Origin: Antedon mediterranea
Taxonomy: Eukaryota; Echinodermata; Crinoidea; Comatulida; Antedonidae
Direction of reading: 5' to 3'
DNA: 64,000 nucleotides
NCBI RefSeq assembly: GCF_964355755.1
Contig: NC_092677.1
Location: forward strand, 1,121,001-1,185,000
A program made the position numbers and the translations under genes. Each line of letters starts with the position of its first letter. The first letter of the stretch is position 1. Positions 1 to 64,000 of the stretch are shown here, one piece after another. The notes beneath the pieces were generated by a model. That model saw nothing but the letters and a program-made list of their open reading frames with translations, ran no database searches and was not told the origin of the DNA.

Positions 1-792
1 TATATTTTTAGGTTAGTTTGTAAATAATACAATGGAAGAATACGGCCAATAATAATAAAAATATAACAGATGTTGGTCCAAAGATTATTTAACTTGCTGT
101 AACGTACGTAAGCCTAGGCCCTAGTTAGCATAGTTTTTTTTTTTTTTTTTTTTTTTTTTTTCAGATTTCAGATAATATTTATTTAGATAATAATGAATGA
201 ATATATACAAAATAGAAAAAAGATATTAAAGTGAACATAGATAAAGCAGTAATAATTGGTAGTCATTATTATCATGGATCCCTTCTAGAAGTTAAAAACT
301 TGTCTCGTAGGGACCCACAACAAAACACATTACTAAAAAAATAAAAATAACCTAGAATATATAATTATATAATTTAGGATAAAAAATTACAGTATAATAA
401 CATAACTAACATCTTCTTTATAAAAATTATTTAAATTATATTTCAATAATTTCATGATAATAGTTCTAGCAGGAACATCCTCCGGTGCGCGCTCCCGGTG
501 CTAGCTCATACCGTAACAGCTTCTGATAATTAAATTCGCGTCTATTTGTAGGCCTAATAGATTTTGTTTCTGTAGAATGGCCATCACGATCGGGCCGTTA
601 TTAGCACGGAGTGGTGTTGGAGCGCGCACCGGAGGATGTTCCTGCTAGAACTATGCTAACTAGGGCCTAGGCTTACGTATACAACGTTACAGCAAGTTAA
701 ATAATCTTTGGACCAATGGCAATATATGTTATATTTTTTTTATTATTGGCCATATTCTTCCATTGTATTATTTACAAACTAACCTAAATATA
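1..792. mobile_element. Foldback/MITE-like element with long terminal inverted repeats
   Basis: Positions 1-133 match the reverse complement of about 654-792 nearly base for base. A second stretch (464-495) matches the reverse complement of 619-652 perfectly. Joining 133 to 464 rebuilds one continuous arm of about 165 bases, so the element is one long hairpin with a central spacer of about 120 bases. The left arm is interrupted by a poly-T insertion (134-459). No transposase reading frame is seen, so it is non-autonomous. The left end coincides with the window edge, so a target-site duplication cannot be checked and the element may extend further left. Confidence 0.75.
134..459 (-). mobile_element. 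Poly-A retroposon nested in the MITE arm
   Basis: The insertion starts with 28 consecutive T (134-161), the complement of a poly-A tail. It is flanked by ATAG at 130-133 and 460-463, a short target-site duplication. The uninterrupted arm can be read in the partner arm at about 640-660, which shows exactly what was split. The 300-base body is AT-rich and carries no recognisable tRNA promoter boxes or coding region. It could be a SINE without a tRNA head, a LINE 3' end or a processed transcript. Confidence 0.6.
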
Positions 793-1066
793 ATATATAT
801 GGATATAATCTAATAATTTGGCCTAAAGTAATTGCCACAGTCTTTCTCAATCAAGGAAAATGTCCCGAATTTATCCTTGCTTCACTGCGTAAGCAGGCGT
901 TATATCGTGGACTCTTTCACACAGATCAGGCTTACGACCGTGACGGTAATATTACCGCAATTTTACTAGGTCCAGAGGCGGTCTAACGGAAGCCGGCATT
1001 AAGGGGTTTTTACCCTTTCACACATAAGCCGGCGTTCGCGAATTACCGCAATATTATGACTTATAC
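793..1066. other. Non-coding stretch, nothing recognised
   Basis: No exon, repeat structure or reading frame was recognised. The sequence is less AT-rich than its surroundings, includes near-repeated CCGGC/TTACCGCAA words, and has no counterpart beside the other tail exons of the array. Confidence 0.4.
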
Positions 1067-1191
1067 AAGAGTATATGACTTACACTGGAGAGACGGATAA
1101 AGAAACAAACCATACATACCAAGATTTACAGAAGAAAGACGATAATCAAGCTGTATATGTAAATGTTAAAGCCAAAAAGGGCAAAAAATAA
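1067..1191 (+). pseudogene. Orphan cytoplasmic-tail exon of the Ig receptor family
   Basis: From CAAGAG to the TAA at 1189-1191 this matches the tail exon of the complete receptors, including the tyrosine motifs YMTY, YQDL and YVNV. The usual tttttagcag acceptor is missing: just upstream the sequence becomes unrelated, so the exon has lost its 5' boundary. The only nearby AG would read out of frame. Its 3' flank then fuses at about 1286/1287 to the intron in front of a transmembrane exon. It looks like the leftover 3' end of a deleted copy. Confidence 0.7.
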
Positions 1192-1307
1192 TATACATGT
1201 TTAAAATAAAAATTAAATAAATATATTATCATTATCATTATTCTTATTATTAATGGAATATCATTATAATGGTTTGAAACTACAATCCTTCTGTATTATT
1301 TGTTCAG

Positions 1308-1887
1308 TTTTAAATACAGAAGTTCCAAAGAGTGAGAATGATTGTAATTCAACTGGTCTTGTTGTTGTAATGACGTTTGTTGGTGTGCTCATTGGATTCA
1401 TTATCTGTTTGCTTGTGGTTGTTATCCTCAGCAAAATAAGGAAGTCACATGCAAAGGTAAAGTATAATTCATAAAGTAGAACAAAAAGCAAAAGTGTAGA
1501 CTTAAAATTATCAAAGGTTTAATGAAATACCGCACACTTAAGTAATGGACACTATTTTAACATTAGATATGATGTTTTATTTTGAAGTTACCTACATCGA
1601 AAAACACCAACCAAACAGGGCCATGGGTAAGGATGTTACTTCAACTTTAAATATTCACTTTACTCATCATCATCATCATCATCATTTATTATTACTATTG
1701 TCACCAATATATCAATAAAGGTTTACACGATTTTCATTCTTTTTTCATTTTTTTTTTGCAACAGGCGTATATGACTTACACTGGAAAGACAGATAAAGAT
1801 ACAAGCCACACATACCAAGATTTACGGAAGAAAGAAGATAATCAAGCTGTATATGTAAATGTTAAAGCCAAAAAGGGCAAAAAATAA
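1308..1887 (+). pseudogene. Gene 1: 3' half of an Ig receptor gene (TM, short and tail exons)
   Basis: Three exons remain: transmembrane 1308-1456, short exon 1588-1626 and tail 1765-1887. All have sound splice sites and reading frame. The first gives an extracellular stalk, a hydrophobic span around VGVLIGFIICLLVVVIL and a basic stop-transfer IRK. The tail ends VYVNVKAKKGKK. The hinge, both Ig domains and the leader are absent: directly upstream, at 1286/1287, the sequence switches to the 3' flank of another copy's tail exon. Unless exons left of the window splice in, this is a truncated copy. The tail acceptor here has a single AG (gcaacag) where other copies have three. Confidence 0.75.
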
Positions 1888-1972
1888 TGAATGTTAAAAT
1901 AAAAATAAATAATTTTTATTATTAATTGGTTTAAATCTTCAATCACATACCTCTTGTTGATTTTATTATAGA

Positions 1973-1978
1973 AATAAA
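1973..1978 (+). terminator. Candidate poly(A) signal of gene 1
   Basis: AATAAA sits about 90 bases after the stop in a block (attatagaaataaagagaaa) that is conserved downstream of genes 3, 4, 5, 6 and 8. Conservation of the block favours a real 3' end signal, although other AATAAA words occur closer to the stop. Confidence 0.4.
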
Positions 1979-2219
1979 GAGAAATCATAATCTGTAGAAA
2001 GTGTTTTCTTTTCTCTTGATGTAACTCTTTAACGCGCACCGTACAAATTTAATAACAAGGAAATGTGAATGCTGCAATTTGTATCATCATTAAAAAAAAA
2101 AACCTATATATATTTTTTTTTTCTTACGGGTAGGCCTACATTGACATAATAAATGACTATACCAGGAAAATAAATTAGACAATCAATGCTTTTAACACCA
2201 ATACGCGTGTAATTTATAT

Positions 2220-2732
2220 TATCATAGCGTTATTTAATTCAATTTAACTTTGAGATGTGCATTTGGTTGCTTGCTGCCATATTTTTTCAAAGAGTTGAGT
2301 AATGTTCAAATTTGAAACGGAAAAATTTAATTATAGGTACAAATTGGACGGAGGTTTTAAAATTGGATGCGATTGAGGTTCATTTCTTTTAAAGAAAGAC
2401 CATCAAGAAAGTTTGCACTGTTTGAACGCATTGTATAAATAAGGCCTAAAACCATGTGTTTAAATAATGGTTACTAATTGAAAAGATTAATTTGATCAAC
2501 TTGATTTGGACGGAAGTACAGTGCACTATAATTATGAAGGAAGTAAATACCTGTACAATATATCACAAGTGTGAATGGCAGTCATGACAAAGACAGGAAC
2601 AATCAATATTTCAGTATACGATATTAGAGTATGGTAGAGTACAAGACAATAGTGAAATAGTCATCACCTAATAAAGTGGAAAAGATTTCCATATTCTATA
2701 GAATTGCGATAGAGGTGAAAAGTTCAAATGCG
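2220..2732 (+). promoter_or_regulatory. Type-A upstream region of gene 2 with TATA-like box
   Basis: This roughly 500-base block is almost identical to the regions before genes 5 and 7. A TATAAATA at 2434-2441 keeps its position in all three, and a related TATAAATAAGG lies before gene 9. A second block near 2615-2650 (tagagtatggtagagtac) recurs before genes 5, 7, 8 and 9. No experimental start site is known. The TATA to ATG distance is about 300 bases, so a leader or a 5' UTR intron is possible. Confidence 0.45.
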
Positions 2733-2736
2733 ATGA
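2728..2736 (+). promoter_or_regulatory. Minimal upstream ORF overlapping the type-A start codon
   Basis: ATG CGA TGA forms a two-codon reading frame whose TGA overlaps the receptor ATG (2733-2735) by two bases. The same arrangement is present before gene 5 (about 19514) and gene 7 (about 25837). The receptor start is chosen because only that frame gives a hydrophobic leader. Confidence 0.5.
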
Positions 2737-5700
2737 TTTTCCTGATTATTCAACTTTGTGGATGTAAGTACAAAATATTGAAAATATATCTTCCCTTTTT
2801 TCACAAAAAGACGCAATCTTAAATTGCAGTATTTATAATAATTACTGTACAGTTATATTTTAGTTTTAGGTACACATGCACAAACTACGTCTGTGACAGT
2901 GGGTGGTGATACAGTTAAAGTTGGTGAGGATGCGGCGATGACGTGTAATTATACACTTCAAGCGGGAGATGTCTTGAATCAACTTGTTTGGTTCAGAGCA
3001 GAGGATGATGGTACTCCAGAGTTAGGAAACCTTCTGGTATCTTTAGTTGAAACAAGCAATGGTCGTTATAGCTTATCTAATGACAAGGATCTTATGATAA
3101 GTGTCGTTGAAGTAAATGATGCAGGAAATTATCTGTGTAGAATTGTAACACAAAATGTTCAAATTGCTGACGACTATGATCAACTTATAGTCCAATGTGA
3201 GTATAGGCTAATTCATTGTCAGTGAAGCTATAATCGGTATAGTACTGTTTTTAGCAGCTTTTGTTCGTTTGTTAATAAGCAATCACTAATTAACAACTAC
3301 ATTTCCTAATTTATCTTTTTTGAAATCTGTTTTGTTGATTTTACAGTAAATAGAGGTAGAGGGCGCTTCATGGTGGTTGGACGTGTTTCTGAAGTTGTAA
3401 AAGTTTTGAATCTTGTTTGCTGGTTTTGTATAGTTTATTCACGATTTTTACTTACATAAAGTCTCCATTACTCTTCTTATTGCTACAAATGTAGCTTAAG
3501 CCCTTGTATTATTCGATTTATCTTTCGATTGGAGAGATTTTTTGAGATTGTCTTTGCTAGGCCTGGGTTTGTGGTTGGACGAATATCTGTTATCGGAAAG
3601 TCTTTGAATCTTGTTTGCTAGTTTACTTTCATATCATTATCATTCCTATTCTTATTGCTTCAAATTTCTGCTTGAGCTCTTACTGTATTCTAAGGACTGG
3701 TGAGATTTTTATTTTTTAGATTGTCTTTCGCTAGGCCTAGGGTTGTGTAAGCAGTTAGGGCATGGCTTCCAAAAGCAAAGATCAAGGTGCCAGGCCAAAG
3801 CCTAGATCACGTAATGCAGGAGGCACAGTTGATAAAACGGTAGTAGATATCGAGGGTGAAGACGAATGTGGTTCATGTGGTGGCCATTTTATGTCTGGTG
3901 GCAAATCGGTTTTATGCGGTCTTTGTAAGCTATGGTTCCACATAGATTGTCAGAAAATTAATGAAGCCAAATATAAGTGGCTATCCAAAGATGACTCATC
4001 CATTTTTTGGTACTGTAGGAGCTGCTCAGTCTCAGTAGGCAATTTCATGGGTCTTATTAATAATGTTAATGAGACACAAAAAACCATGATTAAAACAATT
4101 GAAGCAATTAAATCTGAGGTAGAGATCAATAAAGAGGATATTAAAAAGTTATTCCAGTCATCTAGTGTTGTTAATAATGAGGATGTTAAGACAATAATTG
4201 AAAATAGACTTAAGGATGAAAATGAGAGATTGAAAAGAAAATCTAATTTGATGCTATATAGAATAGATGAGTCCAAGAGTAATGACTCAGATAGAAGAAA
4301 AAATGATGACCTCAGTAAATTGGCAGGTATTTTCGAGGATATTGACCTAGAGGTCGAAATGAGAACATTTTTCCGGGTGGGTAAACACAGAGAAGATGGG
4401 TGCCGCCCTATAAAGGTAGTTTTCAAGGAGGAATGTATCAAAAGAGATGCCTTTGAAATTGCTATACAAAAAAAGTGCGCAGTAAGTAATGATAGAACAA
4501 TAAAGGAACGTGATGAGTATAATAAACTTAGGGACATATTGAGGGATAGGCAAAGCAAAGGGGAAAAAGACTTGGTAATTAGAAGGGGGAAAATAACTCG
4601 GTTTCGTTCCCAAAGCACTACCCAATCGGAAGAGAACACTGCCTAACAATGTAAGTTCTACGCAGTCAGAAGATGTTAATGATTTTTTTAATGTGTTTTA
4701 TACAAATTGTGATTCCCTTCTAAATAAGAAGAATGAGCTTCTGTTGCGTTTATCTTCAGAGAAAGTAGATATCATTGCTTTGACTGAGATTCTACCAAAG
4801 AAGTACTTTTTTGAATTGTCTATAGAGGAGTTTCATATCCCTGGTTTTCAGATGTTTTTGCCAAATGAAAAGCTTTCATCTGGTAGAGGAGTTGTTATTT
4901 ATGTTCGAAATGGGATGTCTGCCACTCCGGTTTTGTTTAAAGATATTTTGTTTGAGGAATCCATGTTTGTTGAGATTAAAGTCAAGGATCGCACCTTTTT
5001 AATTGGATGTGTGTATAGAAGTGACGCCGGATCTAGTGTCAATAATTCTGCTTTGTGTTCTCTGTTTAGAAAAGTGGCATCCTTTTCTTGTTCTGATTTG
5101 ATTATAGTTGGAGATTTCAATTATAGGAGTATTAATTGGGAGCTAGGATATGTGACTGGTGAAGATGGTAAAAATAGTCATAATTTTTTCGACACCATTA
5201 ATGACTTATTTTTAGCTCAGCATGTACGAGACCCAACCCGTTACAGAATAGGAGAACAGGCCAATGTTCTGGACCTGGTACTTACATCTAATGAGGATTC
5301 TATTAGTGAGGTCCTTCAAGCTCCACCATTAGGTAAGAGTGATCATATGGTACTTCAATTTAAAATTCCAGTTAATTTAATCAAAGAAGAGGTGGTAGAG
5401 GTCAGAAATTATTTCCATGCTGATTATGATAAGTTTCGTGGTTTTCTTGATGGTGTCGATTGGGACACTGAGTTATTGGATAAGGACGGGTTACACTCGC
5501 ACGGTTCTTTTGATGAGATCTTATCTAGAGGTATGGAACAGTTTGTTCCAAAGTGTAAGAAACACTTGTCTGGAAATGTTAAGAGACCTTTGTGGTATAC
5601 TAAGGAGGTTGATAAGTCTATTAAACAGAAGAATAAATGCTGGAAACAGTATATCAAAGCAAAACGTAAAGGGCATGACTGTGCTAGTGTCAAATGGAAC

Positions 5701-8700
5701 ACGTTTATTAGAGTAAGGAATGATACTGTCAATTTGATTAAGAGTTCTAAAAGCATCTTCGAAAATAAGATTGCAAATGAGGTTAAAGTCAATGAAAAGT
5801 CTTTTTGGCGCTATGTAAATTCTCAGTTAAACACCAGATCTGGTATTCCTACTCTTAGAAATGTTGAAGGTAAACTTGTTGTAGATGACCAAGATAAAGC
5901 CGAGTCTTTTAATTCTTTTTTTAGCAGTGTCTTTTGTAAGGAGAACTTATCGAATGTTCCGAATCTTGATAAAAAGATTGAGGCTTCTTTGTCAGATATT
6001 GAGTTTAATGTAGAAGATATTCATAAGCTGTTGTCTAACTTAGTTATAGATAAGTCAGCTGGCCCTGATGGCTTTCACCCACGGGTTTTGATTGAATTAA
6101 AGGATCAAATTGCTTACCCTCTCAGTCTAATATTCACTAGATTATTCAATGATCAGAAGGTCCCTCTATCGTGGAAGGAGGCAATTGTAATACCTATATT
6201 TAAGAAAGGCAAAAAGGAGGACCCGGCTAACTACAGACCGGTTAGTTTAACGTCGGTCATAGGGAAAATGATGGAAAGGATTATTAGGGATAAACTTGTA
6301 ATGTATCTTGAGAGTAATGGTCTTTTGTGCAATGAGCAATTTGGATTCAGACAAGGTAGATCATGTGCATTACAACTACTTGATGTCCTGGAGAGTTGGA
6401 CTACTAACCTGGATAACCATGATAGCTTTGATTGTGTCTATTTAGACTATAAAAAGGCCTTTGATAGTGTGCCACACCAAAGGCTTCTAGTCAAATTGAA
6501 AGGTTTTGGTATTACGGGAAATCTACTAGGATGGTTCTCTAATTATTTGTCAAATAGAACACAACGAGTTAGTGTCAATGGTCAATTGTCATCACAGGCT
6601 CCAGTATTAAGTGGAATTCCACAGGGTAGCGTTGTGGGCCCAATCTTATTTTCAATCTTCATTAACGATTTACCTGATGTTGTCGAATCTAGTATACGTT
6701 TATTTGCAGACGACACCAAGTTGTATAGAGTGGTCAATAACATTGATGATGCAGATTTATTTCAAAGAGACATTGACAGTGCTTCCCATTGGTCTAATGT
6801 TTGGCAATTGCCTTTTTATGACACTAAGTGTAAGGTATTTCATTATGGTCGTGATAATCCCAATTTCTTGTATTCAATGGCTGGTAATTTACTACATGAG
6901 GTAAAGCAGGAGAAAGATCTAGGTGTTACCTTTGATCATAGTTTAATCTTTAATTTGCATGTAGCGGATATTTGTAAAAGAGCTAATAAGAAACTAGGAA
7001 TGATTTATAGATCTTTTAAATTCTTGAATAAAGATGGATTTTTGAAGCTGTATAAGTCTATTGTCAGGCCAACGCTTGAATATTGTAACACTGTTTATAA
7101 TCCTATTAGAAAACGAGATCAGGATGAAATAGAGAAGGTCCAGCAAAGAGCAACAAGATTGATTCCTAGGTACCGTAATATTCCTTATAAACAACGTTTG
7201 AGAATTCTTGGTCTTCCTACCATGAGATATCGAAGGCAGAGAGCAGATATTATCCAAGTTTTTAGGATTGTTAAAGGTTTCGATCGTATTTCGATTTTTG
7301 AATTTGATCTAGAATCTCGGACCCGTGGACACCCATATAAACTCAAGTTTAAAAGCTCTCGTCTTAATATTAGGAGGGACACGTTCTCCAGGAGAGTTAT
7401 TCTCTTATGGAATACTCTGCCTATGGATGTAGTTTCATGTGCTACGGTGAACTTGTTCAAAGCAAAACTTAACGTCGCATGGTCTAACCACCCGCTGAAG
7501 TTTTCACCCTATATAGAATATGATTTTATTTCTAAGAGGGGCTTTTAAGCACTGAGTGCTTCGCCTCGATCCCGTAGACGAAAGTGTACGGGAAACAAGT
7601 AAACAAGTAAACAAGTAAATGATCTTGTATTAGTTAGTTTTTACTGTTATGGAATAATTATTTAATAACATTCAACGTTTTTTACATATTTGTTTTCCTT
7701 TTTTTTTTTTCAATATTTTAGATTTATTAGTTTTCTTGTCATGTCGACAACTGTTCAGGTGGTCAATGCTTAAAGTAATTTTTACTTATTTTGATCTCCT
7801 TTCACACATCTTTTTTCTTTTCTTATAGTTCATATATCTGTTCATTTAGTTCAATGTGTGGAAAATAAATAAATGAAACAAACAAACAAACAGTTATACA
7901 CATAACTTGTTAGACAATTCATTTTTAGACTTTCAGACCTTATCTTGATATCAGTTTAATCTAAGTCAATTTTTCACAGTATATTCCTTATGGCCAGGAA
8001 TCGATGTGGTTATGTTTTCACGGTGCGCAATAAAAAATTACGCGGTCTACGCACGATTTAACGAAATCACGTTTGTAATCATATCTTCAATACCATGAAT
8101 CACAATTAAAAAAAATTTGGTACTCATAAATTTCAGGGCATAAATCATCATATGGCAATACAATTACGTACGTAGCGCATGTAACGCATGCGTACGCGCG
8201 CTTAAAATTTTCAAAATTTATTTGCGATGAAATAAGAGTACGTTTCAGGCAATTTTAAGCGTTTACAAAATTGCCATGAGTCCGCAGATTTTTGCGCGCG
8301 CACTGCGCGTTAAATGTTGTTACGCACTCTTTTTGCCCGATTTCTGTTTTCTTGACTTACTTTTCAACTCGAAATTACGTTATACGAGCACGTCAAAAGT
8401 GACAGGCTACGCACTTGTAAATTAAAAAAATATAAATGTTTTTAAACATTTCAACATTTTTAAACATGTTCAGTAATTTCGGTCAATTGGTCGGTCGGTC
8501 GGTAAACACTAATGAGCACGCGACTGCATCCATCTATATGGCCTTGTTTTTCTAACAATTACTTTTAAACACTAGGCCTAATGTAAACATGATAAAAATC
8601 CTGTGTTGTGCTTGTATAGTAAGATTATTCTTTTGTTTTTCTAGATGTTTCAGAACCTTTTTTTAAGCCAGAAGAAGGATTATCCATCTTGATAAATGAC

Positions 8701-9998
8701 ACAGCAACATTTATATGTACTTCACTTGATGGTATTCCAACACCGATTACCATAACATGGATCAAAGATGGCAATGAACTTGATGTTTCTGATACAGACA
8801 AGTATCCGTCTTGTGATGTAGCATTAACGATTAATAAAGTTGCTGAAACAGACGAGGGAGTTTATCAGTGTAGAGCAGAGAATGCTGCTTACAGTGGAAC
8901 AGATGGGAAACTTAGTAATACTGCCACACTATCAATAGGTTGGTGAAAATAAACATTTTGATAAATAATATATTTTATTGGCATCATATTATAAGTAGTT
9001 TCTACAAGTCATAATTATTAATGGAATATTCATATTACAGTATATTATGTCATGCGGTAACAAAAATAGAGCACAGCTACAGCAAAATCTGAAAGTTTCA
9101 GTTTATTTTAGTAATTAAAGGCCTTTTGTAATGTGAACGCATGGCGTGTTTTATTAATATTGCAATTTTGTATTTTCTATTTCTTTAGCATTAACGACAA
9201 CTTCTTTTATATCCAGTAGGTTTTGCTTGCATGCATTGTATTGTAAAGTTTCAGGTTTTTGCATTTGAGAAAAGAAAACAAGGATAGAAATTGGAGGGAT
9301 ATCCCCGCCCCATCTCTAGGATCTGCATGAGTGCTTAAAAGGGAAAATAATGATGACCGTTGTATATTTGTCAACATTTCATTATTGTAAACATGTTTAA
9401 AACATGGTAACACTTAGCCTTCTGTATTATTTGTTTAGTTTCAAGTACAGACGTTTCAAATAGTGAGCGTGTGTGTAATTCAACTGGTTTTGTTGTTGGA
9501 ATGACGTTTGTTGGTGTGCTCATGGGATTCATTCTATGTTTTCTTATGTGTTTTATCATCAGCAAAATAAAGAAGTCACATCCAAAGGTAAAGTATAATT
9601 CAGAAAGTAGAACAAAAAGGGCAAAATAGCCAAGGTTTAGAGAAATACTGTACACTGCAAATAGTATATAGAAATATACATTAAATGTACTTGTTGATGT
9701 TTTATTTTAAAGGCACCGACATCGAAAAACGACAACCAATCAGGGGTAAGGATGCCATACAGCTTTCACTGCTAATTTTCACTTTGTTTCACTAATTATC
9801 ATCAAAATTGTCACCAATAAGGTTTACACGATTCTAATTCTTTTTCTATCCAATAAACTCTATTTTTAGCAGCAGGCGTATATGACATACACTGGAGAGA
9901 CAGATAAAGAAACAACCCACACATACCAAGATTTACAGAAGAAAGACGATAATCAAGCTGTATATGTAAATGTTAAAGCAAAGAGAGACAACAAATAA
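2733..9998 (+). CDS. Gene 2: type-A V-set/I-set transmembrane receptor
   Basis: Exons: leader 2733-2763, V-set 2870-3196, I-set 8645-8938, hinge 9189-9215, TM 9439-9587, short 9713-9745, tail 9876-9998. They total 984 nt, giving 327 residues. The leader MIFLIIQLCGCTHAQ resembles a cleavable signal peptide. The V domain has the core cysteines (AMTCNY, YLCRI), the tryptophan (LVWF) and the DAGNY turn. The I-set has FICTS, TWIKD and YQCRAENAAY. A single membrane span precedes a tail with YMTY, YQDL and YVNV. The four introns from leader to TM are phase 1, the last two phase 0. Intron 2 holds a complete LINE (3352-7613) and another insertion, without damage to splice sites. Likely a plasma-membrane immune-type receptor; the ligand is unknown. 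A second AG nine bases into the I-set exon would create a TAA at the junction. Confidence 0.85.
3370..3742 (+). repeat. Tandem 5' UTR monomers of the LINE
   Basis: Two related units of about 190 bases follow each other. Both contain ggttggacg, then tttgaatcttgtttgctgg/agtt, and both end near agattgtctttgctaggcct. Monomeric 5' regions in LINEs usually hold the internal promoter, so this is the likely promoter region here. Confidence 0.6.
3762..4646 (+). CDS. LINE ORF1: PHD-finger nucleic-acid-binding protein
   Basis: A 294-residue frame with a cysteine/histidine cluster at about residues 36-88 (CGSCGGHF, CGLCKLWFHIDC, YCRSC), spaced like a PHD finger. A charged, probably coiled region follows at about 105-165, then a basic C-terminal half. 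ORF1 proteins of CR1-type LINEs bind RNA and assemble the retrotransposition particle; some carry PHD fingers. It ends 46 bases before the first ORF2 ATG. The frame has no lesions. Confidence 0.8.
   Translation: MASKSKDQGARPKPRSRNAGGTVDKTVVDIEGEDECGSCGGHFMSGGKSVLCGLCKLWFHIDCQKINEAKYKWLSKDDSSIFWYCRSCSVSVGNFMGLINNVNETQKTMIKTIEAIKSEVEINKEDIKKLFQSSSVVNNEDVKTIIENRLKDENERLKRKSNLMLYRIDESKSNDSDRRKNDDLSKLAGIFEDIDLEVEMRTFFRVGKHREDGCRPIKVVFKEECIKRDAFEIAIQKKCAVSNDRTIKERDEYNKLRDILRDRQSKGEKDLVIRRGKITRFRSQSTTQSEENTA
4693..7548 (+). CDS. LINE ORF2: AP-endonuclease and reverse transcriptase
   Basis: A 951-residue uninterrupted frame. The N-terminal third is an exonuclease/endonuclease/phosphatase fold, with LTEI near residue 32, GDFNYRS near 140 and SDHMV near 216; it nicks target DNA. 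The reverse transcriptase follows with DKSAGPDGFHP, NYRPVSLTSV, FDSVPHQRL, GIPQGSVVGP and the catalytic LFADDTKLY. The C-terminal region contains the thumb-like part common in CR1/Jockey elements. It reverse-transcribes the element RNA at the nick. All catalytic motifs are present, so this copy could be competent. True translation may start slightly upstream of the first ATG. Confidence 0.9.
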   Translation: MFYTNCDSLLNKKNELLLRLSSEKVDIIALTEILPKKYFFELSIEEFHIPGFQMFLPNEKLSSGRGVVIYVRNGMSATPVLFKDILFEESMFVEIKVKDRTFLIGCVYRSDAGSSVNNSALCSLFRKVASFSCSDLIIVGDFNYRSINWELGYVTGEDGKNSHNFFDTINDLFLAQHVRDPTRYRIGEQANVLDLVLTSNEDSISEVLQAPPLGKSDHMVLQFKIPVNLIKEEVVEVRNYFHADYDKFRGFLDGVDWDTELLDKDGLHSHGSFDEILSRGMEQFVPKCKKHLSGNVKRPLWYTKEVDKSIKQKNKCWKQYIKAKRKGHDCASVKWNTFIRVRNDTVNLIKSSKSIFENKIANEVKVNEKSFWRYVNSQLNTRSGIPTLRNVEGKLVVDDQDKAESFNSFFSSVFCKENLSNVPNLDKKIEASLSDIEFNVEDIHKLLSNLVIDKSAGPDGFHPRVLIELKDQIAYPLSLIFTRLFNDQKVPLSWKEAIVIPIFKKGKKEDPANYRPVSLTSVIGKMMERIIRDKLVMYLESNGLLCNEQFGFRQGRSCALQLLDVLESWTTNLDNHDSFDCVYLDYKKAFDSVPHQRLLVKLKGFGITGNLLGWFSNYLSNRTQRVSVNGQLSSQAPVLSGIPQGSVVGPILFSIFINDLPDVVESSIRLFADDTKLYRVVNNIDDADLFQRDIDSASHWSNVWQLPFYDTKCKVFHYGRDNPNFLYSMAGNLLHEVKQEKDLGVTFDHSLIFNLHVADICKRANKKLGMIYRSFKFLNKDGFLKLYKSIVRPTLEYCNTVYNPIRKRDQDEIEKVQQRATRLIPRYRNIPYKQRLRILGLPTMRYRRQRADIIQVFRIVKGFDRISIFEFDLESRTRGHPYKLKFKSSRLNIRRDTFSRRVILLWNTLPMDVVSCATVNLFKAKLNVAWSNHPLKFSPYIEYDFISKRGF
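7927..8547. other. Insertion of unknown type in intron 2 of gene 2
   Basis: The paralogous introns of genes 5 and 7 run directly from gacaattcattt to ctaacaat, whereas gene 2 has about 620 extra bases here. The insert is rich in GCGC/ACGCATGCG words and holds a short ggtc repeat near 8490. No coding region, inverted termini or poly-A tail was found. Confidence 0.5.
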
Positions 9999-10292
9999 TG
10001 CATCTTAAATTGTTAATGAAATATCACAGTTTGTAAATTGTTGATTTTAATAATATAACTCAATCATTTATGGGTAAAACTGACAAATTAATTAATTAAG
10101 TAATTTAAAATAACAAGAAAAAATTGAATTCTGCAATTTGTTATAAAAAACCCATACACTTTATACCTAGTGCCATTGCCTATGGCGTATAGCAAGATGT
10201 GATGTAAAGATGAAAGCCATAAGACATATCTAAAAAACAAGATACATTTATATGAATTCTATTTCTTGGTCATTATTTCGTACTGAAATTAA

Positions 10293-10836
10293 AGATGTAT
10301 TGTCCATTGAAACACACAAAATGAAAAAAAAAAATATTCTAAATTTAAATTGGCCATATCAAAGTAATATTAAAGTTATTCACTTTAAGTCAAAAACTCG
10401 AACCCAAAACAACAGTTTACGTAATTAACAGGTAAATTAATTAGATTACATTTCGTCTGAGAAATCGTCGCAAGCGAAAGTAAACAAAGATTTCAAACCA
10501 TGAGTATGCATTATGCATGATGCTAATTAGGATTGTTTACAACTCATCACGGTTGAGAAGGTGTTTTCACACAGATCGCGAGGAAGTTTGATTATGCATA
10601 CAGAGTAGCCAAACAAGCGCATTGCATTATGGGATATGTTTTGATTGAAAAGTTTGACTGGAAGTCAAATTTATTTTTTGAACAAAAAAACATCTGTATT
10701 TCGGTTAAATTATTTTTTTTTTGACTAACTTTTGGTGAAAGTTAATAACTATTATGATACTTCAAAATGACCCACTTTTTTTCGAAATTAAAAAAAATAA
10801 TTTTTTTTTGTAATTAGTCAAATGGACAATACATCT
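10293..10836. mobile_element. TTAA-flanked MITE (piggyBac-like target site)
   Basis: AGATGTATTGTCC begins at 10293 and its complement ends at 10836, each flanked outward by TTAA (10289-10292 and 10837-10840). Inside are imperfect inverted subterminal blocks around aagttattcacttt and AT-rich filler. The same termini bound a 2.5-kb element at 27018-29500, where an empty site proves the TTAA duplication. No transposase is present. Confidence 0.7.
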
Positions 10837-11084
10837 TTAAAATTTGCTTGTAGTTGAATCGTTGTATATTTGAAAACAACATACAAAGGAAAAATAAGGA
10901 TTTCTTACACCAACACGCGTTTAAGTTCATATTATTAAAGTGTTCTTTAATTGTGTGCATAAGTTCAACATTATTTTGAAACGAATTTCATCATCTTTCG
11001 TTCAAATGTAGCTTAATGACGGTTGACGCCCTCTACCTCTCCCGGTAGCAATCATTTTCTTACAAAATTGCTACACACTCTTTA

Positions 11085-11321
11085 AGCCTGGTTTCCATAA
11101 AATCGCTACACCGTTTCCATTGAAATCGCTACACGCGCAAATGTCGCCGACGCGCATCGGGGAGGTCTCCCCGATTCATCGCAGACAAATCGGCAAAGTT
11201 CAACCATGTTCAACTTTGCCGATTTTGTCGGCGATGAGTCGTATACGCGTGTACCAAAGAATATTTAGCTCTCGCGACAGCAGTCGGCGACACGGTGTAG
11301 CGATTTTATGGAAACCAGGCT
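11085..11321. mobile_element. 237-bp MITE with TTA target duplication
   Basis: Left terminus AGCCTGGTTTCCATAAAATC and its perfect complement at the right end bound the element; the inverted repeats run about 28 bases. TTA flanks both sides (11082-11084 and 11322-11324). A 3-bp TWA target and this size fit PIF/Harbinger-derived MITEs. The centre has a second hairpin (cggcaaagtt/aactttgccg). Confidence 0.75.
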
Positions 11322-11661
11322 TTAGTCTTCACGCTTATTAGACATTACAAGCAAGTAACGTTACAGGTTGGTTCTATTTTTTGTTAATATACGTAATACA
11401 TAAAACTACTTTCTATTATTTAGCAAATTAATTGTCACTATTAAAAATCAGGTATATTGATTCAATCGATATTGGACATGAACGATACTGTATGGTTGAA
11501 GCAGACATAATAATATATCAAAGTATGAATGGAAATCCACACTCATAACAATAATAACAATCAGTATTTCAATATACATTATATACAATCACAATAGTGG
11601 AATAGTTTTGCTTTATAGGCCCACTGGTCGTATTTAAGATTTCCTGCTTTATAGATTTGTA

Positions 11662-11722
11662 ATGAAGACGGAAATGTAAACAAGATATGTGATATCTTGT
11701 TTTTTTTTTCAACTTTGTGATT
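11662..11722 (+). pseudogene. Relic type-C leader exon in front of gene 3
   Basis: The stretch agatttgtaatg...ggaaatgtaaa...caactttgtgattgtaa aligns with the leader exon of gene 9 (61169-61223). Here the frame stops at once (ATG AAG ACG GAA ATG TAA), the hydrophobic part is replaced by poly-T and the donor is altered. It suggests that gene 3 derives from a type-C receptor that lost its leader and V exon. Confidence 0.5.
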
Positions 11723-11924
11723 GTAAAAAGACAATTCTTTTATAGATATATAGGAAATATGTTTGTTCACAAACAAATAATCTAAACATTAGGCCACCAT
11801 ACAGTATCATGGAGTAAGTAAACAAAAATGTAGATGAATCCTCATTCAGACAATACAAGAACCATCAGTGTCCTGTATACACATTGAGAGACAAGAGTGA
11901 TATTTTATTTTCAGATTATTAGCC

Positions 11925-13496
11925 ATGCTCAGAATGTCATTCTTAACAGAAGTAATGGCGATATGTGAATGTGCACTAATTTTCCTGATTTTCCTAAGCG
12001 ACTGTAAGTAGAAACTTAAATGTCATGCATGTTATTAGTAGGGTCCTACTATTATTTCAACATAGACTATAAGACTGAAATGGCTATGGACGGTGACAGC
12101 GTAACCAATTTTTATTTATCTACGAATGACGTACTGTAGATTTAAGTCATTAAAAAAATAGGCAATCATCATTTTAATATAAAGACAATTGATTTTGTGA
12201 ATACAGATCTGGAAACCCCCGTTTTGAAGTCGGACACATTATCTGTGATGATAAATGACACCGCAACATTTACATGTACTCAACTTATCGGTGAACCAAA
12301 ATCAATTAATGTCAGATGGACAAAAAATGATGCTACGCTAGATATTTCTGATACAGACAAATATCCGTTTTCTGATGCTTTATTAATTATTAATAAAGTA
12401 GATGAAATGGACGACGGAAGTTATCAGTGTGTAGCAGAGAATGCTGCTTACAGTTGAGATGAAGGAAAACCTAGTAATCCTCTTATACTCTCAGTAGGTT
12501 GGTTGCAATAAAGTTGTTATAACTAATGATACAATAATATCATATTTTATTGAGATCATAGGTATAATATAGTCTATCATAATTAGACGGAATATTCCAA
12601 CAATTATGTATTATGCGGTAATGGAAATAAAGCACAGCTACACAGTTTAATTATAAAAGGCCTTTTTATAATAATATTAATAGAACAAGAAAATATATAA
12701 AACCAATAGATGAACTGACTATGTTTAAATAACATAATCATATGTACTTTCTATTTCTTTAGCATTTACGACAACTTTTTCTACATCCAGTAGGTCAACT
12801 ACACGTACGTTTTGTTCGTTTGCATTGCACTAATAGTTTCCTATTTTTAGGTTTGCAAATAAAAAATATGACTATTGTATATTTGTTATGTCACAATCAC
12901 ATGGTAACTCTGATCCTCTTGATTTGTATATCGTTCGTACACAGAAGTTCCAAATAGTGAGGATGTATGTACTTCAACTGGTCTTGTTGTTGGAATGACG
13001 TTTGTTGGTGTGCTCATTGGATTCATTCTCTGTTTGATTGTGGTTTTCATCATCAGCAAAAAAAGGACGACAAAATCACAGGTAAAGTATAATTCAGAAG
13101 GTAGAAAAAAAAAACAGTAAAATAGTCGAAAGTTAAGTGAAATACCGTCACACGTAATGGCAAACGTATTATCATTCAATTTACTTTTTGATGTTTTATT
13201 TCAAAGGCACCGACATCAATAAATGACAACCAATCAGGGGTAAGAATGCTATACTTCAACCTTAATTATTCGCTTTCACTTTAATCATTACCATCATTGT
13301 CACCAATACACAATAAAGGTTTGCATGATTGTAATTCATCTTACTTTACTGTTGTATTTTTTTTAGCAGCAAGAGTATAATGACTTATATTGGAGAGACA
13401 GATAAAGAAACAAACCACACATACCAAGATTTACAGAAGAAAGACGATAATCAAGCTGTATATGTAAATGTTAAAGCAAAAAAGGACAAAAAATAA
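11925..13496 (+). pseudogene. Gene 3: V-less, single-Ig receptor copy with a premature stop
   Basis: Exons: leader 11925-12003 (or from the in-frame ATG at 11955), I-set 12207-12497, hinge 12763-12789, TM 12945-13081, short 13207-13239, tail 13374-13496. No V exon is found between leader and I-set, yet the phase-1 join is preserved. In the I-set exon, GGA of the conserved AYSGNEGK-like region is TGA (12455-12457), so translation would end after about 99-109 residues, before the last strand of the domain. The TM exon acceptor has moved 12 bases downstream and remains in frame. The tail has an extra A (TATAATG), but use of the third AG (cagcaag) restores frame. Either a recent pseudogene or a source of a short truncated protein. 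Confidence 0.7.
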
Positions 13497-13615
13497 TATA
13501 CATGTTTAAAATAAAAATGAAAGAAATACATTATTATTGTTATTCTTATTATTAATGAAACACCATTGGTTTAAAACTACATGAATGACATACCTCTTGT
13601 TGATTTTATTATAGA

Positions 13616-13621
13616 AATAAA
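13616..13621 (+). terminator. Candidate poly(A) signal of gene 3
   Basis: AATAAA in the conserved attatagaaataaagagaaa block, 120 bases after the stop codon. Confidence 0.4.
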
Positions 13622-14310
13622 GAGAAATCATAATCTGTAGAAAGTGATTTCTTTCTCTTGATTTAACTCTTTAACGCGTACAAATTTAATAACAAGGAAA
13701 TGTGAATGCTGCAATTTGTATCATCATTAACAATAAAAAAAAAAACTCTATGTACCTATAGTGGCATAATCTACCAGTGGTATAGAGCAACATATGATGT
13801 AACGATGAAAACAATTAAAATAACCCTGTATGGATCGTATGGTACAACTTTTTTTTTCTATCCGTGGGCCTAGGCAAAGGTCTAAATCACTTGGATCTAA
13901 CAATGGGTTCTGTAATAAAAAGTGTTACTTTGCTTTTATATGAGTTCTTGTTTATCATTATGAGTCCAACTCCAAATAAATGTCCAAATATTGTCAAATA
14001 ATAACAATTAAGAGATATGTTTCAAATACAATCTATAATCAAAGAGTAAATTCATTCGTTAAACAACAAAATGCCGTGACATGAGATGCAAAAGAGAAAT
14101 CAATTTTGAAATCAGTAGCCTATAATAACAGTTGACGGCCGTTTAATTAGTATATTAGTACCGTAGCCTATAGGCCTAGTAATGGACCCCATCGTCACCA
14201 ACAACGGCACCAAAATGCCATTTTCTTGTTCAAAGAATCATCGTTACTTTTGATGCAGGACACATCAAGTTTGTGGCGATTTCACAATAGCAATTGTTTG
14301 AGAAATTAAA

Positions 14311-14397
14311 GTTTAGACCAAAGATACTTTAGCGTCTTGAAGTGGCGCCACTCTACGTGGCGCGTTATACGATCTTTGGTTTTAGACTGGGTGTGGC
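14311..14397. repeat. Short hairpin repeat upstream of gene 4
   Basis: gtttagaccaaagat at the left is answered by atctttggttttagac at the right, with a second small palindrome (gtggcgccactctacgtggcgc) in the loop. The length is 87 bases. It resembles a very small MITE; no target duplication could be decided. Confidence 0.45.
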
Positions 14398-14429
14398 CGG
14401 GGATAGAGCGAGATAGCTTAGTGAACGAT

Positions 14430-14575
14430 GAGGGCGTGTGTAATTAATTCAATCCAGAGCCATCAGATTCAATAAACTCGTACTGTATTAGGTCTACTTT
14501 CAAAATCTCACAAAACAAGGAAGGACAATTCGATTTATATTCCGTATTCACTATACTAATAATTCTGTCTTTGTG
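14430..14575 (+). promoter_or_regulatory. Type-B 5' leader region of gene 4
   Basis: The block from gggcgtgtgtaatt to ttctgtctttgtg is shared with the region before gene 6 (22070-22188), including acaaggaaggaca, atttatattc and cactatact. The type-A upstream block is not present here, so type-B genes have a different promoter region. No clear TATA box is seen. Confidence 0.4.
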
Positions 14576-17500
14576 ATGATGACTACTTGTTGTTTGCTGC
14601 TATTTGTTCTTGTATTTGGTAAGTACCAAGCTTTAATGTTTTGTTGTCAAACTAAGAAAACATTTAATTTTGTTTGTATTTAAATTACACATTTCCGTCA
14701 TTTATTGAAATACAAATAGTTATACAGTTATGTTATTTTCGGATTATAGATGGTGGTTCAAATTTTCAACAATCATAAAAATAAACTATCAAGTGAAAGT
14801 TGTTCCGGTTGTCTGTGTTTCTATGAAAAAATGCATTTACTAGAACTAGAGGGTGAGCTCGCTTCGCTCGCCCCCCCTCTAGGAAGTGTAGACGATGGTT
14901 CTCGGAATGATAATTTTTTTTTTTTTTTTTTATTCAATTTTCAGGCACACATACATGACCCTGAGGATTGCCATGAGTGCAAAGCACTATCGAGATGGCT
15001 CTCTATATACTGCACTAGAACATATAAGACAAACATATACACAAGATGCTCTACATAGACAAAGACTTATTATTAAGTCTTTGGGAGTGGAGTTGTAAAT
15101 TGTCATGAGAAAAAAACCCTGACATATGACAGGACTTGAACCCAGGACCCTTAGATTGGTAGCCAAGCATCATAACTACCAAGCCACAACTCCACTCTAA
15201 TGTTCTCCTTATACATTTTCTGTCGGTTACCATTATTGAAAATGCTTGACATTCGTAAAACTAAACTACTTTGTTTCACAGTGTTTTAGATGATTAATAA
15301 CATTTTAAAGTATAGTTTTTATTGTTTGGTAGGGCCCTTTGGGGAGGCGGAGGTCATTTGAGGGAGGTGCTTATTCGAGGGATATATGTTAAATTTTTTA
15401 GTTCTAATAATATGGTAACATTTATAATCAAATTAAATCCTCTAATAGATATGAAAAGTGGTAAAAAAGAATAACAAATGCTTGGTAAATTGCAGATAAC
15501 AGTGCGGTGAATTCTACTACAAATAGTATAATTGTGTTATTATAAATATGTGGATGGACGTTTATTAGATATTAGATAGTTGGGTTGGGGGTGGGGGGGG
15601 GGGGATTAGGTGGGGGGGGGGGGTTATTATTCAAAGTGATGTTTTATTGGAGAGGCGTTTATTCAAATGAATACCATCCTAATAATTATTAATACATTAT
15701 TTAATTTAATCATCTTTTGAAACTAACTGCCGTCACAGAGTGGGCCCAAGAAAAAAGACATTACGGCTTGCAACATGGGCAGACATCTCGGTCCTAACGG
15801 GACACAGGAAGATAGCCTACAGTTATTCCTGCAAGCTTACTCAATAAAACTCAGCTATCGGGATTTCACTCGAAAAATGTCTTATCATCAAATCTCCCTA
15901 TGTAATTTTAGAATACTATTCCCCACAATATATTCTGATTCTTTATGGCGTATATTTAATTAATTAATTAATTTTTTTTTTCGTCTTCCAAAGGGACACT
16001 GTATTGATTGATGGAAAGTGCCTGTTTCCATTCACCTTTAGGGTCAAATCTATTATTTTAACTGCTCCCTTGTGTATAAAAGAGAGAAAATATTTGAAAC
16101 CAGGTTGTTGCAAGGTGAACTTATCTTAAACCCGGAAATTACTTTGACCGGGAAGAATTGAAATTGAGATGAAAATCTAATGTTGAAATCATAAATTGTG
16201 TTAGAAAACTCTTTATAATATCTTCCTAAGATAGAAATATGGAACAATAGCGTCGCTGTGAACACTAATGTTATCAAATCTCCGTTTCGCGGTAAATCTC
16301 AGATAGATAAGGTAGGTATCCAAGGCGGAGATTTGTACCGAAGTTTTTGCATTGTGCTCGCCTATGTCAGAATTAACCATAATTTATATATAGATTTATT
16401 ATTTTGTTATTATCATAATTCTGATTTAAACACTTTTCAGTATAGGCCTAATATGTCATATTTCACAGACAATCTTAGTTTCAGATACAAGTGCCCAAAC
16501 ACTAGTGACAGTGAATGCTGGTACAGCAAAAGTTGATGAAGCTGCAACAATGACGTGTACTTATACACTTGAACCAAATGATTCACTGCTGCAACTGTCT
16601 TGGACAAAAGCTGATGAGAATGGTGAAGTAGTAGGAAATGCTCTTGTGACTTCTACGGGTCAAGCAACCAATGGTCGATACAGTTTGTCCAACGATAATC
16701 TTATAATAACTGATGTTGAAAGAGGTGACGCAGGCAACTATCGTTGTGCTGTTAGCACCAATAATGGAAATACTGCTGACAACTTTGCTAATCTCACGGT
16801 CTATTGTGAGTATTTTTAATAGTAAAATGATTTTTTTTTTAAATTTATTTAAATATGTTTATTTCAGGTACTGTACAGTACATGTCAGTTAATACAGTAA
16901 TTTTAATTTCATCTTTGAATCATAAGTTTCACAATCAGAAAAAAAAAATGAAACCAATAATTTGGATAAAAAGTAAAAAAGTATCATCATCTATTGTGAT
17001 ATTCAATCTTTTTTTTTAAATTTTTCTATTTTGGTGGTATTATGGTAATTAACTTTCCAATTTATGTGTTTGCTTTTTAGAGTATAATGTAACCATAATG
17101 GTATCATTTACAAATTTAATCTAAAAAATGTATATATAATATGATATTAAAAAGTGAAAAGCAATTATAATGCAGGGATGTTATTTACATCAGAACCAAA
17201 TGAATATTCAATATCCTATGTATTCTGTTATATTGTCAACGAGTACTACTAAACATTAGCAATTACTGTATTACAATTGTAGACATGTCAATTGTGTAAT
17301 TCTAAACAAATGATAATCCAAGAACTGTACAGTATAATTTTGCCATTTCAGATCTTGAAGTACCAGATTTGAAACCAGTAGAATTGCATGCCACATTAAA
17401 TGAAACAGCGATATTTACATGTACTGAACTTGAAGGTTTACCAACACCAATTACTATCACATGGATCAAAGATGGCAATCCACTTGGTGTTTCTAATACA

Positions 17501-18698
17501 GACAAGTATCCAACTTCTGATGCAACATTGACGATTAATAACGTTGATGAGACAGATGAAGGAATGTATCAGTGTAGAGCAGAGAATGCTGCTTACAGTG
17601 GAATAGATGGGAAACTTAGTAATACTGCCACACTGTCAATAGGTTGGTGGGAATAAACATTTTAATAAATAATATATTTTATTAGCATGTCATAATAATA
17701 AATGGAATATTCATATTACAGTATATTATGTCATGTGGTAACAAAAATAAAGCACAGGTAAACAGCGATAACTGAAAGTTTTAGTTTATTAGTCATTTTT
17801 ATAAAATGAACGCATGACGTGTCGGATTATTGCTTGTTTATTTTCTCTTTTTTTAGCATTGGCGACAACTTCTTTTATATCCAGTAAGTCAACTACACGT
17901 AGGTTTCGTTTGTTTGCATTGCATTGTAAATTTCCGGGATTTTGCATTTGCGAAAAAAAAAGGATAGCAATGGAAAGGGATATCCCTGCCCCATCCCCAT
18001 GATCTGTATCACGCCTTAAAACGGAAAATAAGTATGACTTTGTATATTTGTCAACAATACATTATTGTAAACATGTTTAAAACACGGCATGGTAACCCGA
18101 ATCCTTCTGTGTTATTTGTTCAGTTTTAAGTACAGAAGTTCCAAAGAGAGAGAATGATTGTACTTCAACTGGTCTTGTTGTTGGAATGGCGTTTGTTGGT
18201 GTGCTTATTGGTTTCATTCTCTGTTTGCTGGTGGTTGTTATCATCAGCAAAATAAGGAAGTCACATGCACAGGTAAAGTATAATTTATAAAGTAGAACCA
18301 AAAGAAAAAGTGTAGACTTAAAATTATCAAAGGTTTAATGAAATACCGCACACTTAAGTAATGGAAACTATTTTAACATTAAATATGATTTTTATTTTGA
18401 AGTTACCTACATCGAAAAACACCAACCAAACAGGGCCAGGGGTAAGGATGTTACTTCAACTTTAAATATTCACTTTACTCATCATCATCATCATCATTTA
18501 TTATTACTATTTTCACCAATATATCAATAAAGATTTACACGATTTTCATTCTTTTTTCATTTTTTTTAGCAGCAGGCGTATATGACTTACACTGGAGAGA
18601 CAGATAAAGATACAAACCACACATACCAAGATTTACAGAAGAAAGACGATAATCAAGCTGTATATGTAAATATTAAAGCCAAAAAGGGCAAAAAATAA
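14576..18698 (+). CDS. Gene 4: type-B V-set/I-set transmembrane receptor
   Basis: Exons: leader 14576-14618, V-set 16485-16805, I-set 17352-17642, hinge 17857-17883, TM 18124-18272, short 18403-18441, tail 18576-18698. They total 993 nt, giving 330 residues. The leader MMTTCCLLLFVLVFG is strongly hydrophobic. The V domain shows MTCTYTL, LSWTKAD and GNYRCAVS; the I-set shows FTCTELEG, TWIKDG and YQCRAENAAY. The short exon is the 13-residue form (ending TGPG). The tail ends with YVNI, which fits the ITAM rule (I at +3) better than YVNV. Intron 1 carries a Helitron-like element and a SINE. The I-set exon and its upstream intron are nearly identical to those of gene 6. Confidence 0.85.
14922..15205 (-). 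mobile_element. tRNA-derived SINE
   Basis: On the minus strand, the head (about 15200 to 15115) has an A-box-like TGGCTTGGTAG and a B box GGTTCAAGTCC, spaced as in tRNA genes. A body of about 180 bases follows, then a run of about 18 A (T on the + strand at 14922-14939). This head-body-tail order is that of tRNA-derived SINEs. The sister Helitron-like copy at 63285 lacks it. Confidence 0.7.
15582..15623 (+). other. Poly-G tract with G-quadruplex potential
   Basis: Runs of 3, 5, 12 or more, and 12 or more G are separated by only 1-6 bases on the + strand, inside the transcribed intron 1 of gene 4. The related element at the window end has a weaker G-rich version (63970-63999). Confidence 0.6.
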
Positions 18699-18796
18699 TG
18701 AATGTTAAAATAAAAATAAATAATTTTTATTATTATTAATGGAATATCATTGGTTTGAATCTTCAATCACATACATCTTGTTGATTTTATTATAGA

Positions 18797-18802
18797 AATA
18801 AA
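18797..18802 (+). terminator. Candidate poly(A) signal of gene 4
   Basis: AATAAA in the conserved attatagaaataaagagaaa block, about 100 bases after the stop. Confidence 0.4.
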
Positions 18803-18999
18803 GAGAAATCATAACCTGTAGAAAGTGTTTTCTTTCTCTCTTGATTTAACTCTTTAACTCGTACCGTACAAATTTAATAACAAGGAAATGTGAATGCTGC
18901 AATTTGTATCATCATTAAAAAAAAAAAAACCTATATATATATTTTTTTTTCTTACGGGTAGGCTTTTGGCAATGCTTTTAACACCAATACGCGTGTAAT

Positions 19000-19518
19000 T
19001 TTTATTATCATAGCGTTATTTAATTCAATTTGACTTTGAGATGTGCATTTGGTTGCTTGCTGCCATATTTTTTCAAAGAGTTGAGTAATGTTCAAATTTG
19101 AAACGGAAAAATTTAATTATAGGTACAAATTGGACGGAGGTTTTAAAATTGGATGCGATTGAGGTTCATTTCTTTTAAAGAAAGACCATCAAGAAAGTTT
19201 GCACTGTTTGAACGCATTGTATAAATAAGGCCTAAAACCATGTGTTTAAATAATGGTTACTAATTGAAAAGATTAATTTGATCAACTTGATTTGGACGGA
19301 AGTACAGTGCACTCTAATTTTGAAGGAAGTAAATACCTGTACAATATATCACAAGTGTGAATGGCAATCATGACAAAGACAGGAACAATCAATATTTCAG
19401 TATACGATGTTAGATTATGGTAGAGTACAAGACAATAGTGAAATAGTCATCACCTAATAAAGTGGAAAAGATTTCCATATTCTATAGAATTGCGATAGAG
19501 GTGAAAAGTTCAAATGCG
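19000..19518 (+). promoter_or_regulatory. Type-A upstream region of gene 5
   Basis: Nearly identical to 2220-2732. TATAAATA lies at 19220-19227 and the ATG-CGA-TGA mini-ORF overlaps the start codon. It is retained although the gene behind it is broken. Confidence 0.4.
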
Positions 19519-21485
19519 ATGATTTTCCTGATTATTCAACTTTGTGGATGTAAGTACAAAATATTGAAAATATATCTTCCTTTTTTTCACAAAAAGAAGC
19601 AATCGTAAATTGCAGTGTTTATAATAATTACTGTACAGTTATTTTTTAGTTTTAGGTACACATGCACAAATTACGTCTGTGACAGTGGGTGGTGATACAG
19701 TTAAAGTTGGTAAGGATGCGACGATGACGTGTGGTTATACACTTTAAGCGGGAGATGTTTTGAATCAACTTGTTTGGTTCAGAGCAGAGGATGATGGTAC
19801 TTTAGAGTTAGGAAACCCTCTGGTATCTTTAGTTGAAACAAGCAATGGTCGTTATAACTTATCTAATGACAAGGATCTTATGATAAGTGTCGTTGAAGTA
19901 AATGATGCAGGAAATTATCTGTGTAGAATTGTAACACAAAATGTTCTAATTGCTGACGAATATTATCAACTTATAGTTCAATGTGAGTATAGGCTAATTC
20001 ATTGTCAGTGAAGCAATAATCGGTATGGTATAGTACTTTCTTTAGCAGCTTTCGTTCGTTTTTTAATATCATAGTTATACACATAACTTGTTAGACAATT
20101 CATTTTAGAGTCTCTAACAATTACTTTTAAACACTAGGCCTAATGTAAACATGATAAAAATCCTGTGTTGTGCTTGTATAGTAAGATTATTCTTTTGTTT
20201 TTCTAAATGTTTCAGAACCTTTTTTTTAAGCCAGAAGAAGGATTATCCATCATGATAAATGACACAGCAACATTTACATGTACTTCACGTGATGGTATTC
20301 CAACACCGATTACCATAACATGTATCAAAGATGACGTCATACTTGATGTGTCTAATACAGACAAGTATCCGTCTTCTGATGCAGTATTAACGATTAATAA
20401 AGTTGCTAAAACAGACGAGGGAGTTTATCAGTGTAGAGAATGCTGCTTACAGTGGAATAGACAGGAAACTTAGTAATACTGCCACACTGTCAATAGGTTG
20501 GTGAGAATAAACATTTTGATAAATAATATATTTTATTTGCATCATAGTATAAATATTTTCTGCATGTCATAATTATAAATGGAATAATCATATTACAGTA
20601 TATTATGTCTTGCGGTAACAAAAATAAAGCACATCTACAGCAAAATCTGAAGGTTTCAGTTTATTTTAGTAATAAAAGGCCTTTTGTAATATGAACGCAT
20701 GACGTGTTTTATTAATATTGCAATTTTCTATTTCTTTAGCATTAACGACAACTTCTTTTATATCCAGTAAGTCAACTACACGTAGATTTTGCTTGCTTGC
20801 ATGCATTGTATTGTAAATTTCCGGGATTTTGCTTTTGCGAAAAGAAAAAAGGGATAGAAACGGGAAGGGATATCCCCCGCCCCATCCCCATGCTCTGCAT
20901 GGGTGCTTAAAAGGGAAAACAATGATGACCTTTGTATATTTGTCAACACTACATTATTGTAAACATGTTTAAAACACATGGTAACACTGATCCTTCTGTA
21001 TTATTTTGTTTGATTGTGGTTTTTATCCTCAGCAAAATAAGGAAGTCACATGCACAGGTAAAGTATAATTCAGAAAGTAGAACCAAAAGCAAAAGTGCTG
21101 ACTTTAAATGACCAAAGGTTTAATGAAATACCGCACACTTAAGTAATGGAAACTATTTAAACATGAAATTTGATTTTAAAGGTACCTACATCGAAAAATA
21201 CCAACCAATCAGGGGTAAAGATGTTACTTCAACTCTAATTATTCAATTTCACTCATCATAATTATTATTATTACTATTGTCACCAATATATCAATAAAGG
21301 TTTACACGATTTTCATTCTTTTTTTTGCATGCACTAAACTTTTGTATTTTTTTTAGCTGCAGGCGTATATGACTTATACTGGGGAGACAGATAAAGATAC
21401 AAGCCACACATACCAAGATTTACAGAAGAAAGAAGATAATCAAGCTGTATATGTAAATGTTAAAGCAAAAAAGGACAAAAAATAA
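19519..21485 (+). pseudogene. Gene 5: decayed type-A receptor
   Basis: Exon remnants: leader 19519-19549, V 19656-19982, I-set about 20209-20503, hinge 20740-20766, TM remnant about 21008-21057, short 21182-21214, tail 21363-21485. Lesions: TAA in the V exon (19745-19747, CAA in genes 2 and 7); the I-set acceptor AG is now AA; one extra T in the following T run; the core tryptophan codon TGG is TGT; five bases are missing after tgtaga; and about two thirds of the TM exon with its acceptor are deleted. Tail and short exons remain open. This is clearly a pseudogene by the standard model. Its upstream sequence is still nearly identical to that of genes 2 and 7, so the decay or duplication is recent. 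Confidence 0.85.
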
Positions 21486-21594
21486 TATACATGTTTAAAA
21501 TAAAAATAAAATAAATATATTATAATTATTAATGGAATATCATTACTATGGTTTGAAACTACAATCACATACCTCTTGATGATTATATTATAGA

Positions 21595-21600
21595 AATAAA
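21595..21600 (+). terminator. Candidate poly(A) signal of gene 5
   Basis: AATAAA in the conserved downstream block, 110 bases after the tail stop codon. Confidence 0.3.
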
Positions 21601-22069
21601 GAGAAATCATAACCTTGAGAAAGTGTTTTCTTTCTCTTGATTTAACTCTTAACGCGTACAAATTTAATAACAAGGAAATGTGATGCTGCAATTTGTTTTG
21701 CATTAACTAAACAAAATATACAGAAGTACCTAGCCCCAGAATTTATCATACGGTAAATAGGAATATGTGATGTAAAGATGAAAACCATACACATATACTT
21801 GAAACATGAAAAAAAAGATAACTAACACGACTTTATTCAAAATGTTATTTCTTGTCTGTTGGCAATAAAACGTCCTTGTATTAGACCAATTTATTCGTTA
21901 CTTTGAATGTAATGTTTGACTGCATTATTGTATTGATAATGACCATTATACCAGCATAAGAAAGAAAATAAACTAGAAAAACTAGACAATTATTCTTTAT
22001 TAAGAATAAGTCTTTTTGAGGAGTAGTGATAACAAAAAAGTTTTGACGGGAGAGCTTAACAACAGTGAA

Positions 22070-22188
22070 CGTTGAGGGCGTATGTAATTGAATCAACTCG
22101 TATTAGGACTACTTTCATAATCTAACAGAACAAGGAAGGACATCGATTTATATTCGATATTCGCTATACTAGTAATTCTGTCTTTGTG
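22070..22188 (+). promoter_or_regulatory. Type-B 5' leader region of gene 6
   Basis: Matches 14430-14575 with small gaps: acaaggaaggaca, atttatattcgatattc, ctatactagtaattctgtctttgtg. The double ATG start is shared with gene 4. Confidence 0.4.
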
Positions 22189-24995
22189 ATGATGACTTTT
22201 TGTTTGCTGCTATTTGTTCTTGTGTTTGGTAAGTACCAGGCTTTAATGTTGTGTGGGTGCTACTAAGTTGACATTTGATTTTCAATTTTTTTTTATAAAA
22301 CCATATACGTGTAGGCCTATAGTACTTTTCCGTCATTGTTTGAGATACAAATAATCATCATGCATGTTATTTTCGAATTGATAGAGGTCGTTCTAGCTTA
22401 GGTTAACAATTATAAAAGTAAACTATTAATTACAAAATCTTGAAATTTGCCGGACCATTGGTTTGGTTTGTGTGAGAACCCAGAACAGAAAACACAATAG
22501 AAAGAATGCATTCACTAGAATGTTGATTGTTGTCGTATCTTTCTGATTTTAATACTTTGCAGCATAATGTTATCAATTAATTAAATTTATTCACCTCCCT
22601 TAGGAGGAACATATAAAAACTGTACAGCAAAATAAAACACATTAAAATAAAGATTCCCACGAATCAATAGATTAAAATGGTTTTAACAAGTTAAATAAAG
22701 TGTCAAAATCATTGTGAAATAGGGCAGACTTGTTATATTTCAAAATCAAGTTAAGTAACTTATTTAGTTTCAGATACATGTGCACAAACACAAGTGACAG
22801 TGGATGCTGGTACAGCAAAATTTGATGAATCTGCAACAATGACGTGTACTTATACACTTCTACAAGGAGATTCATTGCTACAACTGGTTTGGGTAAAAGC
22901 TGATGATAGTGGTCAAGCAGTAGGAAGTGCTCTTGTCACTACAGGACAACCAACCAATGGTCGATACAGTTTATCTAATAATAATCTTATAATAACTGAT
23001 GTTGAACGAGGTGATACAGACAACTATCGTTGTGCTGTTAGCACCAATGGTGGAAATAGTGGCGACGACTTTGCTAATCTCACAGTCTATTGTGAGTATT
23101 TTTAATAGTAAAAATGATTTTTTTTAAATAAATATTTTTATTCCAGGTACTGTACATTACATGTCAGTTAGTACAGTAATTTTAATTTCATCCTTTGAAT
23201 CATAAGTTTCACAATCAGAAAGAAAAAAAATAAAACCAATAATTTGGATAAAAAGTAAAAAAGTATCATCATCTATTGTGATATACAATCTATTTTTGTG
23301 GTATGATGGTAATTTACTTCCCAATTGATGTGTTTGCTTTTTAGAATATAATGTAACCATAATGGTATCATTTACAAATTTAATCTAAAAAATGTATATA
23401 TAATATGATATTAAAAATTGAAAAGCAATTATAATGCAGGGATGTTATTTACATCAGAACCAAATGAATATTCAATATCCTATGTATTCTGTTATATTGT
23501 CAAAGAGTACTACTAAACATTAGCAATTACTGTATTACAATTGTAGACATGTCAATTGTGTAATTCTAAACAAATGATAATCCAAGAACTGTACAGTATA
23601 ATTTTGCCATTTCAGATCTTGAAGTACCAGATTTGAAACCAGTAGAATTGCATGCCACATTAAATGAAACAGCGATATTTACATGTACTGAACTTGAAGG
23701 TTTACCAACACCAATTACTATCACATGGATCAAAGATGGCAATCCACTTGGTGTTTCTAATACAGACAAGTATCCAACTTCTGATGCAACATTGACGATT
23801 AATAACGTTGATGAGACAGATGAAGGAATGTATCAGTGTAGAGCAGAGAATGCTGCTTATATGGGAGAAGAAGGAAAACTTAGTAATACTGCCACACTGT
23901 CAATAGGTTTGTGGGAATAAATATTTTAATAAATAATGTATTTTATTAGCATCATTGTATACGTATTTTCTGCACGTCATAATTATAAATAGAATATTCA
24001 TATTACAGTATATTATGTCATGTGGTAACAAAAATAAAGCACAGCGAAAACAGCGATAACTGAAAGTTTTAGTTTATTAAAGTCATTTTTATAAAATGAA
24101 CGCATGACGTGTCGGATTATTGCTTGTTTATTTTCTATTTCTTTAGCATTGGCGACAACTTCTTTTATATCCAGTAAGTCAACTACACGTAGGTTTCGTT
24201 TGTTTGCATTGCATTGTAAATTTCCGGGATTTTGCATTTGCGAAAAAAAAAGGATAGCAATGGAAAGGGATATCCCTGCCCCATCCCCATAATCTGTATC
24301 ACGCCTTAAAAGGGAAAATAAGTATGACTTTGTATATTTGTCAACACTACATTATTGTAAACATGTTTAAAACACGGCATGGTAACCCGAATCCTTCTGT
24401 GTTATTTGTTCAGTTTTAAGTACAGAAGTTCCAAAGAGAGAAAATGATTGTACTTCAACTGGTCTTGTTGTTGGAATGGCGTTTGTTGGTGTGCTCATTG
24501 GATTCATTATATGTTTGATTGTGGTTTTTATCATCAGCAAAATAAGGAAGTCACATGCACAGGTAAAGTACAATTCATAAAGTAGAACCAAAAGCAAAAG
24601 TGTAGACTTAAAATGACGAAAGGTTTAATGAAATACCGCACACTTAAGTAATGGACACTATTTTAACATTAGATATGATGTTTTATTTTGAAGTTACCTA
24701 CATCGAAAAACACCAACCAAACAGGGCCAGGGGTAAGGATGTTACTTCAACTTTAAATATTCACTTTACTCATCATCATCATCATCATTTATTATTACTA
24801 TTGTCACCAATATATCAATAAAGATTTACACGATTTTCATTCTGTTTTCATTTTTTTTAGCAGCAGGCGTATATGACTTACACTGGAGAGACAGATAATA
24901 AAGATACAAACCACACATACCAAGATTTACAGAAGAAAGACGATAATCAAGCTGTATATGTGAATATTAAAGCCAAAAAGGGCAAAAAATTATGA
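22189..24995 (+). CDS. Gene 6: type-B V-set/I-set transmembrane receptor
   Basis: Exons: leader 22189-22228, V-set 22774-23091, I-set 23616-23906, hinge 24147-24173, TM 24414-24562, short 24694-24732, tail 24867-24995. They total 993 nt, giving 330 residues. The V domain differs from gene 4 at many positions (MTCTYTLLQGD, LVWVKADD, NYRCAVSTNGG). The I-set is almost identical until its last strands, where AYMGEEGK replaces AYSGIDGK. The tail has an extra Asn codon after GETD, and its usual TAA is TTA followed at once by TGA, adding one Leu. The second tail tyrosine site is YVNI. The gene is compact (2.8 kb) and free of large insertions, so it is the best template for the family model. Confidence 0.88.
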
Positions 24996-25089
24996 ATGTT
25001 AAAATAAAAATAAATAATTTTTATTATTATTAATGGAATATCATTGGTTTGAATCTTCAATCACATACCTCTTGTTGATTTTATTATAG

Positions 25090-25095
25090 AATAAA
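25090..25095 (+). terminator. Candidate poly(A) signal of gene 6
   Basis: AATAAA in the conserved downstream block, about 95 bases after the stop. Confidence 0.4.
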
Positions 25096-25329
25096 GAGAA
25101 ATCATAACCTGTAGAAAGTGTTTTCTTTCTTTTGATTTAACTCTTTAACGCGTACAAATTTAATAACAAGGAAATGTGAATGCTGCAATTTGTATCATCA
25201 TTAAAAAAAAAACCTATATATATATTTTTTTTTTCTTACGGGTAGGCCTACATTGACATAATAAATGACTATACCAGGAAAATAAATTAGACAATAAATG
25301 CTTTTAACACCAATACGCGTGTAATTTAT

Positions 25330-25841
25330 ATTTTCATAGCGTCAAATTCAATTTGACTTTGAGATGTGCATTTGGTTGCTTGCTGCCATATTTTTTCAAA
25401 GAGTTGAGTAATGTTCAAATTTGAAACGGAAAAATTTAATTATAGGTACAAATTGGACGGAGGTTTTAAAATTGGATGCGATTGAGGTTCATTTCTTTTA
25501 AAGAAAGACCATCAAGAAAGTTTGCACTGTTTGAACGCATTGTATAAATAAGGCCTAAAACCATGTGTTTAAATAATGGTTACTAATTGAAAAGATTAAT
25601 TTGATCAACTTGATTTGGACGGAAGTACAGTGCACTATAATTATGAAGGAAGTAAATACCTGTACAATATATCACAAGCGTGAATGGCAATCATGACAAA
25701 GACAGGAACAATCAATATTTCAGTATACGATGTTAGAGTATGGTAGAGTACAAGACAATAGTGAAATAGTCATCACCTAATAAAGTGGAAAAGATTTCCA
25801 TAGTCTATAGAATTGCGATAGAGGTGAAAAGTTCAAATGCG
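25330..25841 (+). promoter_or_regulatory. Type-A upstream region of gene 7
   Basis: Nearly identical to 2220-2732 and 19000-19518. TATAAATA lies at 25543-25550, and the two-codon upstream frame overlaps the start at 25842. Confidence 0.4.
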
Positions 25842-25950
25842 ATGATTTTCCTGATTATTCAACTTTGTGGATGTAAGTACAAAATATTGAAAATATATCT
25901 TCCCTTTTTTCACAAAAAGACGTAATCGTAAATTGCAGTATTTATAATAA

Positions 25951-28900
25951 CTAGATGGTACGCTCGCTTCGCTCGCGTACCATCTAGGTCGTGCCCACAG
26001 ATAGTTCTCGAATACATTATAATTTCAGCGTTAAAAAACTGGTGATTTCAAATGTACAATAATGCAGGACAATAATACATGTCGTTTACAGGAACGAATA
26101 AATAAATAGACACTGTGATTTATGTGCTCAACTAAAATTAGCACCCTGGGAATTACTTCCGAAAGAGAAACTTGTCACAAAATGAAACCAATTGTTTAAG
26201 TCAAATTTAAACAAACTTAATTTGTGTTTTGTATGTAACATTATGGTTGAGGGATGGGGAAGAGGATGGGTGCAAAGAGGAACAATTTTTAAATATATTC
26301 TTTATCCATTTAGTAACGATATATTAATTGTTTTCATGTTTTACAAATAATATACCACTAAACACAGTAAAACATTGCGATGTAATTACCTTGTTGAAAC
26401 TATCACCGTCCTAGTCGATTGAAATAGTACAGTACATGTAACGATACACTACGACGTATATATGTTTATATAATGTTAAACAATTTGTGAAAACCACCTC
26501 TATTCGGGGCAAATCATAAATTTGATTTAATCGTTAATAAATATTAAATTATCTAACTCAACTTAATTAGTAGGCCTAATGGTTTTCAATTGTTTCTAGA
26601 GCCAATTCATACTTAAGTTGGTTCCTACCCTACCCACCAAATTTGTTGTTGATCCTTCGTACCACCGTAGGCCTATCCTCTACTGGCTTTACAACAACGC
26701 TACTCATGCCAGTGAGGGAAGGGTGATGATGTGGGTGGTTTCCGGGGTGGTTTAACTGCAATAATAAAGATCTGTACATAATATACGTCGACTGAAAACG
26801 CTAGCTCATTATCCGTTAAAAAAATCTATATCCAACCTCTGCAGCACAGATTGAAAAAAAAAATTGATCGAATTTCTGTTATGAGTATACAGTACTTGCC
26901 GTTACGACGCCTGAGGGAATAGACACTTGTGGAACAGAGATTGAAATGTTCCATTCATCGCAAATCAATACATTTGTATAAACCTATATTAAATCTATCA
27001 AAATAGCATTTTTTTAAAGATGTATTGTCCCCCTGAAAAAATTTTTTTTTTCAATATTTTTGTTGAATAGGCCATTTTAATTGCACATAAAAGTTATTCA
27101 CTTTGACCTCAATTTGGATTGAAAAAAATATTTTTTTACACGGGAAAATCGCAATTTAATGCAAAAATTAACCAACCGGAAGCTATTTGTCTGGAAGACA
27201 AATGTGTTCCGGTTTAATTTAACCCTTGACCTGAGTTAGCTCATAAATATTCATATTGTATGGATACATCGTGTGGATGATGATGCTTTCCAAATCAACA
27301 GCCAACATTATAATTAACAACAACGATAGCAATGCATGCGTGCGAGAGAGTCGAGTAGTGATGCGAGACGAATCTTGAAGAAAACACGAAAACTATAGCT
27401 AGCAGAATGCTAAGTTAGAATTACAGTTGGTAACTTTGATGTTGAATCTTATTCATTTAGGTGAGTTTTTGTTTCGCTAACAGGAGAGGCCTAGCTAGGC
27501 CTAGGCCCGAATTTGCTGCTACTGTACTACTAGTCTACTACTACTACTAGCACTGACAGTCTCGAGTAGCCTAACTGCTGCCTACTTCTGTCTCTAGAAG
27601 TAGAGTGTAGTAGGCCTAGGCAGTACACTGCTAGCTAGGGCTACAGTAGACCACCACCAGAAGGGATGTATTTTTGTTTTAATCATGATGAATTGGTTTA
27701 ATTTTTAAAGATTTCAACTATCTATTCGGCAGTGAAAATAAAAAAAATAAAAAATATCTAAATAATTTTGTTTTGGATGTTTTACTGATGCAATATTTTA
27801 AACATATTTTCTGTATCAAATGCAATAGGTTCAAATTAACATTCCGCAAATAAACATTTTATGCAGATATTTTGACACAAATTTCTTTTTTTTTTAGGTT
27901 GATTGATTGAACAATAAGAGCAAGTAGTGAGAAACATAAAATGTATCGTACAGTGGCAACATTCACAATTTATTGAAACGTTTCTTACTATTAAAATGAC
28001 ACTTTGTAATGGATGTGAGCGATCTTAGAAGATTATAGCTGTCGTAATTACTGCCACAATCAACACATTGATAATTAGTAGACAAATTGACACAAAAAAC
28101 AATACAGGCATTCAATAAGATATACTGTATATATGTATTTTATTAACTCCTTTTGCACTGTAATATTTACAGTAAAATTATGTGTAAGTAAATTTGGAGA
28201 ATTTATCCTGTGTACTGTTGTAGTAGTTTTTTTTTATTTATTGAATGTTATGTTTACAAAATAATATACTGTACATATAATACAAAAAAAATTATACAAT
28301 ATTTTACAAGCTGGACAAGAACATATTGGCCGAATGCAGCAGGAGAGTCAGAAATATTTTTCCTGCAATATCCAATCATATTCCAATACCGAGTCTATCA
28401 TTGTTGTCTTTGGGTGACCTCTGTTCCAGTCTTCATCAGCTCAACGTCTTTAAAAAAATTAAAAGCAAAGTATGAAAATCTGGAAAAAATAGATCATGCA
28501 TATTTAGTGCAAAATTGGGCTAGTGAAATTGCTTACTTTGACATAGTCAAATAAGTATACTACCTTTCTATCGTAATTAAAACACATTACTTATAATGTT
28601 ATAACTTATAAAAAGAGAAAATAAATATTTGACTTACTAATACTACAGTACAGAGAACATTTGTTTGTGTTGTAAAATGGCTAAGCTGGCTTTTCCCCTC
28701 TGTCTACTTGTACAGTGCTGCTGGAAGGTTCTCAATTTCAGGCTTGTATTGCAACCATTTTCCCTGAAAAATGTTTGTTTTATTTTTATCATAAAAATTA
28801 GTTAAACAAGCTTCAACTAGTAAATATATATGGTACAGCAAGCTGGCTGTATTTTCGGAATGTAGCTAAGATTGATGGCATATAGCCTAGGCCAGTCTAT

Positions 28901-29892
28901 GAAGAGTACAATGTATAGGGCCTAGCTGGGCATCTTCTGCATGGACCCGATTGTCACAGTCTGCTTGCTACTAGCCTAGTAATATGCAGCAGCATGTATT
29001 AATTATTCTAGGCCTAGCCCTGAACTGAAAAAATCCCACGCCAAGTTAATTAATTTACCTTCCTGTTATTATTGCGTTATATATATTATTATATTTAAAA
29101 TAACCGTCTAGGCCTACTTACCGACAAATTAACAGCTCAGCTTTACATATTTATACGATCAGGCCAGGGAAAAACCCACAGTCGAGTCGCGTCGATCTCT
29201 GGTGGTGGTGTGTTGTTGTACATACAACGTGCATCGTCCATTGTTAGATCAGATCTCTGCTGTGTGGATGCTCATTAACATATCATGCATATGTATGAGT
29301 TAGCTCTACCGGCCTAATTTCTGAGCCGATGAGTTCGAAAAAATGGTAAACTTATTTTGATTTTTTTATAAGCGAAATCAATATTTTTTTCGGATTTTTT
29401 TTCGGTGGAAGTGAATAACTTTATGTTAACTACAAAACGGTCTATTCAAAATTTGATTTTTTTCATCTTTATTTTTTATTTTTTGGGGGACAATACATCT
29501 TTAAGGAAAATCGGCCTGTCTTCAACATTATGATACTGTACTCGAACTGTTCAACCGGTTTTCAGCTATTAAAAACAATTATCGTAGGAGGAGATAGGAA
29601 AATGCGAAGTGTCCTCGTATTATCGTATGCGGGTATTCTTCAAATTGACATCCATTAGACAGTGTATACCGCGATCAGAAAGCACCCCTATTTGGGGCAA
29701 ATCGTTGAACCTAAATTCGTTTTAATCGTCAATAACTAATTATCGAACTCAATTTAATTAGTAAACAGGGTTACATCAGGTGGTTAAAATCAGTACCAAA
29801 AGTATGAACCAACTGTACATACCATCGAGTAAACATTCTAGAAATAACGCGCGATTTACCGATTTTTACCCTTACGTAAATTTATATATAGA
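25951..29892 (-). mobile_element. Helitron-like unit 1
   Basis: 3942 bases, of which about 2.48 kb is the nested TTAA-target element (27018-29500). Without it the unit is about 1.45 kb, near the length of unit 4. Shared internal blocks include gtcgtgcccacagat, aatcggcctgtcttcaac and cacccctatttggggcaaat. Confidence 0.7.
27018..29500. mobile_element. 2.5-kb TTAA-target element nested in unit 1
   Basis: Termini AGATGTATTGTCC are inverted, with inverted similarity extending about 120 bases inward (aagttattcacttt, ataggccattttaa). TTAA flanks both sides (27014-27017 and 29501-29504). The sister units read tattttttaaagaaaatcgg at this point, an uninterrupted site with one TTAA. The interior includes a hairpin (ggaagctatttgtctggaag) and CT/AG-rich segments, but no transposase was recognised. 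Termini match the 544-bp element at 10293. Confidence 0.75.
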
Positions 29893-30464
29893 CTAGATGG
29901 TACGCTCGCTTCGCTCGCATACCATCTAGGTCATGCCCACAGATGGTTCTCGAATACATAGTAATTTCGGGGTAAAAAATCTGGCGATTTTAAATGCACG
30001 TACCGCAGGACTATAATACATTGCCGTTTACAGAAACGAATAAGTAGACACAGGGCCTGTTTCTGCTGCAACTGCTCAAAATACGGTATAAAAATACGGT
30101 ATAAAATACGGTATTTTTTATACCGTATTTTTTAGTACCCCGTTTCTGCTAACAATACTTCTTGGGTGGTCGTGTTAAATTTCATCTTTTTTACCCAAAT
30201 TGCCATTCATTTATTTGATCGATAATTAAAAGTCGAAATAAAGGAAGTTTTACGTCTCACTTTCAACAGCCTAGCCCTAGTGAGAGCACAGAAAACATCG
30301 TAATGGGGACAATTAATTCGTTCCCTCCCCGAGTTATTGTATTTTGCAATGTTGTACTGCTTTCGCAGGCTCTTCAGCTTTGAGTTTACTTGCTTTGGAG
30401 ATAAGTTTATTCCATACTCCTGCTTTATATACGGTGGCCCACAACTGTCACGCACACTATAACA

Positions 30465-30805
30465 CAGAATCACACAATTAAAGAAGGAATTACACAATTA
30501 AAGAAGGAATCACACAATTAAAGAAGAAATCGCACAATTAAAAAAGAAATCGCATATAAACAAAAGAAAGCATGAAAATACAAAACGAAATGCACAAATA
30601 AAGAAGAAACGCACAATTAAAGAAGAGCTAAGCACAATTAAAGAAGTCCGCAACAAATTCGAAAGCTCCTCGCACAATTAAAGACTGCAACAAATTTGAA
30701 AGCCCCTCGCACAATTAAAAAAGTCCGCAACAAATTCGAAAGCTCCTCACACAATTAAAGAAGTCCGCAACAAATTCGAAAGTACCTCACACACAATTAA
30801 AGTAC
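30465..30805 (+). repeat. Minisatellite in left foldback arm (cacaattaaagaag type)
   Basis: First about eight units of roughly 20 bases (cacaattaaagaagaaatcg), then units of about 40 bases that add cgcaacaaattcgaaagctc. The mirror copy is at 31950-32290. Confidence 0.7.
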
Positions 30806-30844
30806 AGTAGTCCGTATGGAACGCCATTGCTGCCTCCGGCAGGA

Positions 30845-31090
30845 AACATTAATTCTATTCGGCTCTTTTACCATTACATTCGGCTCTTTTAGCATTCGGC
30901 GCATTTCTATTCGGCCCATTTACCATTACGTTCGGCTCTTTCAGCATTTCGGCTCTTTTTTATTCTGCCCATTTACCATTACGTTCGGCTCTTTCAGCAT
31001 TCGGCTCTTTTTAATTCGGCCCTTTTTTATTCGGCTCTTTCTGCATTACGTTCGGCTCTTTTTGATTTGGCCCTTTTTTATGCGGCGCAA
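30845..31090 (+). repeat. Minisatellite in left foldback arm (ttcggctctttt type)
   Basis: About a dozen variant units built from attcggctctttt and accattacg. The mirror copy is at 31590-31905. Confidence 0.7.
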
Positions 31091-31589
31091 TTAAATTCTA
31101 ACCTTTTACATGTGGTCAAATGGAAGAAAATCAACGGCTGGAAATGAGTCTATGAAAAGTTTACAAAACATATAGATGCAGCATGTAGAGTGTTTGGTTG
31201 GTTGAATTAAATGAATTTGAAGGCTATTTCAATATAACTAAATCATTTTATTGACATGATTAATGTGTTAGTTAGAGAACTTGCAGCGCAATTGTCCCAC
31301 CTTATTGACCATTTTGAGAGAGAAAAGGTTTGATTTATGGCCTAGGCTAGCTAGGCCTCGCCTAGTGTCAGCCAAACATTTAATAATAATAATTTACCCT
31401 TTCTCTCTCAAAATTTGTTAAAAGATGAATTAATTTAGGTTATTCAACACATCTTTAATCGGTTGGCTAGTCATGGTTGGCGCCATGATGATGAAATGTT
31501 TGTAAACTTTTCATAGACTCATTTCCAGTCGTTGATTTTCTTCCATTTGACCCCATGTCAAAGGTTAGATTTTAATTGCGCCATATAAA

Positions 31590-31905
31590 AAATGCCGATT
31601 TAAAAAGAGCCCAACGTAATGCAGAAAGAGCCGAATCAAAAAGGGCCGAATCAAAAAGAGCCGAACGTAATGTTAAATGGGCCGAATAAAAAAGAGCCGA
31701 ATGCTGAAAGAGCCGAACGTAATGGTAAATTGGCCGAATAAAAAAGAGCCGAAAGCTGAAAGAGCCGAACGTAATGGTAAAAAATGGGCCAAATAGAAAT
31801 GAGCTGAATGCTGAAAGAGCCGTACGTAATGGTAAAAAGGCCGAATAGAAATGCGCCGAATGGTAAAAGAGCCGAACGTAATGGTAAAAGAGCCGAATAG
31901 AATTA
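31590..31905 (-). repeat. Minisatellite in right foldback arm (ttcggctctttt type)
   Basis: Inverted counterpart of 30845-31090, with aaagagccgaacgtaatggt units. It is longer than the left array, so the arms have changed in repeat number. Confidence 0.7.
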
Positions 31906-31949
31906 AAGTTTGCTGCTGCCGGAGGCAGCGATGGCGTTCCATATGGACT

Positions 31950-32290
31950 ACTGTACTCTAATTGTGCGAGGTACTTTCGAATTTGTTGCGGACTTCTTTA
32001 ATTGTGCGAGGAACTTTCGAATTTGTTGCGGACTTCTTTAATTGTGCGAGGAGCTTTTGATTTTGTTGCGAACTTCTTTAATTGTGCGAGGAGCTTTCGA
32101 ATTTGTGCGGACTTCTTTAATTGTGCTTAGCTCTTCTTTATTTGCGCATTTCTTTTTATATTTTCATGCTTTCTTTTGTTTATATGCGATTCCTTCTTTA
32201 ATTGTGTGATTTCTTCTTTAATTGTGTGATTCCTTCTTTAGGCCTAATTGTGTGATTTCTTCTTTAATTGTGTGATTCCTTCTTTAATTG
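31950..32290 (-). repeat. Minisatellite in right foldback arm (cacaattaaagaag type)
   Basis: Inverted counterpart of 30465-30805, with the 40-base units nearer the centre and the 20-base units nearer the end, as expected for a mirror arm. Confidence 0.7.
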
Positions 32291-33920
32291 TGTGAATATG
32301 ATTTATATAGTGTGCGTGACAGTTGTGGGCCACCGTATTTATAAATGTGGTTGTCCCTTTTATTACCTTTTAGTTGGTCAGACATTTTAGCTTCCCCACA
32401 CACATTTATTTAGTAAAACTGTGACGTATTCGCTCCACATTTTCGCCGAATATATCTATACATGTGTGTAAAGCAGCTAACAGCGACAGAAAATAAAAAC
32501 ACGAATGGTGACCTTTTGTCATGTAAAAAAAAAATATGGTATTTTTTATTGGCAGCAGAAACGGGTACAAAAAATACGGTATAAATTTGTAAATACCGTA
32601 TTTTATCCACAAATTTTGTGGGGAAAATACGGTATACAAAATACGGTATATTTTTTATGAGCGCAGTTTCTGCTGCCAAAAATATACCGTATATATACGG
32701 TATTCAAAAAATACCGTATAATATACGGTATTTAGTTGGCAGCAGAAACAGGGCCACAATGATTTATGTAGTCAACCAAAATTAGCACCCTGGGAATTAC
32801 TTCCGAAAGAGAAACTTACCACAAAATGAGTCCAAATTGTTTATTCATTTAAAGAAACCCAATTAGGGTTGAGGGATGGGAAAGAGGATAGGTACAAAGA
32901 GGAACAATTTTTAAATATATTCTTTATCCACGTCAGTAACGAAATATTGTTTTCATTTTTTATAGGCCTATAAATAATATACCACTAACGGTGACTAAAT
33001 ATAGTAAAACATTTGCGATTTAATACTTTGTTAAAACTGTCACTGTCATAGTCGATTGAAATAGTAAAGTACATGTAACGATACACCACTACGACGTTTA
33101 TATTTTTTGTAATTATTAATTAATGCAAACGTTGAGAAGCAACTGTCAGTAATAAAGTTTATTTGTATATTACGTGTTTATATATCTAACAGTAAAGCCT
33201 ACCCATAATCACAGTAATAAAGTTTATTTGTATATATTTTTTTACATCTAACAGTATTCACAGTAAGAAATGTTTGTAGGCCTATATATTTTTTTACATC
33301 TAACAGTATTCACAGTAAGAAATGTTCGATTCAAATGACGACCAAAAATGGTTAATAGGTATTTGCAGTACTGTATTGTCAAAGTATTGCAAGTTTATTC
33401 TCCAAGGGCTCATAAATTTACCTACTTGTGTTAAACCAAACTGGCAGACTGAGAGATTGGAATGTTCCATTCATCGCAAATCAATACATTTGAAAAACGT
33501 AAATTAAATCTATCAAAATAGTATTTTTTAAAGAAAATCGGCCTGTCTTCAACATTATGATGCTGTACTCGGGCAGTTCAACCGGTTTTCAGCTATTAAA
33601 AACAATTATCGTAGGAGGAGATAGGAAAATGCGAAGCGTCCTAGTATTATTGTGTGCGGGTATTTTTCAAGTTGGACATCCATTAGACAGTGTATACCAC
33701 GATCGGAAAACACCCCTATTTGGGGCAAATCGTTGAACCTAAATTCGTTTTAATCGTCAATAACTAATTATCTAACTCAATTTAATTAGTAAACAGGGTT
33801 ACATCAGGTGGTTAAAATCAGTACCGAAAGTACGAACCAACTTTATATACCATCGAGTAAAAATTCTAGAAATAAACCGCGATTTATCGAATTTTGCCCT
33901 TACGTAAATTTATATATAGA

Positions 33921-36433
33921 CTAGATGGCACGCTCGCTTCGCTCGCGTACCATCAAGGGGTGCTCACAGATGGTTCTCGAATACAGTAGAATCCACGGAC
34001 GGGGACTTTTTTGGGACACTAAACAAAAACGGAAGTGTCCCCCTAATTGGGGTATTCAGAAATAGAGACAACAAAACCAATACTGGATTCCATAAAGGAC
34101 AATTAATTTATGTGGATTAAAGAAATTAGGGAGAAATGGAAATGTATGTACGGGAATTGGGCGACACGTGGTGGTGGTGATGGAACCGCAGTAATAAAGT
34201 TGATTGTATTTATATATTATAAGAACCAAACTAAATAAATAGACCTAGACATTCTGCGAAATGGAAATCGGAAATGCAAGCTCCTATTCAGTGAAAAATT
34301 TAACTGTAGTCTACCTAAATATTTAGGGCAAATCATCGGTTGTGGTGTTGAAATTCCTGTAAACATTTGTGTGAACCAAACTGGGTCGAATTTCTGTCAT
34401 GAGTACTGATTTGTTGGCCTGTGATTTATGACGCCTAAGGGATCTATCTAGACTTATTTTTTAGAATAATGTACAATTGTCTTGTGTCGTATAATAAATA
34501 AGTACTGTAATAGTTACTGAAGTTACTATTACAATCTCGTCAATGAAAACACGAAAATGTATATGCACTTACTTATGAAAACGTATACAGTATTATACTC
34601 AGTTATTGAAAAAGTAGGTTTAAAAAAGTTTCGTTTGTCTGTAAAATGATGTAATCAAGCTGTTTACATGAGTCTTAATTTATAAGCACATCAATAATAA
34701 AATAGTTTATCTATCCTGTAATTGGCGAGATTATGGTCGCTGTTGAATGAAATAAAGCCAATCGGTATCATATTTGTACAGAAACGTTTTCGCGGCCGAA
34801 GGGTGTAACCTAAATTCGTTGTATTATCGTCAAGAACTAACTGTAACTAAACTTACATAGAAAGTAGGGTATCATAAATTTGGCCTTAGCACTCGGGGGA
34901 GTGGCTAAGATGAAGTCCGTGGGACTACTAAATATAAATTGTAATGAACCTCGAGGGACATAAATAGGAATATTTCATGTTTCATTATCAATGTATAATA
35001 AATGGAAACTGTTTACCGATTCAAATAATAGAAATTGGTTTTTAACATTTTCCGAACCTATTGCAAGTTTATTCTCAAAGGGCCCATATATTTACCTACC
35101 GTATGTGTTAAACCAAGGGCTCATACATTTACCTACAGTACTTGTGTTAAACCAAACTCTGGCAGACTGAGAGATTGGGATGTTCCATTCATTGCAAATC
35201 AATACATTTGTATAATCGTATATTAAATCTATCAAAATAGTATTTTTTAAAGAAAATCGGCCTGTCTTCAACATTATGATGGTGTACTCTAGCAATCTAT
35301 CAAAATAGTATTTTTTTTAAAGAAAATCGGCCTGTCTTCAACATTATGATGGTGTACTCTAGCTGTTCAACCGGTTTTCAGCTATTAAAAACAATTAGCG
35401 TAGGAGGAGATAGGAAAATGCGAAGCCTCCTCGCTATGTAACATTAGGGTTGAGGGATGGGAAAGCGGATAGGTACAAAGAGGAACAATTTTTAAATATA
35501 TTCTTTATCCACTGAGTAACGAAATATTTTGTTCATGTTTTATAGGCCTATAAATAATATACCTCTAAATACAGTAGGCCTAAAACATTTGCGATTTAAT
35601 ACTTTGTTAAAACTGTCACTGTCATAATCGATTGAAATATTAAAGTACATGTCACGATACACCACTACGACGTTTATATTTTTGGTAATTATTAATTAAT
35701 ACAAACGTTGAGAAGGAACTGTCAGTATAAAATTTATTTGTATATCTAACAGTAGAGCCTATCCACAGTCTCAGTAATAAAGTTTATTTGTATATATTTT
35801 TATATTACATCTAACAGTACGAACATTCACAGTAAGAAATGTTCGATTCAACTGAAAAATAGTTAATAGGTATTTACAGTATTGTCAAAGTATTGCAAGT
35901 TTATTCTCAAAGGGCTCATAAATTTACCTACAGTACTTGTGTTAAACCAAACTCTGGCAGACTGAGAGATTGGGATGTTCCATTCATCGCAAATCAATAC
36001 ATTTGTATAATCGTATATTAAATCTATCAAAATAGTATTTTTTAAAGAAAATCGGCCTGTCTTCAACATTATGATGGTGTACTCTAGCTGTTCAACCGGT
36101 TTTCAGCTATTAAAAACCATTATCGTAGGAGGAGATAGAAAAATGCGAAGCCTCCTCGCATTTTTTTGGCGGGTATTTTTCAAGATGGACATCCATTAGA
36201 CAGTGTATACCACGATCGGAAAACACCCCTATTTGGGGCAAATCGTTGAACCTAAATTCGTTTTAATCGTCAATAACTAATTATTTAACTCAATTTAATT
36301 AGTAAACAGGGTTACATCAGGCGGTTAAAATCAGTACCGAAAGTACGAACCAACTTTACATACCATCGAGTGAAAATTCTAGAAGTAAGGCGCGATTTAC
36401 CGAATTTTGCCCTTACGTAAATTTATATATAGA
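33921..36433 (-). mobile_element. Helitron-like unit 3
   Basis: 2513 bases. The start hairpin is slightly degraded (ctagatggcacgctcgc, accatcaagg). It contains about 1 kb not seen in unit 4 (about 33985-35000) plus a local 68/70-base tandem duplication at 35226-35363. Confidence 0.65.
35226..35363. repeat. 68/70-base tandem duplication
   Basis: The segment from aatctatcaaaatagta through ggtgtactctagc is present twice in direct succession; sister units have it once. Confidence 0.75.
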
Positions 36434-37746
36434 CTAGATGGTACGCTCGCTTCGCTCGCGTACCATCTAGGTCGTGCCCACAGATGGTTCTCGAATACAC
36501 AGTAATTTCAGCGTAACAAAACTGGCGATTTCAAATGTACGTACCGCAGGACTATATACATTGTCGTTTACAGAAACGAATAAATAGACACGATGATTTA
36601 TGTAGTCAACTAAAATTAGCAACCTGGGAATTACTTCCGAAGGAGAAACTTATCACAAAATGAGTCCAAGTTTTTGATTTGGACTCATTTAAAGAAACCC
36701 AATTTGTGTTTTGTATGTAACATTAGGGTTGAGGGATGGGAAAGCGAGGTACAAAGAGGAACAATTTTTAAATATATTCTTTATCCACTCAGTAACGAAA
36801 TATTTTTTTCATGTTTTATAGGCCTATAAATAATATACCTCTAAATACAGTAAAACATTTGCGATTTAATACTTTTTTTATTTTATTTATTTATTTATTT
36901 CTTTTAAATATTCATTGTACACTAATTTTCCCCGTGTATGGCAAGAGATTCCTAATTATATTAGAGAACATTCTTTATTTAGTTAGTTAAAACTGTCACT
37001 GTCATAATCGATTGAAATATTAAAGTACCATGTCACGATACACCACTACGACGTTTATATTTGGTAATTATTAATTAATACAAACGTTGAGAAAGAACTG
37101 TCAGTATAAAGTTTATTTGTATATAATAATGTGTTTATATATCTAACAGTAGAGCCTATCCACAATATCGCAAGTTTATTCTCAAAGGGCCCATATATTT
37201 ACCTACCGTATGTGTTAAACCAAGGGCTCATAAATTTACCTACAGTACTTGTGTTAAACCAAACTCTGGCAGACTGAGAGATTGGGATGTTTCATTCATC
37301 GCAAATCAATAGATTTGTATAATCGTATATTAAATCTATCAAAATAGTATTTTTTAAAGAAAATCGGCCTGTCTTCAACATTATGATGGTGTACTCTAGC
37401 TGTTCAACCGGTTTTCAGCTATTAAAAACAATTATCGTAGGAGGAGATAGGAAAATGCGAAGCCTCCTCGCATTTTTGTGGCGGGTATTTTTCAAGATGG
37501 ACCATCCATTAGACAGTGTATACCACGGTCGGAAAACACCCCTATTTGGGGCAAATCATTGAACCTAAATTCGTTTTAATCGTCAATAACTAATTATCTA
37601 ACTTAATTTAATTAGTAAATAGGGTTACATCAGGTGGTTAAAATCAGTACCGAAAGTACGAACCAACTTTATATACCATCGAGTAAAAATTATAGAAGTA
37701 AGGCGCGATTTACCGAATTTTGCCCTTACGTAAATTTATATATAGA
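36434..37746 (-). mobile_element. Helitron-like unit 4
   Basis: 1313 bases, the shortest unit. A block of about 110 bases at 36873-36983 (TTTA-rich, ending ctttatttagttag) interrupts sequence that is continuous in unit 3 and looks like a small nested insertion. It ends with TATATATAGA directly before gene 7 intron sequence. Confidence 0.7.
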
Positions 37747-38101
37747 TTACCGTACAGATATTTTTTAGTTTTAGGTACACATGCACAAGCAACGTCTGTG
37801 ACAGTGGGTGGTGATACAGTTAAAGTTGGTGAGGATGCGACGATGACGTGTAATTGTACACTTCAAGCGGGAGATGTTTTGAATCAACTTGTTTGGTTCA
37901 GAGCAGAGGATGATGGTACTTCAGACTTAGGAAACCCTCTGGTATCTTTAGTTGAAACAAGCAATGGTCGTTATAGCTTATCTAATGACAAGGATCTTAT
38001 GATAAGTGTCGTTGAAGTAAATGATGCAGGAAATTATCTGTGTAGAATTGTAACACAAACTGTTCAAATTGCTGACGACTATGATCAACTTATAGTCCAA
38101 T

Positions 38102-38185
38102 GTGAGTATAGGCTAATTCATTGTGAGTATAGGCTAATTCATTGTGAGTATAGGCTAATTCATTGTGAGTATAGGCTAATTCATT
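38102..38185 (+). repeat. Four tandem copies of a 21-base 5' splice-site unit
   Basis: Directly after the gene 7 V exon, a 21-base unit beginning GTGAGTATAGGCT occurs four times in perfect succession (starting 38102, 38123, 38144, 38165). Genes 2 and 5 have it once. Each unit offers the same donor, and 21 bases equal seven codons, so any donor keeps phase 1 and lengthens the protein by a multiple of seven residues (CEYRLIH). Confidence 0.9.
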
Positions 38186-39447
38186 GTCAGTGAAGCTATA
38201 ATCGGTATAGTACTCTTTTTAGCAGCTTTTGTTCGTTTGTTAATAAGCAATCACTAATTAACAACTACATTTCCTAATTTATCTTTTTTGAAATTTGTTT
38301 TGTTGATTTTACAGTAAATGATCATGTATTAGTTAGTTTTTACTTTTATGGCATAATTATTTGATAACAATCAACGTTTTTTACATATTTGTTTTCCTCA
38401 TAATATTTTTTTCAATATTTTAGATTTATTAGTTTTCTTTTCATGTCGAAAACTGTTCAGGTGGTCAATGCTTAAAGTAATTTTTACTTATTTTGATCTC
38501 CTTTCACACATCTTTTTTTCTTTTCTTATAGTTCATATATCTGTTCATTTAGTTCAATGTGTGGAAAATAAATAAATGAAACAAATAAACAAACAGTTAT
38601 ACACATAACTTGTTAGACAATTCATTTTTTTCTAACAATCACTTTTAAACACTAGTTACTAATGTAAACATGATAAAACTCCTGTGTTGTGCTTGTATAG
38701 TAAGATCATTCTTTTGTTTTTTTACATGTTTCAGAACCTTTTTTTAAGCCAGAAGAAGGATTATACATCATGTTAAATGGCACAGCAACATCTATATGTA
38801 CTTCACTTGATGGTATTCCAACACCGATTACCATAACATGTATCAAAGATGGCAATGAACTTGATGTTTCTGATACAGACAAGTATCCAACTTTTGATAC
38901 AAAATAAACGATTAATGACGTTGTTGAAGAAGATGAAGGAGTTTATCAGTGTAGAGCAGAGAATGCTGCGTACAGTGGAACAGAGGTTAAACTTAGTAAT
39001 ACTGCCACACTGTCAATAGGTTGGTTGGAATAAACATTTTGATAAATAATGTATTTTATTGGCATCATATTATATAAGTAGTTTCTACAAGTCATAATTA
39101 TTAATGGAATATTCATATTATAGTATATTATGTCATGTGGTAACAAAAATAAAGCACAGCTACAGCGAAATCTGAAAGTTTCAGTTTATTTGAGTTAAGA
39201 AAGTAATTTTTATAATATGAACGCATGGCGTGTTTTACTAAATATTGCTTGTTTGTTTTATATTTCTTTAGCATTGACAACAACTTCTTTTATATCCGGT
39301 AAGTCAACTACACGGTTTTTATTTGCTTGCATTTTTATTTATTGTAAATTTCCGGGTTTTTGTTTTGCATTGCCAAAAGCAAATAAAGGATAGAAATTGA
39401 ACATAATGATGACCTTTTTATAATATATTTGTCAACACTACATTATT

Positions 39448-42400
39448 ATTATTATTATTATTATTACTTGTATAGCGCACATTTATACAACATTTAATTA
39501 TAATCAGCGGCGCTTCACATCAATTAGTATCGTAACATTGTTTGAAATATAGTGCTTTTAAATGTTTTTTTTAAACTGATTATAGTCGTCTAAGTGTTTA
39601 ATGTGACTTGGTAATCTGTTCCAAATTTTAGGTCCTGCTACGGCGAACGAACGGTCAGCAAATGTCTTTCGTTTAGTTCGTGGGATTGTCAGGTTATAAT
39701 TGCTGGTGCTTGAACGAGTACTGCGAGAAACATTCCGCACAGTAAGAATATCTCTTAGGTAACTTGGAGCGGAACCTTTAAGCGAACGCCATACAAGACA
39801 CGCTATTTTGAATTGACATCTATGAGACATCGGAAGCCGGTGCAAGGATCGCATGGCGTTAGTTGCACTGTCATACCGACCTTTCCTGACAATTATTTTC
39901 GCAGCTTGGTGCAGTAACCTCTTCATTGGAGCAAGGGTAATAGCAGGTAGACCATAATACAATGCATTGGCGTAATCAATATGTGACAGCACGAGCGATT
40001 GAACTAGTTGTTGGCAAAGGTCCTTGGAGAGAAATTTGCGGATTTGACGAATATAGTATAAATTAACAGCTATCGTTCTGCATTTATCACGTATGTGGTT
40101 CTCGAAAGATAGCTGTTCGTCGATATTAACACCAAAGTATTTTACAGATGAACCACGTGGTATTCTGTCCTGACATACGATGATATGATCTTTCTCGTAT
40201 TTCAGGAGTTGAGCTCTGCTTCCCAATGGTATGAACTCTGTTTTTTCACTGTTCATATTTAGTCTGTTGGACTTCATCCAGTCGTTGATGGATATGAGGC
40301 ACTCTTGTAATTTGGTGATTGTATTTTCCATACTAGAACTAGAATTTGGATTAAATGAATCATACACTGAGTGATCATAGGCATATCCCATCACAGAAAT
40401 ATCAAACTTACTGATATGATCTTGTAAAGTGCTGGCATATATGGTGTATAGAACTGGACCGCATATACTACCCTGAGGTACAGAGAAGGACAAATTGGCT
40501 GTCTCCAAGTTAGTTTCGCCGATTGTTACGTTGGCAAATCGAGGACGAAAGTAAGTATCAAACCAGTTCAATGCCGCATTGGCCACTCCGAATTTGTTCT
40601 GCAAAACGTCGAGGAGTACTTTGTGGTTCACTGTGTCGAAGGCGGCTGACAAGTCTATACATACCAGCGCAGACACCCTTTGCAGCTCCATATTCCAGAG
40701 TTCATTGGTTAACTTAACAAAAGCCGTCTCTGTGCTAAAACCTTTCCGATAGGCAGATTGGTACGCCGGTAATAAGGTATTGTTCTCAACATAAGCTATG
40801 AATTGGTTCAAGCATGCGCGTTCAACCAGCTTGGATACGAAGGACAGATTGCTTACTGGCCTATAATTCCTGAGGATACATTCAACACCCTTCTTTTTTA
40901 TAAGCGGTTTTATAACTGATATTTTCCATCTATGAGCTAATACGCCGTTACACAACGAGTTGTTGATCATCATTGTAATAAGTGGTATAAGTGTATCCAG
41001 ATGTTGTTTCACCAGTGTCGACGGTAGGGGGTCAGTGGAGCAGGTTGTTGGTTTTGCGCATATGATCAACTTCCTAACATCATCTTCGCTAACTTCCTAA
41101 AATGCAATAAATTCATTTGCCATTAGCCGTTCTTGTTCATACAAAGGGAAGTGTTCCAATTCCTCTCGTAGTTTCTCTATTTTGCCCATAAAGAAAGATA
41201 TGAAGTCGTCTGCTAACTGTTTATCAGTTTCATGTGGTGGAAGTGGGTTATTTTTACGTCTACCAATGAGCTCAAACACGATCTTGTAAAGCTTTTTTGA
41301 GTTGTTGCCAGCTTCTTTGATAGCACCATTAATGAATTTGTACTTGGCTAAACGAAGATAACGTTTGTATGAATTGCGTAGAGCATTGTAAGCTGACCTA
41401 TTTTCGTCGGTGGCAGACTTCCGTAAGGTCTTCTCAGCACGACGAAGTTGCTTCTTCAACACCTAAGCCTCGTCATCAAACCAAGGTAACGATCTTCTGA
41501 CAGTGGTAGTTTTCTCAACAATAGTAGCATGCTTATCCAGAGCAGCAAGTAGTTGAGTGTTGTAGTGATTTGCCAAATCGTCGATATCATCGATATTCGT
41601 TGATGATATAACTACTTGAGACAAAGCTTCATCAAAGTTCGTGTGATCTATTTTATTTATCTTTCGAAACTTTTTCTTTTGACGGTAACATGTCGGTTTT
41701 GGTCTCGATAAAATAGTCTCTACAAAACAATGGTCACTGATGTAATAATTTGAAGCGGGCTCGGTAACACAAAGAGTGTCCTTACCCCTCGTTATTAGCA
41801 AATCAAGAGTATTTCCCGAACGATGTGTTGGTAAAGACACGTGTTGATCAAGATTTAAACACTCAAGTACATCGTCGAATTTTATTTTATCCGGGTCATT
41901 GCTGCTGTTCATATGAATGTTGAAGTCACCCGAAAATATTACAGAACTATGTAACGATAGAATATCCGAAGCATATTCTGCGAATTCATCATAGAAGGTG
42001 GCAGTACTAATGGGTCTGACGGTGGAGTAAGGCGGGCGATAGATGACAACGAATGTGGTGTGTAGGGTTGTGTCCACGAAATTCCATTCGGAAAATTCGA
42101 AAGACGATTTTGCGCCTGAATTAAGTTGATTGACATTTAGACAATCCTTGAATATAATTCCTGTTCCTCCTCCGCGTCTGTCTGTGCGATGTTTATCAAG
42201 GAATGTATAGCCACATGTGTTGAGGTCTGCCCTGTGTGCATCATCATTCTCCAATAACCACGTCTCAGTGACCGTACAGATATCGTAATCGTTTATTGTG
42301 ATGTGATGTATAAATTCACCAATCTTGTTGCGGATGGACTGCGTATTCACTGTAGCGAAAGACAGATGTGGATCTCGGGTGTAATCCGTAATAGAACGCG

Positions 42401-43032
42401 AAAGATACCTTAAATGTTCAAAGTGAATACCGGTATTTGTGTAGTCCGAATTGATCATTTGAATTCGGCTTGTTTGTTTGAACGGTCTATTTCCAATAAT
42501 AACGGGGCATGAGTTTTGAAGATTATATGTGTAAACATCACAACTGGGTGGCCTCCTACTGTTCTTCCCTCCTCGTTTTCCTTGGCGACGGCGAAACCAT
42601 TTCTTCTTTAATAGAACTGAATTGTTGAATGCTATAATCTTGTTTATAATAATATGCGAGTATTGATTTTGGTTTGTAGTTTGATAACGTAGCGATAGTA
42701 GTTCAGCTTTAGAATAGCTAAGCTTGTTTTCGCGAACAATGGAACGATACACATGCGCCATATTCAAATGACCGTAACCGCTGTGTTGTTGGTTAGCTCG
42801 TTCCTGTGGTGCAGCTAAAACACTGGCCTTACTTAGGCCTACAAAAATTATCACTTGAAAAACCACGATATTAAACAAACTGCATAACATAACGGATCTC
42901 TGTCACTTCGAATGTTGTATTCTTGTAAATTAGTTAAACAGATCTTAGAAATGAAAATTATCGGTAAAAAGTCGAAAAGTATCAGAGCTCCGAAAGAAAG
43001 TCATGCTACACATTAGCGACCCTTGACCTTTG
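39448..43032 (-). mobile_element. L2/CR1-like LINE in the hinge-TM intron of gene 7
   Basis: acattatt flanks both sides (39440-39447 and 43033-43040). Other genes have cactacattattgtaaac once here. On the minus strand the element runs from 43032 to a 3' end with an ATT/AAT microsatellite (39448-39465). It encodes endonuclease and reverse transcriptase. It is antisense to gene 7. Confidence 0.85.
39558..42890 (-). pseudogene. LINE endonuclease-reverse transcriptase with two in-frame stops
   Basis: One frame runs from 42890 to 39558 and is broken only by TAG at 41463-41465 and TAG at 41097-41099. The N-terminal part has the endonuclease (VNTQSIRNK, TETWL, RRGGGTGI, GDFNIHMN, TLDLL, SDHCF). The RT has NYRPVSNLSF, CIDLSAAFDTVNH and SVPQGSICGP. 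The catalytic box reads YAYD where active enzymes have YADD, so a catalytic aspartate is replaced. The copy is therefore probably dead on three counts, although its length is nearly complete. Confidence 0.85.
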
Positions 43033-43657
43033 ACATTATTGTAAACATGTTTAAAATGATATGGTAACGCTGTACTAATTGTTTAGTTTTAAGTACAGAG
43101 TTTCCAAAGAGTGAGGGCGTATGCAATTCAACGAGTCTTGTTGTTGGAATGACGTTTGTTGGTGTGCTCATTGGATTCATTCTCTGTTTGCTTGTTGGTT
43201 TTATCATCAGCAACATAAGGAAGTCAAATTCACAGGTAAAGTATAATTCAGAAAGTAGAACCAAAATCAAAAGAGATAGGCATAAAATGACCAAAGGTTT
43301 AATGAAATACCACACACTTAAGTAATGTTTGATTTTGAAGGTACCTACATCGAAAAACACCAACCAATCAGGGGTAAGGATGCCATACTTCAACTTTAAG
43401 TATTCACTTTACTCATCAACATCATCATTATCATTTATTATTATTACTATTGTCACCAATATATCAATAAAGGTTTACACGATTTTCATTCTTCTTTTTT
43501 CATGCAATAAACGTTGTATTATTTTTAGCAGCAAGAGTATATGACTTATACTGGAGAGACAGATAAAGCAACAACCCATACATACCAAGATTTACAGAAG
43601 AAAGACGATAATCAAGCTGTATATGTAAATGTTAAAGCCAAAAAGGACAAAAAATAA

Positions 43658-44870
43658 TACATTATTCAAGATAAATTAATACAGGAATAATTATTGTTAA
43701 TGGAATATCATACTTATAAGTTTTACCTATAGTGAAACTGACAGAACCACGGTATATCGCAACATGTGATATAAAGAAGAAAACCATCAAACAAATGTAA
43801 CCAACAGTTTATTCAAATGAATAAGTTGTTCGTTATTTTGTAACGGAAATCTAATCTGGTGGCAGGGATAGCATTCAATTATACATGTGCGCGAGTTTGG
43901 TTGCAATAATATATACTTTTTTTGTGGTACGAGTTTAGAAGAATAATGCGATCTTGATTCTATCAATTTGACATGAACGGTAAGTATACAGAACACTACA
44001 AGGAAGTAAAAACAAGAAATATTTCTTATAAAAAACGCCGCTCGACTTTTTGACGTAACAGTTTTAATCATTGTTCTTTCTTCAGATATAATGATAATAT
44101 TTAACAATCAGTAGTAAACATTTTGTGTAAATATAATTTGGCCTACTGTACAGAAAAAAAATATAATCATAAACTAAACTACAGTATATGTACATATTGC
44201 AGGCTATGGGCATTACTCCCTAATGACCCGGCCCACATACTAGTCTAGGCCAACTACCTAGGAGTAACAATGTAACATTAAAAGTTAATATCATACACTG
44301 CCTGTTAATATCTTGTATCAAAATTATAATAAAGAAAGAATTATGAAAATCTGACTTATAGTTTTCGAAATATATAGGGTTCAGAACATCGCCAAAAATA
44401 AATCGTTTTTAGCCACGAACGAAGTAAATAAATTGCACCCTCAGTAGGCAATGATATGCATTTCAATCAAATATGATATTACATGTTTATTAAATAAAAA
44501 CGAGTGTTTATTTAACCTAATATTCAAAGAATTTCAATACATTATTTTTCCGTGTCAGAGTGACTTCACGGGTGAGAAATTCTTCTGCAGTGTGTTGAAT
44601 CGCGTCAACCAACCAAAGGGCGAGAATCCGAAATCGTTCAACCGTGAGGCCTCGTAGACCGTTTTTTCCAAGACGTTTTTGGGTCGAGCAGCATGGACCT
44701 ATAAATTAGTCGAGTTTACAAAATTCCAAAACTGTCAGCGGCCGTAGATATATAGCTCTCGCGTTGTTAAAGCTTCTTATTGACTACCGGTATGTCTCCT
44801 GTGAATATAGCTGCCTAAAGGCGCGGCGCGATTACACATATCAGGAAGTAGCAAAATCATTCTGTATTCA
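43658..44870. other. Downstream flank of gene 7, no gene recognised
   Basis: After the tail stop the conserved 3' flank of the family soon ends and an AT-rich region follows. Short open stretches around 43790-44110, 44450-44660 and 44760-44970 show no recognisable domains, and their base composition is like their surroundings. Nothing else is supported. Confidence 0.4.
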
Positions 44871-46380
44871 GTATTCAGTATTTATTGGTACTCACTTTAG
44901 AAAAAGTGGCACACACCTTTCGGTGGTGCGTCCATACAAATATAAACAACAACATATAAAAGGTAAATGATGATAAAACTTACATAATTAACTTACATTG
45001 AAAAAAAAAACAACAACAAAAAAATGTACAGTTGTAATTGCACACTTGAATAGATACTTAAGAACAATAATTGTATAACGAGCAAATCAATATATCGATG
45101 CAATAGGTCAGTAGTAAATACACATTAGGGCCTACTTACAAAATGTCTGACAGAAAAAAAAAAAAAACTTATACATAGTAAATAAAAAAAAACTTAACTA
45201 AAAAAAAAACAAAAACAAAAAAACAAAACAAAACAGAATAAAGGTACAATAGGTGAACAGTATAAATAATACATAATCATGATAAAATTACTACATCAAT
45301 CGAAATAAGCATAAATATATATTTATATGTACTTGAAATTATAGATATAGCAAAAAGCTAATACATGATTTTATTTGTTTAATATGATCAGTTATTGGTA
45401 TATCTAACTGGTCTATCAATGTATAAACCAAATAAGCTAAAATGACAGAAAAAAAAAATACATAGAAAATATCACTAAAAAACAATTGAATAACAGTATA
45501 AAGATACAAAAGGTCAACAGTATAAATAATACATAATCATGATTATTTTTACAAAAATCGAGATAAACACAAATATATGTTTATATGTATTTGAAGTTAG
45601 ATAAGCAAATAAATGATTTTCTTTGCTTAATTAGTTATTGATACAACTAACTATTCTATCAATGTAAAAGCCAAATAGGCTAATTATTGGGGTAATGTTG
45701 GTAATTTCTTATATATATCTAACCTGGTATCCCAGGCACTTTGTAAGTATTTTTTACAAGCCATGTCGAAAATCTCCCCAAGAACAACGTTTTCATTATA
45801 TAAATTGTCTAATAACAAATGTAATTTCATTTCAGAGGTTCTTTTGTAGAAAGATTTCCAATAATGTTCAAACCCGTTATTCATTAATTGTAATTTCATT
45901 GGGTAGAAGATTTCTTCTCTTAATTTACTAAATATATTACATTCTAACATAAAGTGTGCGATAGTTTCAGTGTCATTATTGCAGAGTACACACATATCCG
46001 TATTCGTGGGTGAACATGACCTTTTCCTACCTTCAAGGTTTAGAGAGTTTGATCTCGCCTTAAATTTCAAACAACTTCTTTTAAAGTCATTTCTGTAAAG
46101 AAGGTATGGTTCTAGTATCGGTTTATTCTTGTACAATATATACTGTGTCAGAGATGATTTTGATTGTGCTCTCTTCTGCCATTCGTTATTATCGATATCT
46201 TTGTTCTTGCATTTAAATTAAGTTAACCAATTACCGGGTGATTCGTTGGTGAACATGTTACATTTAAGTAAGGCTTCTTTAACTTGATTTAACCATCCCC
46301 ATTTTAATTTATCTTCAAAAATGTTTATGGCGTTAAAAATCAAAATGTCCTTTGTCATTGTCCATGTTTTTTAGGCGGTT
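44870..46380 (-). pseudogene. 5'-truncated LINE remnant with RT C-terminal zinc motif
   Basis: The minus-strand frame at 46136-45684 encodes CVLCNNDTETIAHFMLEC, the Cys-x2-Cys...His...Cys motif found at the C-terminus of many LINE polymerases. Similar sequence continues upstream to about 46380 (KWGWLNQVKEALL) with a stop. Between 44870 and 45690 is a likely 3' UTR with an imperfect duplication of about 260 bases (units near 45255 and 45517). The RT core is absent. Confidence 0.55.
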
Positions 46381-47680
46381 AAAATATTTAATACGAGAGT
46401 AGTTTTGGAGTGATTCTATTGATTGCCAGCCCAAGTCACCGTATAAAGTCTCTTTTGCAACGCCTTAAGAATGGTTCTCGCCATTAAAAACTGCAGGTTT
46501 TCAACTTTTGCCATTGTTGTTTTTCCGTTACAGTACTGTAGTGTATCCATCTCCCATGATAATATAACCTACTTGACATAACTTAAATCGTGTATGCTGC
46601 CACCTACGTGTGGGATCAATAAATTAATACTCAAACAAAAATGGCGATTATGAGTCCGTGTCTCGTATAAAGTATACCACAGTATAGATAGACCCATATC
46701 TTACACAGTCCACACTCATAACAATAACAATTTATAATAGTCCAGTCAATCTAATGATATACCCACCACAAATTGCAATAGTAACAAAGCTAGTATTTTT
46801 TAATTCTATATAATGTGTAGAACGACATACTAAAAGTCACCGAAAATCCAAGCATTGGGTCAAGGGGTCAGAGATCAATAAAGGTCATTTTAAGTCAAAA
46901 TTAATATGCCCCATTAATTACATATATTTAACCATTTAAAATACATTATATACAAGTGGGATTTATGTCATCCGAAAGCTTATTAAATTTCCTATTCAGT
47001 GAAATCAAACTTAAAGTCATAACATTTTATTTAGAATGTCATTTTTGCGGAAAAACACAACATAATGTGTCAATTTTGGCTAAAAATGTTGTTTTCGCTG
47101 TAAACAACAACAACACACAGGGATACCCTGGGGTGAACATTTCAGTCCAAAGCGATACACATGACCAGCTCAAGATGCAGATGAGTTCCTGGTCCTGTTG
47201 CTTCTGGATGATCTACATTCCATTTTTTCCAGATGGCATTTTTGTGGCCATGGTTACAGTATTTATATTGGGATGTTTTTAACCAGTAGAAATACAAAGA
47301 TGTTCAACAGCAGTTTGACAATGACCTCCATGTTGTATGACGTTCGGACCATCTGGGCTGGATTGTCAACAGACCTGGTTTCTATGAGAAGCCTCAAAGA
47401 AAACCAGAGGTTTGACAAGATATTTAGGAGTGAGTACATCCAGACCAAATCTGCGCTGAATGTAATGCCTCGCAATAGTATCAGGGCGTTACTCCAGCAG
47501 CGGCCAACATAAGAACTTATGGCCACACGTCAGGAACACAATAGTCAATAGCAATTGAAAAATCCATTTGGTTACGACTCAGAGACTTCATACCATTGAC
47601 ACGGGAGTTACTGCAGGTGACTCGGAATATTGGTAATGTGGTATTAAGCATTGAATATTTTGGACGGATGTTAGGCCAGC

Positions 47681-47860
47681 GCCAACTTGGTAATAATATA
47701 GACAATACTCACACAGATAATACAACTGAATAACCGATACTTGAGGTATAACAATAATGTAACTTTATTAACAAAGCAAACAGTAAACATTCGTATGTAA
47801 AACAACAACAACGAGGGGGCTCATATGGAGCGCCGTACGTGACATAACAGCCAAACTGGC
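47681..47860 (-). repeat. 3' LTR
   Basis: Same 180 bases as 53186-53365, with short inverted ends (GCCAACTTGG / CCAAACTGGC). Confidence 0.85.
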
Positions 47861-47865
47861 GTGAC

Positions 47866-47898
47866 TACCTTTTTTTTTTTTTTTTCCTTTTCTCAAAA
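47866..47898 (-). promoter_or_regulatory. Polypurine tract of the LTR retrotransposon
   Basis: On the minus strand this reads GAGAAAAGG followed by a long A run and GG just before the 3' LTR, the expected site of plus-strand priming. Confidence 0.6.
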
Positions 47899-48030
47899 AA
47901 AACAAAGTCAACAAAAACGGCAAATCGGGACAAACTGTGAATCATATATAAAAAATTGAAAAACGAGCTTTCATCGGGTAGACTGCCCTCCAGCTTGGGG
48001 ATTATTCTGCCCCACAATACTTATCAGGAA

Positions 48031-51000
48031 TCACTTGTCTAGTACAAAATCGTTAAGATGAGTGGGTAAGCGATGACTGCGAGTAGATCGTCTGGGTTCT
48101 ATCACTGGTGGTGGAATAACGACTTTATGAAGGTCGGTGAGAGGGCGGACATCATCAGAAGCAGCAGGAGTTAAGAACTCTGAGTCGGTACCAGCAGGCA
48201 ATGGATCAACCTGGTAAGCGTGATCGGCTGGGGTTGACAGCTCAATAGGTATTTCTGTACGCGGTGGCTCAGGAATTTGATAATCATCATCGCTGTTCGA
48301 GTCCTCTTGGTAATAATGTTGCGATCGAGGAGATGGTGACGAGGGAACCTTGTAGCATTCCGTACGCTTGACTTTGTACGCCGTACTACGTAACTGAGAA
48401 CCGATAAATTTGCGGATATTGCACCAAGTGTTATCAACCGACGTTACGAGATAGCGATGACGGGCCTTTGACTTGTTGCGATCGGCTAAGACGTACACAA
48501 GATCACCAACATCAATATCGGAGCTTGCTGGAAAACGGCCCGTTGGAGCCTTTGATCTTTCACTATGTGCATGATTGGCTAAACGACGTTTGTGCTGTGA
48601 GATAATTAATTGACTGTCAGACAGAGGAATTTGGTCGTTAGTAAACTGGTCGCGTTGTGTCCACATCTCCCTAGAAGAGAGACCACATGAGCGTAGTCGA
48701 GAGTTTAAGCAAGCCATAGTAATTTTGAGCATAGTTGGGGTGACTAATCCACCAGTGGGTTCTTGTGTAAGAAGTTCGTCTTCTACTTCACGTACGGCCT
48801 TTTCGGCGATTGGATTCTTATTTGGGTTTTTGGTTCTTCCTAGCTCAATCATTATTCTGTGGTGCGCTAACAACTTATCGCTGACCAACGAAGCAAATCC
48901 AGGAGCAGGGTCGGTGCGAATTACAGCGTGTGGGCCGTCAAGAGGCCTGAGCTCAATACAAAGGCGGATTAAACCGTCTCGTAGACTGTCGTGACGTTCG
49001 CTGTCGATAATGCACGCGACTGTAAATGATGTTACACACTCTCGCATCACTAGAATAAGTTGTCGTTCACGCTTAATTACATCAGCAGCGAAGGTGGTAC
49101 CAACTGCATCGGGTGGGTCTCCGGTGGACTGCGGGATAACGGTATGTGGAATAGAGCGAAGGGCAGCGCAGTGGTGACATCTTGCTGAGATACGCTCCAC
49201 AGAGGCATCCATGTCGAAAGCGAAGAAATATCTACGAACGATCGTTTTAAGCTGATGGCACGAAGGGTGGTCAAAACGCAGATGAAGTGCTGTGAGAAGG
49301 CCCTCGAGGACATCACGAGGAACAACAATACATTCGCGTACGGGTGCGAGTGGCTCATCCCTACGAACGACCAAAAGACCATCCTTGGCTATGGTAGAAA
49401 ATCGTAGAAGGCGCTTGACATCTTTAATGTTTGTGATTTTTTTGTGGGGGCGAGTACCCTGAGAAAGGTGAGCGTGAGTGCGTCGTAGGACCGGACATTC
49501 AGACTGGATGGCCAGCCAGGCAGGACGACTAGTGAAAGGTAGCTTTGTGGAGCCAGATATAACGTCTTTAATGTTCACTTGGAAAACAACAGAGTCTTCG
49601 GTTTGTTGGACAAAAGAGCAGATTTGGCAAGAAGGAGCGTCACAAGGTTGTGCGTTCCTGCTCCCGAAGTCGGACGGCATATTTGCGGAACCTGCGAGGT
49701 GGTGAACAGATGCGTGATAGCGGCTAACAGTGGATAAGAAGGTTGAAACCCGAGGACTCACAGAGAATTCACCTCTGCACAACTTTTCGTAGGCTTGGAC
49801 ACATGGCTTACTGTCTGTCAAAATGTGTGCCTGATGTGCGGATTGTATGATAAATGGACTAAAGTGTTTTGTGGATGCGGCAATTGAAAGAGCTTCGACT
49901 TCACATGGTAACCAGGTCATTTGTCGTCCGCGTAGTTTAGCGCTATAAAAACCAGCGAGTAATGGTTTGCTGTCACGGGAGACATACAAGGTGGAAGCTA
50001 TGCCATATTTCTTGACGGCGCCATCAGTTACAATCCACAATTGGTCACTTGCTCGTGGGATGGCAATCGTGTGTGGTGAGTTGAGGATAGATTGCGCACT
50101 TGCGAAACTAGCGAGCAATTCGTCAGACCAGTCTATCTTCTCTTGGGATTGTCGTCCAGCGACAGCAGCTTCAAGAGGTGACAAAATAGGTGCACATCGC
50201 GGGAGAACGCGAGATAGCATCTTAAATGCGCCAATGAACGATCGTAATCCGGTCACGGTGACTGGTCTCGGGCAGCTAGATAATGTTGAGATGCGATGAG
50301 AGCTAGCTCGGAGTGTCCCTTGGCTCCATATCCACCCAAGAATGTTAGTAGTCTTAGGACAGATAACGGTTTTGGTAGCGGATAAATGTAGTCCTGAGTT
50401 GGATAGTGCATGAAGGATTCTTCTCCATACGTTCAAGACCTCTTCAACTGTATTACCGCCGCAGTAAAGATCATCAGCGAGTTTTGTAGCTGAACCTTCT
50501 TCTAAAAAATCACCCACTACTCTGCTTAGAAGTTCTTCCAATGCGGTTTCTGACCCCGGCATGCCCATTGCGCAACGGGTATATACCCTGACACCGTGAA
50601 ATGGAGTGACGATTCCGCAATATTTCATAGACGGTTTTGAAAGTGGAATTTGGTAGAAAGCGTTGGTAAGATCCGTTGTTATAATGTATTTCCACTGTCC
50701 GATTTTAAGAAGAGTGGAGTCGACGTCAGGCATGAGTGACGGTTGTGGTTTGCTGTACCTGCCGACATCGGCAAAGGATGTCACTAATCTGGAACCGCCG
50801 TTGGGTTTCTTCACGAGGAATGACGGATTGAGATATTCTACAGCAACTCCAACATCTTCTGGACGGGCAAAAACTCCAAGTGTTTCGAGTTCGTCGAACT
50901 TGTGTTGTAGTTCGAGGAGCTTGTCTCTTGCATACTGAGGAAGGCGACCTTTGCGTTGTGGGGGTTGGACTGGTCCCATATTTACGGTGGCAACAAACGG

Positions 51001-52941
51001 GCCTACAGCACCATTATAACCTTTAAAGGAAGGGTTGAAAATGTCATCATACTCCTTGTGGAGGCTAGTAAATTGTTCGAGTATGTTGCGAGGTAGAATG
51101 CTATCCGGATCCAGCTTAATGCTATCAGAGAAGCAAGTGTGAACTGTTGTAGTGCTAAGCTTTGGTGGTTTAATCGGGGATGATGAAGTGTCAGGTAGGT
51201 TAGGTGTAAACACAGGGCTAGCTTGGCAAAACTGTTCATTGCGTGAAAGCACTTTGGGTTCGTCTGACAGGTTAGGAATGCGAATTCGTCCGGCAACGCA
51301 CGATATGATACGTGGTTCAGGCCAAACATGAGATGGCAAAGATGTTTTCGAGATTGGTGCATCAACGCGAGGTTCAATAGCAACAGTGTCTATGTCGGTG
51401 AGGTCATTTGGGAGTGAAAGTTCAATGTAACTACCTGGCCATATCACAGTGCGTGTTGAGGGAGCACGGAGAACATGAGCGCGTCTGATCGAGTGGCATT
51501 CGGACAAAATGGTAGGCAAGGAGCCATAGATGATGTATGTTGTGCCATCGGCCATAACTACTTGACGCTTAGCGGGGCGGATAGAAATATCATTCTGTTC
51601 CATAAACGGTGTACCAGCGAGTAGCTCAACGTCGAGGTCCTTAACGACGAGGCCATTGAAAGTCAAGTCTTTATTGTCACGTGTAAAGGTGACGTTTGTC
51701 TCGCCCATAACCTGTAACTGCGAAGATCCATCGGCTTGGTGTGCTGATTGACTACTGGGCTTAATCTGAACGCCAAGTAAACGTGCAGTTGATTCACGGA
51801 TCATGTTGCCAGTAGCACCGCTGTCTATAGTAATATGTACGGTATTATAGCCGTGAAAGGCTTCGAGATATGGCGACTGACGTACCTGTATTCGAAGAGC
51901 TGAGGATGAACCAGATGGTGGGTCGTTGGGATCCTCGACACGGGTGGAATCCTGTTCATAGCAGTAACTGTCGTCATCGTCGAAGATGTTTGCGGCCCGG
52001 GCACGTGCCATGTAGCGGCGGTCGCGTTCCGGAAGGAACTTGCACTCACTGAGAAAGTGGCGGTCTGGTCGTCCACCTTGTTTACAAAATGGGCAGCATT
52101 TATTTGGTTTGTTATTGTATGTCTGAGTATTGAATGTCTTAGGTGGGTAGCGGGAACGCGGTGGTTGAGAAGGAAGAGAAGCTGGTCTTTGAAACGGTAA
52201 AATCGCTGAACGCATGACTCTTGTGTCATCGGAAGTTTTGATTTCTTCTAATAGGGAAGTCATAGCTTGTGAAATTTCAGGCTTGATGGACGCCAGTGTA
52301 CGTGAGCGAAGCTCTGTGCCATACCTCTGTTTGACGAGTTGGGGAAGTGAAGGGTGAACTAAGCGTAGCCATGTCAGTGTGAGTAGGTTTTCAAGTGAAG
52401 GGGTGAGTTCTTCGTCTTCCGTAATAGGTTGATTGTGGTGAGTTATAACACTGTCTGCTTGAAGAAGATTGTCATCAATGAAAGCTAGCAAACGTTGGTA
52501 TAGATCCTCTGGGCGTTCATCTGGGCCCAGACTAATGTTAGCAAACTCTAAGAAATGAGCCCCACTAGATTGGAACCCGTAATGTAATCGTATGCATTGC
52601 CAGATGCAAGGTAGTGATGTGGATGATTTTACGATAGTGTTTCTTGAGATTACAGGGCAATAGTTAGCAATTTGACCTAACATTAGTTCCAACATGGTTA
52701 CTTTCTGTTGTGCAGATAAAGCATTAGCTACGTTGTCTTCAAAACCATTGTCATCAGTGAACCCTCGGAGTGGGGAAGCTCTGGTTTTCTTGCCCCACGA
52801 GAAACCTTCCACCAGGAAATTGGCGAATTTAGTGTCTAATGTTAACGTGTACATGAGGTTTTGACGCCAATTCTCAAATGTGTTTATTGTTTCGTTTTTA
52901 CCTAAGCACCATTGCTTGGGGGCACGATTGGATGCAGCCAT
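48031..52941 (-). CDS. Gag-Pol polyprotein of the LTR retrotransposon
   Basis: A single 1636-residue frame. Residues about 1-270 are a gag-like region. A CPFCKQGG...HFLSEC zinc knuckle lies near 283-300, an aspartic protease with DSGATGNMI near 373, and the RT near 640-880 with LADDLYCGG near 820 in place of the common YxDD. RNase H (VTDGAVKKYG) is near 970. The integrase has an HHCC-type zinc site near 1225-1258, then catalytic D near 1287, D near 1344 and E near 1380. The protease, RT, RNase H, integrase order is that of Ty3/Gypsy elements. No stop separates gag and pol. Lineage within Gypsy is not assigned. Confidence 0.88.
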   Translation of the reverse strand: MAASNRAPKQWCLGKNETINTFENWRQNLMYTLTLDTKFANFLVEGFSWGKKTRASPLRGFTDDNGFEDNVANALSAQQKVTMLELMLGQIANYCPVISRNTIVKSSTSLPCIWQCIRLHYGFQSSGAHFLEFANISLGPDERPEDLYQRLLAFIDDNLLQADSVITHHNQPITEDEELTPSLENLLTLTWLRLVHPSLPQLVKQRYGTELRSRTLASIKPEISQAMTSLLEEIKTSDDTRVMRSAILPFQRPASLPSQPPRSRYPPKTFNTQTYNNKPNKCCPFCKQGGRPDRHFLSECKFLPERDRRYMARARAANIFDDDDSYCYEQDSTRVEDPNDPPSGSSSALRIQVRQSPYLEAFHGYNTVHITIDSGATGNMIRESTARLLGVQIKPSSQSAHQADGSSQLQVMGETNVTFTRDNKDLTFNGLVVKDLDVELLAGTPFMEQNDISIRPAKRQVVMADGTTYIIYGSLPTILSECHSIRRAHVLRAPSTRTVIWPGSYIELSLPNDLTDIDTVAIEPRVDAPISKTSLPSHVWPEPRIISCVAGRIRIPNLSDEPKVLSRNEQFCQASPVFTPNLPDTSSSPIKPPKLSTTTVHTCFSDSIKLDPDSILPRNILEQFTSLHKEYDDIFNPSFKGYNGAVGPFVATVNMGPVQPPQRKGRLPQYARDKLLELQHKFDELETLGVFARPEDVGVAVEYLNPSFLVKKPNGGSRLVTSFADVGRYSKPQPSLMPDVDSTLLKIGQWKYIITTDLTNAFYQIPLSKPSMKYCGIVTPFHGVRVYTRCAMGMPGSETALEELLSRVVGDFLEEGSATKLADDLYCGGNTVEEVLNVWRRILHALSNSGLHLSATKTVICPKTTNILGWIWSQGTLRASSHRISTLSSCPRPVTVTGLRSFIGAFKMLSRVLPRCAPILSPLEAAVAGRQSQEKIDWSDELLASFASAQSILNSPHTIAIPRASDQLWIVTDGAVKKYGIASTLYVSRDSKPLLAGFYSAKLRGRQMTWLPCEVEALSIAASTKHFSPFIIQSAHQAHILTDSKPCVQAYEKLCRGEFSVSPRVSTFLSTVSRYHASVHHLAGSANMPSDFGSRNAQPCDAPSCQICSFVQQTEDSVVFQVNIKDVISGSTKLPFTSRPAWLAIQSECPVLRRTHAHLSQGTRPHKKITNIKDVKRLLRFSTIAKDGLLVVRRDEPLAPVRECIVVPRDVLEGLLTALHLRFDHPSCHQLKTIVRRYFFAFDMDASVERISARCHHCAALRSIPHTVIPQSTGDPPDAVGTTFAADVIKRERQLILVMRECVTSFTVACIIDSERHDSLRDGLIRLCIELRPLDGPHAVIRTDPAPGFASLVSDKLLAHHRIMIELGRTKNPNKNPIAEKAVREVEDELLTQEPTGGLVTPTMLKITMACLNSRLRSCGLSSREMWTQRDQFTNDQIPLSDSQLIISQHKRRLANHAHSERSKAPTGRFPASSDIDVGDLVYVLADRNKSKARHRYLVTSVDNTWCNIRKFIGSQLRSTAYKVKRTECYKVPSSPSPRSQHYYQEDSNSDDDYQIPEPPRTEIPIELSTPADHAYQVDPLPAGTDSEFLTPAASDDVRPLTDLHKVVIPPPVIEPRRSTRSHRLPTHLNDFVLDK

Positions 52942-53168
52942 TGTTGTGGTGTTTATACAAAGTGTACTGAATGAAACGTTATTCCTCTATTGACGAACGG
53001 AGAATTACAGCGACTGCAGTATGCGCCGGTCAGTTGCTCGCCTGTGGATGTGCGATAACGGCAGTATAAGTACTATAGTTATAGGGCTAGGCCTAGGTCT
53101 GCCTCCTGTGTAGACGGTAAGTCGATATTCTTGTGGGCAGTAAAATGTGTTGCGTAGGATTTTCGTCT

Positions 53169-53184
53169 CCCGACGCTGCCACCA
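53169..53184 (-). promoter_or_regulatory. Primer-binding site of the LTR retrotransposon
   Basis: Minus strand TGGTGGCAGCGTCGGG sits one or two bases inside the 5' LTR. It begins with TGG, complementary to a tRNA 3' CCA end. The donor tRNA is not named. Confidence 0.7.
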
Positions 53185-53185
53185 C

Positions 53186-53365
53186 GCCAACTTGGTAATA
53201 ATATAGACAATACTCACACAGATAATACAACTGAATAACCGATACTTGAGGTATAACAATAATGTAACTTTATTAACAAAGCAAACAGTAAACATTCGTA
53301 TGTAAAACAACAACAACGAGGGGGCTCATATGGAGCGCCGTACGTGACATAACAGCCAAACTGGC
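53186..53365 (-). repeat. 5' LTR
   Basis: Identical to 47681-47860. It must hold the promoter for the gag-pol transcript, which runs leftward. Confidence 0.85.
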
Positions 53366-54989
53366 GCAGAAAGTCTTGCAATGTATTCAAGATCCTGGCA
53401 ATAAAGTACATACAGGCAAGTATGTGTGCATCGATCCTACAGTTCCAGAGGAGACTCGAGGTGACAACAAGGAAGTTTTTGAACATGAACTTTGTTATCC
53501 ACCAGCACTTTTTGAAACAACCAACTTACAATACTTTCAGCTAATAAACCAACATGATGCCATGTGGAAACAATGAATAGTCTAACACATCCAACTCACT
53601 GAATGATGTCCAGTAGGCCTACATTCTAGATGGTAGTGCTCTACTGCACAGCATTCCATGGAATAGTGTAGAGACTTATGATGCGATCTGTAAAAAATAT
53701 TGCTCTGCCATCATAGTCTTTGATGATTATGAAAGCGGCTCATCCACCAAAGACGGCGCACATGGTAAGGCGGGTCAGGTGGTAGTGTCCCTGTACATTT
53801 TATCAGTGACATGTTCCACAAAATAGGATCACTTTCTGTAACAAACAACAATTTATAAATCTTCGTAACTAGTATTTGAACAACATGGCAATGAGTGAAT
53901 GCAGCTGCTGATGCAGATGTTCTTTCGGATAGTACAAAAAACCATTGAATCAGCAAACAGGAAACATCTGTCATTATCCGATGACACGGATCTACTAGTG
54001 CTCCTCTGCAGTCAAGCATTTAAAAAATCTTGTGATATTCTTTAGACTGGAGCTGAGATGCTGGACTATCAAACTGGTTCAAAAAGTACATTTGAGAGAC
54101 ATCTGTGATAACCTTCTGTTTGCTCATGCGATACTGGTGACACAACAACATCCAGAGTTTTCGGAATTGGAAAACAAGTGGCTCTAAAAAAAGCTTGTCA
54201 TTGCACTTATTTCTGACATTATGCTGTAGTCTTCAGATGCAAACAAGCTACAAAGGATGACATTGTGGTTGCTAGAGAAAATGGTTTAGTGCGTCTGTAC
54301 AATGGACTACCTGGACAACGTGGAATGCCTTTGACTCCATCCCATCTACAAGTAAAACCTCGCATATCGCCAACTTCATAATCGCACCACAACCAAGGTA
54401 CTTAACATCATGTTCAAGTTATCTTTTAGCAATGGAGTGGGGTTGATATGTGTACCGAGGATTGGGGATGGCAGATCAGATGATGGAAACATGGTTCCTC
54501 TACACAGACTTAAAGCCAGAACCTGAGTATCTCCTTGAAGCATTCAGGGGTAACTAGAACTACATGTGGTGAATGTAATGGCATTGCACTGTACTAATAC
54601 CCAAACAAGAAAGTGATACCGATGACATATAAGTTGTGAGTCCTTTTCTATTTGAAGGATTAAACAATATCATCCCACACGGAGCAATTCAAATAAAAAG
54701 GTCTGGATTAAAATGATCTTACAAAATATACAAAAATATCACAATATACAGTACAATATAACAAGAGTCAAAGTTCAAGAATTTAAGAGTCGGATGGCAA
54801 CTGGCAAAAACGAATTTCTTTTCCAGTTTGTTCTACATGCCGGGCATTGAAAGCGACGCCCATGAGGTATGAGCTCGAAATCACTGAACAAGGCATGGTT
54901 AACATTTTTTTAGAATAGCTCTATTTTTTTCTAGAGTTTTGCAAAAACCAGCATATAAAGGAAAAAAAGTTAAAACGTTCTCAATAAAG

Positions 54990-55440
54990 GAATTATAAAA
55001 AACCATGAGAATTACTTTATCGACATTTATGGTTCAGCTTCCTTAACAGATAAAGTCTCTGGTGTCCTTTCTTTACTATTGCCTCTGTATTTAATTCCCA
55101 GCTGAGATTGTTCTCAAATATAGTACCTAGGTATTTAAAGGAATGGACAATATCGCTGGTTCGTCATTTGTGGGGGATACCAGAAAGCTGCGTCCTTTCT
55201 CCTTCCTAAAATCTACAATTATCTCCTTGGTTTTGGTCACATTGAGTTCCAAGTAGGAGTTTCCACAAAATGCCATGACCGTCCTGTGAATTTTGAAGGA
55301 GAGACAGCAAGACAGTGTCGTCAGCAAATTTGAAAAGATGACTATTGTCCTGTTTGCTCCGACAGTCATCCGTGTATATAATATACAGGAGAGGAGAGAA
55401 GACGCAACCCTGCGAAGATCAAATACTTGTCATTACGTAC
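54990..55440 (-). pseudogene. Short reverse-transcriptase fragment of a LINE
   Basis: Minus-strand pieces read CVLSPLLYILYT, a shifted KFADDTVL, LELNVTKTKEIIVDFRK, then further left RLYLLRKLNHK. These are consecutive blocks of a LINE RT around the catalytic FADD, with frameshifts. No 5' or 3' end remains. It lies inside the TIR element. Confidence 0.65.
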
Positions 55441-55559
55441 ATTCATTGATACTAAAATTATCAAAAATCTATCTATAGTAAATCATGAGTTGATTCCAAA
55501 TTATCAAGACTCATTAATTAATCAACAATAGTACATACCGCTAATGAATTTCAATTGTC

Positions 55560-56260
55560 TTCTAGCTAGCATAATTTTTCCTATTTCATGACGATACAAT
55601 AGGTACAGGAAAAACATTATTTGCACCAAATACTTCCAAAATATAAATATAATATATATAAACATAATTTAGTTTTACGCTATTTTAAGAAAATTTGAGT
55701 TTTTGTAGAAGGTCAATGACCTTTTGACCTCTAGTTACGTATAACTGTTGTATTAATTGTTTTTTTAATGTATATTATTAGTAGAATATATATACTCTAC
55801 ACATTGGTACTAAAGCTATTTAGATATGATTATAAAACAATGGATTATAGGCATAAACGCGACCCCCTACCCCAAAATTGTTTACATTACATTTGATCAA
55901 GAATCAATTTCAATAAGAATAGTACATCATTACTTTTAAAATTCTTCTAGTTAACATCATGTTTCCTATTTTATATATCGATAGGTACAGATAAAACACA
56001 ATTTTGATTAAATGCATATACAATTATGGCACAATATTACAGTTAATCATTTTTTAAAGGAAAAAATGAGTTTTTGTAAAAGGTCAATAACCTTTTGACC
56101 TCTAGTTATATAAATAAATGTTGTATTTTGTTTTTTTAAATTGCATATTAGAAAGAAATATATATTCTACACATTGATATCAAGATTATTGAGATTGGAT
56201 TATAAAACCACAAGTTATGGGCATAAATGTTACCCCCTACCCCAAAATATTTATGGAATA
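55560..56260. repeat. Imperfect tandem repeat of about 370 bases near the right TIR
   Basis: Two units share cttctagctagcat/cttctagttaacat, gaccttttgacctctagtta, attctacacattg and taccccctaccccaaaat. They diverge by perhaps 20 percent. Subterminal repeats beside TIRs often bind transposase; that role is only an inference. Confidence 0.6.
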
Positions 56261-56433
56261 AAATCACTATATAGTTGTTGAGATTACGTAAAATATAATG
56301 TGTTCCAATGCTTCAATTTTCGGTGACTTTTAATATGTCATTATAAATTACATTTGGAATGAAAAAATTAATGTTTCGTTACTATTGCAATTTGTGGTGG
56401 GTTTACCTCTAAATATCACTAGATTGACTGGAC

Positions 56434-57525
56434 TAATAAGTACAGTATACAATACGTTAGAGTGTGGTAGAGTGCGAGACAATAATAGCCAATCAGTTAT
56501 CTGCACCTTATGAAGCGAAATTAAAAGATTTCCTTTTCATACAAATTCGCACCCATACATGTTTTGGCCGTAAGAAACAATCGCAGGTCTCTGTAAATTC
56601 ACGGGCAAAAAGTAAGTTTTAAATGTTTTTAGATGCAAAATTTTGTATCAAATTATTTTTAATTATTTAACTAAAAATTTGGATAGTTTAGATAAATCGA
56701 GATAAAAGAACAATAAGCCTAGTACGTTACAGCATAATCTAGAGGAAGTAAAAATTGTTATATCAAAATGTACATGGCTTGACAATTCACATTCCTAACA
56801 CTGCATAGGGAAAATGAATATTTTACGTGAGGTAATTTTCCGACTGTAAAATCAACGATGGGTATTATCAACTTTCCTCATTCACATCCTTTTAGAAAGA
56901 AATAACTGGTAAAGAAAGCCTGTCTAGTGTGGTAATTATTGTAGTATTGAAGTATAACTTCGGCTTTAGAAGTCACGATGCTTAACTTTGTATAACCAAA
57001 TTATGATGGGTTGAATAGTTGTACAGTATTCATAGTGAAATTCATCAATACGTTATTAAACGTATAATCATACATACATAAACATTTAATTACTTTATGA
57101 ATTTCAATATAACAAATAATTTTACAAAGAGATGGAACGGCTAGCCCTGAATCACAATGCAAAGTATTGTACAATTTTAAAAACATGAAAACACAATACA
57201 AATAAAGATAACAAAACCCATGACGGTAACAGGATAAGACATAAGAAAAGCTATCTCTAAACATAAGAATGAATGAACTGCGGAGAGCAGAAACATGAAC
57301 ACTAGTTGATCATACCCAGTATCAGTTTTGATTTTACCTTCATTCGGGAAAACACCTCACGTATCATGTGATGTTGTATTACCAAATATTCCTATGGTAC
57401 TTCGAAAATAGATACAGTACCGAGAATCGCCTGACGTATCTAAAGTGTAGGCGTATAGTCATGGTTTGTAATTTACAAGTCTGTAATCCTGCTGGCTGAC
57501 GCAATTAATTTTCTTTACAGATTTA
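56434..57525 (+). promoter_or_regulatory. Upstream region of gene 8
   Basis: The first part (about 56440-56500, acagtatacaatacgttaga, gtggtagagtgcgagacaat) matches the block before gene 9 (61060-61105) and, more loosely, before genes 2, 5 and 7. The rest is AT-rich, with a MITE fragment at 57302-57362. An acceptor-like ttctttacag directly precedes the start codon, so a 5' UTR intron is possible. Confidence 0.4.
57302..57362. mobile_element. Fragment of the 62365-type foldback MITE
   Basis: tagttgatcatacccagtat and cattcgggaaaacacctcacg match the right end of the element at 62365-62880 with several substitutions. The other arm is absent. Confidence 0.55.
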
Positions 57526-60059
57526 ATGGAGGAAATATATTGTGCAATAATAATTCTCCTAATGTTTCAACTATCTTGTAAGTAAGAAAATAGACAACTT
57601 TCTTTTAAAAAAAATCGTATTCATAAACAAATAAATACGTAATTAAACAAATTAATTTAAGTGCGATGTAGCATGTTATGTTGAGTTACAATGCTCAGTA
57701 GATGTTTCTGTGATGTGATTGAATAGAAATGTTTTTCTTGAAATCGATTGTTGTTGACATTTTTTGTTTAAAAATGTAGCCATTGATTTTCTTCTAAGCC
57801 AAAATATATAAACTCATACCATGTATTCTATTCAGTTGTAAATTGTCAAACTAGACCTGTAGTCAGTGTACACGATGCTACTGGTAAATTAGGTGAGAGT
57901 GTTGTTATCAACTGTGATTACACACTAAGTGGTACAAGAACACTTCAGGCTGCTCAGTGGTTCAATAGCACATCAACAGGAGACCAGTTAAACCTTCTTG
58001 TTAATAGTGCTCTAACAAATCCAAATGATGGATATGCAGTTGATACCTCACAAACTGGTGTAGCTACTCTCACCATTGTAAACACAGTGTTGTCTGATGA
58101 TGGATACTATCTATGTAGAATTGTTGATTCACCTGCTGCTGAAACTGGTGACAATGTTGGAAAGCTTACTGTTTACTGTAAGTATGAATAATTACATCAT
58201 TTAACAATGAATAAATATTTTATATTAAAAATAATTTATCTTTTAATGTTTACCAGTGGCTTATCAATAATCAATAAACATTTTATTTCTCAGAATAAAT
58301 TGCATATCAACAAAAAATATCTAAATATCTACCAAGAAAAAAAAAAGGAAGAGTAAGATTATCAAACAATATCGTTGGTCAAAGAGCGAAGCTATCTCTA
58401 TTGAGAGTACATTATATTATTATATTATTATCAATATACTAATTAAACTAGAGTAGTGAAGAAATATACTTTGAGAAAGTATTCATAAAAAGAGAAAAAT
58501 AGGGAACGCCATTTTATCCTGCCGGTACTACACTCATTGAGATACAAAAATAATCTGATGCGTTTTGATAGTTGATTTCTGGAATACAGTATTCAATGCA
58601 TCTGGTTCTTTAGTTCAAACAGTCCCACATGGTGAATGTAAGACTGTTTATTTTGCATTTACAGATCTTGAAGAACCAGTTCTGAATCCAACAAAGTTGT
58701 CTGTCAACGAAACTGAAGCTGTGACATTTACATGTTCTAACTTTATTGGTGTACCAACACCAATTACCGTCACATGGATCAAAGATGACGTCACACTTGG
58801 TGTTTCTGATACAGACAAGTATCCGTCTTCTGATGCAACATTAACGATTAATGACGTTGATGAAGATGATGAAGGAATGTATCATTGTAGAGCAGAGAAT
58901 GCTGCTTACAGTGGAAATGAGGGAAAACTTAGTAATACTGCTACACTGTCAATAGGTTGGTTGAAATAAATATTTTATAACATGTTGATATAAATAAAAT
59001 GTTATTTTATTGGGATCATAGTATTTTCTGTAGAACCAAAGAGCATGTCACAATTATAAGTGAAATATTCATATTATTTTATGCGGTAATGAAAATCACA
59101 GCGACAACTGAAATATTAGTTAATTTTAGTTATAAAAGGCCTTTTGTAATATGAACGCATGACGTGTTTTATTAATATTGCAATTGTTTTTATTTTCTAT
59201 TTCTTTAGCATTAACGACGACTTCTTTTATATCCAGTAAGTCAACTACACGTAGATTTTGCTTGCATGCTTTGTATTGTAAATTTCCGGGTTTTTGCTTT
59301 TGCGAAAAGAAAAAAAGGGATAGAAATGGAAAGGGATATCCCCGCCCCATCCCATGATCTGTATCACGCTTAAAAAGGAAAATAATGATGACCTTTGTTT
59401 GTTAACACTACATTATTGTAAACATGTTTAAAACACATGGAAACACTAATCCTTCTGTAGTATTCGTTCAGTTTTAAGTACAGAAGTTCCAAAGAGAGAG
59501 AATGATTGTAATTCAACTGGTCTTGTTGTTGGAATGACGTTTGTTGGTGTGCTCATTGGATTCATTATCTGTTTGATTGTGGGTGTTTTCCTCAGCAAAA
59601 TAAGGAAGTCAAATTCACAGGTAAAAATTCTGAAAGTAGAACCAAAAGCAAAAGTGCATACTTAAAATGGCCAAAGGTTTAATGAAATACCGCACACTCA
59701 AGTAATGGAAACTATTTTAACATTAAATATGATGTTTTATTTTGAAGGTACCTACATCGAAAAACACCAACCAATCAGGGGTAAGGATGCCATACTTCAA
59801 CTTTAAGTATTCACTTTACTCATCATCATTATCATCATCATCAATTATTATTGTCACCAATATATCAATAAAGGTTTACACGATTTTCATTCTTCTTTTT
59901 CCATGCACTAACTTCTTAAATTTTTTTTAGCAGCAGGCGTATATGACTTATACTGGAGAGATAGATAAAGAAACAAACCACACATACCAAGATTTACAGA
60001 AGAAAGACGATAATCAAGCTGTATATGTAAATGTTAAAGCAAAAAAGGACAAAAAATAA
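57526..60059 (+). CDS. Gene 8: type-C V-set/I-set transmembrane receptor
   Basis: Exons: leader 57526-57577, V-set 57836-58177, I-set 58665-58955, hinge 59209-59235, TM 59472-59620, short 59748-59780, tail 59937-60059. They total 1017 nt, giving 338 residues. The leader is MEEIYCAIIILLMFQLS. The type-C V domain is longer than types A and B (342 versus 318-327 nt), with VINCDYTL, AAQWFNSTS, DDGYYLCRI and a last strand GKLTVY. NST is a glycosylation sequon. The I-set has FTCSN, TWIKDD and YHCRAENAAY. The tail has YMTY, YQDL and YVNV, with GEID for the usual GETD. Compact gene without large insertions; the 9.7-kb DNA element lies about 1.1 kb upstream. Confidence 0.87.
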
Positions 60060-60187
60060 TATACATGTTTAATATATAAAAATAAAAGAAATACATTATT
60101 ATTATTAATTTTCTTATTATTAATGGAATATCATTGGTTTGAAACTACAATCACATAACCTCTTGTTGATTTTGTTATAGAATATAG

Positions 60188-60193
60188 AATAAA
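60188..60193 (+). terminator. Candidate poly(A) signal of gene 8
   Basis: AATAAA in the conserved downstream block, 130 bases after the stop. Confidence 0.4.
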
Positions 60194-60839
60194 GAGAAAT
60201 CATAACATTGAGAAAGTGTTTTCTTTCTCTAGATTTAACTCTTTAACGCGACAAATTTAATAACAAGGAAATGTGAATACTGCAATTTGTATTATCATTA
60301 ACTAAAAAAAATATACACAAGTACTTATAGTGACATAATATATACCAATGTTATATAGCAACATGTGATATAAAGATGAAAACCACAGACATACTTGAAA
60401 AATGTAAAAAAAATATATGTAACTAACAACGATACATTTATTAAAATGTTATTTTCTATTTTTGATTGTTTTAAATTAAAACTTGCTTGTATTAGACCAA
60501 CTTTGATTCGTTACTTTGAAATGTTTGAATGCATTAGTAAATTTACATATAATGACTATACCAGCATAAGAAGGGAAATAAACTAGACTATCAATGATTT
60601 TAACACCAACACACGTGTAATTGTAGTATTGTTATATAGCGTTCTTTAATTTAATTTGCCTTCAAGATGTGTTTTGGTTGCTTGCTGCCATGGTTTTTCA
60701 AAGAGTTGTATAATGTTCAAATTGATCTTTAAACGGAAAAATTTAATTCTAGGGACAAATTGGACCGGGTTTAGGTGCAATTGAGGTTCATTTCTGTTTT
60801 TTAAGGAAGACATTTAAGAAATACCACAGCTTGAGTTTG

Positions 60840-61168
60840 CACTGTCTGAACGCACTGTATAAACATGGAGGTATAAATACATCCATGGTATAAATAAGGC
60901 CTAAAACCATGTCATTAAATAATGGTTACTAATTAAAAAGATTAATTTGACCATCTTGATTTGGACGGAAGTACATTACACTATAATTATGAGGGAAGTA
61001 AACACAATATATCACAAGCCTAACAAATGCAGTATACACTAAAAAAGATAACAATCAATATTTAAAAGTATACAATACAGTAGAGTGTGGTAGAGTGCGA
61101 GACAATTATATTATTATTTATAATATCGAAGCGGGGTTTAAATATTTCAATCATTTTACAGATTTGTA
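60840..61168 (+). promoter_or_regulatory. Upstream region of gene 9 with three TATA-like boxes
   Basis: TATAAA occurs at 60858, TATAAATA at 60872 and TATAAATAAGG at 60889; the last corresponds to the box of type-A genes, and the others come from a small local duplication (atccatggtataaa). The tagagtgtggtagagtgcga block follows at about 61081, and a ttttacag acceptor-like word stands just before the start. Confidence 0.45.
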
Positions 61169-63212
61169 ATGGAGGAGAAATGTAAAGGTGCGATAGTTCT
61201 TCTGATTGTTCAACTTTGTGGTTGTAAGTATGAATATTGAAAATACCTGCAATGATGAATGATGTAACCAATCCTAGATAAAACTGTATATTTTTGTAAT
61301 CATGTTTGAATCGAAGTTGTTGCATTTAAAATGCAGCCTGACAATTTCGGTGGTTTATTTGTTTTATAAATGCTTTAAGTTTGCAATCTTTTTCGTTCAT
61401 AATTATATTTTAATAATCAACGTGAACAAATACTAGTTTGGATACAACTAGATTATTTAAACACATTTGTTTTTATTTTCTTATTTGTTAAAGTTACAAA
61501 TGGTCAAACTGAACCTGTAGTCAATGTGCAAAATGCTAATGTTAAATTAGGTGAAGATTCTGTTATCACATGTGAATACACACTCAGTGATTCAAGAACA
61601 CTTCAGGCTGCTCAATGGTACAATAGCACATCAATAGGAGATAGGTTAAACCTTCTTGTTAATAGTGCTGAAACGAATCCAAATGGTAGATATGCAGTTG
61701 ATACCACACAAACTGGTGTAGCCACTCTCACCATTGCAAACACAGTGTTGTCTGATGAGGGATACTATCAATGTAAAATTATTGATTCACCTGCTATTGA
61801 AACTGGTGAAGATTATGGAAAACTGACTGTTCAATGTGAGTACAAATTGTTATATCATTTAACAAGACCTATTTTCACATTTAAAATAATCTTAATTATT
61901 ATAATATTTACTTTAAGGTTATAGGTTAGTCCAAAAAGCATTGCAATATACCTTATCGTTTATTTATTTATAGAACTTTTTTAACATCTCCATTGAGATC
62001 CAGCTAGTGATACCCATTTATCAGTAGTTTGCCTTTTGATTTATGTTTACATTTAATATTTTCACGTACCTGTTAATGTTCGCCATTGGCTAACGAATAA
62101 TAAATAATCAATCAATTTAAATAGTATGCATAAGTAAGAAAATAAATAGATTTGTAAAAAGCTAACCAGGAAGAGAGATATTACTATTCTTTTCTGGGCT
62201 TCAAACAAAAGCATTAATCAAAGAGAAGCTATCCCTATTGATACATTGTATTCAATTAATATACTGATTGTTGATCAGGTTTCATAAAACCAAACACTTA
62301 ACATACAAAATGGAAGACCAATGAAAGTACAGTACAGTACAATAAGAAGATAAAACAAGGTCGTCGTGAGGTGGTTTCCCGAATGATCGTAAAATCAAAA
62401 CGGTACTGGTTATGACCAACTAACATTATTATCACCGGCTAGTCATCCATTCATAGAAGTACTAATGTAGTAGCCTACCTGTACGGCGACCATAGAATGT
62501 GACCCGAGGCATGACTAACTACGACTTTTAGATGATAGAAAGTTGAAAAAAAATGTTACGAGTAGTTGTACGACATGAAGATGTTTATGAAATTATGTCA
62601 ATAATGTTTACACACTAGGCATACAAATAGTAAATGTTTGTTAGTAAAAATAATTTTGAGTTAATAAGAATAAGATATAAGGAAGAAAACATTTTTTCTC
62701 AACTTTCTATCATCTAAAAGTCGTAGTTAGTCATGCCTCGGGTCACATTCTATGGTCACCGTACAGGTAGGCTACTACATTAGTACTTCTATGAATGGAT
62801 GACTAGCCGGTGACAATAACGCTAGTTGGTCATAACCAGTACCGTTTTGATTTTACGATCATTCGGGAAACCACCTCACGATGATGATAAAAGTAAAATT
62901 TTTTGTTTTTTGCCTTTACAGATCTTGAAAACCCGGTTCTGATTTCAACAGGATTGTCCGTTAACACAAATGAAACTGTGACATTTACGTGCTCTGATCT
63001 TATTGGTATACTGACACCGATTACCATCACATGGATCAAAGATGACGTCATACTTGATTTGTCTGATACACAAAAGTATCCAACTTCTGATGCAACATTA
63101 ACGATTAATAATGTCAATGTAACAGATAAGGGAGTTTATCGCTGTAGAGCAGAGAATGCTGCTTACAGTGGAACAGATGGGAAACTTAGTAATCCTGTTA
63201 CACTGTCAATAG
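61169..63212 (+). CDS. Gene 9 (partial): type-C V-set/I-set receptor
   Basis: Exons seen: leader 61169-61223, V-set 61494-61835, I-set 62922-63212. The leader is MEEKCKGAIVLLIVQLCG. The V domain closely resembles that of gene 8 (VITCEYTL, AAQWYNSTS, DEGYYQCKI, GKLTVQ). The I-set has FTCSDLIG, TWIKDD and YRCRAENAAY with an intact frame. The hinge, TM and tail exons are not found before 64000, because a Helitron-like element begins at 63285 in the next intron. By analogy the gene continues beyond the window. Intron 2 holds a foldback MITE (62365-62880). Confidence 0.83.
62365..62880. mobile_element. Foldback MITE in intron 2 of gene 9
   Basis: Two arms of about 185 bases, 62365-62546 and about 62700-62880, are inverted copies with few differences. 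The tips are CGTGAGGTGGTTTCC and its complement, and the loop is about 150 bases. No coding region. Target duplication not resolved. A fragment of the same family lies upstream of gene 8. Confidence 0.8.
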
Positions 63213-63284
63213 GTTGGTGGGAATAAATTTGTTACAACTTGTTGATACAAATCAAATCGTATTTTATTGGGATCATTCATAGTA

Positions 63285-64000
63285 CTAGAGGGTGAGCTCG
63301 CTTCACTCGCTCTCCCTCTAGGAAGTGTAGATGATGGTTCTCGGAATGATAATGACTCGGGTAAAAAGGTTTAGAAGGACATTCTGGCCTGGACAATTTC
63401 GGTCGGTTACCATTATTTAAATGCTTTTGATATTCGTAAAACCAAACCTACTCACTAACCTGTTTCACAGTGTCTTACATGATTAATAGCGTTTTACGTA
63501 TATGTTTGAAAAATTTCATCTGGTTGTGGAATAGGTATTAAATAAAATTTCTTTTTGAACAACCAAAAACTAATTTAAGCGAACTTACAGTACGTTTCGA
63601 AACCTATCAGGGTTCATTCTCAACTGGCGTTTCATCGTCTAGCGTTGTTAATTCCATGACGACGATGAGTTGGTATAGCGCCACCAATAGGTCCAAAAGG
63701 ACGTGCCCCCTTCTCTTTCTTCAATAGTTGATCATATATGTGTGATAATTCGTGGGCTCCTTCATCTATGTTCATGATTTTGATATATCCTGTTTTACGT
63801 ATAGTGTTTATTGTAGATTTGAAAAGTGGTAAAAAAAGAATAACAAAAATGATTGGTAAATTGTAGATAACAGTTCGATGAAATCTACTAAAAATAATAT
63901 AATTGTGATATAATACATTGTTGTGTGTATAAATGTGGATGGGCGTTTATTAGATGGTATTTGGATGGGTGGGGGAGGGGCGGATTGGGAGGAGTGGCGA
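63285..64000 (-). mobile_element. Helitron-like element, family 2, at the window end
   Basis: Starts CTAGAGGGTGAGCTCGCTTC after an A. Gene 8 reads gggatcatagta/ttttctg at the same place, so insertion was again between A and T. It matches the 14846 copy without the SINE and runs out of the window. Confidence 0.65.

Follow-up and report, generated by a model that had tools for sequence, protein, structure and literature searches.

A tandem array of V-set/I-set receptor units with a common tyrosine tail in an ambulacrarian genome, a probable germline-diversified recognition family

Introduction

NITR genes are clustered, with exons for leader, V, I, TM, C1 and C2, and encode type I receptors with diverse V domains, mostly without a charged TM residue, as presented in the cited part of the source (PMC2442602). 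In Hydractinia, the Alr family is described as a cluster of 41 genes that carry V-set and I-set domains (PMC11999971). In the sea urchin, the SpTransformer (Sp185/333) family of effector proteins displays mosaic, recombination-like variation within its cluster (PMC13428168), and the chicken BG genes form an array of V-domain genes that expands and contracts (PMC4046983, PMC5043582). VCBP proteins combine two V domains with a chitin-binding domain (PMC2632668). In the account of a 2026 review, echinoderm immunity depends on enlarged sets of TLR, NLR and scavenger receptors together with SpTransformer effectors; the cited passages of that review do not name a V-domain receptor array in echinoderms (PMC13428168).

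Here we analyse a 64-kb stretch of chromosome C8 (the window) and the locus to which it belongs. We propose, as the probable reading of the sequence, that it belongs to a germline array of about 60 receptor units of type I in which one V domain is carried on a common I-TM-tail part, that duplication and recombination diversify these units, and that the receptors have a recognition role exerted through a tyrosine tail.

Results

About 60 receptor units stand head to tail over ~0.5 Mb (C8:1.114-1.629 Mb), of which ~10 lie in the window. Whole-genome searches (E<=0.001) gave 64 TM matches, all on C8 and 63 of them inside the array interval, and 70 tail matches, 68 on C8 and two on C6, a distribution that rules out chance resemblance. 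Inside the interval all TM and tail matches are on the + strand, and one V/I pair (C8 1347877, 1350524) has the minus orientation. A sequence-only reading had placed an array at positions 1308-64000 of the window; the array is there, and its real extent lies beyond those limits. On the + strand of the window, tblastn recovered nine tail, eight TM, eight I-set and seven V exons in the order V, I, TM, tail, with a best E of at most 1.3e-17 for each exon except the truncated TM at 21001 (1.4e-6).

A complete unit consists of leader, V-set, I-set, 27-nt hinge, TM, micro- and tail exons. Conservation of the AG/GT sites and agreement of the phases back this seven-exon plan, and the product is a predicted type I membrane receptor with a cytoplasmic part of ~55 residues. 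Pattern search of the fetched DNA found the hinge exon, 27 nt or 24 nt long, in 26 places. The features of the window are the following:

1066..1191, + strand, tail exon of a broken unit begun upstream of the window (C8:1119052), with no clean acceptor immediately 5'
1308..1887, + strand, unit fragment without V and I: TM exon 1308-1456 and tail exon ~1765-1887
2733..2763, + strand, candidate leader exon, type 2
2870..3196, + strand, V-set exon, type 2
~3759-7548, non-LTR retrotransposon within the V-I intron of unit 2870
8645..8938, + strand, I-set exon of the unit of V 2870
9189..9215, + strand, 27-nt hinge exon ALTTTSFIS, unit 2870
9439..9587, + strand, TM exon, unit 2870
9713..9745, + strand, 33-nt micro-exon APTSKNDNQSG, unit 2870
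9870..9998, + strand, tail exon including the stop, unit 2870
12207..13496, + strand, broken unit 12207: I with stop 12207-12497, hinge, TM 12948-13081, micro-exon, tail 13374-13496
14576..14618, + strand, candidate leader exon MMTTCCLLLFVLVF, unit 16485
16485..16805, + strand, V-set exon, type 1, for which a predicted structure was made
17352..17642, + strand, I-set exon, unit 16485
17857..17883, + strand, 27-nt hinge exon ALATTSFIS, unit 16485
18124..18272, + strand, TM exon with juxtamembrane Cys, unit 16485
18403..18441, + strand, 39-nt micro-exon LPTSKNTNQTGPG, unit 16485, found by eye
18570..18698, + strand, tail exon YMTY...TYQDL-x9-YVNI, unit 16485
19519..21485, + strand, pseudogene unit, type 2 (V at 19656), with a V stop, an I frameshift and a truncated TM
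22189..22228, + strand, candidate leader exon MMTFCLLLFVLVF, unit 22774
22774..23091, + strand, V-set exon, type 1
23616..23906, + strand, I-set exon, unit 22774
24147..24173, + strand, hinge exon, unit 22774
24414..24562, + strand, TM exon, unit 22774
24861..24995, + strand, tail exon, unit 22774
37775..43657, + strand, broken unit, type 2: V 37775-38101, I with stop 38735-39019
39558-42902, - strand, retrotransposon in an intron of unit 37775
3' part of unit 37775, + strand: TM 43087-43235, micro-exon 43341-43373, tail 43529-43657
57526..57577, + strand, candidate leader exon MEEIYCAIIILLMFQLS, unit 57836
57836..58177, + strand, V-set exon, type 3, acceptor CTATTCAG (start trimmed to 57863 by the exon script)
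58665..58955, + strand, I-set exon, unit 57836
59209..59235, + strand, hinge exon, unit 57836
59472..59620, + strand, TM exon, unit 57836
59748..59780, + strand, 33-nt micro-exon, unit 57836
59931..60059, + strand, tail exon, unit 57836
61169..61223, + strand, candidate leader exon MEEKCKGAIVLLIVQLCG, unit 61494
61494..61835, + strand, V-set exon, type 3
62922..63212, + strand, I-set exon, unit 61494, the remainder of the unit lying past the window edge

The earlier count of at least nine head-to-tail copies sharing this plan was right as to layout and plan, not as to nine whole genes. Only units 2870, 16485, 22774 and 57836 are open in V, I, TM and tail, and 61494 is cut by the edge; 19656, 12207 and 37775 are broken copies, and 1308-1887 and the tail at 1066 are fragments. 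No V exon was recognisable for unit 12207 in the searched region 9996-12210. In the whole array, 70 of 99 chains were read as unit records, the other 29 being single-exon matches, some on the minus strand and some outside the array. V, I, TM and tail are all open in 26/70 records, and the other 44 have at least one main exon without an open frame, in some cases because chaining or fetching had covered no more than a fragment. These open counts are rough because the exon script cut ~9 residues from the beginning of V in some type 3 copies (e.g. 1178862) and, through its pattern limits, missed some micro-exons and leaders; within the 26 open units, pattern search located 12 leaders, 21 hinges and 24 micro-exons. 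Near-identical duplicate units also occur, e.g. 1385331/1516630.

The V exons fall into three main types, as had been noticed from the window: type 1 (16485, 22774), type 2 (2870, 19656, 37775) and type 3 (57836, 61494), the type 2 set including three of 11 exons that match the type at only 0.54-0.57. All four V exons tested passed the Pfam V-set cut-off and scored higher as V-set than as I-set; two I exons scored higher as I-set. The ends of the V exons are of the NFANLTVY, DDYDQLIVQ or KLTVQ type, and those of the I exons read LSNTATLSI or similar. Two or three cysteines were found in five aligned I exons, and the first canonical Cys is absent from some others. The domain model of V type 1 is a predicted Ig fold (pLDDT 88.6), which VIA-align matched to known folds at Z 12.7-13.8. 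Foldseek and VIA-align gave tied scores to many Ig folds, V and non-V, and thus do not single out a closest relative.

Divergence falls steeply along the unit. Mean amino acid identity across the 26 open units, the records out of 70 on which all per-exon statistics are based, is 0.50 in V, 0.68 in I, 0.82 in TM and 0.90 in the tail, in agreement with the proposal that recognition varies while the signalling end stays fixed. Synonymous divergence is 0.80 in V and declines to 0.12-0.16 in TM and tail. The tail is under constraint, since its dN/dS is 0.30; given the low dS of TM and tail and the near-identical introns, the constancy of the 3' end is largely the product of recent homogenisation or module exchange in addition to that constraint. 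Constraint accounts for the fixed tail of the earlier interpretation only in part.

Modules have been exchanged in the array. Indeed, one near-identical 3' module, introns included, carries different V types. Copies 1240198 (V1) and 1178862 (V3) have an identity of 0.32-0.61 across the upstream flank, V and intron 2, which rises to 0.96 in the first window within the I exon and stays at 0.77-0.97 to the tail, introns included. V and tail distances are uncorrelated (Mantel r = -0.03, p = 0.58) and the V-TM correlation is weak (0.23, p = 0.02), with values of 0.44 for V-I and 0.54 for I-TM. The same TM-tail module also adjoins V-V exons, and on another chromosome it stands 3' of FN3 domains.

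V exons diverge in excess of their surroundings, as seen in pair tests on 25 of the 26 open units. In pairs picked by near-identical upstream DNA (n=23), V divergence exceeded that of intron 2 in 19/23 and that of I in 18/23. In pairs picked by introns 3-4 (n=37), V exceeded I in 34/37 and intron 2 in only 25/37, and I exceeded the selected introns in 28/37. A first V-over-intron test (V above intron 2 in 31/35 pairs) was set aside, its pairs having been selected on intron 2 and hence biased. The dN/dS of V is ~0.7 in close pairs and above 1 in two of them; positive selection as the sole cause of V divergence was rejected because V dS is raised too (mean 0.158 vs 0.064 in intron 2).

Run and LD tests covered types V1 and V3a, the mosaic and entropy tests using 11 of the 18 open V1 exons. 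V1 exons are mosaic (run test p = 0.001; LD decay p = 0.0002), and the I exons of the same units gave significant values as well (p = 0.004 and 0.0005), a signal therefore not specific to V. Neither test was significant for V3a (p = 0.12, 0.70). PHI was not significant for V exons (V1 p = 0.07, V2 0.96, V3 0.27) or I exons (p 0.09-0.35), and the 3' module offered zero usable sites for it. Variation among the 11 V1 exons is focused on the CDR-like BC, C'D and FG loops (entropy 0.71 vs 0.35; p = 0.005, 0/106 circular shifts), as the idea of a varied recognition part would have it.

A relaxed twin-tyrosine motif, defined with looser spacing and with V accepted at +3, is found in 48/57 tails and a YxN motif in 53/57. 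Strict ITIM, (S/I/V/L)xYxx(I/V/L), occurs in 0/57, ITIM-like motifs having a non-consensus first residue, and strict ITAM, YxxL/I x6-8 YxxL/I, also in 0/57. TM and tail exons matched no Pfam family above the cut-off, with none for the window tail at E<=1; in the PDB search the variant tail had no match and the window tail matched one hypothetical protein (E 0.35). The earlier remark that no described family with this exact tail was known stands in these searches, and no echinoderm family of such kind was found among the matches listed in an open-access literature search partly aimed at it.

In the 43 units read, the I-exon donor is weak (GTTGGT in 35/43, GTTTGT in 4/43), translation continued past it would end at a stop within 14 codons in 39/43, and AATAAA follows within ~60 nt in 30/43. 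Conservation is 0.79-0.95 over the first 50 nt after the donor vs 0.55-0.67 beyond, and the AATAAA is conserved no more than neighbouring sequence. A secreted V-I isoform, reminiscent of the secreted/membrane switch of IgM, is kept here as a speculation.

Discussion

The best reading is that these receptors would be of a germline-diversified, tyrosine-signalling, recognition type, resembling NITR or Alr clusters in how they would work, a likeness that need not mean membership of either. Like NITR, the array is clustered with the order leader-V-I-TM-cytoplasmic exons. In contrast to NITR, J or J-like FGxGTxLxV sequences are absent at the V and I ends, where NITR have them at the end of V and/or I; the five aligned I exons have fewer than the six conserved cysteines of NITR I domains; the cytoplasmic ITIM of NITR has no strict counterpart; and the units possess a hinge and a micro-exon. 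NITR are, moreover, teleost genes, and the present host is no fish. Compared by description only, Alr likewise comprises tens of clustered V-set plus I-set type I genes in an invertebrate, but the array units have one V plus one I, and the Alr host is a cnidarian whereas ours is an ambulacrarian. No Alr protein was among the best 60 of 137 PDB matches of the V-I ectodomain. SpTransformer is similar in being an echinoderm family whose clustered members vary in a mosaic, recombination-like way, and differs in consisting of effector proteins instead of predicted Ig-domain membrane receptors. BG, also an array of V-domain genes and one with exchange between gene ends, belongs to the vertebrate MHC region; BG proteins have a single V domain and long coiled-coil tails. 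VCBP (amphioxus) resembles the array as an immune family of an invertebrate deuterostome that uses V-type domains, and VCBP3 is among the nearest folds of the V1 domain (Z 12.9, tied), but the units combine one V and one I with TM and a tyrosine tail and do not follow the chitin-binding plan.

In each gene a single V domain, belonging to one of the three main types, is joined to a shared I-TM-tail module. New receptors would arise by tandem duplication, recombination would couple a different leader and V to the 3' module, and short conversion tracts would probably pass between sibling exons. The outcome would be a changing CDR-like face on a constant signalling end. Varied outer domains on one common tail are a usual arrangement in systems that tell self from non-self. 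At the surface of haemocyte-like cells, the V domain would most likely bind a foreign or allogeneic ligand, and the tail tyrosines (TYxxL, YVNV) would most likely be phosphorylated and recruit SH2 proteins. The earlier description as a diversified innate immune receptor cluster agrees with the architecture and the variation pattern, from which we infer an immune action.

The receptors could serve allorecognition, as in Hydractinia, and not defence against pathogens, with V binding identical receptors, or allelic forms of them, on other cells. The V+I architecture and clustering are of the kind described for Alr in the cited part of that work (PMC11999971), and among the fold neighbours of V1 are receptors of cell-cell contact, for instance nectins, CD155 and TIGIT; the scores of these, however, are tied with those of V domains from antibodies and T-cell receptors, and we regard allorecognition as an unlikely reading of the role. 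A use in adhesion or neuronal recognition, of the Dscam, nectin or CEACAM sort, with copies expanded for cell identity and a constitutive tail, would accord with titin, Dscam, Robo and contactin among the best 60 of 137 PDB sequence matches of the V-I ectodomain, with NCAM as the top Foldseek match of the V domain, and with the non-V Ig domains of Sidekick, NCAM2 and Robo1 tied with V domains. Matches of the titin/Dscam/Robo/contactin type are usual for I-set domains, and the excess of V divergence over that of introns, the load of pseudogenes and the turnover of the array fit a recognition conflict better, which makes this use quite improbable.

It is very unlikely that the array is mostly decaying, a set of recent tandem duplicates whose V 'diversity' is a remnant of old duplication and whose 3' constancy is concerted evolution only. 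Many copies are indeed broken, TM and tail dS is low and near-identical duplicates exist; but the tail is constrained, all four main exons are open in 26 units, and V differs above its own introns, in type 1 chiefly at the loops.

A broader idea, which we hold as doubtful, is an echinoderm recognition complex in which a portable TM plus YxxL/YVNV cassette is joined to V-I, V-V and FN3 ectodomains, the exons, V above all, being rewritten in the germline by templated conversion from siblings, and each gene perhaps adding a secreted V-I form. Such rewriting would be a germline analogue of vertebrate V-gene conversion. A large array of V-set genes that share a portable tyrosine tail, present in an ambulacrarian, would place diversified IgSF recognition receptors on the deuterostome branch beside vertebrates, including recombination between V and signalling modules, and the ancestral or repeated origin of such arrays becomes testable.

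The Hox cluster of this genome contains 12 Hox genes, including Hox9/10 and three Hox11/13, names that we presume from the look of the homeodomains and not from a tree. The host is taken to be an ambulacrarian because Hox9/10 and three Hox11/13 genes stand in one cluster; within that group it is probably a crinoid. A COX1 search aimed at the mitochondrial code gave no match in the genome. Crinoids have n = 11. In the cited part of the literature, echinoderms mostly have 36-46 chromosomes (PMC3308324). The present genome has 11 chromosome-size contigs of 22-41 Mb.

Extent and exon plan of the receptor array

In the window, tblastn with exemplar exons matched nine tail, eight transmembrane (TM), eight I-set and seven V exons. 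Every one of them lies on the plus strand, and they follow one another as V, I, TM, tail. This agrees with the at least nine head-to-tail copies proposed in the sequence-only reading, but only four units, named here by the start of their V exon, are open (free of stops and breaks) in all four main exons. The units other than those listed below are broken or fragments, and the introns of two units hold transposable elements.

Features of the window
2870, + strand, unit with V, I, TM and tail all open
16485, + strand, unit with V, I, TM and tail all open
22774, + strand, unit with V, I, TM and tail all open
57836, + strand, unit with V, I, TM and tail all open
61494, + strand, unit that continues past the window edge
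3759-7548, + strand, reverse-transcriptase element within an intron of an array unit
39558-42902, - strand, reverse-transcriptase element within an intron of an array unit
48031-52986, - strand, reverse-transcriptase element, LTR-type, between array units

When six window exons (four V, two I) were scanned with Pfam, V-set and I-set both exceeded the curated cut-offs, except I-set in three V exons; V-set scored higher in V exons and I-set in I exons. A long imperfect inverted repeat (30424-32345, ~86% over 680 nt) has arms made of tandem repeats and is foldback-transposon-like.

The window (C8:1121001-1185000) covers part of a much longer array in this 354-Mb assembly of 18 contigs. The tail query gave 70 genome matches, 68 on contig C8 and two on C6, and the TM query 64, all on C8 and 63 of them within 1.116-1.628 Mb. 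Chaining of matches yielded 45 chains with V, I, TM and tail in order, plus many incomplete chains, at C8 1.114-1.629 Mb, where every TM and tail match lies on the plus strand and one V/I pair (1347877, 1350524) on the minus strand. By the criteria set in this analysis, on which these counts depend, 46/57 V, 48/64 I, 49/61 TM and 48/61 tail exons are open in the 70 unit records read, and 26 records are open in all four. Three V types had been claimed, and 45 of the 46 open V exons fall into them: type 1 has 18, type 2 has 11 (three distant) and type 3 has 16, with one other exon. The C8 units 1385331 and 1516630 are nearly identical, and match scores are identical within the pairs 1396677/1530059 and 1129647/1263470; members of these three pairs lie 131-134 kb apart, reflecting either a recent large segmental duplication or serially assembled haplotypes.

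The proposed seven-exon plan was recovered as leader, V (phase 1-1), I (1-1), 27-nt hinge, TM (1-0), 33- or 39-nt micro-exon and tail. A pattern search of fetched DNA located the hinge with its splice sites at 26 places; the other exons came from splice-aware extraction. Leader candidates differ by V type, window examples being MMTFCLLLFVLVF (type 1), MIFLIIQLCG (type 2) and MEEKCKGAIVLLIVQLCG (type 3). Among the 26 units open in four main exons, pattern search found a leader at most 600 nt away in 12, a hinge in 21 and a micro-exon in 24. The exon joins are predicted from conservation. The I exon is followed by a conserved block in the first ~50 nt of the next intron (e.g. window 17643-17692), which in most copies has a weak donor GTTGGT, an early in-frame stop and AATAAA. 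It might possibly provide a secreted form via alternative polyadenylation.

Divergence and exchange among units

Across the 26 units, V exons had a mean dS of 0.80 and a dN/dS (ratio of means) of 0.62, I exons 0.35 and 0.65, TM exons 0.12 and 0.77, and tail exons 0.16 and 0.30. The tail is under constraint; since dS falls from V towards TM and tail, the 3' part of the units is also younger. Thus, the earlier picture of varied V exons on a fixed tail stands, but the constancy of the 3' end is partly youth and not constraint alone.

V and tail distances are not significantly correlated (r = -0.03, p = 0.58) and V and TM distances weakly correlated (r = 0.23, p = 0.02); agreement is stronger for V-I (0.44), I-TM (0.54) and TM-tail (0.35). 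Between units 1240198 (V1) and 1178862 (V3), identity is 0.32-0.61 across upstream flank, V and intron 2. With the first 100-nt window that lies inside the I exon it jumps to 0.96, and from there to the tail, introns included, it stays at 0.77-0.97. This comparison shows different V types joined to one 3' module, and both V1 and V3 are found on a single I type.

V exons are the fastest-changing exons of the units. In 23 of 300 unit pairs, selected by upstream DNA below 10% divergence and non-independent, with 19 units shared among them, the upstream DNA used for selection differed by 0.034 on average, V by 0.095, intron 2 by 0.055, I by 0.049 and introns 3-4 by 0.053; V exceeded intron 2 in 19/23 and I in 18/23. 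In 37 pairs selected by introns 3-4, V was more divergent than I in 34 but more divergent than intron 2 in just 25; I exceeded the selected introns in 28. Because dS is also raised in V, conversion from other V exons would be the simpler cause of this divergence. Eleven V1 exons gave p = 0.001 in a run test and 0.0002 for LD decay; the I exons of those units were also significant (0.004 and 0.0005), so recombination extends beyond V. V3b was weaker (0.03, 0.015), V3a gave no recombination signal in these tests (0.12, 0.70), and PHI tests were significant for neither V nor I exons. V1 variation in the BC, C'D and FG loops, whose limits come from a predicted model (pLDDT 88.6, built with six window sequences), was twice that elsewhere (0.71 vs 0.35, p = 0.005, 0/106 circular shifts).

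The predicted signalling end and its relatives

The array-type YxxL/I motif occurs in 53/57 tails and YxN[VIF] in 52/57; both occur together in 49/57, at a spacing of 9 in 46 and 8 in three. YVNV-type sites recall GRB2-family SH2 ligands. No tail of the 57 has a strict ITIM or a strict ITAM, while a relaxed twin motif is present in 48 and YxN in 53, so the tail resembles immune tyrosine tails but falls short of any strict definition. A juxtamembrane Cys motif is found in 48 of the 49 open TM exons; four of the 49 either carry a charge within the membrane stretch or were not matchable.

Array-type TM and tail exons (E 4.8e-9 and 5.9e-11, search within the locus) also lie at C6:1003000-1008500, downstream of a pair of FN3 exons (2e-11 and 9e-12 for Pfam fn3). 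From their order and strand, these exons presumably form one gene. The signalling module has apparently undergone a swap of its ectodomain. When the C6 TM served in turn as the query, 51 of its 53 matches fell within the C8 array and the other two on C6. A second C6 copy of FN3 plus TM-tail lies near 1.030 Mb. At C8 1.028-1.037 Mb (1027800-1037500), adjacent V3-type exons are followed by related TM and tail variants, apparently a V-V relative of the array receptors. A second, larger region at C8 4.70-5.78 Mb holds many weaker I-set matches on both strands; the one 9-kb sample (4740500-4749500) contains I-set exons, and its frames hold YQDL (as YQDLQ...GYVRP) or YQALQ...YKEL motifs.

Comparison with known receptors

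We infer that the array works like the teleost NITR or Hydractinia Alr clusters, with which it has in common many germline receptors, a varied V and a shared signalling end. The earlier reading knew of no described family with this exact tail. The array lacks three features that define NITR receptors, namely the J motif, the six Cys and the ITIM. No description of it appeared among the matches listed from an open-access library, which leaves out most subscription papers, in searching aimed in part at the host or other families. For the V1 model, Foldseek listed NCAM first and then a TIGIT-nectin-2 entry. The VIA-align matches listed include CD155, CRIg, TIGIT, PD-1, nectins, antibodies and amphioxus VCBP3, as well as Sidekick, NCAM2 and Robo1, the best 50 listed all having Z 12.7-13.8.

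Host genome

The 104 homeobox matches are limited to 11 contigs of 22-41 Mb; four small contigs sampled measure 13-567 kb. An 11-chromosome karyotype points to crinoids. The Hox cluster on contig C2, with genes named by inspecting homeodomains, comprises an Evx-like gene, three Hox11/13-like, one Hox9/10-like and eight further Hox genes, which we take to be the ambulacrarian pattern. The host is well supported as an ambulacrarian and is likely a crinoid. According to passages of one source, most echinoderms have 36-46 chromosomes, and Hox4 and Hox5 are both present in crinoids and starfish (PMC3308324). The middle of the three Hox11/13-like genes on C2 is inverted.
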